Assembly (NCBI RefSeq): GCF_000832305.1
Contig: NZ_CP010537.1
Span: 2,046,001-2,110,000 of the forward strand
Source: Cupriavidus basilensis
GTDB lineage: Bacteria > Pseudomonadota > Gammaproteobacteria > Burkholderiales > Burkholderiaceae
Reading direction: 5' to 3'
DNA: 64,000 bases
Position 1 is the stretch's first letter. Every line of letters begins with the position of its first letter. Both the position numbers and the translations under genes were made by a program. The notes under the pieces were generated by a model. The model ran no database searches, was not told where the DNA came from, and worked only from the letters and a program-made list of their open reading frames with translations. Positions 1-64,000 of the stretch are shown here, piece by piece.

Positions 1-322
1 GTTTGATCAAATTGCGAACCACGATTTCGTTCGCCGGGCTCCCGGAATCAGCACCCGACAATGACTTCGGGGAGGAGACCGCTAAGCGCTTAACTGCCCG
101 GCCCAGTGTTCATGAACGCTGATTTTCCGTCCTGCTTACAAAGCGGTAAAACACATCGATTTCCGGGACTGTTGGGAGTTGCACCGCCTTTCAGTCACGA
201 ACTGGACTCTCGGCGCATGAATGATGAGCGACCAAGAGTGTCGTACGGGACGGCGGCATTTGACGTCGGTGAAGGGCGCCTCCTACGGCCGTTCTCGTCA
301 GTCCACAGCGCTGCCTCGAACT
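1..322. other. Left edge, no gene seen
   Basis: I see no reading frame here with a credible start and ribosome binding site. The open frames are short and run antisense or across the end of the downstream minus-strand gene. Confidence 0.4.
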
Positions 323-1054
323 CTAATGGATGGCCTCGGCACGCAGCAGCTTCCACGTGCCAATTTGGTGGTCGAATACGGCCCCATCGGGAGCCACCGC
401 AGATCGCACATCCCAAAATTGATACCGGTCTGCCTTCCCGCCGATGGCGATAGTTTGTCCGCGGGCAATGCTCGCGCCCTTCACCAACAAATGCCGGGTA
501 ATGATTCCGACAACATTCGCACAGTTTGGGATTTCGGCCGGGGCACTGACTTCCTTCATCCCAAAATTATGCATACCGCAACTATAGGCACCGCTGCCGG
601 CCCCATCGACCGTCACGACAAACGCCCGAAGAATCCCATCGACGCCCTCGCTCGCGAAGTCCAGCCATTTTTGCGGCGTATGGGCAATGCCGACGTGCTC
701 GACGAGCACACCCAGCGCCCCAGCTTGAACCACAGCGCTTGCCGCAGCCATCAGATGCATCATCCGATGCAAACTGCCCCCCGCGCCCTTGATAATGACG
801 CACGACGCGTGCTGCCTCACTGCACGCATCTCGCTGGTGTCGTGCCAGTGCAGACCAAAACACCAAAAATCCAGCACGGTATTCCTACGACGTCCTTTCC
901 GAAACTCGATGAGGACGCTCTCCCCCGTGTGCAAATCCGTGAGCATGCCGTCAACAAGACGATACTTTGGCGCTTGAGAACTTAGCGCGGATAGAAATTC
1001 GGCACGGGAGACCCACGCGCCCGGAAGGGAAAGAACAACGAGAGAGTTTTGCAT
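323..1054 (-). CDS. DUF4261-like protein
   Basis: This encodes a protein of about 243 residues. The start at 1054 was chosen because the opening MQNSLVVLSLPGAW is how DUF4261 proteins usually begin; upstream in-frame starts add a low-quality leader. The body carries hydrophobic strands and a glycine-rich stretch (IIKGAGGSLHRMMHLMAAAS), in keeping with an alpha/beta domain of unknown role. It is the last of four minus-strand genes (HAD-like, 107 aa, 211 aa, this one) with short gaps, probably one transcript. The family name is from memory of the opening motif. No function is assigned. Confidence 0.6.
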   Translation of the reverse strand: MQNSLVVLSLPGAWVSRAEFLSALSSQAPKYRLVDGMLTDLHTGESVLIEFRKGRRRNTVLDFWCFGLHWHDTSEMRAVRQHASCVIIKGAGGSLHRMMHLMAAASAVVQAGALGVLVEHVGIAHTPQKWLDFASEGVDGILRAFVVTVDGAGSGAYSCGMHNFGMKEVSAPAEIPNCANVVGIITRHLLVKGASIARGQTIAIGGKADRYQFWDVRSAVAPDGAVFDHQIGTWKLLRAEAIH

Positions 1055-1101
1055 CGGACGGCTACATGAAAGTTGTCGAAGCGGCGGCGGAGCGATGCTC
1101 G

Positions 1102-1737
1102 TCACATACCAACTTCGATTTGATCTAATCGACAAAGCAAGGCGTCGGTTAGCCAGGACAGGAAAGCGCACCATCCGCCGTGTGAGAGACCCTGGCCGTC
1201 AGGCGTATCGATCAGCCACCCCGACGACTGGCCCGGCGCGCAATCGAGTTGCCACCGTAGCCATCGACGGAGAGGCACCGTGAACTCCGACGGCACGTCG
1301 TCAAGGCGGATGTATTCTTCGGGTTCAGATTTGATGGTTTGCAGTCCGCCCGGCAACCAATTCGCCAATGCGCAGTGTCGTTGCGCTGGTGTCGACGTTC
1401 GTTCCTCCCTCGGAGGATCTTCGTAACCTACGGTCACCGCCGTCACGCAATCTTCGCAACTGAGCGCACCATCATTCTTTGCGCGTTGGATGTTGCGCAG
1501 AATCTCCTGCGTGCGAAGAAACTGGCGCTCGGAAATCTCCCGGGTCGCCCGGAGCCGGCGATTCGCCCGGTACAACGTTTCCAGCGGGTAGCGTTGGGCG
1601 AGTTGGACCACATCAAACAGGGTCGGACGCGCGAGGATGATAGGGATTTCCGCCGGGGTGCCGCGCAGTTTGGGGTTGGACCATAGGTGTGCACCCGCGC
1701 GAAACGCCAGGTCTCGGAATACAAATTTTTCAGCCAT
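1102..1737 (-). CDS. Hypothetical protein, 211 aa
   Basis: I do not recognise this protein. The start at 1737 is supported by a strong ribosome binding site (GGGAGGGG) about 5 nt upstream. It is Trp- and Arg-rich toward the C-terminus, with no signal peptide, membrane segment or nucleotide-binding motif. It has one CxxC pair (CEDC) near residue 95. It lies 29 nt after the 107-aa gene and 47 nt before the DUF4261-like gene, so it is probably co-transcribed with both. Confidence 0.6.
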   Translation of the reverse strand: MAEKFVFRDLAFRAGAHLWSNPKLRGTPAEIPIILARPTLFDVVQLAQRYPLETLYRANRRLRATREISERQFLRTQEILRNIQRAKNDGALSCEDCVTAVTVGYEDPPREERTSTPAQRHCALANWLPGGLQTIKSEPEEYIRLDDVPSEFTVPLRRWLRWQLDCAPGQSSGWLIDTPDGQGLSHGGWCAFLSWLTDALLCRLDQIEVGM

Positions 1738-1766
1738 GGTACCCCTCCCAGCAACTCGAAACCGTC

Positions 1767-2090
1767 TTAGATCGACTCGCGCGATAGCACGGTGCCCTGC
1801 GGCACGTCCTCCGAACGATGCATCGTGCGCTTAACCGGTGCCACGACGCTAAGCGCCATGCCGACCAATTGCATTGGGCGAACGAGGTCCCGTTCCACAT
1901 TGTCTAGCGATGCGATGGTCCGGAACGTTGTGCGCGGCCCCGGGCCCCGCGCATCGAACTCGTCCATGACGATTCGGTAGGCACCGGTCACCAGCGAATC
2001 GCCCGCGATGTTCTCGATCTCAAGCTGCCCAAGTGTTCGGCGGCAGTCTTCCTGTCCGTCTGGAATGAGTTCCACGGTCACGCGTAGCAT
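1767..2090 (-). CDS. Hypothetical protein, 107 aa
   Basis: I do not recognise the family. The start at 2090 (MLRVTVELIPDG) has a GGGAAG ribosome binding site just upstream, inside the end of the HAD-like gene. A longer in-frame extension to 2255 would overlap that gene completely and is rejected. The sequence looks like a small beta-rich cytosolic protein (alternating hydrophobics, central DEFDARGPGPRTTF). It sits 5 nt after the HAD-like gene, which points to translational coupling. Confidence 0.6.
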   Translation of the reverse strand: MLRVTVELIPDGQEDCRRTLGQLEIENIAGDSLVTGAYRIVMDEFDARGPGPRTTFRTIASLDNVERDLVRPMQLVGMALSVVAPVKRTMHRSEDVPQGTVLSRESI

Positions 2091-2095
2091 GGTGT

Positions 2096-2626
2096 TCACT
2101 TCCCGCTGAGCGTGCTTGCGGCCATCCCCTGCAGTCGCTGGGTCAGGTCGCACCGTGTCGACGCGCTCGCAAGCCCCAGCGCCCCATCCGTCTCGACCAA
2201 GTGGTCGCGCAGCGCGACGGGCCAGCCCTCGCTGTCGTCGTCGATGGCCAGCCAATGTTCGGCCCGCAGCCCAGATCGCGCAACGTATCGCGCGATCTGG
2301 GCATACCGCGTGAGTTCGCTGAACCAGCTCGCGTCGATGCGGTGCGCACCCTCATGGTGTCGCGCCATGGCCGAATGCCAAGTAGCGCCGATCACGCGCG
2401 CCTGCAACGCAGCGGGCAGATAGGCTTGGGTTCGGCTGAAGCTCTTGAGCACGCGCACCCACGACGTGGAGAGAACAATCTGGACCTGGGGATAGGGGGC
2501 GAGAGCTTCCACGAGAATCGGCGCCCACATGAACAGCGAGCCTGCCGCACGCAATTGAGGCCGGCCATTGACCAGATAGGCCGCATCGGGGTGCAGAACA
2601 CCGTCGTAGTCCAGAAACAAAATCAT
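2096..2626 (-). CDS. HAD-superfamily phosphatase-like protein
   Basis: The start at 2626 gives a 176-residue protein opening MILFLDYDGVLHPD, the HAD motif I (DxDGV/TL), with the nucleophilic Asp near residue 6. LSTSW near residue 55 fits motif II. The later AIDDD is a reasonable motif IV acidic pair. The pattern resembles the HAD domains linked to 'Swiss Army Knife' RNA-repair proteins, but that is a family-level inference. The gene heads a four-gene minus-strand set and is divergent from the XRE gene at 2957. Substrate unknown. Confidence 0.7.
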   Translation of the reverse strand: MILFLDYDGVLHPDAAYLVNGRPQLRAAGSLFMWAPILVEALAPYPQVQIVLSTSWVRVLKSFSRTQAYLPAALQARVIGATWHSAMARHHEGAHRIDASWFSELTRYAQIARYVARSGLRAEHWLAIDDDSEGWPVALRDHLVETDGALGLASASTRCDLTQRLQGMAASTLSGK

Positions 2627-2956
2627 CGTGCATCGTGTCGTTGCGCTGACGCAGGGCAATGCGTAGCCGCTCGTGCCTGCCGCCCCAGATCCGCCGTTCG
2701 GCGGCAGGCCCTCTCGGTGCTATGCGCGCGGGGCGGCGATCGGTGTGCGCAGCAGTGTGACGCCGCGCGAAGCCCTTGGTTAAGGGCCGCTGCAAAGGCG
2801 GCATTGTGTCTCAACGACTACAGAATGAGAAGACCTTGACGCAAGAATATGTTCGGAAAGCCTTGTCTTTCATGGAAACGGCGAGCTTATATAGCAGGAA
2901 AATATTGTGACTCAACGACCACTGACAGATAAGGGAACGGTCCGCAATATGGACGC
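2627..2956. other. Divergent intergenic region
   Basis: This 330-bp gap lies between the HAD-like gene (minus) and the XRE gene (plus). The right half is AT-richer (around 2870-2910) and is the likely place for the promoters of both genes. I see no convincing protein gene. Confidence 0.4.
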
Positions 2957-3220
2957 ATGTCCCGTGTCCATCAGCCCTCCGCTCGTGAATTGCTCGCCCT
3001 GAATATTCGGCGACTGCGCGCGGCCTATGCATGGACGCAGGAAGATCTGGCCTGGCAAGCGGACATGGACCGTTCGTTTCTGGCACACGTCGAAAGGGCG
3101 GCCCGCAATTTGTCGATCGACGTCATTGAACGGCTGGCGCTCGCCCTGGAAGTCCCGGTCGCGGAACTGTTTCGCGTGCCAGACGTGACGCCCCCGCGCA
3201 AGCGCGCCCCGCGTCATTGA
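2957..3220 (+). CDS. XRE-family helix-turn-helix regulator
   Basis: This is an 87-residue DNA-binding protein made almost entirely of one Cro/CI-type HTH domain. Residues about 15-70 read as the five-helix fold, with the recognition segment in SFLAHVERAARN and a typical tail, LALALEVPVAELF. Such single-domain XRE proteins act as local repressors in mobile elements. It is divergent from the HAD-like operon and convergent with the H-NS/KfrA genes, so it probably controls its own promoter and the divergent operon. Confidence 0.8.
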   Translation: MSRVHQPSARELLALNIRRLRAAYAWTQEDLAWQADMDRSFLAHVERAARNLSIDVIERLALALEVPVAELFRVPDVTPPRKRAPRH

Positions 3221-3245
3221 GCCAGGGGCGTTTGGCGCAGATTCC

Positions 3246-3487
3246 TCAGTCGATCTGAAAGAATTCCGGCTGCTGTCCGGCGTTGATGGCCCGCTGAAAC
3301 CAGTCGGGACGCTCCCCTCGCCCATCCCAGGTTTGCCCCTCGGCATTTTGCGGTAGCGTGGCCGTGCCGCTGTGGGCGCGAAACAGCCGGCCGCCAATAA
3401 ATCGGCCAGTGTCAGGCCCGATTGCGCCATCTTGATACGCACCCAGCGAATGGCGTCGGCGCGGGCAATCTCATGGGGCGCGTGCAT
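3246..3487 (-). pseudogene. H-NS-like protein, frameshifted
   Basis: Frame one starts at 3487 (MHAPHEIARADAIRWVRIKM) and runs to RPRYRK. The conserved H-NS C-terminal DNA-binding motif then continues in another frame as NAEGQTWDGRGERPDWF and ends at a TGA at 3246. The shift falls at an AAAA run (about 3349-3352 on the plus strand). Adding one A would restore RYRKNAEGQTWDGRG. It lies 19 nt after KfrA, as is common in plasmid and island modules. It is either a recent inactivation or a sequencing or assembly error in a homopolymer. The two half-frames are clear; which explanation holds is open. Confidence 0.75.
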
Positions 3488-3506
3488 GGGCGGTGGCTCG
3501 AAGCGG

Positions 3507-4538
3507 TTAGGCGGCGGCCTTGCGCCGTGCCCCGGATCGCACCTTGGCGCCGTCGCGCCAATTGCCCAGCAACTCGCGCGACAGGTCCCGTTCAGTCTCG
3601 GCACGCTCGGCCCGCCGGGTCATTTCTGCCAAGGCCTCCTGGGCGGCACCCAGTTGTTGCTGTCCGCTCTCCTGCGCGTCCTGCAGCGCCGCGCAACGTA
3701 CCTGCGCCGCCTGCGCCTGGGCTTGCCAACTACCCAGCGCTTCGGCCGCGGCCACCGCTTCCTGCCGCTGCATGTCGCGCAAGCGATCCACCTCCACCCG
3801 CGCCGCATCGAGTCCCCGGTCACTCTGGCGCCGCGCCGTGCGTTCCTGGTCCAATTCCAGTTGGGCACGCCGCACGGCAGCGTCCCCGCGCGCCTCCATC
3901 GCTTCGAGTTGCTCGCGCATGCGCTCCAGCTCCGCCAGGAAATCACTGCGCGCGGCGCCCGCCTGCTCGCGCGCCGCCAGCAGTTCGCTCTGCAAGGCCT
4001 CCCGGTGCGTCGATGCGGCTGCTTCGGCGCCGCGCGCCTGCGCCACCTGCTCCTGCAACTGGCGGCATTCAGCCCGCAACGCCTCGCGCTCGCGCTCGAG
4101 CGCGGTGAGCGCGGCTTGAGCGTCGGCGAAAGCCATCTGCGCGGCATCCCGCTCGGCCGCGACGACTTGCTCCTGCGCCTCTATGTCTTGGCGCGTCGCG
4201 GCGAGTTCGGCCAAGACGGCTTCGCCGGCGGCGCGCCAGATGGTCTGGACGGCGTCGGCAGCCACCTGCTTCAGGCTGTCGGGGAGATCGGGATGGTCAA
4301 TCGTGACCCGCGAACGGGCGCGCAGGTCTTGCCAGAACTGCTGCAGCGCCTGGGCCGGCGTGCCCATGCTGCCCTTGCGCACCAGTTGATAGAGCTTGTT
4401 GGTGGTGGGCGTGATGCCGTAGCGAAAGAACAGCAGCCCGCACACCTCGCGGTAGAGCGTGCGCGTGTCGGCGTGAAGGTGCCGCAACTGCTCGACCTCG
4501 GCTTCGAGGCGAAGGGGATCTACAGCGTCTGGCGTCAT
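3507..4538 (-). CDS. kfrA: KfrA-family DNA-binding coiled-coil protein
   Basis: The start at 4538 (MTPDAVDPLRLEAEVEQLR) gives 343 residues; an upstream in-frame ATG would run into the promoter region. The N-terminal ~110 residues form the KfrA HTH domain (VCGLLFFRYGITPTTNKLYQLV). A long Ala/Glu/Arg/Gln-rich coiled coil follows from about residue 115 to 330 and ends in a basic tail (RSGARRKAAA). KfrA proteins bind DNA, autoregulate and support plasmid or island maintenance. The gene is divergent from the integrase, with palindromes in between, and is followed by the broken H-NS-like gene. Confidence 0.85.
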   Translation of the reverse strand: MTPDAVDPLRLEAEVEQLRHLHADTRTLYREVCGLLFFRYGITPTTNKLYQLVRKGSMGTPAQALQQFWQDLRARSRVTIDHPDLPDSLKQVAADAVQTIWRAAGEAVLAELAATRQDIEAQEQVVAAERDAAQMAFADAQAALTALEREREALRAECRQLQEQVAQARGAEAAASTHREALQSELLAAREQAGAARSDFLAELERMREQLEAMEARGDAAVRRAQLELDQERTARRQSDRGLDAARVEVDRLRDMQRQEAVAAAEALGSWQAQAQAAQVRCAALQDAQESGQQQLGAAQEALAEMTRRAERAETERDLSRELLGNWRDGAKVRSGARRKAAA

Positions 4539-4570
4539 GGTCGAGCACCTTTTTGGACATTCAGAGTTAA

Positions 4571-4601
4571 ATATTACTACGTAATACGTAGTGGATAACA
4601 A
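4571..4601 (-). promoter_or_regulatory. Candidate kfrA promoter and operator palindrome
   Basis: A perfect 17-bp palindrome with a single central base, ACTACGTAATACGTAGT, lies at 4576-4592, about 40 bp upstream of kfrA. On the minus strand a TAATAT -10-like box (4571-4576) abuts it and a TTGTTA -35-like box lies at 4596-4601, but the spacing is long (19 bp). The position suits autorepression by KfrA, which is known in this family. The actual binding site is an inference. Confidence 0.45.
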
Positions 4602-4617
4602 GATTCGTGTAAAAGTT

Positions 4618-4645
4618 TAGACATAAGTACGCTTATGTCTATAAT
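4618..4645 (+). promoter_or_regulatory. Candidate promoter with inverted repeat, toward integrase
   Basis: An inverted repeat with 10-bp arms, TAGACATAAG and CTTATGTCTA, and a 4-nt centre spans 4618-4641. It overlaps a -35-like TAGACA (4618-4623) and a perfect TATAAT (4640-4645) spaced by 16 bp, reading toward the integrase. The overlap of palindrome and promoter suggests a repressor site, with KfrA or an XRE protein as candidates. Further right, related AACAAATTTGTGC and AATTTGTGC strings recur near 4690 and 5030. Confidence 0.45.
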
Positions 4646-5064
4646 ATTGGCTCGAATCGCCTCCCCACGCTGCCCCTGTCGGTATGCATAAATTTGTGCC
4701 CTCTTTTTGCAGAATTTTGTTCCCGACCCCCATGGGCACGCCTGGCTGGCGCGCTGGAGCGCACGCACCGGCGGCAGGCGCGGCGTGACTCGGCTAGCTT
4801 GCGTGGCACGCCTGACGGCGAACGTCATCGCTTTGCGCAGCTGAATCCCGTCCATCGGATCGCCCCGCGCCGTCGGCGGGGTGAAGGCTGACGACGGACC
4901 GATGCGTTGGGGGAAGGTACAAAATTGCTTCAAGTGTCGGCTGGGGGAACAATTTCTTGCAGCGTTTCTCGACGCAATATTGTTACCATCGCCCTGCAAT
5001 CGGCTTGCTGGCGTGCGACCAGCGGGAACAAATTTGTGCAAACCGACGCTTAGGCCGATACACC

Positions 5065-6291
5065 ATGGAACTGCTCCCGATTAAACCTTTGGATGGCCTG
5101 GCCGCCCCGCTTCCCACCCCGCTGGAGCGCCTGCGCCTGACCCCGGCGCTGTCCGGCGCGGCCGGCAGCAACCGCGCGCCCGCCAGCGCCACGCGGATCG
5201 CCGCGGCCGACGACCTGGCCGCCGTCACCGCCTGGCTCGCGCGCTATGCCGACAGCACCGCGACGCTCACCACTTATCGCCGCGAGGTGGAGCGGCTGAT
5301 CCTGTGGACCGTGCTCCAGGTGGGCAAGCCCTTGTCCTCGCTGACGCACGAAGACCTGCTCGCCTACGAGCGCTTCCTCGCCGATCCGCAACCCGCCGCG
5401 CGCTGGGTGCTGGCCGGCAGCAAGAAGCTTGCACGCGGCCACCCCGACTGGCGCCCGTTTGCCGGGCCGCTGTCGCCGTCCAGCGTGCGCCACGCGATGG
5501 TGATCCTGAACGCGCTGTTCGCCTGGCTGACCGAGGCGGGCTACCTGGCCGGCAACCCGCTTGCCCTCGCCCGCCGCCGGCGCGCCCCCACCCGAGCGCG
5601 CATCACCCGCTATCTGAGCCACGACCTGTGGGAAACGGTCAAAGACACCGTCGCGGCCATGCCGACCGAGACCGCGCGGGAACGCCGGCACGCCGCGCGC
5701 TGCCGGTGGGTGCTGACCGTGCTCTATCTGGGCGGCCTGCGCGCCTCCGAGCTGACGGCGACCCCCATGGGCGCGTTCTTCTGCCGGCGCGATGGCCAGG
5801 GCATCGAGCGCTGGTGGCTCGAGGTGACCGGCAAAGGCAACAAGACCCGGCTGGTGCCGGCGACCGACGAACTGATTGCCGAACTCGCGCGCTACCGTCG
5901 CGCCCACGACCTGCCGCCTACCCCGCAGTTCGGGGAGACGCGGCCACTGGTGCTGCCGGTGATTGGCAGAGAGGGTGGCGAGAAACCCCTGTCACGCGGC
6001 GCGCTGCACCTGATCCTGAAAGAGGTGTTTGGCATGGCCGCGGAGCGCCTGCGGGCGCGCGGGCCCGAGTGGGGGGCGCAGGCCGCGGTGCTGGCCAGCG
6101 CCTCGGCCCACTGGCTGCGCCACACCGCCGGCTCGCATATGACCGACCAGCAGGTCGACCTGCGTTATGTGCGCGACAACTTTGGGCACAGCTCGCTGTC
6201 GACGACGAGCGGCTATCTGCACAGCGAAGAGGATGCGCGGCACGAGGCCACGCAGGAGCGGCACCGCATCGGATGGATCAGGAAAGCATAA
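5065..6291 (+). CDS. Tyrosine recombinase (site-specific integrase)
   Basis: The start at 5065 gives 408 residues; the longer in-frame extension has no support. Residues about 50-160 form a SAM-like core-binding domain (WLARYADSTATLTTYRREVE). The catalytic domain shows the Arg in LGGLRASEL, the Lys in TGKGNKTR, the HxxR motif HWLRHTAGSH, the second His in FGHSSLSTTS and the nucleophilic Tyr in GYLHS. The full active-site set is therefore intact. The enzyme would catalyse strand exchange in integration, excision or dimer resolution. It is divergent from kfrA. Confidence 0.9.
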   Translation: MELLPIKPLDGLAAPLPTPLERLRLTPALSGAAGSNRAPASATRIAAADDLAAVTAWLARYADSTATLTTYRREVERLILWTVLQVGKPLSSLTHEDLLAYERFLADPQPAARWVLAGSKKLARGHPDWRPFAGPLSPSSVRHAMVILNALFAWLTEAGYLAGNPLALARRRRAPTRARITRYLSHDLWETVKDTVAAMPTETARERRHAARCRWVLTVLYLGGLRASELTATPMGAFFCRRDGQGIERWWLEVTGKGNKTRLVPATDELIAELARYRRAHDLPPTPQFGETRPLVLPVIGREGGEKPLSRGALHLILKEVFGMAAERLRARGPEWGAQAAVLASASAHWLRHTAGSHMTDQQVDLRYVRDNFGHSSLSTTSGYLHSEEDARHEATQERHRIGWIRKA

Positions 6292-6379
6292 GGCGCGTCA
6301 GCACACCAAGCGAAGTGCATTTCCGCACCGATCTGGGATCGCATCAGAGATTGATGCCCAGCCTGATCGCAGGCCTCTA

Positions 6380-6715
6380 CTACTCTTCCAGCCAGGCGTG
6401 CTGTCGCCTGGCCGCGTCCTCGCCGATCTTGGCCGTATGGGCCGCTGCCTGTTCAAGCCAAGGCGCATGCGCCCTGGGAACGACCAGCATCGCCAAACCC
6501 AGTCCGTCCAACGCACGCAGGGCGTGCTCGAGATTGACGCCCTTGCCGTTCTCGAGCTTGGACAGCATGCCGACCGAGACCCCGCAATGTCTTGCCGCCT
6601 GGTCAATGGGCATCCTTTTCCCTGCCCGCGTTGCTCGAATGCGGTCGCCCAGTTGGTGAATGGTGCGAATCGTCGCACGCGACGGTGGCTTCGGATCAGG
6701 TAGTGGTCGTGGCAT
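6380..6715 (-). CDS. HipB-like XRE regulator
   Basis: This is a 111-residue protein whose central HTH (residues about 18-75: LGDRIRATRAGKRMPIDQAA, then SVGMLSKLENGKGVNLEHAL) matches the HipB-type antitoxin/repressor pattern, including the -LDGLGLAMLVVPR ending. HipB normally represses a hipBA operon and pairs with the kinase HipA. No hipA-like gene is visible beside it, so it is an orphan here. A palindrome 54 bp upstream is a plausible autoregulatory operator. Convergent with the integrase. Confidence 0.75.
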   Translation of the reverse strand: MPRPLPDPKPPSRATIRTIHQLGDRIRATRAGKRMPIDQAARHCGVSVGMLSKLENGKGVNLEHALRALDGLGLAMLVVPRAHAPWLEQAAAHTAKIGEDAARRQHAWLEE

Positions 6716-6768
6716 GGAGGTCGTTCTTGCAAAAGGAACACCAGCGTGGAGAGCGGTTTTCTGTGTTG

Positions 6769-6784
6769 TTTCACTATCGTGAAA
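6769..6784. promoter_or_regulatory. Palindromic operator upstream of hipB-like gene
   Basis: TTTCACTATCGTGAAA has perfect 6-bp arms around TATC. It lies 54-69 bp upstream of the hipB-like start, in an AT-richer stretch. The form and place fit an XRE/HipB autorepression site; that is an inference. Confidence 0.5.
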
Positions 6785-7176
6785 TTATACTCTCACAATG
6801 GCGGCCGGATGCCGGCAAAGATCTGCGCCTGCTAATAAGCACTTCGCAGAGGGTGGCAATTGCAGACACGGCATCGAAAGACCCCAGAAGAGACCGAACA
6901 CTACGGTCCTGGACGCAACCTCCGTAGTCTCTACTGGGGCCAGGCCCCAACACCTTGACTGCTCTCGGGAGAGCTAGCGTTCTCTTCGCTGCGTCGGACC
7001 CGTCGCGATGAAAGGATGCTTAGAAAGCGGTGAAGCCCGTCAACGCGGATATCTCGCGCGTTGTCCGCAAGACCGGTATCAGGACAGGTGGAGGTTGATC
7101 GGTGCGAGTTTAACTTGATAGGACTGGGTGAACGATGACCTCATGTCCACGCGTCGCGGGCGCTCAAAGTGAGCGC
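6785..7176. other. Gap without a recognisable gene
   Basis: About 390 bp between the HipB-like gene and the DUF4345 gene. I see no coding signal, repeat or clear terminator. Confidence 0.4.
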
Positions 7177-7584
7177 TCATCTCATGGAAGAGCGCGCATC
7201 ATGTTTGTTGAGGAAGCACAACAGCGCTAGGCCGGTGAATGCCGCTGCTGCTTCGATTCCAAGCAACATTCGAACGAGATCATTTGGCCACCCGTCAGCG
7301 GAAATGCTGACCAGCCGCCCGAGCACCAGGCCGCTGGTGAACACGACGTTGATCCACATCGAGGGCTTTCGCCACGCCTTCGAGAGTAGACCCAGGGCCA
7401 GCAACAGACTGATACCGAGATGCATGCCACCGTAGTTGGCACGGATCTCATTGAAGGCATTCACCGAATGGGGTTGCATATCGAGGCCCGCCATTGCCGT
7501 AGCGGGGTCGTGAAACGTATGCAAGCCAATTAGCAGGAAAGCCAGTGCCGAAACGGCCAGGTATATTTGAGAGAGGCGATGCAT
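7177..7584 (-). CDS. DUF4345-type small membrane protein
   Basis: The start at 7584 (MHRLSQIYLAVSALAFLLIG) gives 135 residues. Four hydrophobic segments are visible, at about residues 5-22, 45-65, 74-95 and 105-125. The opening followed by LHTFHDPATAM matches the DUF4345 pattern as I know it. It begins 10 nt after the desaturase stop, so the two are probably co-transcribed and it may be an accessory to the membrane hydroxylase. No enzymatic residues are evident. Confidence 0.65.
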   Translation of the reverse strand: MHRLSQIYLAVSALAFLLIGLHTFHDPATAMAGLDMQPHSVNAFNEIRANYGGMHLGISLLLALGLLSKAWRKPSMWINVVFTSGLVLGRLVSISADGWPNDLVRMLLGIEAAAAFTGLALLCFLNKHDARSSMR

Positions 7585-7594
7585 GAGTTGGCTC

Positions 7595-8551
7595 TCAGGT
7601 AGCGGACGTTGACGGAGTGGGTGTCGACTCACTGCCGGTCGGCTCGTTCCTGTCCACCGTCCATGTGTGGATGGGTTCATGACCACGGCGCACCCATTCC
7701 GGCGGCCGCCACAGGTGTTGCAGTCGCTGCCACACGGGCCCCGGTGACATCACGTCACGCCACATGTCGACAAACTCGTGGAGATTCAGCACCAGGATAT
7801 TGTAGGACTTAATCTGTTGGGTGATGCCGTATTGCACCGTCTCCCGTTCTTCTTCGAAAGTGCCAAACATGCGATCGAAAATGATCAACATGCCACCGTA
7901 GTTCTTGTCGATATATTGGTCGTTTCGGCCATGATGGGCACGGTGATGGGACGGTGTATTGAAGATGTACTCAATCCAGCCAGGAAGGCGGCGGATCAGT
8001 TCGGTATGAATGAAATACTGATAGGACAGATTCACGGCCAGGATGAGTGCGACTGCGGCCGGCGGCACACCGAGGAGCACGGGAGGAAGGAAAAAGATGA
8101 AACTCCCAGCGACCACATTGAGCATCGATTGTCGTGCCGCCGTAGTGAAGTTCATGTTCTCGCCGGTATGATGAACGACGTGCGCCGCCCAAAACCAGCG
8201 GATTCGATGGCTGGCGCGATGAAACCAGTAGTAGCAGAACTCGACCGACAGAATGATTGGGAGAATGGTCCAACCGTCCACCGGGATATCAAACAAACGT
8301 TTTGAATATACCCACGCATAGATGGATCCTGTCACAAGAGCCACTCCCAGGGGCTCCATGATCTGGTAAGTGGTGCCCAATGCGATGTTCGCCCACACCT
8401 CTTTCCAGTTCAGTGTCGATTCGGCTCTACGCCTTCGATTGATCAGGGTCTCGAGACTGAATGCAATGATGAAGAGAGGAACCATGCTGAGCATGAACGC
8501 CTGCTTCCAATCCACGGACTTCCCAAATATGGAATGCAGCCAGTTCATCAT
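7595..8551 (-). CDS. Sterol desaturase / fatty acid hydroxylase family protein
   Basis: Integral membrane di-iron oxygenase of about 318 residues. The histidine boxes are present: HRASH (111-115), HVVHH (124-128) and HHRAHH (202-207), plus HTE at 182. Several transmembrane segments surround them. These enzymes hydroxylate or desaturate lipids, sterols or carotenoids with O2; the substrate here is unknown. The start at 8551 (MMNWLHSIF) is preferred because the longer frame to 8659 would run through the palindrome and almost into the divergent AraC gene. Followed by the DUF4345 gene. Confidence 0.8.
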   Translation of the reverse strand: MMNWLHSIFGKSVDWKQAFMLSMVPLFIIAFSLETLINRRRRAESTLNWKEVWANIALGTTYQIMEPLGVALVTGSIYAWVYSKRLFDIPVDGWTILPIILSVEFCYYWFHRASHRIRWFWAAHVVHHTGENMNFTTAARQSMLNVVAGSFIFFLPPVLLGVPPAAVALILAVNLSYQYFIHTELIRRLPGWIEYIFNTPSHHRAHHGRNDQYIDKNYGGMLIIFDRMFGTFEEERETVQYGITQQIKSYNILVLNLHEFVDMWRDVMSPGPVWQRLQHLWRPPEWVRRGHEPIHTWTVDRNEPTGSESTPTPSTSAT

Positions 8552-8592
8552 ATCGGACGGCAATTTAGACTCCTGTTCGCTTGGCTTGCCGA

Positions 8593-8608
8593 CAGTTTGA
8601 TCAAACTG
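8593..8608. promoter_or_regulatory. 16-bp perfect palindrome between desaturase and araC-type gene
   Basis: CAGTTTGATCAAACTG is a perfect palindrome in the 124-bp divergent intergenic region. It is followed by two TTGACA/TTGACA-like boxes near 8622-8653. It is a likely regulator binding site for the divergent pair. AraC proteins usually bind direct rather than inverted repeats, so a different factor is possible. Confidence 0.45.
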
Positions 8609-8675
8609 GTGACCCTCCGCATTGACAGTCCTCGACACTTTCTTGACACTTCGCGACATTGTTCATTGTCATCCC

Positions 8676-9674
8676 ATGTCCGCGCCCACCGCTTACTACG
8701 CCAGCACCTACGTGAACCTGCTTTTCGACTACTTGCAGGACCAAGGGCTGGATGCCGTGCATGTGCTGGGGGAATCCAGCCCTAATTGCCAGGAAGTGCG
8801 ACTCTACGCGCTCGATCACTGGCGGCGTTTGCTTGAGCGTGCCGCCGAGGTTTGCAATGATCCGCTCCTCGGATTGCACGTTGGCCAGCGCATTGCGCCT
8901 GCGCATCTCGGCGTGCTTGGATACGCACTTGGGGCTTGCCCTGACGTCGGGGCTGTCTTGCAACGCTGGCAACAGTACGACCGTGTGGTTGCAAACGTAA
9001 CGCCGGCGGAGCTAAGAACCGAAGGTAAGTCCGTCGTGATGACGTGGCCCCGTTCGACGGAACCAACGGGGCCGCTCGTTGACGAAACGGCCTTGGCTGC
9101 GATGACCCGTTTCACGCGAGCCATGACAGATGGTGATGTGAGGCTGGAGGAGGTGTGCTTTGTTAACGCAACACCTCAAGACACCACCCCTTATCTTGCA
9201 TACTTCGGCTGCCCGGTGAAGTTCGACCAACCGGAGACGAGTCTGCGCTTCCCCGTCGACCTTTTGCAGGCGCCTCTGCGTCAACCTGATGAAGCGCTAC
9301 TGCGAATCATGGAGCTTCAGGTACAGGCTCTGCTGGGTGCCATGCCGAAGATGGATGACATGGAACATGCCATCAGGCAAGCGGTAGCCGGGCTCGCGCG
9401 TCAAGGCGAAGTGAGCCTTGAAACAGTGGCTTCCTCCATGCACATGACCCCCCGCACGTTGCAGCGGCGACTCGACAAACTGGGTCTGAAATTTCGCGAG
9501 CTACGTGACGACACGAGACGCCGGATTGCAGAGAATTACCTAAAAGATCCACGGCTTTCGCTCGCTGAGGTGGCCTGGATACTTGGGTACTCGGAGCACA
9601 GTGCATTTACTCGCGCATTCCGGAGATGGACATCGCAGAGCCCGCAAGCCTGGCGCCGCGAAATGGATGCGTGA
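8676..9674 (+). CDS. AraC-family transcriptional regulator
   Basis: The start at 8676 (MSAPTAYYASTY) gives 332 residues. The N-terminal ~200 residues resemble the arabinose-binding-like domain found in OruR/ArgR-type AraC proteins (LLGLHVGQRIAPAHLGVLGY). The C-terminal ~85 residues hold the double HTH: first helix pair in SLETVASSMHMTPRTLQRRL, second in SLAEVAWILGYSEHSAFTRA followed by FRRWTSQSPQAWR. It is divergent from the membrane hydroxylase gene and probably activates it. Confidence 0.85.
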   Translation: MSAPTAYYASTYVNLLFDYLQDQGLDAVHVLGESSPNCQEVRLYALDHWRRLLERAAEVCNDPLLGLHVGQRIAPAHLGVLGYALGACPDVGAVLQRWQQYDRVVANVTPAELRTEGKSVVMTWPRSTEPTGPLVDETALAAMTRFTRAMTDGDVRLEEVCFVNATPQDTTPYLAYFGCPVKFDQPETSLRFPVDLLQAPLRQPDEALLRIMELQVQALLGAMPKMDDMEHAIRQAVAGLARQGEVSLETVASSMHMTPRTLQRRLDKLGLKFRELRDDTRRRIAENYLKDPRLSLAEVAWILGYSEHSAFTRAFRRWTSQSPQAWRREMDA

Positions 9675-9904
9675 TCCGCTACGGGCAACAGCGCAGTCGC
9701 CCATGTGATTGCAGCGCTGAAGGTTTTAGGCTGGCCTCCTCGGCCCAAGTCCCAAGCTCTCGCACCGGGTTGCATGGCCTTCCATCGCCGCTACGGCGGA
9801 GTAAGCGACCCGCCCTGGCCCGTCGCCTCACGTGGCGGAGAAGCTGTTGAGCTTCTACCCGACTCATCTTTGAGACGACGGGAAAGCAGGTACTTCCATG
9901 CCGT

Positions 9905-10243
9905 CTACTTACTGCGAATCACCTCGGTGATTGGCTCGAAATAGCAACCATATTTGACATCGCCCACCGTGTCACTCATTTGCATCTCCGCTGTGTTGAC
10001 GCGAGCCTGGATCCCATCTGTGACGACCTGCGGGTCAGCGGCCTCGCAGTTATAGAGTGCCAGGTACTGCCACGGATGAGGCCCCGCTTTTCGCTGCTGC
10101 TCCGTGCGACTGAAGCGCTGTGCGCTCACCACGCCCGGTACGCGCAACACGTCTGGAAGGTGCTGCTCGGTATACCAGCGATTGAACTCTTCTTCACGCC
10201 CCGGAACCGCGTTCGTGAGTACCAGATAGGTGAACTTGACCAT
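9905..10243 (-). CDS. DUF4286-like dimeric alpha/beta-barrel protein
   Basis: This 112-residue protein opens MVKFTYLVLTNAVPGREEEF and contains WYTEQHLPDVLRVPGVVSAQ, the conserved pattern of EthD/DUF4286-like ferredoxin-fold proteins. These bind small hydrophobic molecules, and some act as isomerases or lactonases in catabolic gene sets. The start at 10243 has an excellent AAGGAGA ribosome binding site. It follows the MFS and GMC genes in the same direction, separated from them by a decayed SDR fragment. Confidence 0.7.
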   Translation of the reverse strand: MVKFTYLVLTNAVPGREEEFNRWYTEQHLPDVLRVPGVVSAQRFSRTEQQRKAGPHPWQYLALYNCEAADPQVVTDGIQARVNTAEMQMSDTVGDVKYGCYFEPITEVIRSK

Positions 10244-10259
10244 TCTTATCTCCTTAAGG

Positions 10260-10346
10260 TTATTGAAGTACAGGGAATGTCCAGCGGCCGATGCCCTGTG
10301 ACGCGCCCGTGATGGGTATGTGTTGACTGGCGAGTCCCTTGTTCAC
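10260..10346 (-). pseudogene. SDR dehydrogenase N-terminal remnant
   Basis: From a GTG at 10346, preceded by AGAGGA, the frame reads VNKGLASQHIPITGASQGIGR and stops eight codons later. ITGASQGIG is the classical short-chain dehydrogenase nucleotide-binding motif (TGxxxGxG), so this is the first ~25 residues of an SDR cut off by a deletion. It lies between the DUF4286-like gene and the GMC oxidase, implying that the operon once had one more dehydrogenase. The 10350-10570 stretch beside it shows no other gene. Confidence 0.6.
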
Positions 10347-10570
10347 GTGGTCCTCTTTGCTGGAACCCGCGCTTTGGCATTCCGGCGGTTTCGGCGCTTG
10401 AGAGAAAGGGTGTGGCCCAACGCTTCCATCAAACGACGCAAGCCCGTAGACGTTCCCATTCGATGCTGGGAAATCTATGCTGCAACCTTTCGTCCCCGTG
10501 TAAGGGGACAACCGGGAAGAAGGCGACGGAGCAAGCTCGAAACGCCAGTGAACAGAGTTCTCCGAAAACT

Positions 10571-12178
10571 TCAACGAGCGGATGTGCGTGAATTTCGTAT
10601 CAAGTCTGCGGCCTTCTCTGCCATGGCCATAATGGGAAGGTTCGTGTTCCCACTGATGATCGTTGGCATCACAGATCCATCAATTACTCTCAAGTTCTCA
10701 ACCCCGCGCACTTTCAACTCCTCGTCAACAACAGCGTTGTCGTCGACTCCCATGCGACACGTGCCAACCGGGTGATAGATGGTTTCCGCATGCGAGCGTA
10801 TCCATGCCTTACGGGCTGCACCGGTGGAGAAAGCATCGATGTCGAGCCTTCGTTTGATGTACTTCCGGAGCGCCGGCTGGTCGACAATCTCGCACGTGCG
10901 TTCCACGCCGCGCACCAAACTCTCCAGGTCAGACTCGTCTGAGAGGAAGCGAGGGTCGATTCGGGGAGAATCGGACGGATCTGAAGAACGCAGTCGCAGC
11001 ACGCCTCTACTTTTTGGACGCAGCTGGCATACGCGGACTGCAAATCCGTGGGGAACTTTTTCGTTAGGCGGTGGATTGCGCAGCGCAATGATCAGATGGG
11101 CCTGCCACTCAGGCAGATCCGGATTTCTGTCGGAGTTGTAAAATGCTCCTGCCTCAACGCCTTGAGAGGAAGCCGGCCCGCCTCCTGAAAGAAGATAGCG
11201 AGCTCCTGCCATTCCGCCTCTTACCAGGCCGATATAGGGCGTGAGCGTATTGGGCTGCGACGCTTCTAAGCGAATCGCGCAATCAAGATGGTCCTGAAGG
11301 TTCTCACCGACGCCTTGCAGATCGACCACGGGAGCGATACCAATCGACTGCAGATGTTTGGCCGGTCCGATCCCCGAAAGCATCAGGAGTTGCGGTGAGG
11401 CAATGGCCCCTGCTGTCAGAATCACTTCGCGGTCCGCGCGAAGCTCCACCTCCTCCCATCCATCCTCAATCACTACGCCTTGCGCTCGCTTTCCGGCAAG
11501 GAGAATCCTGCGGACTTTACAGTTCGCCATCAATGTCAGATTGGATCGGTTACCTGCTCGATCCAGGTAACGATAAGCACCGGATCGCTTTCCCTCGGCA
11601 ATCGTAAGCTCGTAGAATCCTGCGCCTACCTGCGACGCCCCATTGAATCCGTTGTTCTCCGGCATACCGGCCGATACTGCGCTCTCTATGAACGCAGTCG
11701 ATATGGCGTTTTGCTGCGTGCCGTATGACAGGCGAATCGGACCCGCGTACCCGCGATCGTCATTCCTCGCCTTCGTTACCAGTGATGCATCCTCAATCTT
11801 TCGAAAGTACGGACGAAGGGATTCATAGTCCCAGCCCGACAGGCCCTGAGATGCCCAGTTGTCGTAATCGGATCGGTTCCCCCGGATAGCAATCATGGAA
11901 TTGATCGAGGATGAACCGCCCACCACCTTGCCCCGGGGTATATAAATATTCCGATTGTCCAGTTGTGTCTGGGGCTCCGTCCAATAGCGCCAGTTGAATT
12001 TTTGGCTCTTATAGAGAACCCGGATCCCTGCCGGCATCTGAACAAAGATGGATGACGCGGGAGCGCCCGCCTCTATCAGCAGTACCTTGACGCTGGGATC
12101 TTCACTCAGCCGAGAAGCGAGAACACACCCTGCCGAGCCGGCGCCGATAACAATGTAGTCGTATGTAGCGGTTTTCAT
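10571..12178 (-). CDS. GMC-family FAD-dependent oxidoreductase (choline/alcohol dehydrogenase type)
   Basis: The start at 12178 (MKTATYDYIVIGAGSAG) gives 535 residues with an N-terminal FAD-binding GxGxxG. GMC signature 1 is seen at RGKVVGGSSSINSM and signature 2 at GAIASPQLLMLSGIGP. The C-terminal catalytic His is in YHPVGTCRMG, followed by GNTNLPIMAMAEKAADL. These flavoenzymes oxidise primary or secondary alcohols to aldehydes or ketones. It starts 10 nt after the MFS gene and so lies in the operon driven by the operator promoter at 13634-13662. It likely oxidises the alcohol made by the P450. Confidence 0.9.
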   Translation of the reverse strand: MKTATYDYIVIGAGSAGCVLASRLSEDPSVKVLLIEAGAPASSIFVQMPAGIRVLYKSQKFNWRYWTEPQTQLDNRNIYIPRGKVVGGSSSINSMIAIRGNRSDYDNWASQGLSGWDYESLRPYFRKIEDASLVTKARNDDRGYAGPIRLSYGTQQNAISTAFIESAVSAGMPENNGFNGASQVGAGFYELTIAEGKRSGAYRYLDRAGNRSNLTLMANCKVRRILLAGKRAQGVVIEDGWEEVELRADREVILTAGAIASPQLLMLSGIGPAKHLQSIGIAPVVDLQGVGENLQDHLDCAIRLEASQPNTLTPYIGLVRGGMAGARYLLSGGGPASSQGVEAGAFYNSDRNPDLPEWQAHLIIALRNPPPNEKVPHGFAVRVCQLRPKSRGVLRLRSSDPSDSPRIDPRFLSDESDLESLVRGVERTCEIVDQPALRKYIKRRLDIDAFSTGAARKAWIRSHAETIYHPVGTCRMGVDDNAVVDEELKVRGVENLRVIDGSVMPTIISGNTNLPIMAMAEKAADLIRNSRTSAR

Positions 12179-12188
12179 AATCAGGAGA

Positions 12189-13565
12189 TCACTCAACGCG
12201 AGCCGATGCCTTGAGCGCCATGCGCACGCGGCGAATGTGCTCGTCCGACTGTCCGAGCTCATCAATCGGTACTCGTGACGTTTCAGGAGACGCCAAGATG
12301 GCAAAAATAGACAACACTGCGCCCCCCATCATGAAATAGGCGGGTGATGAAGGGTTTCCGGTCAGCTTCGTCAGAGAAGCGCTGATTAAAGGAGCGGTGC
12401 CGCCAAATAGCACCATGGCCACGTTGTAGCCTACCGACATGGCGCTGTAGCGTGTGCGTGTCGGAAACAACTCCGTCATCATGCAGAACGGCGCGCTGCC
12501 ATACATCCCCATCAATACCCCGACGCTAGCCATCGTGGCAATTACCACCTCTGGTGTCGAGCCCACGACGATCCGGAACAAAGGAAGCGCAACGACGAGG
12601 TATGCCAATGCCGCCGTAAAGGCGACGGGTCGTCGACCCACGCGGTCGGATAGCGCTGCAGCGAATGGGATCACAATCACTGAACCCAGAAAGGCCAGGC
12701 CGGACGCCGCTAGAGCTTGCCCGCTACTCAACCGTCCAGTTGACACGAGATAAGACGGGAGATACGCCAGGATCAAGTAGTAAGGGATGCCGTGTGAGAT
12801 CGCTACGCCAAGACATTTGACAATGCTTCGCCAGTCGTCACGAAGGGCTTCGCGCAATGGTGCTTGTGCCGCGCCCTCGCGTTCCAAGTGCAACCGGAAT
12901 GCCGGTGTTTCCTCGATGCGCAGCCGCAGCCAGAACGCACCCAACCCAATCGGACCAGCGATCAGGAAGGGCAATCGCCAGGCCCATGCCTCAACTGCCG
13001 TCTGACCAAAAATGCTGGTGATCGCCAGAACAAGACCGGATCCGCTCAACGCACCAATTCCAGCCGACATACCGAAGAACCCGATCACAACGCCACGCCG
13101 GCGTGTCGGGGCGTACTCGGCAAGGAATGCGAGTGCTCCACCTGCTTCGCCTCCCGCGGAAAATCCCTGAATCATGCGTAGGGCTACCAGCAGCAAAGGA
13201 GCGGCGATGCCAATCGCCTCGTATCCCGGTAGGACACCGACCAACCCCGTCGAAACGCTGATCAAACCAACGACAATCGCGAGCGTATCGCGCCGTCCAA
13301 GCCGGTCTCCCAGCGATCCAAAAAACAGAGCGCCGAGTGGTCGGGTAACGAATGCGACGGAGAATGCCGCGAAAGCCGCTATCAGGCTAACGATCGGGTC
13401 GCTGCTTGGGAAGAACACCTTCGCCAGGGTGGCGGAAAGATAGCCATACAACGAGTAGTCAAACCACTCCAGCATGTTTCCCACGGCGGCACCGGAGATC
13501 GGCTTGAGAACATCCCGGACCCGCTGGGGGGTGGGGGTCGAACCTCTTCGGGGATGATGTTGCAT
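12189..13565 (-). CDS. MFS metabolite:H+ symporter (MHS/ProP-KgtP type)
   Basis: The start at 13565 has a GGAG ribosome binding site and gives 458 residues with about twelve membrane segments. The MHS subfamily signature is clear: GNMLEWFDYSLYGYLS near the N-terminus, GDRLGRRDTL between helices 2 and 3, and GFSAGGEAGGALAFLAEYAP in helices 4-5. Relatives import organic acids, betaines or aromatic acids. It is the first gene of a minus-strand operon with the GMC oxidase. Its promoter carries the same palindrome as the two P450 operons, so it probably imports the substrate or an intermediate. Confidence 0.9.
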   Translation of the reverse strand: MQHHPRRGSTPTPQRVRDVLKPISGAAVGNMLEWFDYSLYGYLSATLAKVFFPSSDPIVSLIAAFAAFSVAFVTRPLGALFFGSLGDRLGRRDTLAIVVGLISVSTGLVGVLPGYEAIGIAAPLLLVALRMIQGFSAGGEAGGALAFLAEYAPTRRRGVVIGFFGMSAGIGALSGSGLVLAITSIFGQTAVEAWAWRLPFLIAGPIGLGAFWLRLRIEETPAFRLHLEREGAAQAPLREALRDDWRSIVKCLGVAISHGIPYYLILAYLPSYLVSTGRLSSGQALAASGLAFLGSVIVIPFAAALSDRVGRRPVAFTAALAYLVVALPLFRIVVGSTPEVVIATMASVGVLMGMYGSAPFCMMTELFPTRTRYSAMSVGYNVAMVLFGGTAPLISASLTKLTGNPSSPAYFMMGGAVLSIFAILASPETSRVPIDELGQSDEHIRRVRMALKASARVE

Positions 13566-13633
13566 TGATTTTGTCTCCACTTCTATAAGCAATGTTTGAA
13601 AAACCGAAGCGCGCTTACTCTTATTTGTGGTAA

Positions 13634-13662
13634 ATATTAGGTAGCCTACCTATTACAATCAA
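13634..13662 (-). promoter_or_regulatory. Operator-bearing promoter of the MFS/GMC operon
   Basis: On the minus strand: -35 TTGATT (13657-13662), a 17-bp spacer, and -10 TAATAT (13634-13639). The palindrome TAGGTAGCCTACCTA (13638-13652) fills the downstream part of the spacer and touches the -10. The same design occurs upstream of both P450 genes. This layout is typical of repression by steric block. Confidence 0.75.
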
Positions 13663-13736
13663 ATAGGCGTTTACCCTCCCATCAACGAAGTCAGGTGGCT
13701 GATTTTGAGCCGCAAATGACACTTTTACGCTTTATC

Positions 13737-13782
13737 TTGACAGACCATCGTGGCGACCTACGCTCTATGTAATCGATTGCAT
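13737..13782 (+). promoter_or_regulatory. Promoter with LacI-type operator
   Basis: -35 TTGACA (13737-13742), a 16-bp spacer, and a weak -10 TACGCT (13759-13764). Directly downstream is ATGTAATCGATTGCAT (13767-13782), a near-perfect palindrome typical of LacI-family operators. The same arrangement, with the same 16-bp spacer, precedes the FAD-oxidase gene at 26850. It points toward the small ORF at 13882 and the P450 operon. Confidence 0.6.
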
Positions 13783-13881
13783 CGTGGAATGGGCTATGCG
13801 CCGATGCGAACGAGTGTTGAAAGACCTGCTTTTTTCTTGCGGTGGCCCCCCTAACTAAAGTCGATCACCCCGGAGGTAGCT

Positions 13882-13998
13882 ATGTCACTGATGGCAGCGG
13901 TACGCGAGGCGTTCAATCAATGGGAGCGCTTTCGATTCATGTCGATGTTCGAGTACCTCAGTGCCGAGTTAGGGGAGAGCTGGAGCCTATTTATTTGA
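13882..13998 (+). CDS. Possible small protein, 38 aa
   Basis: ATG at 13882 has a strong CGGAGG ribosome binding site 6-7 nt upstream, about 100 bp downstream of the LacI-type promoter. The product is acidic and aromatic-rich (AAVREAFNQWERFRFMSMFE) and ends at TGA 13996. I do not recognise it. It may be a true small protein or the start of a gene truncated by the rearrangement that placed the P450 cassette here. The good ribosome binding site is the main support. Confidence 0.4.
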   Translation: MSLMAAVREAFNQWERFRFMSMFEYLSAELGESWSLFI

Positions 13999-14540
13999 TT
14001 TGTAGGCTGCCAAAGCGAGGTCGCTTCGGCTTTCTCGCTTGCCTTCTTGCACCGGCTTCACTGTCCCCCCGCGCCTCTTTAACAACGCGTCGTGAGGCTG
14101 CCCCCTTGGTCAGCGAGTGGTGGCGATCGCGCACTTCTAACCCCACGTCCATGCGGGTGTTTTTTCACGCCTATGCATAGGTAAGAACCGAAGCCCTGCG
14201 ATCCCGACCTTACGGAAGGTCCCGGCGTCAAAGGTGGCCTCCAGCAGGTCCCAAGCGGGCCTCCGGCCGCGCCTCACTCGGTACCGACCTCTGTCGTCAG
14301 CCAGCCCGGCCGGACCGCATATCTACCCTGGGACGAGCTATAACAACCAGAAGGCAAACAGTCCTCGCGCATACCCAGTGGGTCACCGGCGGCATATCTT
14401 GACCACTGAAATCGGCGGTCGCCCGCCTTCAGGCCAACTGGGCTCCCCCAGTCTAGCCACGCCCTCCTCTCCCACCCCTGGTCCCGATCGAGATTTGTGA
14501 CGCGAGGTCAATCCTCTGCACCGATTAGGGTAAACCCCTT
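13999..14540. other. Gap without a recognisable gene
   Basis: This stretch of about 540 bp upstream of the P450 promoter has no reading frame with coding character. It may be debris from cassette insertion. Confidence 0.4.
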
Positions 14541-14569
14541 TTGCATATAGTAGGTAGGCTACCTAATAT
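14541..14569 (+). promoter_or_regulatory. Operator-bearing promoter of the first P450 operon
   Basis: -35 TTGCAT (14541-14546), a 17-bp spacer, and -10 TAATAT (14564-14569), with TAGGTAGGCTACCTA at 14551-14565 in the spacer. The start codon of the P450 is about 30 nt further on. The design is identical to 13634-13662 and 33425-33453. Confidence 0.8.
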
Positions 14570-14600
14570 GTACTCACAATTTCCCATCGGAGACATATTC

Positions 14601-15890
14601 ATGACCGCCCCCCAAACCCCCACGCAGTCGACTGGCTGCCCGTTTCACGCGGCCTCACCTGCGCAGTCCACGTGTCCGATGCACGCTGGCGGGGACAGCG
14701 GCATCCCCGACTTTCCGCCCGAACGGGTCGATCCTTTGTCGCCGCCGCCGGTGTACTTCCAGATGCAGCAAGGAAGCGGCTTGGGGCAAGCTAGGCTCTG
14801 GGACGGAAAGATCGCCTGGCTGATTACGCGCTATGACGACGTCCGCTCGGTCCTGTCTGACCCTCGCTTTAGTTCTGACATTACGAATCCCGGCTATCCC
14901 ACTGTCAGTGCTGCAATGAAAGTTGCCCGGGGTAGTAACCGGACCTTCATCACCATGGATGCACCCAAGCATGCAGAGCATCGGCGCATGCTGACAGGTG
15001 AATTCTCGATCCGCAAAATCGAGGCCCTTCGCCCGCGGATTCAGGCGATCGTAGACAAGCTGCTGGACGACTTCGCAACAAAGCCTCAACCCTCCGACCT
15101 GGTTAGCGCCTTTACGTTGGCTACGCCGGCATTGGCGATCTCAGAGTTGCTTGGCGTTCCGTACGAAGACCATGACTTCTTTCAGGAACTGGCGATGGTC
15201 CTGACGTCGAGTAGTGCGACGCTTGAGGAGGCCATCGCCGCAAATCATGAGTTGTGCGAGGTGTACCTGAAGGGCCTGGTGGCGAAGAGATCGGAGAACC
15301 CCGGGGAAGATATCCTCAGCCGCCTCATCGTCAATCACGTACGAAAGGGCGATATCACCGAAACGGACGTTGTTTCCCTTGCAAGGCTCTTGCTGATTGC
15401 CGGCCACGAGACCACGGCGAATACGACCGCAATGGGAGTGCTTTTCCTCCTGCAACGACCGGATATCTGGAATGAGCTTCGACAAGACACAAGCCTCGTT
15501 CCAAATGCGGTGGAAGAAATTCTGCGCTATCTGGATGTCACACATTCAGGAAAGCGTCGTGTCGCGACCGAGGACATTGTCGTGAACGGACAAATGATCC
15601 AGGCGGGCGACCCCGTTGTAGTGCTGAGTGTCTCGGCCAATCGCGACAGCTCGAAATTTGAAGATCCGAATGTGTTCGACCTTCGCCGAGATTCAAGGAC
15701 GCAGGTCTCGTTCGGATACGGCCCGCATCAGTGCATCGGTCAACCCCTCGCACGGCTCGAAATGCAGATCATGTTCACCGCCTTGCTGGAGCGGTTTCCG
15801 AACCTCGAGCTTGCTGTTCCCGTGGAAAGCCTTGAGTTCAAGGGCGATTCACTCATGTATGGCGTCAAGGAACTCCCTGTTCGCTGGTAA
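14601..15890 (+). CDS. Cytochrome P450 (class I, bacterial)
   Basis: This is a soluble P450 monooxygenase of 429 residues; the start at 14601 has a GGAGA ribosome binding site. The I-helix oxygen-binding motif AGHETT is at 267-272, ExxR is in EEILRYL, and the heme loop FGYGPHQCIG has its Cys ligand at residue 378. The N-terminal ~30 residues carry two Cys-Pro motifs (GCPFHA, TCPMHAGGD) before the fold begins at about 40. It is followed by its own ferredoxin and ferredoxin reductase, which makes a complete electron-transfer chain. Its position beside alcohol and aldehyde oxidising enzymes suggests that it opens a catabolic route. The substrate cannot be read from sequence. A second copy is at 33484. 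Confidence 0.93.
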   Translation: MTAPQTPTQSTGCPFHAASPAQSTCPMHAGGDSGIPDFPPERVDPLSPPPVYFQMQQGSGLGQARLWDGKIAWLITRYDDVRSVLSDPRFSSDITNPGYPTVSAAMKVARGSNRTFITMDAPKHAEHRRMLTGEFSIRKIEALRPRIQAIVDKLLDDFATKPQPSDLVSAFTLATPALAISELLGVPYEDHDFFQELAMVLTSSSATLEEAIAANHELCEVYLKGLVAKRSENPGEDILSRLIVNHVRKGDITETDVVSLARLLLIAGHETTANTTAMGVLFLLQRPDIWNELRQDTSLVPNAVEEILRYLDVTHSGKRRVATEDIVVNGQMIQAGDPVVVLSVSANRDSSKFEDPNVFDLRRDSRTQVSFGYGPHQCIGQPLARLEMQIMFTALLERFPNLELAVPVESLEFKGDSLMYGVKELPVRW

Positions 15891-15913
15891 TCCCGACTTA
15901 AATGAGAAGCATC

Positions 15914-16111
15914 ATGAAAATCACAATCTACCCCGAAAAGTGCTGCGGTTCTGGTCAATGTGTCGTCAACGCGCCGGATCTGTTCGACCAAAAGGACAAT
16001 GGCATCGTCATTCTCTTGAACGCAGAGCCGTCGGCTGACCAATTCGAATCAGCACGCCTGGCGGCTGGCATCTGCCCAGCGCTCGCCATCGAGATTCACG
16101 AGGATCAGTGA
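15914..16111 (+). CDS. Ferredoxin of the P450 system ([3Fe-4S] type)
   Basis: A 65-residue ferredoxin starting at 15914 (MKITIYPEKCCGSGQCV). Cys at 10/11, 16 and 54 (GICPA) match the C-X5-C-Xn-CP pattern of small [3Fe-4S]-type ferredoxins that serve bacterial P450s. It would carry single electrons from the reductase to the P450. It lies 23 nt after the P450 stop, and its TGA overlaps the ATG of the reductase. Confidence 0.9.
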   Translation: MKITIYPEKCCGSGQCVVNAPDLFDQKDNGIVILLNAEPSADQFESARLAAGICPALAIEIHEDQ

Positions 16112-17307
16112 TGAACTCCCCCGAGCACATCGTCGTTGTCGGCGCCTCGGCCGCCGGCATCACGGCAGCACGAGCGCTGCGCGCACAGGGCTGGGGAGGG
16201 CGGCTCACGCTGATTGGAAAGGAAGGCGGCATGCCCTATGACCGCCCTCCTCTTTCAAAGCGGCTGATGGCAGGAGAATGTCCGGTAGAGGCGCTCAACC
16301 TTGTGTCCGAAGACGGCATGAAGGCGCTGAACCTGCACTACCTGGACGGGACATCGGCCACCGGCCTCGATACGGACGCCAGTTCACTGCAACTCAGCAA
16401 CGGCTCCACACTTCAATATGATCGCTTGCTGATCGCCACGGGCGCGGACGCTCGAGTGATTCCCAACCTCAGCCAGGCGGCGAACTGCTACAGCCTGCGC
16501 AACTTAAACGACGCGCTGGCGATTCGGGAACATCTGACTGCCGGAAAGCGGGTACTAGTAGTCGGCGCGGGCTTCATCGGCACAGAGTTAGCGGCGATTG
16601 CAAAGACCAGCGGCTGTGAGGTGACCGTCATCGACAAGTCGAAAGTTCCTCTCGGGGCGCGAGTCGGGGATATCGTTGGGAAGCGGATCGAAAAACTCCA
16701 TGAAGCCAACGGCGTGGTTTTCCACAACGACTGCGAACTCAGGGAGGTGAAATGGCGTGACCGCACCATTACCGAAGTCCGCTTGGACACTGGGGTTGTG
16801 ATTGCTTGCGACGTAATTGTTGTGGCTATCGGCGCAGTTCCCAGCGTGCAGTGGTGCAGCGGATTAAACATCCGCAGCGGCGTAGTCTGCAATGAATACT
16901 GTGAAGCAGCCCCGAACGTATATGCCGCCGGCGATGCTGCAGAGTGGTTTCACAAAGGCTACGGCGAGCACATGCGTATTGAACACCGGACGAATGCAAG
17001 CGAACAGGCGATGGCCGCGGCAAAGAACATGCTCGGCTCTCGCGTTGAATACGCTCCGCTGCCGTTCTTCTGGTCGGATCAGTACCAGGTCCAAATCCAC
17101 AGCTACGGACGCATCGGCCCTCAATACACCGTTGAAGTTGTCGAAGGGGATCAACTGAAAGACGACTCCTGCATCTTTCGCTACTACCAGGGAGACGTTT
17201 TGATGGGCGTTCTTAGTTGGAACGCCAGTAGAAAAGCGCGTGAGCACATCAAGCTGTTGAAGGAGGAGTGGACGAAGAGCCACGCTCCAGCTGCGGTAGC
17301 AGGTTAA
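16111..17307 (+). CDS. NAD(P)H-dependent ferredoxin reductase
   Basis: The ATG at 16111 (a GTG at 16108 is also possible) gives 398 residues. The FAD-binding motif VVVGASAAGITAARALR is at the N-terminus and the NAD(P)-binding motif VLVVGAGFIGTELAA at about 150-165. The FAD contact near the C-terminal third reads NVYAAGDAAEW. This matches putidaredoxin-reductase-type flavoproteins, which reduce the P450 ferredoxin. It overlaps the ferredoxin stop codon by one base, so the three genes form one translationally coupled unit. Confidence 0.92.
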   Translation: MNSPEHIVVVGASAAGITAARALRAQGWGGRLTLIGKEGGMPYDRPPLSKRLMAGECPVEALNLVSEDGMKALNLHYLDGTSATGLDTDASSLQLSNGSTLQYDRLLIATGADARVIPNLSQAANCYSLRNLNDALAIREHLTAGKRVLVVGAGFIGTELAAIAKTSGCEVTVIDKSKVPLGARVGDIVGKRIEKLHEANGVVFHNDCELREVKWRDRTITEVRLDTGVVIACDVIVVAIGAVPSVQWCSGLNIRSGVVCNEYCEAAPNVYAAGDAAEWFHKGYGEHMRIEHRTNASEQAMAAAKNMLGSRVEYAPLPFFWSDQYQVQIHSYGRIGPQYTVEVVEGDQLKDDSCIFRYYQGDVLMGVLSWNASRKAREHIKLLKEEWTKSHAPAAVAG

Positions 17308-17338
17308 GGCTGTATTTCATAATAAAAGAGGAGACAAC

Positions 17339-18307
17339 ATGACAAAACCCGCTTCGGCTATCCGCAGAGCAGTCCTACTCTGCTCCCTGGCCCTGCCCTC
17401 CATCCTGTACGCCCAGCAATCTGGCCCGTTGCCGGTCCGGCTCTTTGTTGGCTACGGACCGGGCGGTGGCACCGACGTAGTTGCACGCGCAGTTGGCGAA
17501 GAGCTGGCAAAAATCTGGAATCGGCCCGTAATCGTCGAAAATCGGCCAGGCGCAAACGGGGCGATCGCCAGCAAGGCTGTCGCGCGAGCTGAACCGGACG
17601 GTTCGATCCTTCTGGTCATGCCCCCGTCCACGTTGATCATCGACGCAAACTTGCGCCCCACTGTTGCTGTCGATCCCACCAAGGAACTCACCCTTGTGAG
17701 CGGGCTAGCCGCAACCCCACTCGTTGTGGTGACCCCGGCTTCCGCGCCATACAACAACCTCGCTGACCTCATTAAGGCAGCTCGTGCGGCCAACGGGAAG
17801 TTCACGTACGGATGGGCCAACTTGGGCATGCGTGTCGGTATGGAGGAGTTCGCGCAAAAGACCGGGGTAAAGATGACCCCAGTCGGCTACAAGAGTGCTG
17901 GGCAAAGTGTCCCCGCTATCGTTTCAGGCGAGATCGATATGCTCATGATCGATATGGCACCGATCGCGCAACTCGTTAAGGCTGGAAAAGTGAAGGCCTT
18001 TGCCGTGTCGACGCCAGAACGCTCGCCTATGCTGCCAAACGTCCCTACATTCAAGGAAGCGGGGATTGACGTCCAGCTTACGGGAACCATCGCCCTGTAT
18101 GCGCCTGCCAAGATGCCCCAGAACGCAATCAAAAAAATGCAGAGCGATGTCGCTACGATTTTGAAGAACGGCGAGCTTCGCACGCGGATGCAAGGCACTG
18201 GAATGGAAGTCATTACGCAGTCCCCGGAGGATTTCGAGGGCTACCTTAAGCAGCGCAAGAAGAGCATTGATGCAGTAATTAAGGTCGGTGATTTTAAGCT
18301 CGAATAG
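17339..18307 (+). CDS. Bug/TctC-family periplasmic binding protein (1)
   Basis: A 322-residue solute-binding protein with a signal peptide at about residues 1-25 ([16 protein letters not shown]). The conserved first-domain motif [20 protein letters not shown] is followed by [18 protein letters not shown]. Bug proteins bind carboxylated solutes and normally pass them to TctAB-type membrane subunits, none of which is in the window. The start has a GAGGAG ribosome binding site. It lies 31 nt after the reductase and so is probably part of the P450 operon. Confidence 0.9.
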
Positions 18308-18369
18308 ATCGACCTCCGTCACAAGCACAGAATTTCGTAGCTAACCTCTTAGTCATTGGAGTACACGCT

Positions 18370-19797
18370 GTGTATCCAGAATTATCCCTTTACATCAATG
18401 GCGAATTTCTCGGCATTGAAGGCCGGCGACACCAGGACGTAGTCAATCCTGCGACGGAGGAGGTCGTTGGGCGACTGCCGCTCGCCACCCGCGAGGACCT
18501 CGACACCGCCGTCGAGGCGGCTCATCGAGCTTTCCTGACGTGGCGCGACTCATCGCCTTTGGAACGCAGTGCAATCTTGCGTAAAGTTGCGGAGCTCGCC
18601 CGTCAAAGGGCGCCGGAAATCGGCCGCAACATGACCATTGACCAGGGGAAGCCTCTGCACGAAGCCGTGGGCGAAGTAACGGTTTGTGCAGAGCATGCGG
18701 ACTGGCATGCAGAAGAGGCTCGGCGGATCTACGGCCGCGTGATCCCCAGCCGCAACCCTAACGTCCGCCAGCTCGTGCTACGTCAGCCGGTCGGAGTCTG
18801 CGCAGCCTTCACCCCTTGGAATTTTCCCTTCAATCAGGCGATCCGGAAAATCTCTGCCGCGCTTGGCGCAGGCTGTACGATCATTCTGAAGGGACCAGAA
18901 GAGACACCGAGTGCCGTGCTGGCGATCGCTCAACTGTTCCATGATGCGGGCCTTCCTCCTGGTTGCTTAAACATTGTATTTGGCGTCCCGGCGGAGGTGT
19001 CAGCACACCTCATTGCATCTCCGCTGGTCCAGAAGATCTCCTTTACGGGGTCCACTGCTGTTGGCAAACAACTAGCAGCTCTAGCAGGATCCCATATGAA
19101 GCGAATCACTATGGAGCTTGGTGGTCACTCCCCTGCAATCGTCTTCGACGATGCGGATGTCGATACCGCCGCCGAGATGCTTGCAAACTACAAGCTGCGA
19201 AACGCTGGTCAGGTATGCGTCTCGCCCTCCCGCTTCTTCGTCCAGCGCGGGGCTTACGATAGGTTCCTCAGGCGTTTTACGGACGTCATTGGCGCAGTGC
19301 GGGTCGGCAACGGTATAGACAGCTCGACACAGATGGGACCGCTCGCAAACCAACGCCGTGTTGCTGCAATGGAAGGGTTGATTGCCGACTCCAAAGCGCG
19401 CGGCGGAAAGGTTGTCGTGGGAGGGACCAGGTGCAGCGACACAGGACATTTCTTCGCGCCCAGCGTCGTTATAGACATTTCAGACGACTCCATGCTCATG
19501 ACTTGCGAGCCATTCGGCCCTGTCGCCCCGGTTGTAACGTTCGACGATCTGGATGAGGTGCTGGCACGGGCGAACAAACTGACTTACGGCCTGTCGTCTT
19601 ACGTGTTTACCGAGTCAGCGAAGACAGCGCATGCTGTCTCTACCCGCCTTGAGGCCGGCATGGTCAACATCAACCACTTTGGAAGCGCTCTCGCCGAAAC
19701 ACCGTTTGGAGGCATTAAAGATAGCGGTATCGGGAGTGAGGGTGGGACCGAGACGTTCGACGGCTATCTCGTCACGAAATTTGTAACTCAAGTGTAG
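18370..19797 (+). CDS. NAD(P)-dependent aldehyde dehydrogenase (SSADH-like)
   Basis: A 475-residue aldehyde dehydrogenase with a GTG start and a GGAG ribosome binding site 8 nt upstream. The general base Glu is at 249 in TMELGGHSP and the nucleophilic Cys at 283 in [12 protein letters not shown]. The cofactor-binding motif [11 protein letters not shown] and the C-terminal [15 protein letters not shown] fit the succinate-semialdehyde dehydrogenase branch. It would oxidise the aldehyde made by the GMC oxidase to an acid. It is the last gene of the P450 operon and is followed by a clear terminator. Confidence 0.92.
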
Positions 19798-19810
19798 ATC
19801 GGGGGCCGCA

Positions 19811-19830
19811 AAGGGCGATACGTCGCCCTT
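19811..19830 (+). other. Hairpin with TACG loop after aldehyde dehydrogenase
   Basis: AAGGGCGA and TCGCCCTT form an 8-bp stem closing a TACG tetraloop, a stable UNCG-class loop. There is no T-run after it. It may protect the 3' end of the P450 operon transcript just before the terminator at 19862. Confidence 0.5.
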
Positions 19831-19861
19831 TCCCCCGAAGCTACGTTCCCAGTCAGGTTTT

Positions 19862-19892
19862 GGCGCCTAAGTGAGTGTTAGGCGCCTTTTTT
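19862..19892 (+). terminator. Rho-independent terminator of the P450 operon
   Basis: A perfect 9-bp stem, GGCGCCTAA / TTAGGCGCC, with a 7-nt loop is followed by TTTTTT. It lies 65 nt after the aldehyde dehydrogenase stop, between convergent genes. Confidence 0.9.
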
Positions 19893-20054
19893 ATTAGCGT
19901 ATAGGTCGCGGCAGTGCGCCCCATATTGGGCGATGCGGTTGCTCTCGGCGACTCTGACAACTCCCTGCATGGCTCCGCAGTTGCAGCGCAAGCGCGGCCG
20001 GCTAGCGATAAGCCTTCTCGAATCGTGTCGTCTTCCAGGAAGATTTCGTTGGTA

Positions 20055-20501
20055 TTACTCGTGGTCCAGCCACGGTTCTCTTTTGAACATCTTATCGATG
20101 ATGGGGAACATCGCGATCACCGTCTGCAACTCCTCGGGCGTCAATCCCTCCATGCGCTTGCCCAGTGCCGCCGTCCGCTGTGCGGCCAATTTGCCGGCCA
20201 CAGCCCGGCCTTCATCAGTAATCTGAATCATGTTGTTGTACGAGCCGACGGGTGCGGAGCGCGCGATTAACTCGGCGTCGACCATCCGCCCGACAATCTG
20301 CGTCATCGTAGGCAATCTGACGCCTTCATTCCTGGCCAGATCGCTAACTCGCATCGGCCCTCTTACGAGCAATGCACTAAGAACAGCGCTCTGCGCGGGG
20401 GGCACGTGCGCCGCTCTCATTTCCCGCCGCAGCGCTACAACGATCCGCATCAAGCGGGGTCTAAGTTCGTCCGCAAGCATTTCAACCGTAGGTTCTGTCA
20501 T
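20055..20501 (-). CDS. MarR-family transcriptional regulator (1)
   Basis: The start at 20501 (MTEPTVEMLADELRPRL) gives 148 residues; the long in-frame extension upstream lacks coding character. The winged HTH is visible at residues about 40-100: RGPMRVSDLARNEGVRLPTM, then IVGRMVDAELIARS. MarR proteins repress by binding short palindromes and respond to small aromatic or organic-acid ligands. It is the closest unassigned regulator to the P450 operon and so a candidate for binding the TAGGTAGGCTACCTA sites. That link is an inference. Confidence 0.85.
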   Translation of the reverse strand: MTEPTVEMLADELRPRLMRIVVALRREMRAAHVPPAQSAVLSALLVRGPMRVSDLARNEGVRLPTMTQIVGRMVDAELIARSAPVGSYNNMIQITDEGRAVAGKLAAQRTAALGKRMEGLTPEELQTVIAMFPIIDKMFKREPWLDHE

Positions 20502-20520
20502 GTCTACAAAAAGGGGGCAA

Positions 20521-20551
20521 TCACTGAGCAGATGATATAACGATTCAGTGA
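20521..20551. promoter_or_regulatory. Inverted repeat upstream of marR-type gene
   Basis: TCACTGA (20521-20527) and TCAGTGA (20545-20551) are exact inverted 7-mers 17 bp apart, about 20 bp before the marR start. They could be an autoregulatory operator or a 5'-UTR hairpin. The sequence differs from the P450 operator. Confidence 0.35.
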
Positions 20552-20807
20552 AGAATGATCGCGCGAAGTACCTGGAGGCACCGAGTCGATATGGTCCGAC
20601 TGGTGAGGGTAGCGACCACGCAGACAGCGGCGGCGCGTGAAGGGGTTCTGTGCCTGTGGCCGGGTAGCAACTCAAGGCCGGGCCTTGTCGCGTTCGTTCG
20701 CGATGGCCGGAGCACCAATCTTGATGGAGAGGGATGACGAGACGAGGCGCTGGCTGGCGCTCTCGTCTCAAGGCGTCGACGCTTGATCCGCCGACGCGCG
20801 GAGCTTG

Positions 20808-21332
20808 CTAACTCAGCTTGACCAGGTCCTTCTTGTACGTCTTCGCCTTGTTAATGTAGTCGTCAGCGTTCTTCTCGATCGCAGCTTTGACTTCCTCCGT
20901 TAGTTCACGTACCTGCTTTGCAGGTGTGCCCATGACCAAGCCTCCTGCCGGGAAGTTCTTGCGCTCGCCGATCAAGGATCCGGCCCCCACGAGGCATTGT
21001 TGTCCGAGTTCGGATCCATTCAGGATCACAGCCTGAATGCCGACCAGACTACGTGCTCCGACCTTGCAACCGTGAAGCATCGCCTGGTGTCCAATGGAGA
21101 CCATCTCGCCTACCTCGACGGGAAAGCCAGGATCGGTGTGCAACACAGCCCCCTCCTGGACGTTCACGCCTCGCCTAATCGTGATCTTTTCATTGTCGCC
21201 GCGGATCACAGCGCCGGGCCAGATGGACACGTCTTCGGCGATTTCCACGTCGCCGATGATTACCGCATGCTCGGATACATACGAGCTCGGATGAATTGTC
21301 GGTTCTTTCTCTCCAATTCGATAGATCGCCAC
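20808..21332 (-). CDS. Gamma-carbonic anhydrase family protein
   Basis: A 174-residue left-handed beta-helix protein with hexapeptide repeats from about residue 10 to 135 (IIGDVEIAEDVSIWPGAVIR). The His ligands expected for metal are visible in VLHTDPG and GHQAMLHGC. The start is a GTG at 21332 with a good AGAGGAG ribosome binding site. Members include carbonic anhydrases and thioesterase- or acyltransferase-like homologues (CaiE/PaaY type), which often sit in CoA-catabolism gene sets. It follows glcF in the same direction. Confidence 0.85.
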   Translation of the reverse strand: MAIYRIGEKEPTIHPSSYVSEHAVIIGDVEIAEDVSIWPGAVIRGDNEKITIRRGVNVQEGAVLHTDPGFPVEVGEMVSIGHQAMLHGCKVGARSLVGIQAVILNGSELGQQCLVGAGSLIGERKNFPAGGLVMGTPAKQVRELTEEVKAAIEKNADDYINKAKTYKKDLVKLS

Positions 21333-21459
21333 AAAATGCTCCTCTTATCTTGATGTGACTAACTTTTCGCCGACCGCGTTACTTGCAGGAGGCGAAACAC
21401 TACTGCATGGGCCGCTCTCGCAGCCCGTGCCGACTTCGACGCCGTTTCTTGCCCTGCCG

Positions 21460-22719
21460 CTAGATAAATACTTGTTCCTCTGGTTGGACTGCCGGCTCGA
21501 TTGCATCATCCAGTACCTCGATCCAGTGCTTTACTGGCGTGGGCGTTCCACTTTGCAAATGCTGGATGCAACCGATGTTCGCGGACACGATGCAGTCAGG
21601 TTGCTTCTCGCTCAGATGCTCGATCTTGCGGTCTCTGAGCTGGAGTGAAATTTCGGGCTGCAGAACGGAGTAGGTGCCGGCTGAGCCGCAACAAAGGTGA
21701 CTCTCCACGCTGGCACGATGAACGGAAAAGCCCAACTGTCCCAGATGCTCCTCCACCACTCCCCGCAGCTTCTGGCCGTGTTGCAGCGTGCACGGCGGAT
21801 GGAACGCCAAGGCCGGCTTGTCGCACGCTTTGACTTTGCCGCGCAGTCTTGGCAGAAGTTCAGGAAGCAATTCGCTCAGGTCGCGGGTCAACTCGCTAAC
21901 CCGAGCTGCCTTCTCGGCGTACTCCGCGTCATGCTTTAGCAAGTCGGCGTAGTCCTTCACGGTCGCGCCGCAGCCGGACGCGTTCATGACAATTGCCTCG
22001 ACTTCACCGCTGGAAATCGCCGGCCACCAGGCGTCGATGTTTCTGCGCATATCATCGAGGCCGCCCTTGTGATCTCCGGTGTGCAGCCGGATCGCGCCAC
22101 AGCAACCGGCTCGAGGAACACTTACAACCTGAAAGTCGGCTGCATCGAGTACCCGCGCGGTCGCAGAATTGATGTTCGGCATCATCGCCGGCTGCACACA
22201 ACCTTCGAGCATGAGCACTTTCCTGGCGTGGCGGCGCGTTGGGCGCTGACCCGCAGGTCTGCTCGGCGTAAGCTTGTTGGCGAGCTTGGAAGGAAGTAGC
22301 GGCCGAACCATTCGGCCAATCTTCATGGCCGGCAAGAACAATGGCGAAGTTAGCCCCTCACGCAGCAGCCAACGCACCGCGCGGTCTTTTGGCGGACGAG
22401 GAATTCGCTCATCGACTAGCTTCCGCCCAATGTGAACTAGCTTGCCGTACTCGACACCGCTGGGACAGGTGCTTTCACAGTTCCGGCACGTCAAGCAGCG
22501 GTCTAGATTCTGTTGGGTGCTTGCTGTGACCTCTTCCCCCTCAAGCAACTGCTTCATCAAGTAGATGCGTCCCCGGGGTCCGTTACGTTCATCGCCCAGA
22601 AGCAGGTAAGTCGGACACGTTGCCGTACAAAAGCCGCAATGCACGCACTTGCGCAGAATCTCTTCGGCCTCCGCCCCTTCTGGAGTGTTGGCAAACTCAT
22701 GACTTAGTTTTGTCTGCAT
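21460..22719 (-). CDS. glcF: Glycolate oxidase iron-sulfur subunit GlcF
   Basis: The start at 22719 (MQTKLSHEFANTPEGAEAEE) gives 419 residues. Two [4Fe-4S] motifs are seen, CVHCGFCTATCP and CLTCRNCESTCP. Two Cys-rich CCG-type domains follow, with GCCGAIRLH and LCCGSAGTYS. GlcF accepts electrons from the flavin subunits GlcD/GlcE when glycolate or a related 2-hydroxy acid is oxidised to the 2-oxo acid at the membrane. The gene order glcD-glcE-glcF is the standard one. Confidence 0.92.
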   Translation of the reverse strand: MQTKLSHEFANTPEGAEAEEILRKCVHCGFCTATCPTYLLLGDERNGPRGRIYLMKQLLEGEEVTASTQQNLDRCLTCRNCESTCPSGVEYGKLVHIGRKLVDERIPRPPKDRAVRWLLREGLTSPLFLPAMKIGRMVRPLLPSKLANKLTPSRPAGQRPTRRHARKVLMLEGCVQPAMMPNINSATARVLDAADFQVVSVPRAGCCGAIRLHTGDHKGGLDDMRRNIDAWWPAISSGEVEAIVMNASGCGATVKDYADLLKHDAEYAEKAARVSELTRDLSELLPELLPRLRGKVKACDKPALAFHPPCTLQHGQKLRGVVEEHLGQLGFSVHRASVESHLCCGSAGTYSVLQPEISLQLRDRKIEHLSEKQPDCIVSANIGCIQHLQSGTPTPVKHWIEVLDDAIEPAVQPEEQVFI

Positions 22720-22729
22720 ATGGAGCCCC

Positions 22730-23803
22730 TTACAGGCCGGGGTAGAGTCGACCAACATTGAAGATGCCATCGGGATCAAACGCTTGCTTGAGATTGCGAT
22801 GAATCTCGAAGAGCGCATCGCTCGGTGGCGTGAACACGCCGCTCCTATGATGCGGATCCCTGAACAGCGTGGCGTGACCACCAAGCGATGACGCCATTTC
22901 CCGAACGTCCTCGATGGGATCGTCGGTGTATAGCCATCTCAATGCACCACCCCATTCAATAAGCTGATTCGCGGCCAAGAAGGGTTGGGAGACTGCCGGA
23001 ACGGAAACACGCCAGAGAGGCGCGTCGCTCTGTGAAAAGAAGTCGTGGCGGTGGTCGCGGACGGCATCCCACCAGGACAACGCTTCGTCTGGTTCCAGCT
23101 CAGTCCCGCCCAAACGCTTTCTGGCTTCCGTGACAGCAGAGGCTGCACCACTCAGTCGGAGGAACAGCTTTCCGTCGTGCCAGGCACTCGCATTGACTGG
23201 CAATGCTTGCCGAGTCAGCCCGTTTAAGAGAGACAACGCCCCTGCTTCGTCGCGTTCAATGAACAGGGTGATCCTCGATGAATGAATGGGCAGAACCTTC
23301 AGCGAGACCTCACAGATAACACCGAGTATTCCCATTGAGCCCGCCAGGAGACGCGAAACGTCATAACCGGCAACGTTCTTCATCACTTGCCCGCCGAATG
23401 TCAGAAGCTCGCCTTTGCCGTTAATCATGGTCGCGCCGAGAACGAAGTCCCGAATGGACCCTACCCCGACGCGTGCTGGCCCGCTCAGACCTGCCGCGAC
23501 CGCTCCTCCGACAGTACTTCCTTTAGCAAAGCGTGGCGGCTCAAAGGCAAGGTACTGATTGTGCTCGGCCAGCACGGCCTCAAGTTCTTCTAGCGGTGTG
23601 CCTGCACGAGCGGTGACAACCAGCTCAGACGGTTCATAGCTGCAAATTCCGCTGAGGCGCCGGACATCACACGGTTCACCCGACGGCTCTTCACCGTAGA
23701 AGCATTTCGTACCGCCGCCAACGATGTTGAGAGAGGTCTTCGTTTTTCTTGCATGCAGGACTGTCTCAATCAGATGAGACACTTCCGTGGGGATCGTCGT
23801 CAT
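22730..23803 (-). CDS. glcE: Glycolate oxidase FAD-binding subunit GlcE
   Basis: The start at 23803 (MTTIPTEVSHLIETVL) gives 357 residues. The PCMH-type FAD-binding domain includes VGGGTKCFYGEEP, GSTVGGAVAAGLSGPARVG and GGQVMKNVAGYDVSRLLAGS, all typical of GlcE. It forms the flavin heterodimer with GlcD. It is separated from glcD by 1 nt and from glcF by 10 nt, a tightly coupled operon. Confidence 0.92.
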   Translation of the reverse strand: MTTIPTEVSHLIETVLHARKTKTSLNIVGGGTKCFYGEEPSGEPCDVRRLSGICSYEPSELVVTARAGTPLEELEAVLAEHNQYLAFEPPRFAKGSTVGGAVAAGLSGPARVGVGSIRDFVLGATMINGKGELLTFGGQVMKNVAGYDVSRLLAGSMGILGVICEVSLKVLPIHSSRITLFIERDEAGALSLLNGLTRQALPVNASAWHDGKLFLRLSGAASAVTEARKRLGGTELEPDEALSWWDAVRDHRHDFFSQSDAPLWRVSVPAVSQPFLAANQLIEWGGALRWLYTDDPIEDVREMASSLGGHATLFRDPHHRSGVFTPPSDALFEIHRNLKQAFDPDGIFNVGRLYPGL

Positions 23804-23804
23804 T

Positions 23805-25316
23805 CTAGAACCTCGGGATTTCTGGATGCGGCAGCATCCCACGCCGAACAGTCATGCGACCATATTCGGCACATCGATGCAGCGTCGGAATTACCTTCCC
23901 AGGATTCAAGAGCGATTGCGGATCGAATGCACGTTTCAGCGCAAACATTTGTTCTCGCTCTGCGCCTGAGAACTGAACGCACATTGAGTTCAGCTTCTCC
24001 ACGCCCACACCGTGCTCTCCGGTCACCGTCCCGCCAAGCGTGACGCTTGTTTCCAGAATCTCTGCGCCGAATTGCTCCGCCTGGTGCAGTTCTTCGGGAT
24101 TGTTGGCGTCGAAAAGGATCAGCGGATGTAGATTCCCGTCGCCGGCGTGGAACACGTTCACGCAGCGAAGCCCATAGCGCACCTCCATCTCGCTGATTGC
24201 TCGAAGGATCGCAGCGAGACTCTTGCGAGGAATCGTGGAATCCATGCACAGGTAATCCGGGCTCATGCGCCCCGTCGCGGGAAATGCATTCTTTCGCCCG
24301 CTCCAGAAACGAAGACGCTGCGCCTCGTCCTGACTTGCTTCAAGACGAGTGGCCCCGCTGGCGGTGAGGACGGCATTCATCTTCACAATCTCGTCCTCGA
24401 CCTCCAACGCCGTCCCATCACTCTCGCACAATAGGATTGCGGCCGCGTCCAGGTCATAGCCAGCATGCACGAAGTCCTCTACGGCGGCGGTCATCGGCTT
24501 GTCCATCAGTTCCAGGCCGGCTGGGATGATGCCGGCCGCGATGACGTTGGCTACGGCGTCACCAGCGGCTTCGACGGTGTCGAAGCTTGCAACGATGCAT
24601 CGCGCAAGTTCTGGCTTAGGAATTAACTTGACGGTGACTTCCAATGTCACTGCGAGCATCCCTTCACTGCCTACAACGACGCCGAGCAAATCGAGCCCAG
24701 GGACATCAAGGGCTTCCGATCCAAACTCTATCGCCTCGCCCTGAATGGTGTATCCCCGTACTTTCATTACGTTCTGCAACGTGAGTCCGTACTTGAGGCA
24801 ATGGACGCCTCCGGAATTCTCGGCCACGTTTCCACCGATCGTGCAGGCAATCTGGCTGGACGGATCGGGGGCGTAGTACAGCCCATACGTAGCGGCTGCC
24901 TCACTGATTGCGGCGTTGCGTACACCGCATTGGACCACTGCGGTACAACTCACAGGATCTACCCTGACGATCCGGTTAAAACGAGCGAGCGAAAGGAGCA
25001 CGCCCATCTCATGTGGGAGCGCACCGCCTGACAATCCCGTGCCTGCGCCCCGAGCCACGACGGGCGCACCGAGCGTCTTGCACGTTCGCAGAATGGCAAC
25101 AACCTGCTCTTCTGTTTCGGGAAGCACCACGACGAGCGGCTGCGCCCGATAGGCCGTAAGGCCATCGCATTCAAATGGCTGGGTGTCCTCGCGCTGCGAC
25201 AGGATAAGGTCCCTAGGCAGCACGCCTTCTAGCGCGGAAACCACTTCCGCACGCCGGGCTTCCCTCCGCTCAGCGTCAGTAGGATGTGCCAACCAGCCGT
25301 CACGCGTCGCATTCAT
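23805..25316 (-). CDS. glcD: Glycolate oxidase subunit GlcD (FAD-linked oxidase)
   Basis: A 503-residue FAD-linked 2-hydroxy-acid dehydrogenase with a strong AGGAGG ribosome binding site. The FAD-binding motif ARGAGTGLSGGALPHEMGVL and GGNVAENSGGVHCLKYG are clear. The C-terminal domain has NVFHAGDGNLHPLILFD and GEHGVGVEKL. It oxidises glycolate or lactate-like acids. The placement between CoA-catabolism genes suggests that the pathway yields a 2-hydroxy acid such as glycolate, but the exact substrate is not visible. Confidence 0.92.
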   Translation of the reverse strand: MNATRDGWLAHPTDAERREARRAEVVSALEGVLPRDLILSQREDTQPFECDGLTAYRAQPLVVVLPETEEQVVAILRTCKTLGAPVVARGAGTGLSGGALPHEMGVLLSLARFNRIVRVDPVSCTAVVQCGVRNAAISEAAATYGLYYAPDPSSQIACTIGGNVAENSGGVHCLKYGLTLQNVMKVRGYTIQGEAIEFGSEALDVPGLDLLGVVVGSEGMLAVTLEVTVKLIPKPELARCIVASFDTVEAAGDAVANVIAAGIIPAGLELMDKPMTAAVEDFVHAGYDLDAAAILLCESDGTALEVEDEIVKMNAVLTASGATRLEASQDEAQRLRFWSGRKNAFPATGRMSPDYLCMDSTIPRKSLAAILRAISEMEVRYGLRCVNVFHAGDGNLHPLILFDANNPEELHQAEQFGAEILETSVTLGGTVTGEHGVGVEKLNSMCVQFSGAEREQMFALKRAFDPQSLLNPGKVIPTLHRCAEYGRMTVRRGMLPHPEIPRF

Positions 25317-25648
25317 GACTTTGCCCTCCTGGTGCGATGAAGCTGCGTCGTGCTGTGCCGGTCTATTGGATAATCAGTGCGGAGCGACGGCGCGACCGTA
25401 GCGAGCCGGCGAACCGCGCAATCAGCCTGGACGGATGCTGCAGCTCCAAGGCGGAGCGTTGCTTCCGGGCGCTGAGGCTCAAACGTTGAGCGATGAATGC
25501 GATGCATTGTGTGGGGAGGTTCTAATACACTTCTGTCAAAGGCGTCGACGAGACGCCATGACTTGACTGTAGACAATCACGCGATATAGCAGGTTGAGAG
25601 TTATTTGCGGTTGAGTTGCAGAAAACTTGATTGCCGTGTTTGGGCCGC
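25317..25648. other. Intergenic region upstream of glcDEF
   Basis: A 332-bp gap between glcD and the LysR gene, both on the minus strand, which should hold the glcDEF promoter. I see no clear box pair or palindrome and no gene. Confidence 0.35.
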
Positions 25649-26530
25649 TCAACTTAGCGAGTCGGTGAGCCACTCCATAAAGGCGGCGCACTCCCATCTC
25701 TCCAGGGCCCCAGGTTCCCAGCATAAGTAGTGCGCCATCGGTGAAGGCACGGATCGATCCGATATGCGGATGAGTCGCCCCCCCTCTAGCCATGACTGCG
25801 CCATACGGGTCCTCACTAGTGCCACGCCGAACCCGCACGCGGCTGCGTCATAGAGAAGCCCTAGATCGTTGAATTGAGCGCCCACATGCGGCTCCGTTCT
25901 CGTCAATCCACATGAGGAGAACCATGTCGTCCAAGGCTCAAGCGGGCTACGTATCAGACGCGCCTGGTCGATTTCACCCGCCATTTCGAAGCCTTCGAAG
26001 GGGCCGAACTCGTTGAGATAGGTAGGGCTGCAAGCCGGCGCCACCTCCTCCGAGAGAACGACGCGATGATCGACGTCCGCATATCCGCCGGCGCCGTACC
26101 GGATTTCCAAATCGGATGGCTCGGCTGTGACGTCCAGGAATGGGATGGAGACCTGCAAGATAAGGTCGATGTCCGGATACTTGTTGCGGAACAGTTCCAG
26201 TTTGGGCATCAGGAACTGCCTGGAGAAAGTTGGGGTCACCGCGACCCGCAGTCGCGTGGAAGAGGCTTTTCCATTTTTGACCGGCATCTGCTGTAGCGCA
26301 GCGAGGCCGCTTCGGACATTCGCCAGGTACGCTGCACCATGTGCAGAAAGCGTGAAGTCACTCCGCCCGAAGAGTTCAACACCGAGGTGAGATTCAAGCT
26401 GGCGGATTCGATGACTCACGGCGCTGGTTGTTACACACAACTCGTCGGCGGCACGTGTGGCGCTCCGAAGCCTTGCAACCGTCTCGAAGGTGACAAGACA
26501 TTGAATGGGCGGGATGTGTTGCAGGGCCAT
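25649..26530 (-). CDS. LysR-family regulator (GcvA-like) (1)
   Basis: A 293-residue LysR protein with a GGAGAG ribosome binding site. The N-terminal HTH reads ATRAADELCVTTSAVSHRIR with QLESHLGVELFGR. The start IPPIQCLVTFETVARL and the C-terminal FMEWLTDSLS are GcvA-like. The effector domain spans about 90-290. It is upstream of and co-directional with glcDEF, and divergent from the FAD-oxidase gene. It may control either set. Confidence 0.88.
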   Translation of the reverse strand: MALQHIPPIQCLVTFETVARLRSATRAADELCVTTSAVSHRIRQLESHLGVELFGRSDFTLSAHGAAYLANVRSGLAALQQMPVKNGKASSTRLRVAVTPTFSRQFLMPKLELFRNKYPDIDLILQVSIPFLDVTAEPSDLEIRYGAGGYADVDHRVVLSEEVAPACSPTYLNEFGPFEGFEMAGEIDQARLIRSPLEPWTTWFSSCGLTRTEPHVGAQFNDLGLLYDAAACGFGVALVRTRMAQSWLEGGRLIRISDRSVPSPMAHYLCWEPGALERWECAAFMEWLTDSLS

Positions 26531-26849
26531 ATCTTCTCTCCGTTTGGTGGGCTACCCAGGGCGGATATGCCGCATGTCATCGCTTGAGGCCTAGGGAGCG
26601 GCCACACTTCTTGCTGCTCTGTCGCTCGAGCACCATGCCAACGCTGCAACGAGCAAGCGCCCCCAGATTGCTTGCTCAGGATCGACTCACTGGGTCCTCA
26701 GGCAAGGACGTACGTGACGCCCTGCAAGGGAAGACCACCAAGTAAGTCGCTCTCCAACCCACAGTGACCTCGCCGCGGGAAGGTCTCTTAGCGATCCGAT
26801 CTCTTCGTCGACTCCTGCTCCAACCCATGGCCGCGACTGCGTTAACTGC

Positions 26850-26894
26850 TTGACATTATGCCGCACCAATCTAAACTTATGTAATCGATTGCAC
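26850..26894 (+). promoter_or_regulatory. Promoter with LacI-type operator (proximal copy)
   Basis: -35 TTGACA (26850-26855), a 16-bp spacer and -10 TAAACT (26872-26877) are followed at once by ATGTAATCGATTGCAC (26879-26894). The operator overlaps the expected transcription start. It matches the set at 13737-13782. Confidence 0.75.
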
Positions 26895-26954
26895 GCAGTG
26901 CTGTTTTCGCCTCATCACCGTACTGGCATTGGTTATTTACAGTCTCTGATGCAG

Positions 26955-26981
26955 GTTACCGTAACGTATGTAATCGATTAC
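26955..26981. promoter_or_regulatory. Second LacI-type operator and adjacent palindrome
   Basis: GTAATCGATTAC (26970-26981) is a perfect 12-bp palindrome 21 bp upstream of the start codon. GTTACCGTAAC (26955-26965) is a second perfect palindrome just before it. The centre-to-centre distance from the first operator is about 89 bp, suitable for repression by looping by a LacI-type tetramer. The regulators at 31040 and 49878 are candidates. Confidence 0.65.
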
Positions 26982-27002
26982 CACATCACACAGGAGGCAA
27001 CA

Positions 27003-28607
27003 ATGCAGGAACGTCGTCGTAAGTTTTACGGGTGGGGCTATGAGGGTGACACCGTCACGCCGGACGAAATCCGGGAGTTCGAGGCAGCGTGGACACGCTT
27101 GCTGGGTGTCGAGCACTTCGAAGCGACACCTTTTCCGACGCCCGAAGAAATTTCGCTGCGCAAACCTCGCGTACAGCTGCCCGCGTCGCTTCGCGAAATC
27201 TGCACAAGCGATCATTACGACCGCCTGTATCACACCTACGGCGCGGGCACCATGGATGTTGCGCGCGCAATGCGCCGGGAATTTTCCAACCCGCCGGACG
27301 TCATCGCCTACCCGCGCACTGAGCAGGACATCGTGGACCTGTTCGACTGGTGCGGGCGCCAGAACGTTGCTGCAGTTCCGTACGGCGGCGGCACCAGCGT
27401 CGTGGCCGGCGTGAATCCGCCCGAGCACGATCGTTACCGTGGCGTGGTGTCCATCGACATGAAGCACTTCAACAAAGTGCTGGAGGTAGACCAAACATCG
27501 CAGGCCGCGCGCATTCAAGCGGGCGTCCTTGGCCCGGAGCTGGAACGACAGCTCAAGCCCACCGGCCTGACCATGCGATTCTTCCTGCAAGCGTGGGAGT
27601 TCTCGTCACTGGGGGGTTGGATCGCAACGCGAGCAGCAGGCCACTTTGCGACCGCGTTCACTCAGATCGACGACCACGTCGAGAGCATGCGAGTGGTAAC
27701 GCCCCAGGGTGCCATTGAATCCCGACGTTTCCCGGTATCGGGTTCGGGACCCAATCCGGATCGACTTTTCCTCGGCTCCGAAGGCGCACTGGGCATCATT
27801 ACCGAGGCGTGGGTCAAGCTTCACCGCCGGCCGGTCTTCCGCAAGCAGGTGACCGTACGTTTCCGTGACTATGCGCGCGCTGTCGAGGCCACACGGGTAC
27901 TGTCTCAATCTGGACTGAACCCTGCCAATGCCCGCCTTGTGGAACGCGAAGAAGCCTTGTACACGGGTTCGAGCGACGGCAGCTATGACATTCTCGTGCT
28001 GGGATTCGAGTCCGCCGACCACCCGGTCGAGGCACGCCTGAAGCGAGCACTGGAAATTTGCGCGGAGTGCGGCGGCGAATGGGACGATGATCCGGTCAGC
28101 GGAAACCAAGGTGGTGCGGACGCTGCGACATCGAGCTGGCGAAACAAGTTCCTGCGCGGCCCATACCTGCGCGAGTACGCCATTGCTCGCGGCGTCATGC
28201 GCGAGACCATGGAAACCGCGTGCACGTGGGACAAGTTCGCCGCTCTTCACGCGCACGTCAAGGCAGAAACGCATCGGGCCATTCGCGAAGTTACCGGCCG
28301 CCCGGGTTCGGTGACTTGCCGCTTTACCCACCTCTACCCTGATGGCCCTGCGCCATATTTCACGTGGTTTGCCTATGGCGATAAGGCTCGATTGCCCGAG
28401 CAGTTCCAAGCGATCAAACGCATTGGAGAGCAAGCCATGGTGGACGCAGGCGGTACGGTGACCCACCACCATGCGCTTGGTCGGGACCATCGCCCTTGGT
28501 ACGACAAGGAACGGCCGGAGCTGTTCTGCACCGCGCTAAAGGCCGCCAAGCAGGCCTTTGATCCGCACCAGGTCTTGAACCCTGGCGTGCTGTTCGACCC
28601 GAGCTAA
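27003..28607 (+). CDS. FAD-binding oxidase, alkyl-DHAP synthase / vanillyl-alcohol oxidase superfamily
   Basis: The start at 27003 has a textbook AGGAGG ribosome binding site and gives 534 residues. The N-terminus RRRKFYGWGYEGD and the domain order resemble alkyl-dihydroxyacetonephosphate synthase-like proteins. The PCMH FAD-binding motif is PYGGGTSVVAGVNPP, with SSLGGWIATRAAGHFATAFT further on. HHHALGRDHRPWY near the C-terminus carries the conserved His cluster of that group. In bacteria these proteins are often annotated as FAD-linked hydroxy-acid oxidases, so the reaction is uncertain. It is the first gene of the operon with the CoA-transferase and Bug protein. Confidence 0.85.
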   Translation: MQERRRKFYGWGYEGDTVTPDEIREFEAAWTRLLGVEHFEATPFPTPEEISLRKPRVQLPASLREICTSDHYDRLYHTYGAGTMDVARAMRREFSNPPDVIAYPRTEQDIVDLFDWCGRQNVAAVPYGGGTSVVAGVNPPEHDRYRGVVSIDMKHFNKVLEVDQTSQAARIQAGVLGPELERQLKPTGLTMRFFLQAWEFSSLGGWIATRAAGHFATAFTQIDDHVESMRVVTPQGAIESRRFPVSGSGPNPDRLFLGSEGALGIITEAWVKLHRRPVFRKQVTVRFRDYARAVEATRVLSQSGLNPANARLVEREEALYTGSSDGSYDILVLGFESADHPVEARLKRALEICAECGGEWDDDPVSGNQGGADAATSSWRNKFLRGPYLREYAIARGVMRETMETACTWDKFAALHAHVKAETHRAIREVTGRPGSVTCRFTHLYPDGPAPYFTWFAYGDKARLPEQFQAIKRIGEQAMVDAGGTVTHHHALGRDHRPWYDKERPELFCTALKAAKQAFDPHQVLNPGVLFDPS

Positions 28608-28641
28608 TTAGTTAGAAACTCAAAAAAGAGGAGTAGGAGAT

Positions 28642-29865
28642 ATGGCAGGCCCCCTTGCAGGTATCAAGGTCCTAGACTTGAGCCGGATCCTTGCTGGACC
28701 CTGGAGCACGCAACTATTGTCCGACCTGGGCGCTGACGTGATGAAGGTTGAGCGTCCCGGCACCGGCGATGACACGCGAGCTTGGGGCCCGCCGTTCCTT
28801 ACTCGTGAGGATGGCACGACGACGGAAGAGTCGGCGTACTTCCTTTGCGCCAATCGCGGGAAGCGTTCGATCACTCTGGATGTCAGCAGCAAGGTCGGTC
28901 AGGATTTGCTGCACGAGCTAGTCAAAGATTGCGACGTCTTCGTTGAGAACTACAAGTTCGGCGATATGCAACGTTACGGGTTGGACTTCAAGACCCTGAG
29001 TGAGATCAATCCTCGGCTCGTCTACTGCTCCATCACCGGCTTCGGGCAGACGGGCCCATACCGCAAGCGGGCTGGATACGATTTCGTGGTGCAAGCCATG
29101 GGCGGGCTGATGAGCATCACAGGCGAGCGCGACGGCGTCCCCGGTGGCGGCCCGCAAAAATGCGGGGTGCCCATATCGGACTTGATGACTGGCATGTATG
29201 CAAGCGTTGCAATTGTCAGCGCGCTATTTGAGCGAGTCGGCAGTGGCCGCGGGCAGTACATCGATATGAGCCTGCTGGATACGCAGGTGGCGTGGCTGGC
29301 AAACCAGGCCTCGAACTATTTGGTGGGCGGGAGCCACCCGCGTCGTTGGGGCAACGCGCACCCCAATCTCGCACCTTATCAGTCATTCCCTGCAAGCGAT
29401 GGCTCTCTGATCGTAGCAGTCGGTAATGACCGGCAGTTCCGAGCCATGTGCGAAGCGCTGGGTTTAATCAATCTTCCGGATGATGACCGCTATCGACGCA
29501 ATGCGGATCGTCTAAAGAACCGTGAAAGTCTTGTGGAGGTGCTCTCGGCTCGCTTTGAAGAAGAAGAGAGAGACACGTGGCTCAAACTGCTGGAATCGGT
29601 CGGCGTACCTTGTGGCCCGATCCAGAGCATTCCAGAAGCACTGGAGGATCCCCATATCCGGGCGCGTGAAATGGTTTTCTCTTTGCCCCACAGCAGCGGT
29701 GCAAGCGCGCCCCAGGTTGCGAACCCTATCAAGTTCTCTCGCAGCAGTATCGACTACCTTCGCGCGCCCCCAGCGCTGGGCGAACACACTGAAACCATCC
29801 TGAAAAATGAGCTCGGGAAGTCTGTGGAGCAAATTGAGGCAATGCGCCGCGATGGGACGATCTGA
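28642..29865 (+). CDS. Class III CoA-transferase (CaiB/BaiF family) (1)
   Basis: A 407-residue protein with AGGAG ribosome binding sites. It opens MAGPLAGIKVLDLSRILAGP, then LSDLGADVMKVERPGTGDD, the family signature. The catalytic Asp is expected in the SDLMTGMYA region. These enzymes move CoA from one acyl-CoA to a free acid, here probably activating the acid made by the aldehyde dehydrogenase or FAD oxidase. Closely related to the copy at 39760. Confidence 0.9.
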   Translation: MAGPLAGIKVLDLSRILAGPWSTQLLSDLGADVMKVERPGTGDDTRAWGPPFLTREDGTTTEESAYFLCANRGKRSITLDVSSKVGQDLLHELVKDCDVFVENYKFGDMQRYGLDFKTLSEINPRLVYCSITGFGQTGPYRKRAGYDFVVQAMGGLMSITGERDGVPGGGPQKCGVPISDLMTGMYASVAIVSALFERVGSGRGQYIDMSLLDTQVAWLANQASNYLVGGSHPRRWGNAHPNLAPYQSFPASDGSLIVAVGNDRQFRAMCEALGLINLPDDDRYRRNADRLKNRESLVEVLSARFEEEERDTWLKLLESVGVPCGPIQSIPEALEDPHIRAREMVFSLPHSSGASAPQVANPIKFSRSSIDYLRAPPALGEHTETILKNELGKSVEQIEAMRRDGTI

Positions 29866-29923
29866 CGTGTAATCCGCCCGACCACAGTGATCACCATAAA
29901 GATCACGTTCAAAGGAGACAGAC

Positions 29924-30910
29924 ATGCATCGATTGCTACGAATTGCGGGGGCATTAGCCGTTTGCGGAGTGACACTGACCATCGGTCTGGCCGCCGCCCA
30001 CGCTAAGGAATGGCCGGTCCAGCCGATTCGGGTCGTTCTTCCATATCCCCCTGGCGGCGCCTCAGACGTGACCGCCAGGCTCCTAAGCGCTAAGCTTAGC
30101 CAGGCATGGGGAGAGTCTGTTGTTGTGGAGAACCGGCCTGGCGCAAACGGCATCATCGCTAATGAAGCCGTTGCGAAGGCGCAGCCTGACGGCTACACCG
30201 TGCTGATGGCCAACCTTGGGCCGAATGCCATCAACCCGGCCGTATACGGGAGACTTCCTTATGACACGCTGAAAGACTTTACGCCAGTTGTCTTGGTGAC
30301 AAAGGTGCCGCTCATTATCGTCACGGCAGCAAATTCGCCGGTGAAGGACCTGCGCCAACTGGTCTCATTAGCAAAGGCCAAGCCAGGACAGATTACCTTT
30401 GGATCTGCAGGCAACGGTTCGGGCAGCCATCTGGCCGGGGAACTCCTTAGTACCATGGCTGGCGTCAAGATGAACCACGTTCCCTATAAGGGAGACGCGC
30501 CTTCGCTCACAGACGTGCTCGGTCAGCAGATCAATGTTGCCCTTCCCACCGCGCTTGCTGGAATGCCACATGTCAAGAGTGGAAAACTCAGGGCTCTTGC
30601 GGTCACGAGCAAGACTCGATTGCCGGCACTGCCCGATGTGCCGACGGTAGATGAAGCGCTCGGGATAAGCGGATACGAAGCCGTTTCTTGGGGTGGATTT
30701 ATGGTGCCGACCGGGACCTCACCAGCCATCGTTGCTAAGATGAACAGCCAGTTCAACAAAGCCCTTCAGGATCCGGAGGTCCGCGACAAGCTGATGGCTC
30801 AAGGCGCGCAGATCGCAGGCGGCACCCCGGAAGCATTCGATGCGTTTCTGCGCACCGAAGTTACGAAATGGAAGCGCGTGGCTGATTCAGCAAAGGTCCG
30901 GCTCGACTAG
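29924..30910 (+). CDS. Bug/TctC-family periplasmic binding protein (2)
   Basis: A 328-residue binding protein with a signal peptide ending near AAHAKEW. The family motifs are VLPYPPGGASDVTARLLSAK and [20 protein letters not shown]. It follows the CoA-transferase by 58 nt. A nearly identical copy lacking its N-terminal third is at 49137-49753, showing that this gene and the LacI gene behind it were duplicated. No TctAB transporter subunits are nearby. Confidence 0.9.
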   Translation: MHRLLRIAGALAVCGVTLTIGLAAAHAKEWPVQPIRVVLPYPPGGASDVTARLLSAKLSQAWGESVVVENRPGANGIIANEAVAKAQPDGYTVLMANLGPNAINPAVYGRLPYDTLKDFTPVVLVTKVPLIIVTAANSPVKDLRQLVSLAKAKPGQITFGSAGNGSGSHLAGELLSTMAGVKMNHVPYKGDAPSLTDVLGQQINVALPTALAGMPHVKSGKLRALAVTSKTRLPALPDVPTVDEALGISGYEAVSWGGFMVPTGTSPAIVAKMNSQFNKALQDPEVRDKLMAQGAQIAGGTPEAFDAFLRTEVTKWKRVADSAKVRLD

Positions 30911-30930
30911 CCCTCACCGGGAATGCCGGT

Positions 30931-30958
30931 CCGTCGTCGGGATACCCCCCGACGACGG
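30931..30958 (+). other. GC-rich hairpin between bug and lacI genes
   Basis: CCGTCGTCGGG and CCCGACGACGG form a perfect 11-bp stem with a 6-nt loop. No T-run follows, so it is a hairpin of uncertain role, perhaps a mRNA 3' end or an attenuator before lacI. In the duplicate at about 49770-49800 the stem is mutated. Confidence 0.5.
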
Positions 30959-31039
30959 AAACTGCCTGTGGACTACCAAGGTCGTTACAATGACGGCAGT
31001 CGGCCGATATCCCAGGCTGAAGATAACCGCTGATCCGAT

Positions 31040-32059
31040 ATGGTGAATGTCAAGCAAGTCGCCCTCCTCGCCGGCGTTTCCTCGGCAACAGTCTCCCGTG
31101 CACTGACATCGCCGGATCGGCTGCGACCTGACACGCTGGAGCGCGTGCAGAACGCCATCGCAAGCCTCAACTACGTCCCGTCTTCCTCGGCTCGGGACCT
31201 GCGTCAAGGGCGCACGCGATCGGTCGGCATCATTGCGCCGACACTGATGAACGAGCTTTACGCGAAAGCGGTCGATACCTTAGAGGCGCAGCTCGATCGG
31301 CTCGGATACACCGTTTTATTGACGTGCCACCGGGACGACAGTGAGACAGAACTACGCTGCGCGCGCGCGCTTTTGGAGCGCAGAGTCGACGGAATCGCCA
31401 TTATCGGGTCACAGCATCACCCTGACGTCTTCTCGCTAATCCACAAGCATGCCATTCCGTATGTCCTAATGTGGGCCGTCGATCGTGAGGGTATGCATCC
31501 CACGGTGGGATATGACAATCGCTTGGCGATGCGCAGGTTGACGAGCTATTTGGTCAAACAGGGACATCGAAAGTTTGCCGTCCTCCCAGGGCCACTAGAG
31601 ACTCAATTTCTCTCCTCTCAACGACTTCTGGGCATCCAAGACGTCCTCAGTGAGAACGGCATTTCGATACCCGACGACCGCATTCTCCCGACACCGTACG
31701 AAGCATCTGCCGTCCGGCAAGCGGTTCGGACCTGTCTCGAGCGTAATGACTCGCTGCCGCATCAGGAACAGCCGACTGCCCTGATATGCATCAATGACTT
31801 CGTTGCTGTGGCAGCGATCGCGGAGTGCCGCACATTGGGACTATCGGTTCCGAGCGACATCTCAGTTACAGGCTTCGGCGACTGGCAGATGGCGGAACTG
31901 ATGACGCCCGCACTCACGACCGTACACTCGAATCCCGTTCTGATTGGCGAACTTACTTCTCGTAACCTGGTTGATCAGATTGAAGGCGGGTCCAAACGCA
32001 TTCAGACCGAGTTCGAGCCTGACCTTGTAGTTCGCGAAAGTACGGCGCCGCCCCAATAG
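31040..32059 (+). CDS. LacI-family transcriptional regulator (1)
   Basis: A 339-residue LacI/GalR repressor. The HTH and hinge are clear: VKQVALLAGVSSATVSRALT, then LNYVPSSSARDLRQGRTRS. The ligand domain starts at about 60 (VGIIAPTLMNELYAKAVDTL) and ends with the typical TTVHSNPVLIGELTSRNL. It should bind the GTAATCGATTAC-type operators at 26879 and 26970, and perhaps 13767. It is nearly identical to the copy at 49878. Confidence 0.92.
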   Translation: MVNVKQVALLAGVSSATVSRALTSPDRLRPDTLERVQNAIASLNYVPSSSARDLRQGRTRSVGIIAPTLMNELYAKAVDTLEAQLDRLGYTVLLTCHRDDSETELRCARALLERRVDGIAIIGSQHHPDVFSLIHKHAIPYVLMWAVDREGMHPTVGYDNRLAMRRLTSYLVKQGHRKFAVLPGPLETQFLSSQRLLGIQDVLSENGISIPDDRILPTPYEASAVRQAVRTCLERNDSLPHQEQPTALICINDFVAVAAIAECRTLGLSVPSDISVTGFGDWQMAELMTPALTTVHSNPVLIGELTSRNLVDQIEGGSKRIQTEFEPDLVVRESTAPPQ

Positions 32060-32416
32060 TTGGTGAGCCAAACTACGTTTTGTCGCTACGGACGGAACTC
32101 AGCCGTCGCTCTAGCTAGGCCCTCACCGGGCACAAAGCGGTCGAAGCATACGTTGTCCAGCTATTAAATGAAGCGTTGCAGACAACGTTCTGAGGGAATT
32201 CTTCAGTCATGCGGGGCGCCTAATGGATATCAGTCTCTGCTCCATCCTGATGTCCGCTTAGGGTGGGCCGGTAAGCGCCGGTCATGCCACTGACCTTTGA
32301 TTGAGGCGTCAGGGTACCGCCGTTGCCAACTAAGTCGAACGTGTCCCAAAAAGCGGACACATTCGTCCCCTCCGGCGCGAGCCAGAAGCGTCACCGCACG
32401 AAAAGGGAGTTCGAAC
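32060..32416. other. Gap without a recognisable gene
   Basis: About 357 bp between convergent lacI and marR genes. I see short imperfect repeats (GTCCGCTTAGGG, AAAAAGCGGACAC) but no gene or clear terminator. Confidence 0.35.
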
Positions 32417-32860
32417 CTATTTCGGCCACCCCGCTTTGGCTGCCGCCGCATCCAGCGCACGAGAAAATCGCCCGATGTCTTCCGGCCGGAACTCGGCCAG
32501 AAACAGTTCTTTGACCGCCGCCTCGTAGATGCCCCACATCTTCTTGCGCAAGGCCTTACCTTGCCGTGTGACGGACACGAACGCGGCGCGGCCGTCTTCC
32601 TCTGACCGGATACGGGTCACCAGCTCTTCACGCTCCAGCCGGTCAATCAGGCGAGTCAGGTTGTACCGCTCGATGGCAAGCACATCGGCCAGCTCATGCA
32701 TCCGGCGGCTTTCCTCCGGCCCGCTTTCAATCCCCCACAGCACGTCGTACCACGCGTAGACAGGCAGTCCAGCCTCGGCAAGACGCCGATCCACCTCACG
32801 TATCAAGGCCCGGTGCGACCGTACAAACGAAAACCACAAATCCGGCTTCTCAGTCGACAT
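32417..32860 (-). CDS. MarR-family transcriptional regulator (2)
   Basis: A 147-residue MarR protein: winged HTH at about 45-105 (RMHELADVLAIERYNLTRLI, then DRLEREELVTRIRSEEDGRA). It is divergent from the truncated aceE-like gene, and a 13-bp inverted repeat lies between them. This pairing of MarR with a pyruvate dehydrogenase E1 homologue is known from other proteobacteria. The start at 32860 is the only suitable one. Confidence 0.88.
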   Translation of the reverse strand: MSTEKPDLWFSFVRSHRALIREVDRRLAEAGLPVYAWYDVLWGIESGPEESRRMHELADVLAIERYNLTRLIDRLEREELVTRIRSEEDGRAAFVSVTRQGKALRKKMWGIYEAAVKELFLAEFRPEDIGRFSRALDAAAAKAGWPK

Positions 32861-32874
32861 GGTATCTCCAATAG

Positions 32875-32931
32875 TTGCAGTTGCAATTATGCCGCAGAGC
32901 GCTCACAATGCCCAGACGATTGCAACTGCAA
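32875..32931. promoter_or_regulatory. MarR-type operator pair
   Basis: TTGCAGTTGCAAT (32875-32887) and ATTGCAACTGCAA (32919-32931) are exact reverse complements 31 bp apart in the divergent region. Each half also contains a local TTGCA/TGCAA symmetry. They fit a MarR dimer site in front of each divergent gene. Confidence 0.65.
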
Positions 32932-33011
32932 TTTATTTGAAGCGCAATGGCCACGCCTATCCGACCGGGCCTGATGCGAACCGAAGCCCCGTCAATCCCA
33001 TGGAGACAGAG

Positions 33012-33377
33012 ATGAATGCCCCGGTGTTGCCGCTACACGTATTGCCGCTGGATGTGGACCCGCAGGAAACCCAGGAATGGATTGAGGCCCTGGCCGCCGT
33101 GACCGAAGTGGAAGGCCGCGAACGCGCCCACTACCTGATCGGCCGCCTGCATGAATCGGACGCGGCCCGACACGGGGATTTCCATGGCGCAATCACGACG
33201 CCCTACGTCAATACGATTGCCGAATCGGGCGAGCAGCCGTACCCAGGCGACACCTCGATCGAGCGCCGACTGGCCGCCATGGCGCGCTGGAATGCCATGG
33301 CGATGGTGTTGCGGGCGGGCAAGCACTCCAACGTCGGCGGGCATATCGCCACATATGGGTTCTCCGCTTTCTTCTGA
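33012..33377 (+). pseudogene. Truncated pyruvate dehydrogenase E1 (aceE-like)
   Basis: The start at 33012 has a GGAGA ribosome binding site. The first ~115 residues match the N-terminus of AceE-type 2-oxoacid dehydrogenase E1: PQETQEWIEALAAVTEVEGR, TTPYVNTIAESGEQPYPGD, RRLAAMARWNAMAMVLRAGK and HSNVGGHIATYG. A full E1 has about 890 residues. Here the frame is lost right after GGHIATYG and stops at 33377, about 50 bp before the promoter of the second P450 operon. The gene was evidently cut by arrival of that cassette, and the rest is not in the window. Confidence 0.8.
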
Positions 33378-33424
33378 TGTCTACGGGTCGACCTTCGATT
33401 CTGTTGTTGAGGGTAAACCCCCCT

Positions 33425-33453
33425 TTGCGCCACATAGGTAGGCTACCTAACAT
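33425..33453 (+). promoter_or_regulatory. Operator-bearing promoter of the second P450 operon
   Basis: -35-like TTGCGC (33425-33430), a 17-bp spacer, and -10 TAACAT (33448-33453), with TAGGTAGGCTACCTA at 33435-33449. The operator is fully conserved while the -35 and -10 boxes have each drifted by a base or two from the first copy. Confidence 0.75.
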
Positions 33454-33483
33454 TAGCCACCAATCGCCCTCGGAGATATTTCC

Positions 33484-34800
33484 ATGACGGAGTCGCCTGC
33501 TCCCACCCCTTCCTCCAACCCATCTTCCGCGGTAGAAGGGCGCTGTCCTTTTGATGCGGCTGCGAACGAGCCGAAATCAGCGTGTCCTTTTCACGCTGAG
33601 GGCGACAGCGGCGGAATCCCAGATTTCCCCCCTAAGCGCGTAGATCCCTTGGCGCCGCCGCCGGTGTTCTTCCAGATGCAACAGAAGGGCGAATTGGCAC
33701 AAGGTAAGCTTTGGGACGGAAAGATCGCTTGGCTTGTCACGCGTTATGACGATGTTCGCGCTGTCTTGTCGGACTCTCGCTTTAGCTCCGACGTCTCACA
33801 TCCGGGATTTCCCTCTTCCAGCGCCGCAGTAAAGGTTGTTCGGAGTAGTAACCGGACCTTCATTACCATGGATGAACCCAAGCATTCAGAGCAACGGCGG
33901 ATGCTGACCAGCGAATTCACGATCCGAAAGATCGAGAATCTGCGGCCGCGACTTCAGGCCATCGTGGACAAGCTCTTGGAAGATTTTGCGATGGGGCCGC
34001 AGCCTTCTGACCTGGTTAGCGCCTTTACATTGGCGACACCAGCATTGGCTATCTCAGAGTTGCTTGGTGTTCCATACGACGATCACGACTTCTTCCAAGA
34101 ACAGGCGATGATCATGACGTCGAGCACCGCGACGAGGGAAGAGGCTAGCGCCGCGAATCAAGCGTTGTGCGAATACCTGCGTGAACTGGTGGCGAAGAGA
34201 TCCGAAAGCCCCGGGGAGGACATCCTCAGTCGCCTTATCGTTAATCATGTACGGAAGGGCGATATCACTGAAACAGACGTGGTCTCGCTTGGAAGGCTTC
34301 TGCTGATTGCCGGGCACGAGACGACGGCAAATACGACGTCGATGGGGGTGCTCTTCCTACTTCAGAGGCCGGACATCTGGGAAGAGCTTCGCCAGAATCC
34401 AAGCCTCGTTCCAAACGCGGTGGAGGAGATGCTACGCTTCCTGGATGTCATACAGTCCGGGACGCGACGTGTCGCACTGGAGGACGTTGTCGTGAATGGG
34501 CAATTGATCCGAGCCGGTGATCCCGTTGTCGTGCTTAGTATTTCCGCAAATCGCGACCAGGAGCAGTTCAAAGATCCCCACGTCTTTGACCTCCGCCGTG
34601 ATGCCCGGACACAGATCGCATTCGGATACGGCCCGCATCAGTGCATGGGACAAGTTCTCGCCAGAGTCGAAATGCAGATCATGTTCACCGCCCTACTGAA
34701 GCGCCTGCCGAATCTTCGGCTGGCCGTGCCCATCGAGAGCCTCGCGTTCAAGAGCGATTCGCTCATGTATGGTGTTAGGGCACTGCCCGTTAGCTGGTAA
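33484..34800 (+). CDS. Cytochrome P450, second copy
   Basis: A 438-residue P450 that aligns with the one at 14601 along its whole length with most residues identical by eye. The motifs are intact: AGHETT, EEMLRFL, and FGYGPHQCMG with Cys 387. The Cys-Pro motifs at the N-terminus are also kept (RCPFDAA, ACPFHAEGD). GGAGA ribosome binding site. Unlike the first copy, its ferredoxin and reductase are broken, so it would need the partners encoded at 15914-17307. Confidence 0.93.
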   Translation: MTESPAPTPSSNPSSAVEGRCPFDAAANEPKSACPFHAEGDSGGIPDFPPKRVDPLAPPPVFFQMQQKGELAQGKLWDGKIAWLVTRYDDVRAVLSDSRFSSDVSHPGFPSSSAAVKVVRSSNRTFITMDEPKHSEQRRMLTSEFTIRKIENLRPRLQAIVDKLLEDFAMGPQPSDLVSAFTLATPALAISELLGVPYDDHDFFQEQAMIMTSSTATREEASAANQALCEYLRELVAKRSESPGEDILSRLIVNHVRKGDITETDVVSLGRLLLIAGHETTANTTSMGVLFLLQRPDIWEELRQNPSLVPNAVEEMLRFLDVIQSGTRRVALEDVVVNGQLIRAGDPVVVLSISANRDQEQFKDPHVFDLRRDARTQIAFGYGPHQCMGQVLARVEMQIMFTALLKRLPNLRLAVPIESLAFKSDSLMYGVRALPVSW

Positions 34801-34820
34801 ATCCACTACGGCGAATCACG

Positions 34821-35019
34821 ATGAAAATCACAATCTATCCCGAAAAATGCTGCGGTTCCGGCCAATGCGTCGTCAATGCGCCGGATCTGTTCGACCAAAA
34901 GGATGACGGAATCGTCATTCTTTTGAATGCCGATCCGTCGGCCGATCAATACAAAATCTGCACGCTTGGCTGCTGGGATCTGTCCGGCGTTGGCAATCGA
35001 GATTCACGAGGCTCTCTGA
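34821..35019 (+). pseudogene. Second ferredoxin, frameshifted
   Basis: The first ~45 residues match the ferredoxin at 15914 almost perfectly (MKITIYPEKCCGSGQCV). After ADQYK the frame slips; the missing C-terminus SARLAAGICPALAIEIH is readable one frame over and ends at TGA 35017-35019. The slip is at an AAAA run near 34951-34954, where the first copy has fewer A. The product as read lacks the last cluster Cys. Either a real mutation or a homopolymer sequencing error. Confidence 0.8.
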
Positions 35020-35206
35020 TGATTCCCCTAAGCAAATCGTAGTCATCGGGGCAACGGCCGCCGGCATCACGGCGGCACGAGCAGCCTGCGCGCGCGAGGC
35101 TGGGGCGGATGGTACTTCCATCGCAAAAGAGGGCGGCCTGCCCAACGGCCGCCCATCTCTTTCGAAGCGGTTGATGGCTGGCAAACGTTCAGTAGAGCTC
35201 CTCTAA
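35019..35206 (+). pseudogene. Second ferredoxin reductase, N-terminal remnant
   Basis: From the ATG at 35019 the sequence follows the N-terminus of the reductase at 16111 (KQIVVIGATAAGITAARA) after a one-base loss in a CCCC run. It continues through SLSKRLMAGKRSVELL and then ends at TAA 35204-35206. Only about 60 of 398 codons remain. The next gene starts nearby in the opposite direction. Confidence 0.8.
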
Positions 35207-35215
35207 ATAGATCGC

Positions 35216-35818
35216 CTAGCGGGCATAAAATTTCATTCCGCAAATAACATCTGCCGAAACTTTAAATCTATTATAGAAAGATGACTCAAAGTCATAGGAT
35301 TGGCTCCACCCAATTCTGTTCGAAATATCCGGTATAGATCTTTCCAGTCCTGCCAATTCGAACAGCGAACGCATAAGCCGCTGCGTGTTACATATTTCCG
35401 TGAAGCAATTGCCCTGGCTGAAGAGGGTCCGCCTGACTCTCGAGGATGTTGTCTGCAAACTATCCGCTATATCTGCAATATTCCAAGCTTCCTTTGGATT
35501 CATAAACACCGACAATGAAATTGCCTCCCAAAGCGGCCTGGAATCCCACAGATCGTGCATTGGTTGATCACGCACCACAGAATAACTAGTTACATCCAGA
35601 TCGAAGCTGCAATGCGAGCTCTTAAAAATAGAGCCGCCCAAGAACAGACTCGCAGGAGAAAAAGCGGGGAGCTTCACGAACTTCCCCTCTTTAATTACGC
35701 GTGAATAGCCTTGTCGGATGATTATCTGCTCGCCACTCAACGAAGTCACTTTCATTGGAATTGGAAGAAAAATATCATGGATCCCGACTTGGCTTCGTGA
35801 CTGAAGTTGCGTCTGCAT
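35216..35818 (-). CDS. AraC-like regulator, short
   Basis: A 200-residue protein starting at ATG 35818 (a TTG precedes it). The C-terminal ~90 residues look like an AraC double HTH: WNIADIADSLQTTSSRVRRT, then SIPDISNRIGWSQSYDFESS and FYNRFKVS. The N-terminal ~100 residues could be a small sensing domain. Base composition is more AT-rich than the neighbours, hinting at separate acquisition. It sits where the second P450 cassette was cut off. Confidence 0.6.
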   Translation of the reverse strand: MQTQLQSRSQVGIHDIFLPIPMKVTSLSGEQIIIRQGYSRVIKEGKFVKLPAFSPASLFLGGSIFKSSHCSFDLDVTSYSVVRDQPMHDLWDSRPLWEAISLSVFMNPKEAWNIADIADSLQTTSSRVRRTLFSQGNCFTEICNTQRLMRSLFELAGLERSIPDISNRIGWSQSYDFESSFYNRFKVSADVICGMKFYAR

Positions 35819-35939
35819 CAATTACGCTACTATCCCGGTCCGATACTATGAGCAGCGCGAGGATGTACCACCGCGCTGCCGGAAACGATGAGGGTCACCC
35901 GCCATCGCAATTCATCGAGCACTTACTCTTCGCGGCGCC

Positions 35940-37055
35940 TTAGGCAGCCTTGTCAAGCTCGGGATGCATGGAGTCCGACATCTGCGCCAGATGATGCAGC
36001 GTATCTCCGAACACCGATTCCATTTGGGTAAGGCGTCTAAAATAGTGGCTGACGATATACTCATCCGTCATTCCAATCCCACCGTGCAATTGCACGGCCT
36101 GCTGGCCGACGAATCGCATCGACCCGCCCAACTGATATTTCGCTTGTGCCATGGCGCGACGTCTCTGGTTCGCCGGCGCGTTGACGTTGAGCGAGGCGTA
36201 GTAGCTCATAGACCTCGCGAGCTCTAGACTCATCTTCATATCTGCGACGCGGTGACGCAACGCTTGGAAGCTCGCGATAGCGACGCCGAACTGCTTGCGC
36301 GTCTTCATGTAATCCACCAGAGCCTCCAGGGTTACGTCCATCACGCCCACGGCCTCTGCACACGTCATTGCAATGCCAAGATCCACGGCATACGACAGGC
36401 AATCCTGGCCTTCGCGGGTGACTAGCGTGCCCGGCGCCTTCGACAACGTCAGCTCCGCGGCGCGCGAGCCGTCGACAGTTTGATAAGGGTGTACCAATAC
36501 ACCTGGGGCGGAGCGCTCCACAAGGAACGCTCCGAGAGTGTCAGCAATCATGGCGGGTACAATGTACGCAGCAGCATGATCGCCAACCGGCACGAGGCTC
36601 TTACTCCCAGTAAGCTCCCAACCTTCCGCCGTCTCGACTGCTCGCGTCTCGCACGTATCGATGCGATAACGATTCGCGCGCTCCTGCTGGGCCAGTACGA
36701 CCAGACTTTCTCCAGAAGCGATCGTAGGCAGCCACGCCGCACGTACGCTTGCTTCGGCGTAGTTCGACAGCACTGCACCCGCAAGTAGAACTTGCGCCAG
36801 CGGTTCGAGTACGATGCCCCGCCCCAGTTCCTCCATAACCACCATAACGTCGACCGGCCCCATACCGACGCCGCCATACTCTTCTGGGACGTAAAGTCCA
36901 GTCAGCCCAAGCTCCGCAAGCTCCGAATACGCGTCCGGGGAAAATCCGCCGCTGCTCTCGGAACTGCGACGGTGCTCAAACGTATAGCTACGCTTTACCC
37001 ACTTTCTTACTGCATCTCGCAGTTGGTCCTGGTCGTCAGTGAATTCGAAATCCAT
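35940..37055 (-). CDS. Acyl-CoA dehydrogenase, small-subunit type
   Basis: A 371-residue acyl-CoA dehydrogenase with an AAGGAG ribosome binding site. The N-terminal domain opens MDFEFTDDQDQLRDAVRKWV and the C-terminal domain has QLHGGIGMTDEYIVSHYFRR, the flavin and substrate contact region. It resembles the small partner (PimD type) of paired dehydrogenases. It is the last gene of the eight-gene operon. With the gene at 37067 it probably forms a hetero-oligomer that introduces a double bond in an acyl-CoA. Confidence 0.88.
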   Translation of the reverse strand: MDFEFTDDQDQLRDAVRKWVKRSYTFEHRRSSESSGGFSPDAYSELAELGLTGLYVPEEYGGVGMGPVDVMVVMEELGRGIVLEPLAQVLLAGAVLSNYAEASVRAAWLPTIASGESLVVLAQQERANRYRIDTCETRAVETAEGWELTGSKSLVPVGDHAAAYIVPAMIADTLGAFLVERSAPGVLVHPYQTVDGSRAAELTLSKAPGTLVTREGQDCLSYAVDLGIAMTCAEAVGVMDVTLEALVDYMKTRKQFGVAIASFQALRHRVADMKMSLELARSMSYYASLNVNAPANQRRRAMAQAKYQLGGSMRFVGQQAVQLHGGIGMTDEYIVSHYFRRLTQMESVFGDTLHHLAQMSDSMHPELDKAA

Positions 37056-37066
37056 GCTCTACTCCT

Positions 37067-38248
37067 TTATCCGAGGACCACTTGCGAAACAATGTTACGC
37101 TGCACTTCATTGGAGCCACCGTAGATAGTGGTTTTCCGCAGATTAAAATATGTCGCGGCAAGCGGAGCGTTCCGTCGCTCTCCACCTGGGAACTCGCCAT
37201 CCCACTCCGTCAACATAGCGTCTTGAATAAATGGGAGGCTATAGGGACCTGCAGCCAGCATCATCAATTCACTGTAGCGCTGTTGAATCTCACTGCCTCG
37301 GATTTTCAGTAGGCCTGCGATATCCAATGGATTCTTCCCGGATTTTTCTGCCGAGATAACGCGAAGAACCAGCATTTCGAGCGCGATAATATCTACCTCG
37401 AGCTTCGAAACCTCGTCTTTGAAACGAGGGTCGTCCATCATGCCTTCTGCAGCCGCGATTCGCTTCAGGCGTCGGAGCTCACGCTTGGCACGCCCGACTT
37501 CTGCAATGTTCGAGCGTTCGTGACTGAGAAGGTGTTTGGCATAGGTCCAGCCCTTATTTTCTTCGCCAATCAGGTTCTCAACGGGGACCTCAACATTGTC
37601 GAACCAGACCTCATTGACCTCGCACTCGCCGTCCAGCAGCTTAATGGGCCGAACCGTGACGCCAGGCGAACGCATGTCAATGAGCAGGAAACTGATCCCT
37701 GCCTGCGGCTTCCCTTCTGTATTGGTCCGGACGAGACAGAAAATCCACTCCCCGTACTGAGCCAACGTGGTCCAGATCTTTTGACCATTGACTATGTACT
37801 TGTCTCCCTTTCGCTCCGCTCGTGTCTTGAGCGAAGCCAGGTCGGAACCCGATCCCGGCTCGCTGTAACCCTGGCTCCACCAAACATCGCCCGTCACAAT
37901 GCCGGGCAAGAAGCGCGCCTGTTGCTCAGCGTTACCAAATGCCATGATGACTGGTGCCACCATGACAGGCCCATAGGGCACGAGTCGCGGTGCTCCTGCC
38001 AACGCGCACTCTTCCTCGAATATGTGCCGCTGCACTGGTGTCCAGCCCGTGCCGCCGAACTCGACTGGCCACTTATACGTCAGCCAACCCTTTTTCCCCA
38101 GAATTTGGTGCCAACGCTGCATATCGGTGCGGGATAGCTGCAGTCCGTTGTGCACCTTGTGCGAGATCTCCTTCGGCAAATGGGCGTCGATCCACGCATG
38201 TACCTCTTTTCTAAATTCCTGCTCTTCTTCTGTGAAATTCAGATCCAT
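37067..38248 (-). CDS. Acyl-CoA dehydrogenase, large-subunit type
   Basis: A 393-residue acyl-CoA dehydrogenase: MDLNFTEEEQEFRKEVHAWI, the FAD/substrate motif WWSQGYSEPGSGSDLASLKT and the C-terminal IYGGSNEVQRNIVSQVVLG. It resembles PimC-type large subunits. It is 11 nt upstream of the small-subunit gene. Heteromeric pairs of this kind are typical for branched, cyclic or dicarboxylic acyl-CoA substrates. Confidence 0.9.
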   Translation of the reverse strand: MDLNFTEEEQEFRKEVHAWIDAHLPKEISHKVHNGLQLSRTDMQRWHQILGKKGWLTYKWPVEFGGTGWTPVQRHIFEEECALAGAPRLVPYGPVMVAPVIMAFGNAEQQARFLPGIVTGDVWWSQGYSEPGSGSDLASLKTRAERKGDKYIVNGQKIWTTLAQYGEWIFCLVRTNTEGKPQAGISFLLIDMRSPGVTVRPIKLLDGECEVNEVWFDNVEVPVENLIGEENKGWTYAKHLLSHERSNIAEVGRAKRELRRLKRIAAAEGMMDDPRFKDEVSKLEVDIIALEMLVLRVISAEKSGKNPLDIAGLLKIRGSEIQQRYSELMMLAAGPYSLPFIQDAMLTEWDGEFPGGERRNAPLAATYFNLRKTTIYGGSNEVQRNIVSQVVLG

Positions 38249-38277
38249 TTCTCAGTCCCCTACTGTGTTAGTTAGTC

Positions 38278-39015
38278 CTAGCGGCCCACGAAAACGGGAG
38301 CGCGACGCTCCTTGGCCGCCAACGCCCCTTCCCGGGCGTCTTCACTCCTGGCCAGCATCTGAGCTTGGTACTGGGCGCTATAGCCTGCCTCAACCAGTCC
38401 TACCGGAATCGAGTGTCTCGCCGCCTGTTTGAGGAAACGCAGTACCAGCGGCGCTGCGCTCGCAATCTGACGCGCTGTCACTAGAGCTGCCTCTGTTTCG
38501 CTTCCTGGTTCACAGAGTTCGTTTACGAATCCGACTTCATAGGCCCGTTGGGCGGATACCGGGCGCCCGGTCAACATGAGCTCCATCGCGATCTTGTGGG
38601 GAATCCGACCGACCAGCGAGCTAATCAAGCCGGCTGCCATGCCTAGGCGACCTTCGGGATAAACGAAGGTCGTTGCCGAAGTCGCTACACAAAGATCGCA
38701 GAATGCAAGCATCGATACGCCCGCCGCTATCACGGGGCCATTAACCGCTGCAATAACCGGCTTTCCAATGTCAAATGCGACATTGGGAATGGCATGCCAA
38801 AAGGAATCCGGTGGATCGTTCGTGTCGAGGCCTGCCGTAAACACCGACCCCTCTGCACGTAGCAGGGCAACGCGATCCTCTGAGCCCGCGAAGTCTTGCC
38901 ACGCGTCGTGCAACGCGTCGCACATTTCCGAGTTCAGCGCGTTTCTCTTATCCGGCCGATTCATCGTAATGACCCGGACGAAATTTTCTGATTCGATTTT
39001 TATCAACTCGGCCAT
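38278..39015 (-). CDS. Enoyl-CoA hydratase/isomerase family protein (1)
   Basis: A 245-residue crotonase-fold protein. The CoA-binding and oxyanion-hole segments are NRPDKRNALNSEMCDAL and AVNGPVIAAGVSMLAFCD. The Glu/Gly pattern around the second active-site segment reads FVYPEGRLGMAAGLISSLV. It would hydrate or isomerise the enoyl-CoA made by the paired dehydrogenases. It lies 7 nt after the second crotonase gene. Confidence 0.87.
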   Translation of the reverse strand: MAELIKIESENFVRVITMNRPDKRNALNSEMCDALHDAWQDFAGSEDRVALLRAEGSVFTAGLDTNDPPDSFWHAIPNVAFDIGKPVIAAVNGPVIAAGVSMLAFCDLCVATSATTFVYPEGRLGMAAGLISSLVGRIPHKIAMELMLTGRPVSAQRAYEVGFVNELCEPGSETEAALVTARQIASAAPLVLRFLKQAARHSIPVGLVEAGYSAQYQAQMLARSEDAREGALAAKERRAPVFVGR

Positions 39016-39022
39016 GGCGTTC

Positions 39023-39763
39023 TTAACGCTTCTTGTTCAGGAAGGATTTGAAGATTTCCTGAGTGGCTTCGGTATTCAAGAGTTCGGCGAACATCTTCAC
39101 TTCCAGGTCGAGCGCAGAACCCACAGCGGCACGATTCTCGTGGTTCAACATCCGCTTTGTCGCGCGTACCGAAGCCTTGGGAAGCTTTGCCAGTTCGGCA
39201 GCCGTTTCGCGCGCCCGTGCAAGGGCTTCCCCGTCCTGCGTCAGCGACGTCAGAAGCCCGGCATCGAAAGCTTCTTCTGCATCAAAGAACTTTCCAAGCA
39301 TCAACCACTCACGTGCCTTCCGGACACCTACCAGCGATTCGAGCAGGTAGCTGGATGCGCCCTCGGGGCACAGACCCAGCGATACGAACGGCATGCGGAA
39401 GCGCGCATCTTGGGATGCGTAGGCAAAATCGACGTGTTGCAGCATCGTGGCGCCGATTCCAATCGCCAGTCCCTCGACTGCTGCGATTAGCGGCACATCG
39501 ATCGCGGCCATCTTCCGGAGAAGCGTGACAGCAGGGGAATCTTCATTACCCCGCCGGGTCTGGAAATCATTGATATCGGCACCGACAGTGAAGTGTCCGC
39601 CCGCACCATGCACGATGACTGCGGCACATTCCTTGTCCGCGTTGGCCTCATCCAGAAGACGGGTCAGTTCCTGGTACATCGCGGCGCTGATCGCATTGCG
39701 CTTTTCTGGACGCGCAATGCAAATCTCCAGGACGTTTCCGACATTATTAGCTTGGATGCTCAT
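39023..39763 (-). CDS. Enoyl-CoA hydratase/isomerase family protein (2)
   Basis: The start at 39763 (MSIQANNVGNVLEICIARPE) has an AGGAGC ribosome binding site and overlaps the CoA-transferase stop by 4 bp. The 246-residue crotonase has ARPEKRNAISAAMYQEL, GGHFTVGADINDFQ and FRMPFVSLGLCPEGASSYLL. The final LNKKR is basic. It is probably the second hydratase or isomerase step of the pathway, or a ring or side-chain hydrolase. Confidence 0.87.
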   Translation of the reverse strand: MSIQANNVGNVLEICIARPEKRNAISAAMYQELTRLLDEANADKECAAVIVHGAGGHFTVGADINDFQTRRGNEDSPAVTLLRKMAAIDVPLIAAVEGLAIGIGATMLQHVDFAYASQDARFRMPFVSLGLCPEGASSYLLESLVGVRKAREWLMLGKFFDAEEAFDAGLLTSLTQDGEALARARETAAELAKLPKASVRATKRMLNHENRAAVGSALDLEVKMFAELLNTEATQEIFKSFLNKKR

Positions 39764-41037
39764 GATTGCTCCTGAAGTGTCTTTTTTGACGTTTGGCAAC
39801 TAATCACCCCACGTTCTTCGAGACCGGCGATGTGGTCCGCGGAAAGTTCTAGCAAGTCGGAAAGCACGTCTTCTGTGTGCTGACCGAGTTTCGCGGGCGC
39901 CCGAACGTAGTGCACCGGCGTTTTACTGAATTTGATGGGATTGGCGATGCCCCGTACCGAGCCGATACCTTTGTCAACCGGCACGTCGATCGCCATCTGA
40001 CGGTGGATGACCTGTGGGTGAGCAAAGGCTTCCTTGTAGGTATTGATACGACCGTGCGGGATATCCGCTGCGGAGAACGCGGCAAGCCAATGCTCGGTTT
40101 GGCGCGCCGCAAGAACCGACGACACCTGCGCAATTAGCGCCTCTCGATTCCGAATGCGTCCGGATGCGGAATAGAACGTCGAATCCCGGGCCAGTTCTTT
40201 GGCGTCGATCGCTTGGCAAAAGCGTTGCCACTGGGAATCGTTCCCCACAGCAACTACCACCTTACCGTCTGCCGTATCAAAGACTTGATACGGTACGAGA
40301 GACGGATGCGCGTTCCCCCACCGGTGCGGTTCGGCGCCATTGATCAGGCACGACAATCCCTGATTCGACGACAAGCCAACCAGACAATCGAGCAGTGCCA
40401 AATCGATGTGCTGACCTTCTCCCGTGACATTCCTGTGGTTCAACGCGGCGAGGATCGCGACCGTCGCATACAGTCCCGTCGTCAGATCAGCAATGGCGAT
40501 CCCGACCTTCTGTGGCCCACCACCAGGCTCGTCATCACGCTCGCCCGTTATGCTCATCAGCCCGCTTTCCCCCTGGAAAACGAAGTCGTAGCCGGGGCGG
40601 TCAGCGTACGGCCCGGATTGGCCGTACCCGGTGATAGAGCAATAGATCAGGCGCGGATTGATCTTTTTCAGACTGTCGTAGTCAAGCCCTCGACGAGCCA
40701 GATCACCAACCTTAAAGTTCTCTACAAAGATGTCGCACTCAAGAACGAGCTTACGGATCAGATCCGCACCGTCTGGGTTGGCGATGTCCACGCCAACCGA
40801 TCGTTTGTTCCGATTTGCGGAAGCGAAGTAGGTGGAATCCTCAAGCACTTCCGCTTCACTCGTCATCGCATACGGCGGCCCCCACTGCCGCGTATCATCC
40901 CCTCGCGATGGGTGCTCAATCTTGATGACATCGGCTCCCATGTCGCCCAGCATCTGGGTACACCATGGCCCTGCGAGCACTCGCGTCATATCCAATACGC
41001 GAATGTTCCCTAGAGCTTGTTTCTGCATAAGAGACAT
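39760..41037 (-). CDS. Class III CoA-transferase (CaiB/BaiF family) (2)
   Basis: A 425-residue CoA-transferase with a GAGGG ribosome binding site, closely related to the one at 28642: VLDMTRVLAGPWCTQMLGDM, then GADVIKIEHPSRGDDTRQWG. The IADLTTGLYA segment holds the expected catalytic Asp. It should activate the acid delivered by the aldehyde dehydrogenase immediately upstream. 4-bp overlap with the next gene. Confidence 0.9.
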   Translation of the reverse strand: MSLMQKQALGNIRVLDMTRVLAGPWCTQMLGDMGADVIKIEHPSRGDDTRQWGPPYAMTSEAEVLEDSTYFASANRNKRSVGVDIANPDGADLIRKLVLECDIFVENFKVGDLARRGLDYDSLKKINPRLIYCSITGYGQSGPYADRPGYDFVFQGESGLMSITGERDDEPGGGPQKVGIAIADLTTGLYATVAILAALNHRNVTGEGQHIDLALLDCLVGLSSNQGLSCLINGAEPHRWGNAHPSLVPYQVFDTADGKVVVAVGNDSQWQRFCQAIDAKELARDSTFYSASGRIRNREALIAQVSSVLAARQTEHWLAAFSAADIPHGRINTYKEAFAHPQVIHRQMAIDVPVDKGIGSVRGIANPIKFSKTPVHYVRAPAKLGQHTEDVLSDLLELSADHIAGLEERGVISCQTSKKTLQEQS

Positions 41038-41041
41038 CCCG

Positions 41042-42457
41042 TCATCCCTCGTTCATTTGGATAGATTTGTACTCGAGGAACTCATCCAAACCGACGTGAC
41101 CCGCCTCCCGGCCAACACCGCTTTGTTTGAAGCCGCCGAAGGGCGCTACGGGGTTGAATCGGGCGCCGTTAATATCGACCTGTCCTGCACGAATCTTCTT
41201 AGCGGCGTCGAGTGCGAGGTCAGGATCGCCCCAAACGGCCGCCGCCAGGCCATACACCGTTGCGTTGGCGATGCGGATGCCGTCGTCGATTTCGTCGTAG
41301 GGAATCACGCAGAGCACGGGGCCAAACACCTCTTCCTTGGCCAGATAGTTATGTTGATCTGTGAGAAACACCTTCGGGCTGACGAAGAATCCTGCAGGCG
41401 GAACATCCTGGCCTGACGCGATGAGCGTGGCGCCCTCCGCTACCCCTTTTTCCGCTAGTTCCTGCACGCGGTCACGCTGCTTGCCAGAAATGAGCGGGCC
41501 GATCCGATGGCCTTCGACGAGGCTGGATCCGACAGAGAACTTGGCGAGTTCTTGCTTCACCAGGGCTTCGACGGCCGACACATCACGCGAGTGAACAATC
41601 AACCTGGTCAGCGCGCTGCAAGTCTGACCGTTGTTGAGGAAGCAGGAAGCGAGCGTTCCCTTGACGGCCACAGTCAGGTCCGCACCCGGCAATACCAAGG
41701 AAGGCGACTTGCCGCCCAATTCCAGCGTCACCTTCTTAATGGTCGACGCGGCCAAGCAAGACACTGCACGACCCGCTTCCGTGGATCCTGTGAAGCTAAC
41801 CATGTCCACGCCGTCAGCTCGCGCCAACGCTGCGCCCACTACCGCACCCAAGCCGTTCACAACGTTCACCACGCCCGAAGGAAAGCCTGCGTCATTGATG
41901 GCATCGCAGATAAGGCGCGTTGTTCGGGGCGTCAATTCACTTGGTTTGAGCACGACTGTGTTCCCGGCCAGAAGCGCGGGCACCACCTTCAGAATGATCT
42001 GATGAAGCGGGAAATTCCATGGCGTGATACATGCCACGACGCCGAATGGCTCCCGGACGATGACAGATGGGCCCGTTCGCGATTGCCATGGAAATCCTTC
42101 CGCCAGCTTTACGAAGTTCCCAATGTTCCGAATGGGCGAGTCGACTTGAACGATGCGTGAGATCTTCAAGGGCGTGCCAACCTCAGCCGCGATAGCATCG
42201 GCCAACGACTCCTGCCGATTTGTGAGTTGGTCTTTTAGGCGATTAAGAATTGCGCATTTGTCCGACACGGATGTTGCGGACCAGCTGGCCAATGCGTTCT
42301 GCGCGGCACCCAAGGCGAGACCGACGTCCTCCTCGGTACCTGGAAGAATTTGGGCCGATACCAGGCCAGTATTCGGGTCCTCTACGTCGATGAGCTGTGT
42401 GCCAGAAGCACGGCGCCACGATCCCCCGATGTATTGCTGATCGAAGATCTCCGGCAT
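41042..42457 (-). CDS. NAD(P)-dependent aldehyde dehydrogenase (2)
   Basis: ATG at 42457 (a GTG one codon earlier is also possible) gives about 471 residues. The motifs are complete: ACITPWNFPLHQ, FTGSTEAGRAV, VTLELGGKSPSLV with the general base Glu, and NNGQTCSALTRL with the nucleophile Cys. Its start overlaps the VOC protein stop by one base. It makes the acid substrate for the CoA-transferase that follows. Confidence 0.92.
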   Translation of the reverse strand: MPEIFDQQYIGGSWRRASGTQLIDVEDPNTGLVSAQILPGTEEDVGLALGAAQNALASWSATSVSDKCAILNRLKDQLTNRQESLADAIAAEVGTPLKISRIVQVDSPIRNIGNFVKLAEGFPWQSRTGPSVIVREPFGVVACITPWNFPLHQIILKVVPALLAGNTVVLKPSELTPRTTRLICDAINDAGFPSGVVNVVNGLGAVVGAALARADGVDMVSFTGSTEAGRAVSCLAASTIKKVTLELGGKSPSLVLPGADLTVAVKGTLASCFLNNGQTCSALTRLIVHSRDVSAVEALVKQELAKFSVGSSLVEGHRIGPLISGKQRDRVQELAEKGVAEGATLIASGQDVPPAGFFVSPKVFLTDQHNYLAKEEVFGPVLCVIPYDEIDDGIRIANATVYGLAAAVWGDPDLALDAAKKIRAGQVDINGARFNPVAPFGGFKQSGVGREAGHVGLDEFLEYKSIQMNEG

Positions 42458-43326
42458 CACGACTGCACCTCTGAAATCTCTTCGACTTTCTCGGGGCTAC
42501 CGGACCATCCCCACGCCAACGAGGTTCGGGATACACCAAGTAGGACGCCATTCAGCGCGCTCGGATGGATCCAGAGGCCGTCCTGCTCGGGCTTGCCCGT
42601 GTCGGTCCTTCGGGTCCACTTTGCGTTGCGCGATTCGAGTCGCCTGATTACGTCCGCCAAATCATGCGTTTCGATGTAGCACATGTAAAGTGCGTCACCT
42701 CGCTTGCCCGAAAACCTGCCCATGGCAAAGGCGGGATCATGCGCTTCAGCCAATTCGATGCGATCGAGACGATCCGGCGCGAACATCAGCAGCGTGCCTT
42801 CATAGCCAAATCGCGCGAACGTGATGTCTACTGCCTTGTCGCGCTGCAGGCCCAGTTTTCGCGCGTAGCAATCCGCGACTTCTCGCCAGTCGGTGCTGAG
42901 AACCATGGTGAGCTCGTACAGAAACGACACAGGACCATTCGCTCGAACCCGCGCTGCCGCTTCGCTGACAACGAGTGGCATGCCATAGAGGCCGCCCGCG
43001 TTCAAATAGAGACGGCCGTCGGCTTCAGCAAATCGGATACCTTGCTCGGCAAGGAACCTCTGGCATTCAGCCAGGCTAGCTGTCGAGACCCCTCCAAAGA
43101 AGAGGCCTTCCCCGAAGCTATCAAGATGATCACTTACGACCCCTGCTCCCCGCGGGGTCCAAAGTTCGACCGTGCTTTCGCCGATTACCAGGCTACGGCC
43201 ACGGGCATTCAGATGGTCGCTTGCAAGCTCATCAAGATACTGCGCCCCAAGTACTTCCCTGTAGTTCTGCTCTGCTTGATCGAGGTCGCGCACCGCAACG
43301 AGGATTCTGTCAACCGAGTTCAACAT
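42457..43326 (-). CDS. VOC-family (glyoxalase/dioxygenase fold) protein
   Basis: A 289-residue protein with an AAGGAAG ribosome binding site. The opening DRILVAVRDLDQAEQNYREV and the later segment SFLYELTMVLSTDWREVADC read as two vicinal-oxygen-chelate modules. Such proteins range from glyoxalases to extradiol dioxygenases and methylmalonyl-CoA epimerases. No substrate can be read. It is the second gene of the operon, between the Bug protein and aldehyde dehydrogenase. Confidence 0.8.
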   Translation of the reverse strand: MLNSVDRILVAVRDLDQAEQNYREVLGAQYLDELASDHLNARGRSLVIGESTVELWTPRGAGVVSDHLDSFGEGLFFGGVSTASLAECQRFLAEQGIRFAEADGRLYLNAGGLYGMPLVVSEAAARVRANGPVSFLYELTMVLSTDWREVADCYARKLGLQRDKAVDITFARFGYEGTLLMFAPDRLDRIELAEAHDPAFAMGRFSGKRGDALYMCYIETHDLADVIRRLESRNAKWTRRTDTGKPEQDGLWIHPSALNGVLLGVSRTSLAWGWSGSPEKVEEISEVQS

Positions 43327-43350
43327 TGCTTCTTCCTTAAAGTAACTGAC

Positions 43351-44334
43351 CTACTGCACGGTGATGTGCGCGGTACGAATGAGCTTTTGCCATTTCGCCG
43401 ACTCCTGCTGGATGAATCGGCCGAACTCATCTCGTCCTGCGCCAGAGATGATTCCGCCGATGTCGCCAATCTTGCTGCGGACGTCAGGCATCTTGAGTAC
43501 AGCTTGAATTTCGGCATCCAAACGGGTGACGATCGGCTTCGGCGTTGCGGCAGGTACCAAGACGCCGAACCAACCAGTGATCTGATAGTTGCTCAGACCA
43601 GCTTCAGTCATCGTTGGGACGTCCGGCAGCAACGGGGAACGGACAGCACTCGTGATGGCGAGTGCGCGAACCTTTCCGCCTTTTACGAGATTCAATGCCG
43701 AAGGCATGTTGTCAAACATGATCGGTACATGGCCTGCCATCGTGTCGTTCAGGCCGGGGCCGCTACCGCGGTATGGCACATGAACCATGCGCAGGCCCGC
43801 TGTCGAAGCGAACAGTTCACCCGCCAAGTGCAAAGATGTTCCGTTGCCAGGCGTTGCGTACGACAAGGGATTGGGCTGTTGCTTCGCGTACTGAACGAGT
43901 TCCTTCACCGATTTGACCGGCAGTTGCGGGTTGACCACCAGCAGGTTGGGAACCTCCGCCAGGAGCGTCACCGGCGCGAGATCTCGCGTGGGAGAAAAGC
44001 GAGCGTCGGGAGTAAGCGTGGGGTTGATGGCAATAGGACCAATATTGCCCATAACGATGGTGTATCCATCAGCGGGCTGTTTCGCAACATAGGCCGTGCC
44101 AACATCGCCCCCAGCGCCTGGCTTGTTCTCGATCACCACGGGCTGCCCGAGTCGTTCAGAGAGCTTGGCACCGACGATACGTGCCAGCATGTCAGTGGTG
44201 CCGCCCGGCGGATACGGCACGACCCACTTGATCGGGCGACTCGGCCAGGACTCGCTGGCGTTCGCAACAGATTGACCGGTCGCTGCCCAGCACCCCACCA
44301 CAGCGGCGCTAAAGCCCAATATCCATCGTTTCAT
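43351..44334 (-). CDS. Bug/TctC-family periplasmic binding protein (3)
   Basis: The start at 44334 has an AGGAGA ribosome binding site and gives 327 residues with a signal peptide (WILGFSAAVVGCWAATGQSV) cut near NASES. The family motifs WVVPYPPGGTTDMLARIVGA and VIENKPGAGGDVGTAYVAK are present. It is the first gene of the eight-gene operon, next to the IclR operators. It probably captures the extracellular acid degraded by the operon. Confidence 0.92.
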   Translation of the reverse strand: MKRWILGFSAAVVGCWAATGQSVANASESWPSRPIKWVVPYPPGGTTDMLARIVGAKLSERLGQPVVIENKPGAGGDVGTAYVAKQPADGYTIVMGNIGPIAINPTLTPDARFSPTRDLAPVTLLAEVPNLLVVNPQLPVKSVKELVQYAKQQPNPLSYATPGNGTSLHLAGELFASTAGLRMVHVPYRGSGPGLNDTMAGHVPIMFDNMPSALNLVKGGKVRALAITSAVRSPLLPDVPTMTEAGLSNYQITGWFGVLVPAATPKPIVTRLDAEIQAVLKMPDVRSKIGDIGGIISGAGRDEFGRFIQQESAKWQKLIRTAHITVQ

Positions 44335-44391
44335 TCGTTGTCTCCTGACCTCAAGAAGCAGGTTGCATCTCAAGGGCACCTGGTTTATGAT

Positions 44392-44426
44392 GTTCACTAG
44401 GTGAACTAGCGGTACACAGGGTGTAC
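44392..44426. promoter_or_regulatory. Twin palindromic operators between iclR and the operon
   Basis: GTTCACTAGGTGAAC (44392-44406) and GTACACAGGGTGTAC (44412-44426) are both perfect 6-bp inverted repeats with 3-nt centres. Their centres are 20 bp apart, two helical turns. They end two bases before the iclR start codon. This is a strong IclR-type autoregulatory and operon-control site. Confidence 0.75.
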
Positions 44427-44428
44427 GA

Positions 44429-45076
44429 ATGAAGAATAATAGATCGATCCAACGCTGTCTAGCGGTGCTGCGCGCTTTCCGAGAGAACGGGCGACCTACG
44501 TTGGCGGAGTTGTCGCGTGCCGTAGACCTGCCGCACCCGACCGTTCTGCGCTTTCTATTGACTTTGGAGGAGGAGGGATATGTCGCGCGCGAGGGCAACC
44601 AATGGCGCTTGACTACCCGAGTCTTCGAAATCGGCTTTGCTGCTTTGGAAAGTTTGGGAGTGACAGACTCGGTTCAGCAGATGCTCCAGCAACTGGCTGA
44701 CACGTACGCAGGAACATCCAACCTGGGTGAAGCGAACCCCGACGGGGTGATCATTATTGGAAGGGCGATGGCACTCGCGGAACGCCGTCGCCTCGTGGTG
44801 ATGAATCTCCGGGTTGGAAGCATCCTGCCTCCAAGTAGCGCGCTCACACAGGCGTTGACCCTCGGGGTCGGTGAATGGGCGATGGTCGAGTATCCAGAGA
44901 GCAATCAGATCTCAGTTGCAGTCCCGCTTGCTCGGGTTGGCAACCGCCAGCTGGCTATCGGGATTTCCACATCGCCAGCCGAGGCGACACCCGAAAGGAT
45001 CGAGAATGAAATCATTCCAACACTTCAGAATGCCGCAGCGATGGTCTCAAGGCTTGTTGGGATGGGGCCAGCGTAG
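44429..45076 (+). CDS. IclR-family transcriptional regulator (short form)
   Basis: A 215-residue regulator. The winged HTH is clear at 1-70: [49 protein letters not shown]. The effector domain is shorter than the usual ~180 residues and seems to lack the internal block after the first strands. It still ends with the family pattern [20 protein letters not shown]. It is divergent from the acyl-CoA operon and probably controls it. Confidence 0.88.
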
Positions 45077-45106
45077 GGAGTTCGCTCATCGCCCCGGGTG
45101 CGGAAC

Positions 45107-45189
45107 CGTCGACTGATCAACACGAATCTGCCCGCTTGGCCGCTGGGATCTGTCCGGCGCTTGCAATCGAGGTTCACGAGGATCTCTGA
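45107..45189 (+). pseudogene. Third ferredoxin copy, C-terminal remnant
   Basis: In frame, TDQHESARLAAGICPALAIE followed by VHEDL and TGA 45187-45189 matches the last ~25 residues of the ferredoxin at 15914. The P450 and ferredoxin N-terminus are absent; homology begins right after the iclR gene. Confidence 0.8.
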
Positions 45190-45332
45190 TGATTTCCCGT
45201 GAGCACATCGTAGTCGTCGGGACACCCGCCGCCGGCATCACGGCATCACGGCATCACGGCGGCACGAGCGCTGCGGGCGCAAGGGCTGGCCCGGACGCCT
45301 TACTCTCATCGGAAAAGTAGGCGGCTTACCCT
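45189..45332 (+). pseudogene. Third ferredoxin reductase copy, N-terminal remnant
   Basis: ATG at 45189 begins ISREHIVVVGTPAAGITA, as in the reductase at 16111. It then runs through three tandem GGCATCAC units (a slippage product) that break the frame. Similarity fades near 45332, where a PIN-like gene fragment begins. Confidence 0.75.
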
Positions 45333-45335
45333 AGC

Positions 45336-45685
45336 ATGGCGCTCATTGGACACGCCGACGAGGCCAGTTTCGCGACGGCTTGTGAAACGCGACGCATCAT
45401 ACTGACGCACGATTCTGATTTCTTGGATGATCAGCGCTTCCCATTTCACCGTAACCCAGGCGTGGTCGTTCTACTAGCTGCAACTGGCAATGGGACGCTG
45501 GAAATCGCATTAGCAGATCACTTGCGCATACTAACGCCCCGTACGGCAACGCCCATGTTGGCGCCAATATCTTCGCAACAGACGATCGAGAATGGACCGT
45601 CCGCAGGCATACTCGCGCCGAAGGAACGCACGTTGAAACCCGCATCAAGCTGCATCCAGGAGATGACGCCCTAATTTGGGAGTAG
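45336..45685 (+). pseudogene. PIN-like (DUF5615-type) toxin fragment, frameshifted
   Basis: The first part reads ETRRIILTHDSDFLDDQRFP and FHRNPGVVVLLAA, the C-terminal half of DUF5615 PIN-like proteins, with HDSDFL as the acidic active-site segment. At a GCCCC run near 45535 the frame shifts and coding continues as PYGNAHVGANIFATDDREWT to a TAG at 45683-45685. The N-terminus is missing. It may derive from a toxin-antitoxin pair; no antitoxin is seen. Confidence 0.6.
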
Positions 45686-46394
45686 CGGAGGCGTACCTAG
45701 CTACGCAGACGATTCTGCGACATGAAAGTTGCCGGGCAGGATCAATCTTCGAAGCTGTTCTGATGCGTGGTGTCTGCGACACTGCCGCTTTGGCTGGCGG
45801 TCAACGTAAAGGCATTGAGATCTGGGGCCGCTCAGTAGCCAGTACTTTGAGCCCGCATCCGATACTCCAGATCAATGCGGCCACCTTGGTTGTCAGCGTG
45901 CTCGTACTGATGATGGCGCGACAACCCGGTGTTCTGGCGATGCACAACTGTCATAGTTGCTGCGGCGCGATCCGTCACTAGGGAATCGCCTTATGTGGAC
46001 GCCTCCCGGATTGCAAGCCGATTGACATGGTGGTCGACAGGTGAAGGCAGCACGCCTATGTCCGGCCCTTTTGTGCAGGCCGCTCAGCCTGCTGGCCCAT
46101 ATGGAATTCGCTGGCGAGGTCCTCATCTGATCATCGAGCGTTGCTGCTCACATTCCCTATCGGGTTTTCCTCGCCCCGGTCCAACCTGTTAGCCATCATG
46201 CGATCAATGCTTGCGCTCCTTGAGAAGAAGTCAGTTCAGGCGGGCCACGCACCTGGCTATGCAGCCATGGCGGGTGCCGTGTATCTCGTATCCCTTGCTA
46301 GCACCGCCCAGATGGTCCGGGCGAGTTTGTTGGCTACGGCAGCCACCACTACATTGAAAGGACGTCGCTGAAGCAATCCGTCGAGCCAGGCGGT
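45686..46394. other. Decayed stretch, no recognisable gene
   Basis: About 700 bp with short open frames in several phases. None has both a ribosome binding site and a recognisable motif. It is likely degraded coding DNA between mobile elements. Confidence 0.4.
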
Positions 46395-47267
46395 TCATGC
46401 GCCTTTGATGATCACCGATCTGGCGCCGTGTATGAGTAGGGTGCGCAGGTAGGTGTCACCTCGCTTGCTAATGCCAAGCTGGCGCACGTGACCACCGGTG
46501 CCCGTTTGTTTCGGTACCAAGCCTAACCAGGCAGCGAACTCACGCCCGGAGCGAAACGTTTTGGCATCGCCGATCGCAGCCACCGCAGCCGTGGCGGTTA
46601 GCAGCCCCACGCCAGGAATTTCAGCGATCTTCTGGCATTCCTGATTGTCGCAAAGCGCAACCTTGAGCCGACGTTCCAGCACAGCGATTTCCTTGTCGGT
46701 TGCCTGCACGCGTGCCCATTGCTCTCGTAGGCTGTCGATCAGTATGGCTGGCAAGCGATTCGCGATCTTGGCAAGCGCACCAGAAATTTTTTCGGCAAAT
46801 TCCCGAGATCCTTCCGGAAGGACTTCACCAAACTCATAGAGTAAGCCGCGCAATGCGTTCGTCTGCATGATCCGGAACTTCATCAGTTGAGCCCGGATGC
46901 GGTGCAGCGCCAGAATGGTCTGTTGCTGCTCGCTCTTGATCGCAACAAACCGCGCCTCGGGCTGCTGGACTGCTGTCCAGATAGCTCTGGCATCGGCAGC
47001 GTCGGTTTTATTACGCAACACAAAGGGACGAACCGATCGCACAGAGATGAGCTTCACTTCGTGGCCGAGCTTCTGCAGTTCTCGTGCCCAACGGTGGGCG
47101 CTGCCGCAAGCTTCGATGGCAATGAGTGAACGCTCCCGCTGAGCAAGGAAGTCGGTGACCTGGCTCCGCTTCAACTTGATGCGCTCGATTTCACCGGTGT
47201 TGGCATTCACCGCATGAAGTTGGAAGACATGCTTGGCAATATCCATGCCGATGACGGTAAGCTTCAT
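46395..47267 (-). mobile_element. IS110-family transposase, C-terminally truncated
   Basis: A 290-residue transposase: the N-terminal RuvC-like DEDD domain starts VIGMDIAKHVFQLHAVNA, with KTDAADARAI as the second acidic block. The transposase_20 domain has IPGVGLLTATAAVAAIGDA, FAAWLGLVPKQ and KRGDTYLRTLLIHGAR. Full-length relatives have about 340 residues; here it stops at VIIKGA, so the last ~50 are lost and the element is probably inactive. Confidence 0.85.
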
Positions 47268-47482
47268 TTTGGATCGTCCCGATCAGGGTCGTTTGCAATC
47301 GACACCTCCACTTTGGCATAGGGATGCCATGGCAGCGAGGACCCTTACAGTTACTCTTGCAGGTAAGCGGCGCCCCGTTGCCGGGGGGAGGCGTCCATAC
47401 CATCTGATTAAATCAGTGCGCGAGTCATCGAGGCATTGGGTGAGCGCGTTGTCATGAGCGTGTCCATGATTCAGGTCCTGTG

Positions 47483-47857
47483 ATGAAGCGACAGATCAGT
47501 TTTGCGGAAGCGGAAAGTCACGGCAAGAAGCGTGTGACGCGCCGCCAGCGCTTCCTGTCGGAGATGGAGAGCGTGGTGCCGTGGGCGCGCCTGATTGCGG
47601 CGGTCGAGCCGTACTACCCCAAGGGCAAACGTGGCCGGCCGCCGATCGGCCTTGAGCGGATGCTGCGCATTTACTTCCTCCTGCAGTGGTACGGGCTGTC
47701 GGACGAGGCACTGGAAGACGCGCTGTACGACAGCATGGCGATGCGGGCGTTTGCCGGGATCGACCTGGCAGTCGAGGCGGTGCCAGACGCGACCACGCTG
47801 CTGAAGTTTCGCCGCCTGCTCGTCGAGCATGAACTGACGCGAAAGCCGACGGCTTCG
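47483..47857 (+). mobile_element. IS5-family transposase, N-terminal part
   Basis: MKRQISFAEAESHGKKRVTR, then YPKGKRGRPPIGLERMLRIY and DATTLLKFRRLLVEHEL is the N-terminus of an IS5-type DDE transposase. At about 47857 the similarity ends and group II intron sequence begins. The matching C-terminal part resumes near 48557. Confidence 0.85.
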
Positions 47858-48556
47858 GGAAGAGTTTGCCAAGTTGCAGGTCGAGGTCAATGAAGAGAAG
47901 AGTCGCACGGTGGATTTGGACTGCGGTGAGAGCTTTGGCTTTCTGGGATTCGACTTCCGTCGATTGCGCAGCATAAAGAGACAGGTGTGGCGAGCGCACT
48001 ATACGCCCAAGTTGAAGAAACGCACGGCGTTGCTGCGCAAACTCAAGGAGGTGTTCAGGCGATACCAGTCGCAGCCGGTGGATCGGGTGGTGCAACTGAT
48101 AAATCCGGTGCTACGTGGCTGGGTGAACTACTTCGCGGTCGGACACTCCAGTGAGTGCTTCAGCTTCATCCAGGACTGGGTGGAAAAGAAGGTCAGGCGC
48201 CATCTGGAGCGCTCCCGGAATCGTCGGGGCTTCGGCTGGAAGACGTGGAGTAGGCGGTGGCTCTATGACGAACTGAAGCTGTTCAACGGCTATCGGGTTC
48301 GTCGTCGACCATCGACGAAAGCGGCCCCGGCATGATAGGTCCCATATACCTTGACATGAAGCAAACAGGAAAGCGTAGTGCGGGAAAACCGCATGCTGCG
48401 TTTGACGTGGCGGGAGTTGGAAACGTGACTATGGTCGCCGGATTGCGGGCCATCGCGAAAGCGGTGGAATCACCACCGGCACCTGAAGGTGCGCGCGCCA
48501 GTTCTCGACCCTACCTTAGGGGGCAGTGGCGCAGAAATGCGCCGCTGCTACCCGAC
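47858..48556 (+). mobile_element. Group II intron fragment (3' part with maturase domain)
   Basis: The ORF to 48335 encodes the end of a reverse transcriptase and the maturase (GIIM) domain: GFLGFDFRRLRS, VDRVVQLINPVLRGWVNYFA and EKKVRRHLERSRNRRGFGWK. Most of the RT and the intron 5' half are missing. The 3' RNA domains follow, including a domain V-like hairpin at 48369-48404. The exact 3' boundary is uncertain. It lies inside an IS5 transposase gene, a common home for bacterial group II introns. Confidence 0.75.
48369..48404 (+). ncRNA. Group II intron domain V
   Basis: A hairpin of about 34 nt with AGCGTAGTGCGG and ACCGCATGCTGCGT arms, a GAAA (GNRA) tetraloop, the AGC catalytic triad near its 5' base and a short bulge. 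This is the form of group II intron domain V. It lies about 35 nt after the maturase stop codon. Confidence 0.65.
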
Positions 48557-48999
48557 GTCGGCGTGGATGCGGCCTCTGGGCTGGTGCATAGCGTGGTGGG
48601 CACAGCGGCCAAGAGTCGGACGTGTCGCAGGCCCATGCCTTGCTGCATGGCCACGAGGAGCATGCGTTTGGCGACGCGGGCTACACGGGCGTGGACAAGC
48701 GCGAGGAGATGCAAGGCAAGACCGTGAAGTGGCAGGTGGCCGTCAAGCGCGGCAAGATCAAGGCGATGTGTGACGGAGCCGTCAAGGACTTGCTGATCGC
48801 CGTCGAGCGGGTCAAGGCACAGATTCGGTCGCGGGTTGAGCATCCGTTCCACGTTATCAAGAATCTGTTTGGTCATCGCAAGGTTCGCTACAAGGGCCTG
48901 TTCAAGAACACGGCGCAGTTGTTCAGCCTGTTTGGTTTGGCGAATCTGGTGTTCGCCAGGAGGCTGTTGTTGTCCTTAGAGGGGAGCAATCCGTCCTGA
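48557..48999 (+). mobile_element. IS5-family transposase, C-terminal part (frameshifted)
   Basis: GVDAASGLVHSVVGTAA is followed, after a one-base loss near 48611, by ESDVSQAHALLHGHEEHAFG and GDAGYTGVDKREEM. The end has the DDE-type catalytic Glu region RVEHPFHVIKNLFGHRKVRY and ANLVFARRLLL. It continues the N-part at 47483 and so shows that the intron split one transposase gene. Confidence 0.85.
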
Positions 49000-49136
49000 G
49001 CGCGCAAAAGCGCGACCAGGAAAGGTGCGAAACGCGAGAAAGACGGCTTGAATCGGCCCATCTCTCCCGGATTGCGAAAGCTGAAGTCCTTGGCTTGTGC
49101 AACATCAAGCGCAAACCTCATTGATCAGCAATTCCT

Positions 49137-49753
49137 TAGTGACAACGGTGCCGCTCATTATCGTCACAGCAGCAAATTCGCCAATAAAGGACCTGCGCCA
49201 ACTAGTCTCGATGGCAAAGGCTAGGCCAGGGCAGATCACCTTTGGATGCGCCGGCAATGGTTCGGGCAGCCATCTGGCCGGGGAACTCCTTAGTACCATG
49301 GCTGGCGTCAAGATGAACCACGTTCCCTATAAGGGAGACGCGCCTTCGCTCACAGACGTGCTCGGTCAGCAGATCAATGTTGCCCTTCCCACCTCGCTCG
49401 CGGGAATGCCGCAAGTCAAGAGTGGAAAGCTCAGGGCGCTCGCGGTCACGAGCAAGACTCGATTACCGTCACTGCCCGATGTGCCCACGGTAGATGAAGC
49501 ACTCGGGATAAACGGCTACGAAGCCGTTTCCTGGGGCGGGTTCATGGTCCCGAGCGGGACATCACAGGCCATCATTGCTAAGATGAACAGCGAGTTCAAC
49601 AAAGCCCTTCAGGATCCGGAGGTCCGCGACAAGCTGATGGCTCAAGGAGCGCAGATCGCAGGCGGCACGCCTGAGGCGTTCAATGCGTTGCTTCGCGCCG
49701 AAGTTTCGAAGTGGAAGCGAGTGGCAGATTCAGCAAAGGTCCGGCTCGACTAG
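49137..49753 (+). pseudogene. Bug/TctC protein, truncated second copy of 29924
   Basis: From VTTVPLIIVTAANSPIKDLR to the end (KRVADSAKVRLD) this is nearly identical to residues ~125-328 of the protein at 29924. The signal peptide and first domain half are missing, replaced by IS5-side sequence. The copy cannot be exported as such. It is followed by the duplicate lacI. Confidence 0.88.
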
Positions 49754-49877
49754 CCTCACCAGGGATGTCGATCCGTCTTCGGGAACCCTCCAACGACGGG
49801 AACTGCTTTCGACTACCAATCGTTACAATGGATGGCAGACGGCCGTCATTCCGGCTGAAGATAACATCTGACCCGAT

Positions 49878-50900
49878 ATGGTGAATGTCAAGCAAGTCGC
49901 CCTCCTCGCCGGCGTTTCCTCGGCAACAGTCTCCCGTGCACTGACATCGCCGGATAGGCTGCGACCTGACACGCTGGAGCGAGTGCAGAACGCTATTGCA
50001 AGCCTCAACTACGTTCCCTTCTCGGCGGCTCGCGAACTACGTCAGGGGCGCACGCGATCGGTGGGCATAATTGCGCCGACACTGATGAATGAACTTTACG
50101 CCAAAGCAGTAGATACCTTGGAGGCCCAGCTCGACCGGCTTGGATATACCGTTCTGTTGACTTGCCATCGGGACGACAGTGAGACCGAATTGCGCTGCGC
50201 CCGCGCCCTATTGGAGCGTAGAGTGGACGGGATCGCAATAATCGGTTCACAACATCATCCCGAAGTCTTCTCGCTGATACACAAGCACGCTATCCCGTAT
50301 GTACTAATGTGGGCCGTGGACCGCGAAGGGATGCATCCGACGGTGGGGTATGACAACCGCTTGGCTATGCGCAGGCTAACCACCTACTTAGTCAAACAAG
50401 GACACCGGCAGTTTGCAGTGCTCCCAGGTCCTCTCGAAACTCAGTTTCTATCGTCTCAACGGCTTCTGGGGATCCGAGACGTCCTCAGCGAGAACGACAT
50501 TTCCTTACCCGATAACCGCATTTTTCCGACCCCTTACGATGCATCTGCTGTGCGACAAGCGGTGCGCGTCTGCCTGCAGCGCAAGGACTTGCTGTTGCAT
50601 CGGGAACAGCCGACCGCCCTGATATGCATCAATGACTTCATTGCTGTGGCGGCGATCGCGGAGTGCCGCACATTGGGACTTTCGGTTCCGAGCGACATCT
50701 CTGTCACAGGCTTCGGCGACTGGCAGATGGCGGAACTGGTAACACCCGCGCTAACGACAGTGCACTCGAATCCCGTTCTGATTGGCGAGCTTACTTCGCG
50801 CAACTTGATTGAGCAGATCGAAGGAGGAGCCAAAAACATCCAGACCGAGTTCGAGCCTGACCTAGTAATTCGCGAAAGTACTGCGCCACCTCGACAATAA
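49878..50900 (+). CDS. LacI-family transcriptional regulator (2)
   Basis: A 340-residue LacI protein nearly identical to that at 31040. The HTH VKQVALLAGVSSATVSRALT is unchanged, so both should recognise the same operators. Scattered substitutions sit mainly in the ligand domain (for example DISLPDNRIFPTPYDASAVR). It appears intact. It was duplicated together with the bug gene. Confidence 0.92.
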   Translation: MVNVKQVALLAGVSSATVSRALTSPDRLRPDTLERVQNAIASLNYVPFSAARELRQGRTRSVGIIAPTLMNELYAKAVDTLEAQLDRLGYTVLLTCHRDDSETELRCARALLERRVDGIAIIGSQHHPEVFSLIHKHAIPYVLMWAVDREGMHPTVGYDNRLAMRRLTTYLVKQGHRQFAVLPGPLETQFLSSQRLLGIRDVLSENDISLPDNRIFPTPYDASAVRQAVRVCLQRKDLLLHREQPTALICINDFIAVAAIAECRTLGLSVPSDISVTGFGDWQMAELVTPALTTVHSNPVLIGELTSRNLIEQIEGGAKNIQTEFEPDLVIRESTAPPRQ

Positions 50901-50943
50901 ATGGCGGCCTCAAATCAAAAGTGCAACACCTTGCCATCATGCA

Positions 50944-51100
50944 TTACTGTCCTGATCGTCCCAAGGCTTCCCATAGCCGCATGATTTCGCGAGCCTTGGT
51001 CTGACGGTCGATGACGTTGAACGGTCTTCCATCGAGGCCCATCGCCTCACGAGGGAATTCCGCACATCCTGCTGGTGCAAGTTGGACGATCGAGATGCCC
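50944..51100 (-). pseudogene. C-terminal tail of an unidentified gene
   Basis: On the minus strand one frame reads SIVQLAPAGCAEFPREAMGL, then DGRPFNVIDRQTKAREIMRL and WEALGRSGQ to a TAA at 50944. It has coding character but no recognisable start, so it is probably the 3' end of a gene cut by rearrangement. I do not know the family. Confidence 0.4.
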
Positions 51101-51334
51101 TTTCAAAACGGCATAAAGCTGCCTTGCGGCAGCGACGCATTCTTGTGGCGTTGTTGCTTGTGACACGACCCCGGTCCCCTTTGATGCAGTGGGTAGGATT
51201 TTATCGCGCGAGACCTATGTGCCACACGAGCAAATGGGGCACGAAGCAACTGTAGGCGCAGGCAGGACATGGTTCCAGATGGATCGCGGCGATCCAATCG
51301 GGTTACATGGCGGTTACATAGACCGCAAAATGCA

Positions 51335-51368
51335 CAAGGGTTTACAGGAAAACCCCTGTAAACCCTTG
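51335..51368. terminator. Strong hairpin, possible bidirectional terminator
   Basis: CAAGGGTTTACAGG and CCTGTAAACCCTTG form a perfect 14-bp stem with an AAAACC loop, followed by ATTTTATT. It sits next to the tRNA-like 3' end at 51376. Such hairpins often end the tRNA transcript used as an island attachment site. Confidence 0.6.
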
Positions 51369-51375
51369 ATTTTAT

Positions 51376-51400
51376 TGGTGCGGCTGCAGGGCTCGAACGC
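51376..51400 (-). other. tRNA 3'-end remnant, candidate att site
   Basis: Read on the minus strand, the sequence GTTCGAGCCCTGCAGCCGCA followed by CCA has a T-loop-like TTCGAGC, a T-stem 3' strand and an acceptor strand ending in CCA. The T-stem 5' strand pairs imperfectly and no upstream tRNA body follows, so it is not a functional tRNA gene. Islands often integrate at tRNA 3' ends and leave such a repeat behind. Confidence 0.45.
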
Positions 51401-51486
51401 GCCGCCCGATTTCCCGACACAGCGCAGGCAGCGCCACTATGGATTCAAAGATCCATCGCGCAGGCAGCCCAATGAGGCCCGCCACA

Positions 51487-52401
51487 TCAGCTCGATTCGG
51501 TCTGTGCAACTTGCGCAATTTGCTCCTTCAGCCATTGCAGACCAGACATGTGTTGTTGTTGACGGTGCCATATCAAGCTGACCTGCACCGCAGGCGTTTC
51601 GAAAGGAAGCTCCGCGAGCTGCAAGCCATAGTTGTGCACGAAATGCCTGGCCAAGTGCCAGGGCACGGTACCCAGCAAATCGGTGCTGGCGACGATGGCT
51701 GGAATGGTCAGGTAGTGCGGAACTTGCAACTGCACATGGCGCTGCACTTTGGCCGAGCCCAGGACGATCTCGAGCGGACTGCCGCGGCCGGCTCGCGGCA
51801 AGAGCGAGACGTGCTGTGCGGCCAGATACGCCGTCTTGTCGAGGCCTTCCCTGAATGCAGGGTGGCCCGGTCGGCCGATAACTGCGAGGCGCTCTTCGTG
51901 AATCGGTTGGTAGAGCAAATCGGCGTCGTCGAAGTACAGGTAATCAATCGCCAAGTCCAGATCTCCGCTGGCCAGTCGCTGCGGGATCAGGGCACCTTCG
52001 TCCGACAGTACCTGCAGCTTCACCTGCGGCGCCAGCGCCATCAGCCGGGTCATCAGGCTCGGTAACAGCCGTAGCTGCCCATAGTCATTCATCGACAGTC
52101 GGAAGGTTCGCTCCGTGTCCGGCTGAAAACTCTCTTGAACGGCAAGCCCTGCCTGCAGCAAGCGCAGGGCTTGCCGTACCGGCACGTGCAGCGTCATCGC
52201 CCCGGCAGTGGGCTCGAGTCCCTTAGCGGTACGGCGGAAAAGAGGTTGCCCCAGTTGCTCGCGCAGACGACTGAGCGCATTGCTCACCGCCGGCTGGCTC
52301 TTGTGCAGTCGCTCGGCCGCGCGTGACAGGTTGCGCTCCTGCATCAGCATGTCGAACACGAAGAGGAGATTGAGATCAATCTGCTGCAAATTCTGATTCA
52401 T
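51487..52401 (-). CDS. LysR-family regulator (NodD/LeuO-like) (2)
   Basis: The ATG at 52401 gives 304 residues. The HTH reads LSRAAERLHKSQPAVSNALS with RLREQLGQPLFRR. The opening LQQIDLNLLFVFDMLMQERN and ending HMSGLQWLKEQI are typical of the NodD/LeuO/PcpR branch. It is divergent from the desaturase-SRPBCC gene and so probably regulates it. Confidence 0.88.
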   Translation of the reverse strand: MNQNLQQIDLNLLFVFDMLMQERNLSRAAERLHKSQPAVSNALSRLREQLGQPLFRRTAKGLEPTAGAMTLHVPVRQALRLLQAGLAVQESFQPDTERTFRLSMNDYGQLRLLPSLMTRLMALAPQVKLQVLSDEGALIPQRLASGDLDLAIDYLYFDDADLLYQPIHEERLAVIGRPGHPAFREGLDKTAYLAAQHVSLLPRAGRGSPLEIVLGSAKVQRHVQLQVPHYLTIPAIVASTDLLGTVPWHLARHFVHNYGLQLAELPFETPAVQVSLIWHRQQQHMSGLQWLKEQIAQVAQTESS

Positions 52402-52566
52402 CAATAATTCTCATCATCAATATCCATTGGAATGAAAATGATCGCACCAATAGACTACAACACCAAGCGACCTACTGGCGCCAGACGTCAGAAAGGTCCG
52501 CGGGGGCTTGGCGGAACTGGCCACGTATCGCGAGCCCGACAGCGCAACAGTCTTTGAGAGCCGATC

Positions 52567-53712
52567 ATGTCTTTTGATACCCAAACCTTCCGGAAGAAAT
52601 ACCGGGCGAACATTTCGCCTTACTACAACCCCTGGCTGCATGCTGGCTTCGTTCTTGTTTTCGGCGTGACCTTGATCCTCTTCTTGCTGAACAAGTTGGA
52701 CCACGTCAGCGCGGTGGAGTGGCTAACTGTGCCGGCCACCTTAATTTTCTACAGCAGTGGCGAGTACCGCACCCATAAGGGTCTCGGGCACAACAAGAAG
52801 CGATTCGCGAAGGCGTTCTACCAGCGCCACACGGGCGACCATCATAGTTTTTTCGCAGATGACCAGATGCGCTACGAGTTCGCCAAGGACTGGCGGGTGA
52901 TTCTGTTCCCGGCATGGCTGATCGTTGTCTACAGCATTGGCGCGCTGCTCGCTTGGTCGATCATCGGCCTGGTCAATGCGAACGTCGCTGCGCTGTTTGC
53001 CGCCACGCTACTGGGCGGCTATCTCAGCTACGAGATCTTTCATGCCTGCGAGCACCTCCCGCCGCAGAATCCGATCTGTCGCCTGCCGTGGATTCGCCAC
53101 ATGCGGCGGTTGCATGAGTTGCATCACCGCCGTGACCTGATGCAGACCAAGAACTTCGCCGTAGTGTTTCCACTGTGGGACTGGATCTATGGAACCCTTC
53201 ATTGGGAGCCCGAAGAAGCAAGCGAGAGCCTGGTCCCCACCGTCAAGATGCAGCATTCCATTGATATCGCCCGGACGCCAAGCCAGGTACTGGCCTACGT
53301 GAGTACTCCGCTTCGTTGGCACGAGTGGCATCCTTACCACGTAGCGATCACCGGGCAGGGAGGGTCGCTGCCGGTTGGGAGCCACTTTGCGTACGTCGGC
53401 GGCCGTGCAGGCAAGTTGCAGTGGGAAGTCGTGGAAAGTCTTCCGGATCGGCTCTGGCGAACCCGGGCCCGTGGCAACCGGGGTCTTGAGATGTTCGTCA
53501 CGTATGAGTGCATCGGCACAGCCACTGGCACGCGCTTCGTGCGGACGCTGGAGTATCGGTTTTCCAGTGTGGTGGCCCGCATGGCTGATCGGCTGGTTTT
53601 GCGTAAGCGAATTGAGCGCGACTCTGTTGCCTTGCTTCACAAGCTGCGCAGCGTCTCCGAGAGTGTTCTTCCCGCGGCAGAAACGGATTGTGCTTCCAAA
53701 CAGGCGACATGA
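52567..53712 (+). CDS. Desaturase/hydroxylase fused to SRPBCC domain
   Basis: A 381-residue protein. Residues 20-215 form a membrane-bound hydroxylase with four membrane segments and His clusters H70/H75 (EYRTHKGLGHN), H88-H93 (HTGDHH), H159/H163 (HACEH) and H183-H187 (HELHH). Residues about 230-370 form a START/SRPBCC-type ligand-binding domain (QHSIDIARTPSQVLAYVSTP, then FVTYECIGTATGTRFVRTLE). A hydrophobic-ligand binder fused to a membrane oxygenase suggests substrate presentation. Divergent from LysR; function inferred from domains only. Confidence 0.8.
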   Translation: MSFDTQTFRKKYRANISPYYNPWLHAGFVLVFGVTLILFLLNKLDHVSAVEWLTVPATLIFYSSGEYRTHKGLGHNKKRFAKAFYQRHTGDHHSFFADDQMRYEFAKDWRVILFPAWLIVVYSIGALLAWSIIGLVNANVAALFAATLLGGYLSYEIFHACEHLPPQNPICRLPWIRHMRRLHELHHRRDLMQTKNFAVVFPLWDWIYGTLHWEPEEASESLVPTVKMQHSIDIARTPSQVLAYVSTPLRWHEWHPYHVAITGQGGSLPVGSHFAYVGGRAGKLQWEVVESLPDRLWRTRARGNRGLEMFVTYECIGTATGTRFVRTLEYRFSSVVARMADRLVLRKRIERDSVALLHKLRSVSESVLPAAETDCASKQAT

Positions 53713-53751
53713 AGGGCATGGGGGCATGCAGGCTCCACCGCGCGTGTCAGG

Positions 53752-53877
53752 CTGCAATGGAGCAATGGCCAGACGGAGGGTCATGTCAACAGGCTCAAGC
53801 TCCTCAAGCGCCAAATGTATGGCCGCGCCAATATCGAGCTTCTGCGGCTGCGGGTTGTTACGTCCCGCGCAATCTGA
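53752..53877 (+). mobile_element. ISL3-family transposase C-terminal remnant
   Basis: The frame LQWSNGQTEGHVNRLKLLKR followed by QMYGRANIELLRLRVV to a TGA at 53875 is the conserved end of ISL3-type transposases. Only about 40 codons remain. Confidence 0.75.
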
Positions 53878-54199
53878 GGTTTGGGGAGGGCCGTTTATCC
53901 CGCGAACGGCTGGGGCGATTTTCTGAACATCTCCGCAATCAGCGCGAGACGCAACGGACATAAGGAAGGCCAGTACTGCTCTGATATCGTGCGATGTTTT
54001 CCAGGCGCCACACGACAACCAGAACAGACTGGCCTATGCATCGCATTGTATTTGCGTTTCTCACGCTCGAACAACATCTTCTCGCTATCCGTTGGAGAGC
54101 GTGCAAAGGTTGGGGAGGACACCAAGAAAGTGCCGCTTAGGCACCGCGCCGGTTGTATGTGAACTAGGCTGATCGGTATCGCAACGGTGGGAGCAAGCC
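53878..54199. other. Gap between IS remnants
   Basis: About 320 bp between the ISL3 remnant and the ISKra4 transposase. It probably holds the ends of both elements. I see no gene. Confidence 0.4.
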
Positions 54200-55426
54200 A
54201 TGCGGTTGATCATCGAAGCCAGGTTGGCGGACGAGGGCAGCGATATTGGCCATGCCGGTGAGGGCGTTTTGGCAGTGATCGAGCGCCGTGACGGTAGTCT
54301 TGCGGATCTGGGCCTGACCCTCGCGGAGGGCCGCTCGCTGTTGGCCAAGGTTCAGACCGAGCTGGTTTCGAAACAAGTCGCGGGATGGCTTTCGGGCCAG
54401 ACTCATTGCAGGAGTTGCGGGGCGGCTTTGAGCCACAAGGACCAGCGCTCGACGGTGGTGCGCACGGTGTATGGCAAGGTGATGGTGAACAGTCCGAGGC
54501 TGTGGTCGTGTGCTTGCCAACGGACTGTGCCGACGCCACGATCCGTGATCCATCCCTTGTCTAAAGCGCTGACTAATCGCGCCACGCCAGAGCTGGAATA
54601 CCTCCAGGCGAAGTGGGCAAGCCATCTGCCATATCGGCAGGCCACGGCGATGCTGAAGGAAATACTGCCTCTGGACAAGGGCATTTCGTTCAGCGGCACT
54701 CGAAATCGGATTCGTGCTATCGGAAAGCAACTCGACGCTGACATCGAGCGTGATATTGCGAAGCTGCCCCCTTTCGACGGAGGCGTCCAGGTTCGCGAAT
54801 CCAGCCATGTCGCGACCGTGAGCGTTGACTCGGCGTGGTTGCGGCATTGCGACTCGGTGAGGGGCCTTGGCCGACATGTCAACCTCATCGCTGGACGAGC
54901 GACGTTCACCGACAGGCCGCCAAAGTTCTATGCCTATGTGCACCGGGAAGTTACCTCGGCAGTAGCGCGGCTGGATCAATTTCTCACTCGAAACGGTGTG
55001 GCGACCGACGAGCGCGTTACCGTGATCAGCGACGACGCCGGTGAATTTGAGAAGACCATCCGGGGCAGTCAGCTCGCACGCGGCAGGATTCTCGATTGGT
55101 TCCACATCGCTATGAAGTTCAAAGCGGCGCAGCGTTCCGTGTTCGGCAGTAAGGTTATCGATTCACTGGAACGAGAGTCGATAGAGACCGAAATCACGCA
55201 CGCCAAGTGGCTCGCGTGGCATGGCAAGGGCCGCAAAGCGTTGGAGCGCATCAAGGCATTGGACGCGCAGCTCCTGACCAGAGCGGGGTATGAATTCAGT
55301 ACGCTGTGGTGGAATCTAGATAAGGTCTGCGGGTACCTGCGGAGCAACGCGTCTACGTTGGTCAACTATGGCGCCCGGCATCGAAAGGGCTTGCCCATCG
55401 TAAGCGCCAGTTTCGGCACACCTTGA
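54200..55426 (+). mobile_element. ISKra4-family transposase, C-terminally truncated
   Basis: A 408-residue frame with a GGGAG ribosome binding site. The N-terminal zinc-binding region has HCRSCGAALSHKD. The middle has ISFSGTRNRIRAIGKQLDAD and VATVSVDSAWLRHCDSV. The later VISDDAGEFEKT and RGRILDWFHIAMKFK are hallmarks of ISKra4 transposases. Full-length relatives run on past KGLPI with a conserved tail; here sequence changes to SASFGTP and stops, where IS66 debris begins. Confidence 0.85.
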
Positions 55427-55441
55427 GTGCGACGAGCGTAT

Positions 55442-55651
55442 TCAGGCAGGATGCGGCGGGGCGGCTTTCGGCGGGGCGAAGCTGAACGGCAACAGGTCGC
55501 TGATGTCGGCGTCTGGCGTTCGCTGTGGCAACTCTGTGAGCACGTGGAGCAGATAGGCATATGGCTCGACGTCACAGGCCCGGCACGTCAGCATCAGGCT
55601 ATAGATCATGGCGCTTGCCTTGGCGCCGGCCACGGTGTCTGCGAAGAGCCA
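55442..55651 (-). mobile_element. IS66-family transposase (TnpC) C-terminal remnant
   Basis: The minus-strand frame WLFADTVAGAKASAMIYSLM, then LTCRACDVEPYAYLLHVLTE and LPFSFAPP is the C-terminus of IS66 TnpC. The sequence stops exactly where the palindromic site at 55656 begins. Confidence 0.8.
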
Positions 55652-55655
55652 TGCC

Positions 55656-55713
55656 TTTCGATTATGGAAGCCCTTCCATAATCGAAATTATCGTAAGTTC
55701 GCAATTATGGAAG
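55656..55713. repeat. Nested palindromes, possible recombinase core site
   Basis: TTTCGATTATGGAAG (55656-55670) and its exact complement (55673-55687) flank 2 nt. A third copy of ATTATGGAAG lies at 55704-55713, giving a second inverted pair with 55673-55682 about 21 bp apart. This is the geometry of a tyrosine-recombinase core. It marks the junction between IS66 debris and the SAVED gene. Confidence 0.55.
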
Positions 55714-55793
55714 CTTCGCGGGAGCTATATCGAACGAACACGCGTCGATCCATGCCGCGGCCCTGCATTTGCTGGGCTACGGCATCGATGCGG

Positions 55794-57341
55794 ATGCATG
55801 TCCCGCCGCGCGTCAGCTATCGACTGCCGATAACTAAAGCGCCTGTGCGTCGGGACGGCGACAACTTCCAGGCCCGGATTTTCTGGCGCAAGGCCGTTTG
55901 CCTGCTTGACCCTAACAGCCCCGTCATTCGCGTGGGTTTCGAATCCGGTCCCAAAGGCTTCGACGACGTATGGGTGGAATATGACCCCAGCCGTGCACCA
56001 AATGACCCAGAAGGAAAACCAATCCTGCGGGAGTACACGCAATGCAAGTGGCACGTTTCGGTAAGCGACTTCGGACATAGCGACCTCATAGATCCCGAGT
56101 GGATCAACGCCAATCGTTTTTCCTTTCTTCAGCGGGCCCGAAATGCTCAGCACGCCCACGCGAAAGACGGGATCGGGGTCCGATTCAAATTGCTAACCAA
56201 CTGGCGGATCGCGCAGACCGACCCGCTCCGACCCCTTATCCATCAGCGTCACAAAGCCATTCGCCTGGAGCAGTTGTTTGGCACGAAGACCGATGCGTCG
56301 GCGACAGGCCGGATCCGGAAACTGTGGCGGGAACATCTGGGCATCGACGATGCCGAATTGCGTCTACTGGCCCGCACGCTTTCGCTCGACACCGACTCCA
56401 CATCGCTGGATGACCTCCGCGAACTGTTGGACATGCACTTCGAGAACCGGGGACTGCTTCGCATACCGCTGAACGAGAGTAGCTTCCGGTATGACGACAT
56501 CGTCTTCCAATGGCTCGCCCAGGGTCGCCTCGAGTTCACGCGGGACACCTTTCGGGACGCCTGCCAGCGCGAGAATCTGTTTGCGAAAAGGAACTCTCCA
56601 AGGACACTAGTGGGTGTCAAGTCGTTCGAGCACGCGTTCGACCGACTAGAGGAACGATGCAGCACCGTCCTGGACTTGATACCGTATTTCAACGATCGGG
56701 CCATTCGCGACCAGCAAGATTGGACCGGCAACCTGTACCCCGCGCTCAAGCGCTTTCTCATTGACGCGGCGCGCGAACCGCAACCGTTACTCCTGGCGCT
56801 AGACGCCCACTTGACGCTGGCGTTTGCCGCTGGGTCCGTCGTCAACATCAAGTCTGGACGGCACGTGGAAATCGAGCAGCGTACGATCGACCGGCAAAGC
56901 TGGAGCGCGACGGACACTTTCACCAATCCAGACTGGCCGACGTGGAACTTTGAAGTGGAAGACTTGACGTCAGAGTCAGGAGAGATGGCCGTGGCTGTTG
57001 CGCTCACCCACGATATTCCCGACGCGGTGCGCGGCTATATTGCCACCGCCTTGCCTGGCGTCAGCAAGCTATTAGTCGCGAAACCGTCGTGCGGATCGGG
57101 AGCGCAGTCGGTCGCAAGCGGCAGGCACGCTTTCGAACTCGCCGAAGCCTTGGTTCAGCGCATCAATATGGAGCGGAAGGACGTGAAACCTCCAATGCAT
57201 ATTTTTATTGCGGCGCCCAACGCCTTTACGTTCTTCCTGGGCCAGCGTCAGCCGGGTATGGGACGAACAACCTTGTATGAGTATGACTTCGAGGGCGCGT
57301 TTGGCGGCGGCTATCAAGCCTCCCTGACGCTCCCGACCTAG
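55794..57341 (+). CDS. Cap4-like nuclease-SAVED effector (CBASS type), orphan
   Basis: The chosen ATG at 55794 gives 515 residues; a GTG near 55848 is an alternative. The N-terminal domain has a PD-(D/E)XK pattern: FESGPKGFDDVWVEY with D57/D58 and E62, then YTQCKWHV with Q83-x-K85. The middle part runs through VGVKSFEHAFDRLEERC. The C-terminal ~170 residues are a SAVED domain with a conserved stretch PPMHIFIAAPNAFTFFLGQR, then YEYDFEG. In CBASS, SAVED binds a cyclic oligonucleotide made by a CD-NTase and switches on the nuclease. No cyclase is visible within 5 kb on either side. Family call from recall of Cap4 sequences. Confidence 0.75.
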   Translation: MHVPPRVSYRLPITKAPVRRDGDNFQARIFWRKAVCLLDPNSPVIRVGFESGPKGFDDVWVEYDPSRAPNDPEGKPILREYTQCKWHVSVSDFGHSDLIDPEWINANRFSFLQRARNAQHAHAKDGIGVRFKLLTNWRIAQTDPLRPLIHQRHKAIRLEQLFGTKTDASATGRIRKLWREHLGIDDAELRLLARTLSLDTDSTSLDDLRELLDMHFENRGLLRIPLNESSFRYDDIVFQWLAQGRLEFTRDTFRDACQRENLFAKRNSPRTLVGVKSFEHAFDRLEERCSTVLDLIPYFNDRAIRDQQDWTGNLYPALKRFLIDAAREPQPLLLALDAHLTLAFAAGSVVNIKSGRHVEIEQRTIDRQSWSATDTFTNPDWPTWNFEVEDLTSESGEMAVAVALTHDIPDAVRGYIATALPGVSKLLVAKPSCGSGAQSVASGRHAFELAEALVQRINMERKDVKPPMHIFIAAPNAFTFFLGQRQPGMGRTTLYEYDFEGAFGGGYQASLTLPT

Positions 57342-57411
57342 CACGCGCGTCAGGCATTGCCGAATGACTGGGCCGATGTGGCTTTGGTGTGGGACATATC
57401 TGGCGAAAGTG

Positions 57412-57690
57412 ATGGCAAAAAGCTACCGAACGGTGAGCCACGTCGATGGCTGGACTGGCCTCCCGCAATACGAGATTCGCGACAACAAGGTCTACCGGGC
57501 GGTGTCCCATGTTAGCGGTTGAACTGGCCTGCCTCAGTATGAGATCCGTGGCGATAAGGTGTACCGTACCGTGTCGCATGCAGACAGCTGGAGCGCAGTT
57601 CCTCAATATGAAATCCGAGGCAACAAGTTGTATCGCACGTGCTCCCATGCACAGGGTTGGACCGGCTCTGCACAATACGAATTACGCTAG
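57412..57690 (+). pseudogene. Tandem-repeat protein with in-frame TGA
   Basis: From ATG 57412 the frame reads AKSYRTVSHVDGWTGLPQYE with repeat units of about 26 residues of the form YRxVSHxxGWTGLPQYEIRGxK. There are three full units and a final partial one ending in TAG at 57688. The Trp of the second unit is TGA (57520-57522) where the others have TGG, so the product would stop after 36 residues. The repeats resemble small beta-strand repeat proteins; function unknown. It follows the SAVED gene by 70 bp. Confidence 0.6.
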
Positions 57691-58248
57691 CGCAACCAGC
57701 GCGTACGCGGAGTGGCTCACGTCGCATGTACCGTCAGCTTTCTTAGAATCACTCGTATTGGAGCGTGCGGCGGCGTTCCAGCCATTGAAAGCGCCGATCA
57801 ATGTCCAACGTTGGGTCAGTTGCCGAGAGTTGATCGGGCACTCGGCCTACTGGTCGGTATGCCCTGGAGAAGCTGGCCCGCACAGAATCCATAACAGTTC
57901 GAGGCAAGACATCGCTGCCGATCGGGTGACATTCGCTACCTCCGGAACTAGTTTTCGTTCCAGCCTGCCTCCAACGAAAACAAAGTGATGGCGGATACCC
58001 GCCAAGGAAGCTCGAAACGCTGCAGCGGCACTGACGCAAAGCCCGGCGAGTTCATGAGAAACGGCCGGACGTCTAAACTGTGCTTCCTTCGGCCACACAG
58101 CCTCAAATATCGGCCCGTTGAAGGTCCGACCACGCCCTCTCGGGATCATAAGGGGCGTGCTGGCTTTCCCGCTTTCAAGGTGCTTTCGCTGCTGGCGAGT
58201 TGGCGCATGACTCCGACCACCACCGTGCGATGCCCGATTTCAGATTTC
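57691..58248. other. Gap between the SAVED region and tniQ
   Basis: About 560 bp. A minus-strand frame at 57847-58149 could encode 100 residues but lacks a ribosome binding site and known motifs. One end of the Tn7-like element might lie here, but I found no match to the repeats at the other side. Confidence 0.35.
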
Positions 58249-59577
58249 TTACGCAGAAATGCGGGGAAGATTCGGCAAAGGCCGAAACGGAGCCAAAGGC
58301 ATTCCCACGGGCATCCGGAATACTACGACTCCCCGCTCGACAGTCTCCGAGTATTGATGGGCCATGACGACACCTTGTACCAGTTCGATCAGACGATCCC
58401 ATTTCACAAATCCGGAGGTCGCTGCTTCTCGAATCGCACGATGCATTGTCGCATACGCCAATAGAATTCCTGCTCGGGTCGATGCTCTCGAGTTCTCGTC
58501 CCTGGAGAGAAACCATCCCAAATCTCTACTTGGCGACACCTGTTCTACTGCTGAATCAAGCGCGATAACACTATTGGCAGGTTGTTCCACAAAATAGCGT
58601 AGCAGCAGGTAGGCCTGTACTCGTGCATCCCCTGTGCTGACTTGTATTCCGTCGCCCTTCCTGAAGACGACAAATTGCTTCAGCGGAACCCTCCCGGAGC
58701 TCGCAATACCCGCAGCATAAGAACGCAGAAGCCGCAAAGTGCAGCAATAGACAACGCGTATAAGCTCGTCTTCGCGCCGTCTAATAGTAAACAAAGGCAC
58801 GAATGACATATTTCCCGCCAAATGTCGTTGCCAGAACAGGGCTACGCCGTTGCATGATGGCCGTTCCAATATCTCCGGAGGCTTTGCCAGCGCACATGCA
58901 ATCGCAAAGGCACATTCCGCATCCGCGGCCCATATTTCGACGTTGGAGTAGGCGATCCAACTGTCACCGCGAGCGGAGACATCCTCTACCCACTCATTCA
59001 ACGTAGAGAATGCTTGTCGATATATTTTTACGTGGGTTCGATGTTCGTGGAGGTAGCTTTCGACAAAAACTCCTGGACTAAGGGGCGCCCCCGATAATGC
59101 ACAGTGACATACCGGACAATGAAGCGCCTCTCTGAAGTTTTCCAAAATACCTATATCGGAGAGAAGGCTACTACACTTCATGCAACGATCATGTATATCA
59201 ACATTGTGAATCGGGCATCGCGCTAACTTGCTACACTGAAACCAGATCGAGTGATATCCGGACTCCAAACAAACGGGACAAAATCTAAGGCGACTAGTAA
59301 AAATGGCGCCCAACAAATTTGAAACCTCCCCAGCCACCAGCGAACGCTCCTCTGGAAACCTAGTACTATTGAAGTTAACTCGCTCTATGACATGGCGGAT
59401 TCGTTTCAGCTTGCCGAAAAAAGTCTGCGTGCGCGTGGGAAAATTCGGAGCATCGAGTAACCTCATTGCGGCTTGCATGCCAACTGCATTCAGCCAACAC
59501 AACCGATGAAAATACCCGAATGAAGACTCATTTGGTATCGAATCTAATCCACCACCGCACCAGTGAGCGTCTTTCAT
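58249..59577 (-). CDS. tniQ: TniQ-family target-selection protein
   Basis: A 442-residue protein. The N-terminus has the TniQ pattern IPNESSFGYFHRLCWLNAV. Zinc-finger motifs follow at about residues 95-155: RFCPVCLESGYHSIWFQCSK, CPIHNVDIHDRCMKCSSLL and LHCPVCHCAL. TniQ links the ATPase to the target site in Tn7/Tn5053-like transposition. The gene begins 2 nt after the tniB stop. Composition is AT-richer than the upstream region. Confidence 0.8.
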   Translation of the reverse strand: MKDAHWCGGGLDSIPNESSFGYFHRLCWLNAVGMQAAMRLLDAPNFPTRTQTFFGKLKRIRHVIERVNFNSTRFPEERSLVAGEVSNLLGAIFTSRLRFCPVCLESGYHSIWFQCSKLARCPIHNVDIHDRCMKCSSLLSDIGILENFREALHCPVCHCALSGAPLSPGVFVESYLHEHRTHVKIYRQAFSTLNEWVEDVSARGDSWIAYSNVEIWAADAECAFAIACALAKPPEILERPSCNGVALFWQRHLAGNMSFVPLFTIRRREDELIRVVYCCTLRLLRSYAAGIASSGRVPLKQFVVFRKGDGIQVSTGDARVQAYLLLRYFVEQPANSVIALDSAVEQVSPSRDLGWFLSRDENSRASTRAGILLAYATMHRAIREAATSGFVKWDRLIELVQGVVMAHQYSETVERGVVVFRMPVGMPLAPFRPLPNLPRISA

Positions 59578-59579
59578 GC

Positions 59580-60611
59580 CTAAGCTTGAGAGCAGTCTGG
59601 TCTATCCGTGGCATCCGGTTTTTCATCCCAGGCCGATTTAGCTGCAAACTTAGCGGCACTCTGCCAATCTTCCTTTGGAAACTCGAAGTTTGGGCAATCT
59701 TTATCCATACCCTTAAACGCTAAAAACCCAAGAGCATCGAAAATACGCCTCGAAAGCAATTTTCCATTTTGACTTGGTTCTGATATTTTATCGTCTCTTA
59801 TAAGATGTACCTCCTTCATTGCCTGCCAAAATAAACTGGCTTGATTAGCTAGGCGAAAGCCAGAGGCATATCCGAGTGGAAAACAAAATTCTGTCCATGT
59901 TGGTCCAAAATCCGTCGGCCATCTTTTCACGTCGATCACCTCAAGCAGATCTTGCAGCTCTTCCAATCCATATCCGCTGAGTCTCAGCCGATGCCTAAAA
60001 TACCGATCCAGGCAGCCTATTTGCTGCTCACTGGATAAGGTTCTGAATAATTCACGAATTTTTGGAGACTCGCCACAACAAATCACGACGAAATCAATCC
60101 TCACCTCTTCTAATTCATTATGCAGATCTTTGATAAAACCGAAATCTATAGGACGAAGGGCCTGCGCTTCGTCAACCAGCATCACAATTAGCTTCCAATT
60201 AGTCTCCAGTGCAGAAGCCACAATGTCATTAATCAATCTCCGACTTAATTCGTATGAATTTCCATCAAGAGCAGCATGATTAACCGTATAAAGCAAATCC
60301 CTCACAAATCCACCATGAGAAAATATTTCCCTATTTAAGCCTCTATAAGAGAGTACGTGAATTTCGCTGAGATCTCTTGGTAACCGCTCACGAAGGACAT
60401 TCATCATGATGGTTTTTCCCTCGCCAGCGATCTCTTCTATGAAAAAACTTTGCCTGAGAAACAATAAAGTTCTGGCGTTGTCATAAAAATTCGATATCGG
60501 GAGTGTCCATAATGGTGATTCCGCTCTGCTCTTCTTGGATATAATCGGGTGCTGCAGCATTAATGCTCGAAGATGACCCTCATCCATTTCTTTCTCCACG
60601 ATCGCACGCAA
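59580..60611 (-). CDS. tniB: TniB/TnsC-type AAA+ ATPase
   Basis: A 343-residue transposition ATPase. The Walker A region reads FFIEEIAGEGKTIMM (G65-K66-T67), but the first Gly of GxxxxGKT is Glu60. Walker B is LIVMLVDEAQ with D147-E148. The rest (ELEEVRIDFVVICCGESPKI, RELFRTLSSEQQIGCLDRYF) matches TniB/TnsC proteins that regulate transposase and mark targets. It lies directly between tniA and tniQ. Confidence 0.82.
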   Translation of the reverse strand: MRAIVEKEMDEGHLRALMLQHPIISKKSRAESPLWTLPISNFYDNARTLLFLRQSFFIEEIAGEGKTIMMNVLRERLPRDLSEIHVLSYRGLNREIFSHGGFVRDLLYTVNHAALDGNSYELSRRLINDIVASALETNWKLIVMLVDEAQALRPIDFGFIKDLHNELEEVRIDFVVICCGESPKIRELFRTLSSEQQIGCLDRYFRHRLRLSGYGLEELQDLLEVIDVKRWPTDFGPTWTEFCFPLGYASGFRLANQASLFWQAMKEVHLIRDDKISEPSQNGKLLSRRIFDALGFLAFKGMDKDCPNFEFPKEDWQSAAKFAAKSAWDEKPDATDRPDCSQA

Positions 60612-62657
60612 TCATTTCTTATTCCCCGAATCCAGCTTGAATATTCCGCGCGGATTTATATTTGGAAGCAGATCGTTATCACTCCCAACATTATTATTGT
60701 GGTTATCTTCTTCGGCCGGCTTTAGGGATGCTGATTTCGAACCAGTAAAGCTATCCCGAGCTACTTTCGCTATCGCAAGCGCAGTTTTTTTTCCGATATT
60801 TTCGCCGCTATTTTCGCTCGTTACAAACTCATAATCTACTTTTCCGGATCTAGCATAAATATCGGGGCTCCGGCCTCGGGGCCGTCCCTTTGCTTTTGCG
60901 CCTACCAGTTCTCTGACCCGCAATGCACATCGCCAGTTTTCCCATTTTTCCTCACCGTATAGCTTGCCCAAATTCTCGCCAGTTTCCGCGTCACTTGCCC
61001 ATGCCTCTCTCGCATCGAGACGATTGATGTAGACAAACACTTTTCTTCCTATCATAGAAAAATCAGAAGCGATACGAGGATTTGTATATCGGCAGTATGC
61101 CGTATTAATGTACGGCCTACGCGTATGGACGCCCCATTCTCCCCTAACCTCCACCTTTCGTCGGTGCATAAGGAGTCGATCATTTGAATTGATAGATCTT
61201 GGTAGAGGCTGTGGAACCCATAGAAGCTCATGCTTATCTACGAATCTTTGCAGAACATTAATTACAGTTGCACCATTAAGTCGATCACCGGTTGAGATAG
61301 TATTATGTTCACGGACAACGGCATTCAACATATCGACCACAAAATCAAGGTCGATTCCGTCATTTAAACCGAGCTGTTCGACATCGGGGGGCCGGCGAAC
61401 ATCGTCGGGGCCCGACGCGTATGTGGCCTTCAGGCGATGCTCTCCGCGTTCTTTTGAAACCCCAATGATCCTTTCGACTAACGACCTTCCCCACCAGGCA
61501 CGTGGGGGGCCGAACTCAATGGCACAACCAAATACATCAATAACGTTATTTACAAAATCATTTGCAATATTGCACCAACCGTTATCCACCCTAAGCAAAC
61601 TGAATGCTTGCCCTGCCAACTGCGGTATCAACGAGCATATCAAGGTGGGGCCGCGTGCAACAAAATCCATATTGGTGCTACGTACCTCAATGCGAACGTC
61701 ACCAGAATTCCGTGCGTCTAACACGACAGGCACACTGCTCAACATCGTCTGCAACGCACAATCGGCGCTCGGGTTAACTTCCAGAGAGATATGTGCGCCC
61801 AAAATTGCGCTTGTTTTTACCTCGACCAGCAACCCTAGATACCAACGAGATATAGGTATCAAATGCCCTGTACCGTTGGGATCAATCACCCTAACATGAG
61901 TGGGAATATCAATAACTGTGTAATCAAGCTCTACGACTGCAAACGGGAGAAGTGGCGATATGAGAGCATTAGGACCCATACCATGTCCTAGATTGTTAGT
62001 CGCCTCAGCACCCATTCTGGCTTTTACCGCACGCTCTGATCTTTCATTCTTCAAAGAATGAAGGAAGCGCAAAAGGGATCGTCTACCCTTGTCTTCCGTC
62101 AGGAAGGGCCATTCATTCTCTCCAACCCCTTTTGTCCGTAATTCAGAAAGAAACTCGCCATGTATTTCAATATAAGGCTGCGGCCCTAACTGCGGCGAAC
62201 GGCTATTTTTTGACTTCTTTTGTTTATCCGGCTGCAGAAAGAATTTTTGTATTAAATCTTTCTTGACATCAGGAAACTTTTCGAATAACTGCGCCAGCGC
62301 GCCAGCGTAACCACTAGAGCGTTGATCGGCCAATGGATGCTTCGCAATAATGGGTTTCGTTCTGAAGTAAGGCTTAATGCGAAAACTCGGAAGCAACGCA
62401 TAAAATCCTACAATACACCCCTCCCCTGCTGATGCCACGCATCGTCGGAGCAAGCGCCTCACTTCGTTTGGCGAGAATTTTGTCTGTTCTTGAATCTCAC
62501 CGTAGGGAATATCGGCAGCATATAACTCAACGGCAAGCTTTCGATTCAGAAACGTTCGACGAGTCGCATCGTCAAGAACGGTGATATCGGGATGGGGCCA
62601 GTCGACAAGCTCACCGTGATATTGTTGAATCAACGATCTCCGCGCGCCCCCGCCCAT
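60612..62657 (-). CDS. tniA: TniA/TnsB-type DDE transposase
   Basis: A 681-residue Mu/Tn7-type transposase. An N-terminal HTH region (about 40-75: AADIPYGEIQEQTKFSPNEV) precedes the rve core. The catalytic triad is visible as D245 (VVELDYTVID), D358 (LLRVDNGW) and E395 (SLVERIIG), with the correct 36-residue D-E gap. A Mu-type C-terminal beta-barrel follows near 480-560 and a long polar tail ends the protein. Its start overlaps the stop of the TnsA-like gene. Confidence 0.88.
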   Translation of the reverse strand: MGGGARRSLIQQYHGELVDWPHPDITVLDDATRRTFLNRKLAVELYAADIPYGEIQEQTKFSPNEVRRLLRRCVASAGEGCIVGFYALLPSFRIKPYFRTKPIIAKHPLADQRSSGYAGALAQLFEKFPDVKKDLIQKFFLQPDKQKKSKNSRSPQLGPQPYIEIHGEFLSELRTKGVGENEWPFLTEDKGRRSLLRFLHSLKNERSERAVKARMGAEATNNLGHGMGPNALISPLLPFAVVELDYTVIDIPTHVRVIDPNGTGHLIPISRWYLGLLVEVKTSAILGAHISLEVNPSADCALQTMLSSVPVVLDARNSGDVRIEVRSTNMDFVARGPTLICSLIPQLAGQAFSLLRVDNGWCNIANDFVNNVIDVFGCAIEFGPPRAWWGRSLVERIIGVSKERGEHRLKATYASGPDDVRRPPDVEQLGLNDGIDLDFVVDMLNAVVREHNTISTGDRLNGATVINVLQRFVDKHELLWVPQPLPRSINSNDRLLMHRRKVEVRGEWGVHTRRPYINTAYCRYTNPRIASDFSMIGRKVFVYINRLDAREAWASDAETGENLGKLYGEEKWENWRCALRVRELVGAKAKGRPRGRSPDIYARSGKVDYEFVTSENSGENIGKKTALAIAKVARDSFTGSKSASLKPAEEDNHNNNVGSDNDLLPNINPRGIFKLDSGNKK

Positions 62658-63271
62658 TATTCAACCCGTTCTAGAAGGGAACGTCGGTGAAATGCGCTAG
62701 TACGAAGTTCGGTTTTAAGTTTCCCGTTTGCCAAGTAGCGCGCCACACTAGCAAGTAAGTGTGCGGGATCACAATCTTCTAGTGCGAGAACCTCCTGGAG
62801 CGTGAAGCTACTTCTGGCGCTAATTAATCCTGGGAGGGCCCTGGGATTCGGGTCTATAGCTCCTCTAACGCGTGTTCGATAGGAACATAGCAACATCCAA
62901 TTATGGGGCAGCCATTGCGCCATTCGGATTTCGCCTTCGGTCTTGGTTATCCTATTCTTGTGTCGCGTGGGTTCCCCGTTCCTAGAGTGATTGAAGTGCC
63001 AACACTCCGTCTTGCCAGACTGATATAAAACATCAACTGTTTGTTTGTATTTTTTTTCAGATTTTTCTTTTGGTGGCCTGGATGGAAGATACGACAGTAT
63101 TTCAGGATTTCCTTCGGCTAGCAATAAATGCGAAAATGCAACCACGCCGAAAATGCCAAAGCGACGATCATTTTTTGGGGAATCAAAAAAATAGACCGAC
63201 GCGTGGCCGCGATTTGGATTTCTAACAAATTCAGCCGGGCTCAATCTGTGCTGGTCTGCGGCGTGATACAT
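62657..63271 (-). CDS. TnsA-like protein with altered catalytic residues
   Basis: A 204-residue protein encoded first in the transposition operon. Residues 48-93 (HLLLAEGNPEILSYLPSRPP and KKYKQTVDVLYQSG, then TECWHF) align by pattern with the TnsA endonuclease core: a dP-x-xx-sY-x-Q-P segment, a D in the T-P-D position (D80) and an E-x-K-like end where Lys is replaced (E89-C-W). The usual first catalytic Glu is not evident. It may be an inactive TnsA relative that only binds. The assignment rests on position and pattern. Confidence 0.5.
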   Translation of the reverse strand: MYHAADQHRLSPAEFVRNPNRGHASVYFFDSPKNDRRFGIFGVVAFSHLLLAEGNPEILSYLPSRPPKEKSEKKYKQTVDVLYQSGKTECWHFNHSRNGEPTRHKNRITKTEGEIRMAQWLPHNWMLLCSYRTRVRGAIDPNPRALPGLISARSSFTLQEVLALEDCDPAHLLASVARYLANGKLKTELRTSAFHRRSLLERVE

Positions 63272-63321
63272 GATGAGTCACAACGGCGAGTCTTGGAGAA
63301 TATATGGTAGAAAATTTTGTG

Positions 63322-63339
63322 AGTAGATAACGGTATCAG
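63322..63339. repeat. Candidate transposase-binding repeat 1
   Basis: AGTAGATAACGGTATCAG shares AGTAGATAA and TATCAG with 63747-63765. It lies 50 bp outside the TnsA-like gene. A lone TTATCAG occurs at 63389-63395. Confidence 0.5.
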
Positions 63340-63746
63340 TAACCCTATGAAACTGGTTGCATAGTGCGCATAATTTTAATATTTTTTATTATCAGAAAAT
63401 CGCAAAATTCGCATTTAAACCCAAGGACTTTCCCCAAAAAAATACTTTCGGTTGCGGGGACAATGTGTGGAGTGGAGCGGAATGAACTCCATGAACTGCA
63501 GGCGATTACTAGGAGCTCTGAGACAAGAGCGCAGAACCAAGGCTTTCGCCGTTTGCCTGCAAGCTCAAGGGAGGTAGGGGCGGGTAGGCGGCGCTCACAC
63601 GCCAGCGGAGACATAGGCAGCATGACAACGGCTGCGGTCGCTCCCGAAAAAGACACACAATTACATCTTCGGCGTAGAACCGATAGAATATTTCATCCCC
63701 AAAAAAGACGAAAATATGTGTTGAATGCAGCGACAAAGTCTACGTA

Positions 63747-63801
63747 AGTAGATAATTCTTATCAGATTTTACCCCATCACTTTTCTCGTCGTCTGACTAC
63801 A
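63747..63801. repeat. Candidate transposase-binding repeat 2 and element terminus
   Basis: AGTAGATAATTCTTATCAG (63747-63765) repeats the motif at 63322. Read on the minus strand, the stretch ending at 63801 begins TGTAGTCAGACGACGAG, which has the 5'-TGT start and a GACGAC block reminiscent of Tn7/Tn5053-family ends. Base composition changes to GC-rich right after it. Confidence 0.5.
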
Positions 63802-63949
63802 CTGACTGGGTGAACGTCAGTCCTCCCCATCTTTGGCCCCCACCTACGCCGCGTATCGTCAGCCCGGCGTTGACCTGAGTTTCTTTGTCCCTTGGACAAT
63901 CGCGAATACTCGCTGCTATATTGCGTGAACCAATCCTGCCCCAGATCCC

Positions 63950-64000
63950 ATGGCACGCTCGCTTGTGCTCGTCGCGTTGGCCGCTTCGCTCTATGGTTGC
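63950..64000 (+). CDS. Start of a putative lipoprotein gene (partial)
   Basis: ATG at 63950 begins MARSLVLVALAASLYGC, a short basic start, a hydrophobic core and a lipobox-like LYGC. The window ends there. It would be anchored in the membrane after signal peptidase II cleavage. Only 17 codons are visible. Confidence 0.5.
   Translation, partial: MARSLVLVALAASLYGC

What the first reader, a model, noticed from the sequence alone, without database searches (positions are those of the whole stretch)
13634..33453. One 15-bp palindrome inside the spacer of three distant promoters defines an uncharacterised regulon
TAGGTAG[G/C]CTACCTA occurs at 13638-13652 (before MFS/GMC, minus strand), 14551-14565 (before P450 copy 1) and 33435-33449 (before P450 copy 2). 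In all three it sits in a 17-bp spacer, with recognisable -35 boxes (TTGATT, TTGCAT, TTGCGC) and -10 boxes (TAATAT, TAATAT, TAACAT), touching the -10. The operator is better conserved than the promoter boxes, which implies selection. Transporter, alcohol oxidase and both P450s would be derepressed together. The MarR at 20055-20501 is the best nearby candidate.
Basis: partly seen in the sequence, partly recalled or inferred. Interest (0 to 1): 0.75.

Follow-up and report, generated by a model that had tools for sequence, protein, structure and literature searches.

The report
Local switch for mobile P450 genes
Three promoters in a gene island shared among Cupriavidus and Pandoraea bacteria carry the same 15-letter mirror-image DNA site, probably the docking site of one repressor that switches on two P450 enzymes, a transporter and an alcohol-oxidising enzyme together; it is a tidy example of a well-known kind of gene control.

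Summary
TAGGTAG[G/C]CTACCTA occurs exactly three times in the 8.42-Mb genome, only at the three stated promoters (about 0.02 expected). It lies in a 17-bp spacer and overlaps the first two bases of each -10 box. Of 100 genomes searched (own included), 9 have it, exactly three times each; 91 have none.

Two corrections. The three promoters are homologous copies of one ~54-bp module, so they are not independent. Selection is still supported: P450-1 and P450-2 share only 46% of four-fold sites, yet all 15 operator bases.

The best regulator is the MarR at 20055-20501. In two other cases its homologues appear to share a contig with homologues of this P450, and three other local regulators have different palindromes at their own promoters. 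The operator is not upstream of the MarR itself, and no binding was tested.

Most likely reading: a MarR-type repressor controls a mobile, P450-based, probably ether- or glycol-type catabolic cluster. New member of a known kind; modest interest.

The parts
13638..13652 (-). operator copy 1 (TAGGTAGGCTACCTA read in the sense of MFS transcription)
13634..13662 (-). predicted MFS/GMC core promoter: -35 TTGATT 13662-13657, 17-bp spacer, -10 TAATAT 13639-13634
   Evidence: not mapped experimentally
13666..13677 (-). second shared element AGGGTAAACGCC, 3 bp upstream of -35
12189..13565 (-). MFS transporter, metabolite/H+ symporter-like
   Evidence: TIGR00883 376 bits, below its cut-off of 443
10571..12196 (-). 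GMC oxidoreductase (choline-dehydrogenase-like), downstream of and overlapping the MFS gene
   Evidence: start taken from the annotation of a near-identical record
14527..14538 (+). second shared element AGGGTAAACCCC, 2 bp upstream of -35
14541..14569 (+). predicted P450-1 core promoter: -35 TTGCAT 14541-14546, 17-bp spacer, -10 TAATAT 14564-14569
   Evidence: not mapped experimentally
14551..14565 (+). operator copy 2 TAGGTAGGCTACCTA
14601..15890 (+). cytochrome P450-1, CYP105-like
15914..16111 (+). small single-cluster ferredoxin
16111..17307 (+). ferredoxin reductase
17339..18307 (+). TctC-type solute-binding protein
18370..19797 (+). aldehyde dehydrogenase (nearest NCBIfam model succinate-semialdehyde dehydrogenase, below its cut-off)
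20055..20501 (-). MarR-family regulator, best candidate for the operator-binding protein
33410..33421 (+). second shared element AGGGTAAACCCC, 3 bp upstream of -35
33425..33453 (+). predicted P450-2 core promoter: -35 TTGCGC 33425-33430, 17-bp spacer, -10 TAACAT 33448-33453
   Evidence: not mapped experimentally
33435..33449 (+). operator copy 3 TAGGTAGGCTACCTA
33484..34800 (+). cytochrome P450-2 (78% identical to P450-1, open frame)
34821..35010 (+). second ferredoxin copy, frame broken near 34954-34970
35114..35203 (+). ferredoxin-reductase remnant of copy 2

Best explanation
The 15-bp palindrome is the operator of a local repressor, most likely the MarR-family dimer encoded at 20055-20501. 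Bound in the spacer and over the start of the -10 box, it would keep RNA polymerase off three promoters. When a substrate or product of the pathway binds the repressor, all three would open together: the MFS transporter with the GMC alcohol dehydrogenase; P450-1 with ferredoxin, reductase, solute-binding protein and aldehyde dehydrogenase; and P450-2. The promoters are copies of one ~54-bp module, which also holds a second conserved box just upstream of a weak -35. That box is probably the site of an activator or a further contact of the same system. The regulon travels as one unit on a mobile island and serves catabolism, probably of an ether- or glycol-type compound. Shown by sequence: the sites, their geometry, their restriction to this cluster, the shared module, the constraint relative to the P450 genes. 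Indicated: linkage of this MarR to the P450 elsewhere (equal contig lengths). Inferred: that the MarR binds the site, repression, the inducer, the activator, the substrate class.
For: Three exact sites in 8.42 Mb, all at start-proximal predicted promoters of catabolic genes. Exactly 3 per carrier, 9 of 100 genomes. P450-1 and P450-2 have dS 1.13, dN 0.13 and 46% identity at 178 four-fold sites, yet 15/15 operator bases agree: 7e-6 if promoter bases drifted at that rate. MarR clusters and P450 clusters have the same longest contig in two cases: P0133 and P0014, 11,127 bp, same source; P0141 and P0019, 65,465 bp, both named Paucimonas sp. MAG. In residues 53-68 of this MarR, 8 of 16 are invariant and 4 more nearly so among 11 sequences. 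MarR-32417, IclR-44429 and AraC-8622 have different palindromes at their own promoters. Site, module and an identical MarR protein are also in Pandoraea terrigena. No listed TetR_N match lies in the window (150 of 258 candidates scored).
Against: The operator is absent upstream of the MarR gene; instead a different perfect 7-1-7 palindrome, CAAGGCCGGGCCTTG at 20673-20687, lies 172-186 bp upstream of its start and could be its own site or a terminator. In two records (G053 and C. campinensis NZ_CP043441) the MarR gene has a 1-base gap in a C run while the operators are intact: sequencing error or real loss. Carriers are 99.0-100% identical in the main aligned blocks, so no diverged operator could be compared. 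No contig length is shared between the MarR clusters and the listed MFS clusters. The promoter hexamers are weak.
Confidence: 0.58

Rival explanations
1. The palindrome is a real operator, but its protein is encoded elsewhere (for example one of the host's many TetR regulators, or another regulator of the island).
For: A 7-1-7 palindrome fits several regulator families (recalled), and the own genome has 72 TetR_N matches. The MarR gene lacks the site at its own promoter and has a different palindrome, CAAGGCCGGGCCTTG, upstream.
Against: No listed TetR match in the window. The island is shared by different genera, Cupriavidus and Pandoraea. The MarR appears linked to the P450 outside the island. 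IclR-44429, MarR-32417 and AraC-8622 have other palindromes at their own promoters.
Confidence: 0.29
2. The palindrome is conserved only because three promoters are copies of one another; it has no regulator.
For: The three promoters align beyond the palindrome: P1 against the MFS promoter 85% over 54 bp, P1 against P2 75% over 80 bp.
Against: P450-1 and P450-2 are old copies (dS 1.13), and their four-fold sites agree at 46%, against 15/15 in the operator and 12/12 in the upstream element. The sequence is a perfect palindrome placed identically against the -10 box.
Confidence: 0.08
3. The palindrome is an activator site (MerR-like spacer binding) rather than a repressor site.
For: It lies between -35 and -10, where MerR-type activators bind (recalled), and the -35 boxes are weak.
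Against: The spacer is 17 bp, not the 19-20 bp of MerR promoters (recalled), and the dyad is off-centre, overlapping the -10. The apparently linked regulator matches MarR.
Confidence: 0.05

Closest known systems
MarR-family ligand-responsive repressors of catabolic genes (HpaR, OhrR, SlyA types)
   Same: Small winged-helix protein (Pfam MarR) beside a catabolic operon; palindromic site over the promoter core. OhrR-type 7-1-7 operators are recalled, not fetched.
   Different: No copy of this operator at its own promoter; it would control two P450 units and a transporter 20 kb apart; HpaR model 30.9 bits against a cut-off of 121.2.
Rv0880-group MarR proteins of mycobacteria (PDB 4yif, NCBIfam NF052438)
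   Same: Among the nearest named relatives by profile.
   Different: 47.1 bits against a cut-off of 220: not a member. Its operator was not found in the passages read of PMC6437058.
CYP105-type three-component P450 systems (P450-SU1 / vitamin D3 hydroxylase)
   Same: P450 + small ferredoxin + ferredoxin reductase; best solved-structure match is P450-SU1.
   Different: Proteobacterial mobile island; the P450-ferredoxin-reductase cassette has one intact copy and two decayed ones.
Plasmid clusters with a related GMC dehydrogenase (Sphingopyxis macrogoltabida, Xanthobacter dioxanivorans; ether degraders, recalled)
   Same: GMC 70.8% and 64.1% identical, in stretches with aldehyde dehydrogenases and FAD-binding oxidoreductases.
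   Different: Those two loci have no match to the 15-mer within 3 mismatches, and no P450 is annotated in the stretches read.

Membership tests
MarR family (PF01047) | MarR winged-helix domain above the curated cut-off | tested here: met
   33.6 bits against 24.6, in the longer ORF 20055-20771
MarR family (PF01047) | binds a palindrome at the regulated promoter | not testable with these tools
   the palindrome is present; binding was not assayed
MarR family (PF01047) | same operator at its own promoter (usual, not obligatory; recalled) | tested here: not met
   no 15-mer match at up to 4 mismatches upstream of 20501; a different palindrome CAAGGCCGGGCCTTG lies at 20673-20687
Rv0880 equivalog (NF052438) | score above the curated cut-off | tested here: not met
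   47.1 against 220 bits
HpaR equivalog (TIGR02337) | score above the curated cut-off | tested here: not met
   30.9 against 121.2 bits
Class I three-component P450 system | P450, ferredoxin and ferredoxin reductase genes adjacent | tested here: met
   14601-17307
CYP105 | more than 40% identity to a named CYP105 (naming convention, recalled) | tested here: inconclusive
   best PDB match P450-SU1, E 1.7e-103, identity not printed; listed Streptomyces plasmid P450s are 38-50% identical and bear no CYP names
Regulon (shared operator in several promoters) | same operator, same promoter position, restricted to the target genes | tested here: met
   3 of 3 exact genome sites at these predicted promoters
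Regulon (shared operator in several promoters) | co-regulated expression | not testable with these tools
   no expression data

The most novel reading that the evidence does not exclude
A self-contained mobile catabolic regulon that grew by copying one ~54-bp dual-control promoter cassette (activator box AGGGTAAAC[C/G]CC directly upstream of a weak -35, plus a repressor operator in the spacer) in front of new genes, so that transporter, alcohol oxidation and two diverged P450s answer one signal wherever the island lands.
Probability: 0.3. Interest if true: 0.5.

Novelty: new member of a known kind. Interest (0 to 1): 0.36.

Why it matters
It names a testable operator-regulator pair for a P450 pathway that moves between soil bacteria. 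If the MarR responds to the pathway compound, the pair would be a ready biosensor and would help identify the substrate. The shared promoter module also offers a case of a regulon built by copying a promoter, at a locus where the age of the gene copies can be measured.

Tried and rejected
Looked for diverged carriers of the operator. Exact 15-mer: 9 of 100 genomes, all the same genus; 1 of 369 genomes of the class, the own one (the backward control had one hit in each of 5 genomes there and in 1 genome); IMG/VR: 17 stretches with one site each, not followed, taken as chance. At up to 3 mismatches: 16 loci with relatives of the P450, GMC, MFS or MarR, of which 1 had a 3-mismatch hit (L037) and 15 none; 50 further loci (L101-L150, 548 kb), of which L101, a carrier, had the exact site and two (L114, L145) a 3-mismatch hit. 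That is near the chance level of 0.30 per 64 kb; L145 holds a weak MarR relative and was not followed. So no diverged DNA carrier was found. The 20 stretches around ~40-46% P450 relatives in other genera of the family (one is Paraburkholderia sp. PREW-6R by its coordinates, the rest are unnamed) show no MarR-20055 match at E 1e-6. A MarR profile in 399 genomes of the order gave strong hits in the two carriers only; the other 19 of 21 genomes had E 1e-15 or weaker.

Literature (open-access library only): the 15-mer, 0 papers; MarR/P450/operator term sets, 0 papers; CYP105 with Cupriavidus, 3 papers, titles and abstract starts only, none on this locus as far as these show; a PEG-dehydrogenase set, 0; Rv0880 with MarR, 25 papers, 15 listed, passages of PMC6437058 only.

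Considered and set aside as regulator: MarR-32417, IclR-44429 and AraC-8622 (different palindromes at their own promoters; these palindromes come from the same simple scan and are unproven); the protein at 35216 (no Pfam match better than E 0.2); LacI-31040 (LacI sites usually have an even centre, recalled; its paralogue at 49878 has no 15-mer near it). LysR-25649 was not tested beyond the palindrome scan.

Island identity mended to 99.0-100%.
Full report
What was checked. The 15-mer TAGGTAG[G/C]CTACCTA is present exactly at the three stated places, and the next best match in the window has three mismatches. Among the 15 perfect 7-1-7 palindromes of the window (13 distinct half-sites) it is the only one that repeats. 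In the whole genome (8,421,483 bases, two contigs) there are three exact sites, all in this window, and one further hit with two mismatches, which lies inside open reading frames. The backward control gives 26 hits at up to two mismatches and none exact, so the true motif is rare outside this cluster. Base composition predicts 0.008-0.02 exact sites. Of 100 genomes searched, 9 including the own one have the site, each exactly three times; 91 have none. Of 369 genomes of the class only the own genome has it.

Geometry. In each predicted promoter the palindrome lies in a 17-bp spacer and overlaps the first two bases of the -10 box: TTGATT-17-TAATAT (13662-13634, minus), TTGCAT-17-TAATAT (14541-14569), TTGCGC-17-TAACAT (33425-33453). 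The -35 boxes of the P450 promoters match the consensus at three of six positions (own count), and the sigma-70 scan at 9 of 12 found none in the two regions given. The promoters are predictions, not mapped.

A second element, AGGGTAAAC[C/G]CC, stands 2-3 bp upstream of each -35 box, and AGGGTAAAC occurs nowhere else in the 64 kb on either strand. The three promoters are homologous beyond the palindrome: P450-1 against MFS 85% over 54 bp (E 7e-9), P450-1 against P450-2 75% over 80 bp. They look like copies of one module, so the three sites are not independent events.

Is the operator under selection? The near-identity of the carriers says nothing: the main blocks align at 99.0-100%. The comparison inside the genome does. 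P450-1 and P450-2 are 78% identical, with dN 0.13, dS 1.13 and 46% identity at 178 four-fold sites. At that rate 15 of 15 identical operator bases has a probability of 7e-6 and 12 of 12 in the upstream element 8e-5. Both figures assume that promoter bases drift like four-fold sites, and the second element was picked after it was seen, so they are guides. Both elements look constrained.

Surroundings. The MFS unit (MFS 12189-13565, GMC 10571-12196) and the P450-1 unit (P450 14601-15890, ferredoxin 15914-16111, reductase 16111-17307, TctC 17339-18307, aldehyde dehydrogenase 18370-19797) are divergent. P450-2 (33484-34800) has an open frame, but its ferredoxin is frame-broken and its reductase is a remnant; a third remnant (ferredoxin end, reductase start) lies at 45085-45331. 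So the ferredoxin-reductase part existed in at least three copies. P450-1 matches P450-SU1 best among solved structures. The GMC is 70.8% identical to one on a Sphingopyxis macrogoltabida plasmid and 64.1% to one in Xanthobacter dioxanivorans, in stretches with aldehyde dehydrogenases and FAD-binding oxidoreductases; outside the island the MFS is closest among plasmids to one of Mycobacterium dioxanotrophicus, 51%. With the glycolate-oxidase genes nearby, an ether- or glycol-type substrate is a reasonable inference, no more. That these species degrade ethers is recalled or read from their names.

Mobility. In four of the five genomes compared (G014, G053, G001, G009) the window aligns over 60 kb or more at 99.8-100%; in G024 the shared part runs from 6861 to 53758 in three blocks at 99.0-99.8%, plus one 1-kb block at 91%. 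In Cupriavidus campinensis NZ_CP043441 45 kb align at 99.9%, and in Pandoraea terrigena the stretch 12161-36978. Of the 13 sequences that span the MarR gene, window included, 11 encode the identical protein; G053 and C. campinensis share a 1-base gap in a C run.

Which regulator. MarR-20055 (148 aa; Pfam MarR 33.6 bits) has few relatives: 20 protein clusters at E 1e-12, island copies included, and at E 1e-10 in 300 genomes of the order only the two carriers. P0133 (63%) has the same longest contig length, 11,127 bp, and source as P450 cluster P0014 (66%); P0141 (52%) and P450 cluster P0019 (56%) both come from a 65,465-bp contig of a Paucimonas MAG. Only the longest contig of a cluster and the best 120 P450s are shown, so the other clusters cannot be judged. 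Residues 53-68, in the DNA-binding domain, have 8 invariant and 4 nearly invariant positions of 16 in 11 sequences. Elimination: MarR-32417 has ATTGCAACTGCAAT-type sites, IclR-44429 has twin GTWCACNNNGTGWAC sites and AraC-8622 has CAGTTTGATCAAACTG at its own promoter; no listed TetR_N match lies in the window. Against it: the MarR gene has no copy of the 15-mer upstream but a different perfect palindrome, CAAGGCCGGGCCTTG (20673-20687), and MFS homologues share no listed contig length with it.

Mechanism. A dimer in the spacer and over the -10 edge would exclude RNA polymerase; ligand release would open all three units at once. The upstream element beside a weak -35 suggests an activator as well; this is inference. 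Membership: the regulator is a MarR protein, but not a member of the Rv0880 or HpaR equivalogs by their cut-offs.

Verdict. A real, local, mobile regulon with a probable MarR repressor. The kind is well known; searches of the open-access library did not bring up this pair.

Noticed in passing
45085-45331: Remnant of a third P450-associated cassette: the end of a ferredoxin gene followed by the start of a ferredoxin reductase, right after the IclR gene.
   Followed up: partly
34821-35203: Second ferredoxin copy is frame-broken and its reductase truncated, while P450-2 stays open with dN/dS about 0.11 against P450-1; P450-2 would have to borrow electrons from the first ferredoxin.
   Followed up: partly
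20673-20687: Perfect palindrome CAAGGCCGGGCCTTG between the gamma carbonic anhydrase gene and MarR-20055: a terminator arm or a separate regulator site.
   Followed up: no
44392-44426: Twin palindromes GTTCACTAGGTGAAC and GTACACAGGGTGTAC in the gap between an IclR gene and a divergent TctC gene: a likely separate IclR operator pair.
   Followed up: no
32871-32932: Two ATTGCAACTGCAAT-like palindromes beside MarR-32417 and a 172-aa ORF without Pfam match whose end reads like part of a pyruvate dehydrogenase E1 (by eye, recalled).
   Followed up: no
29924-32059 and 49097-50900: Duplicated TctC-LacI module, about 87-88% identical at the DNA level.
   Followed up: no
55608-57341: SAVED-domain protein (CBASS-type defence sensor) on the same mobile region, near a TniQ match below cut-off at 58249-59577; an integrase lies at 4957-6291.
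   Followed up: no
G053 and L083: In two records the MarR-20055 gene has a 1-base gap in a C run while the operators are intact; in G053 P450-1 also matches only in part.
   Followed up: partly
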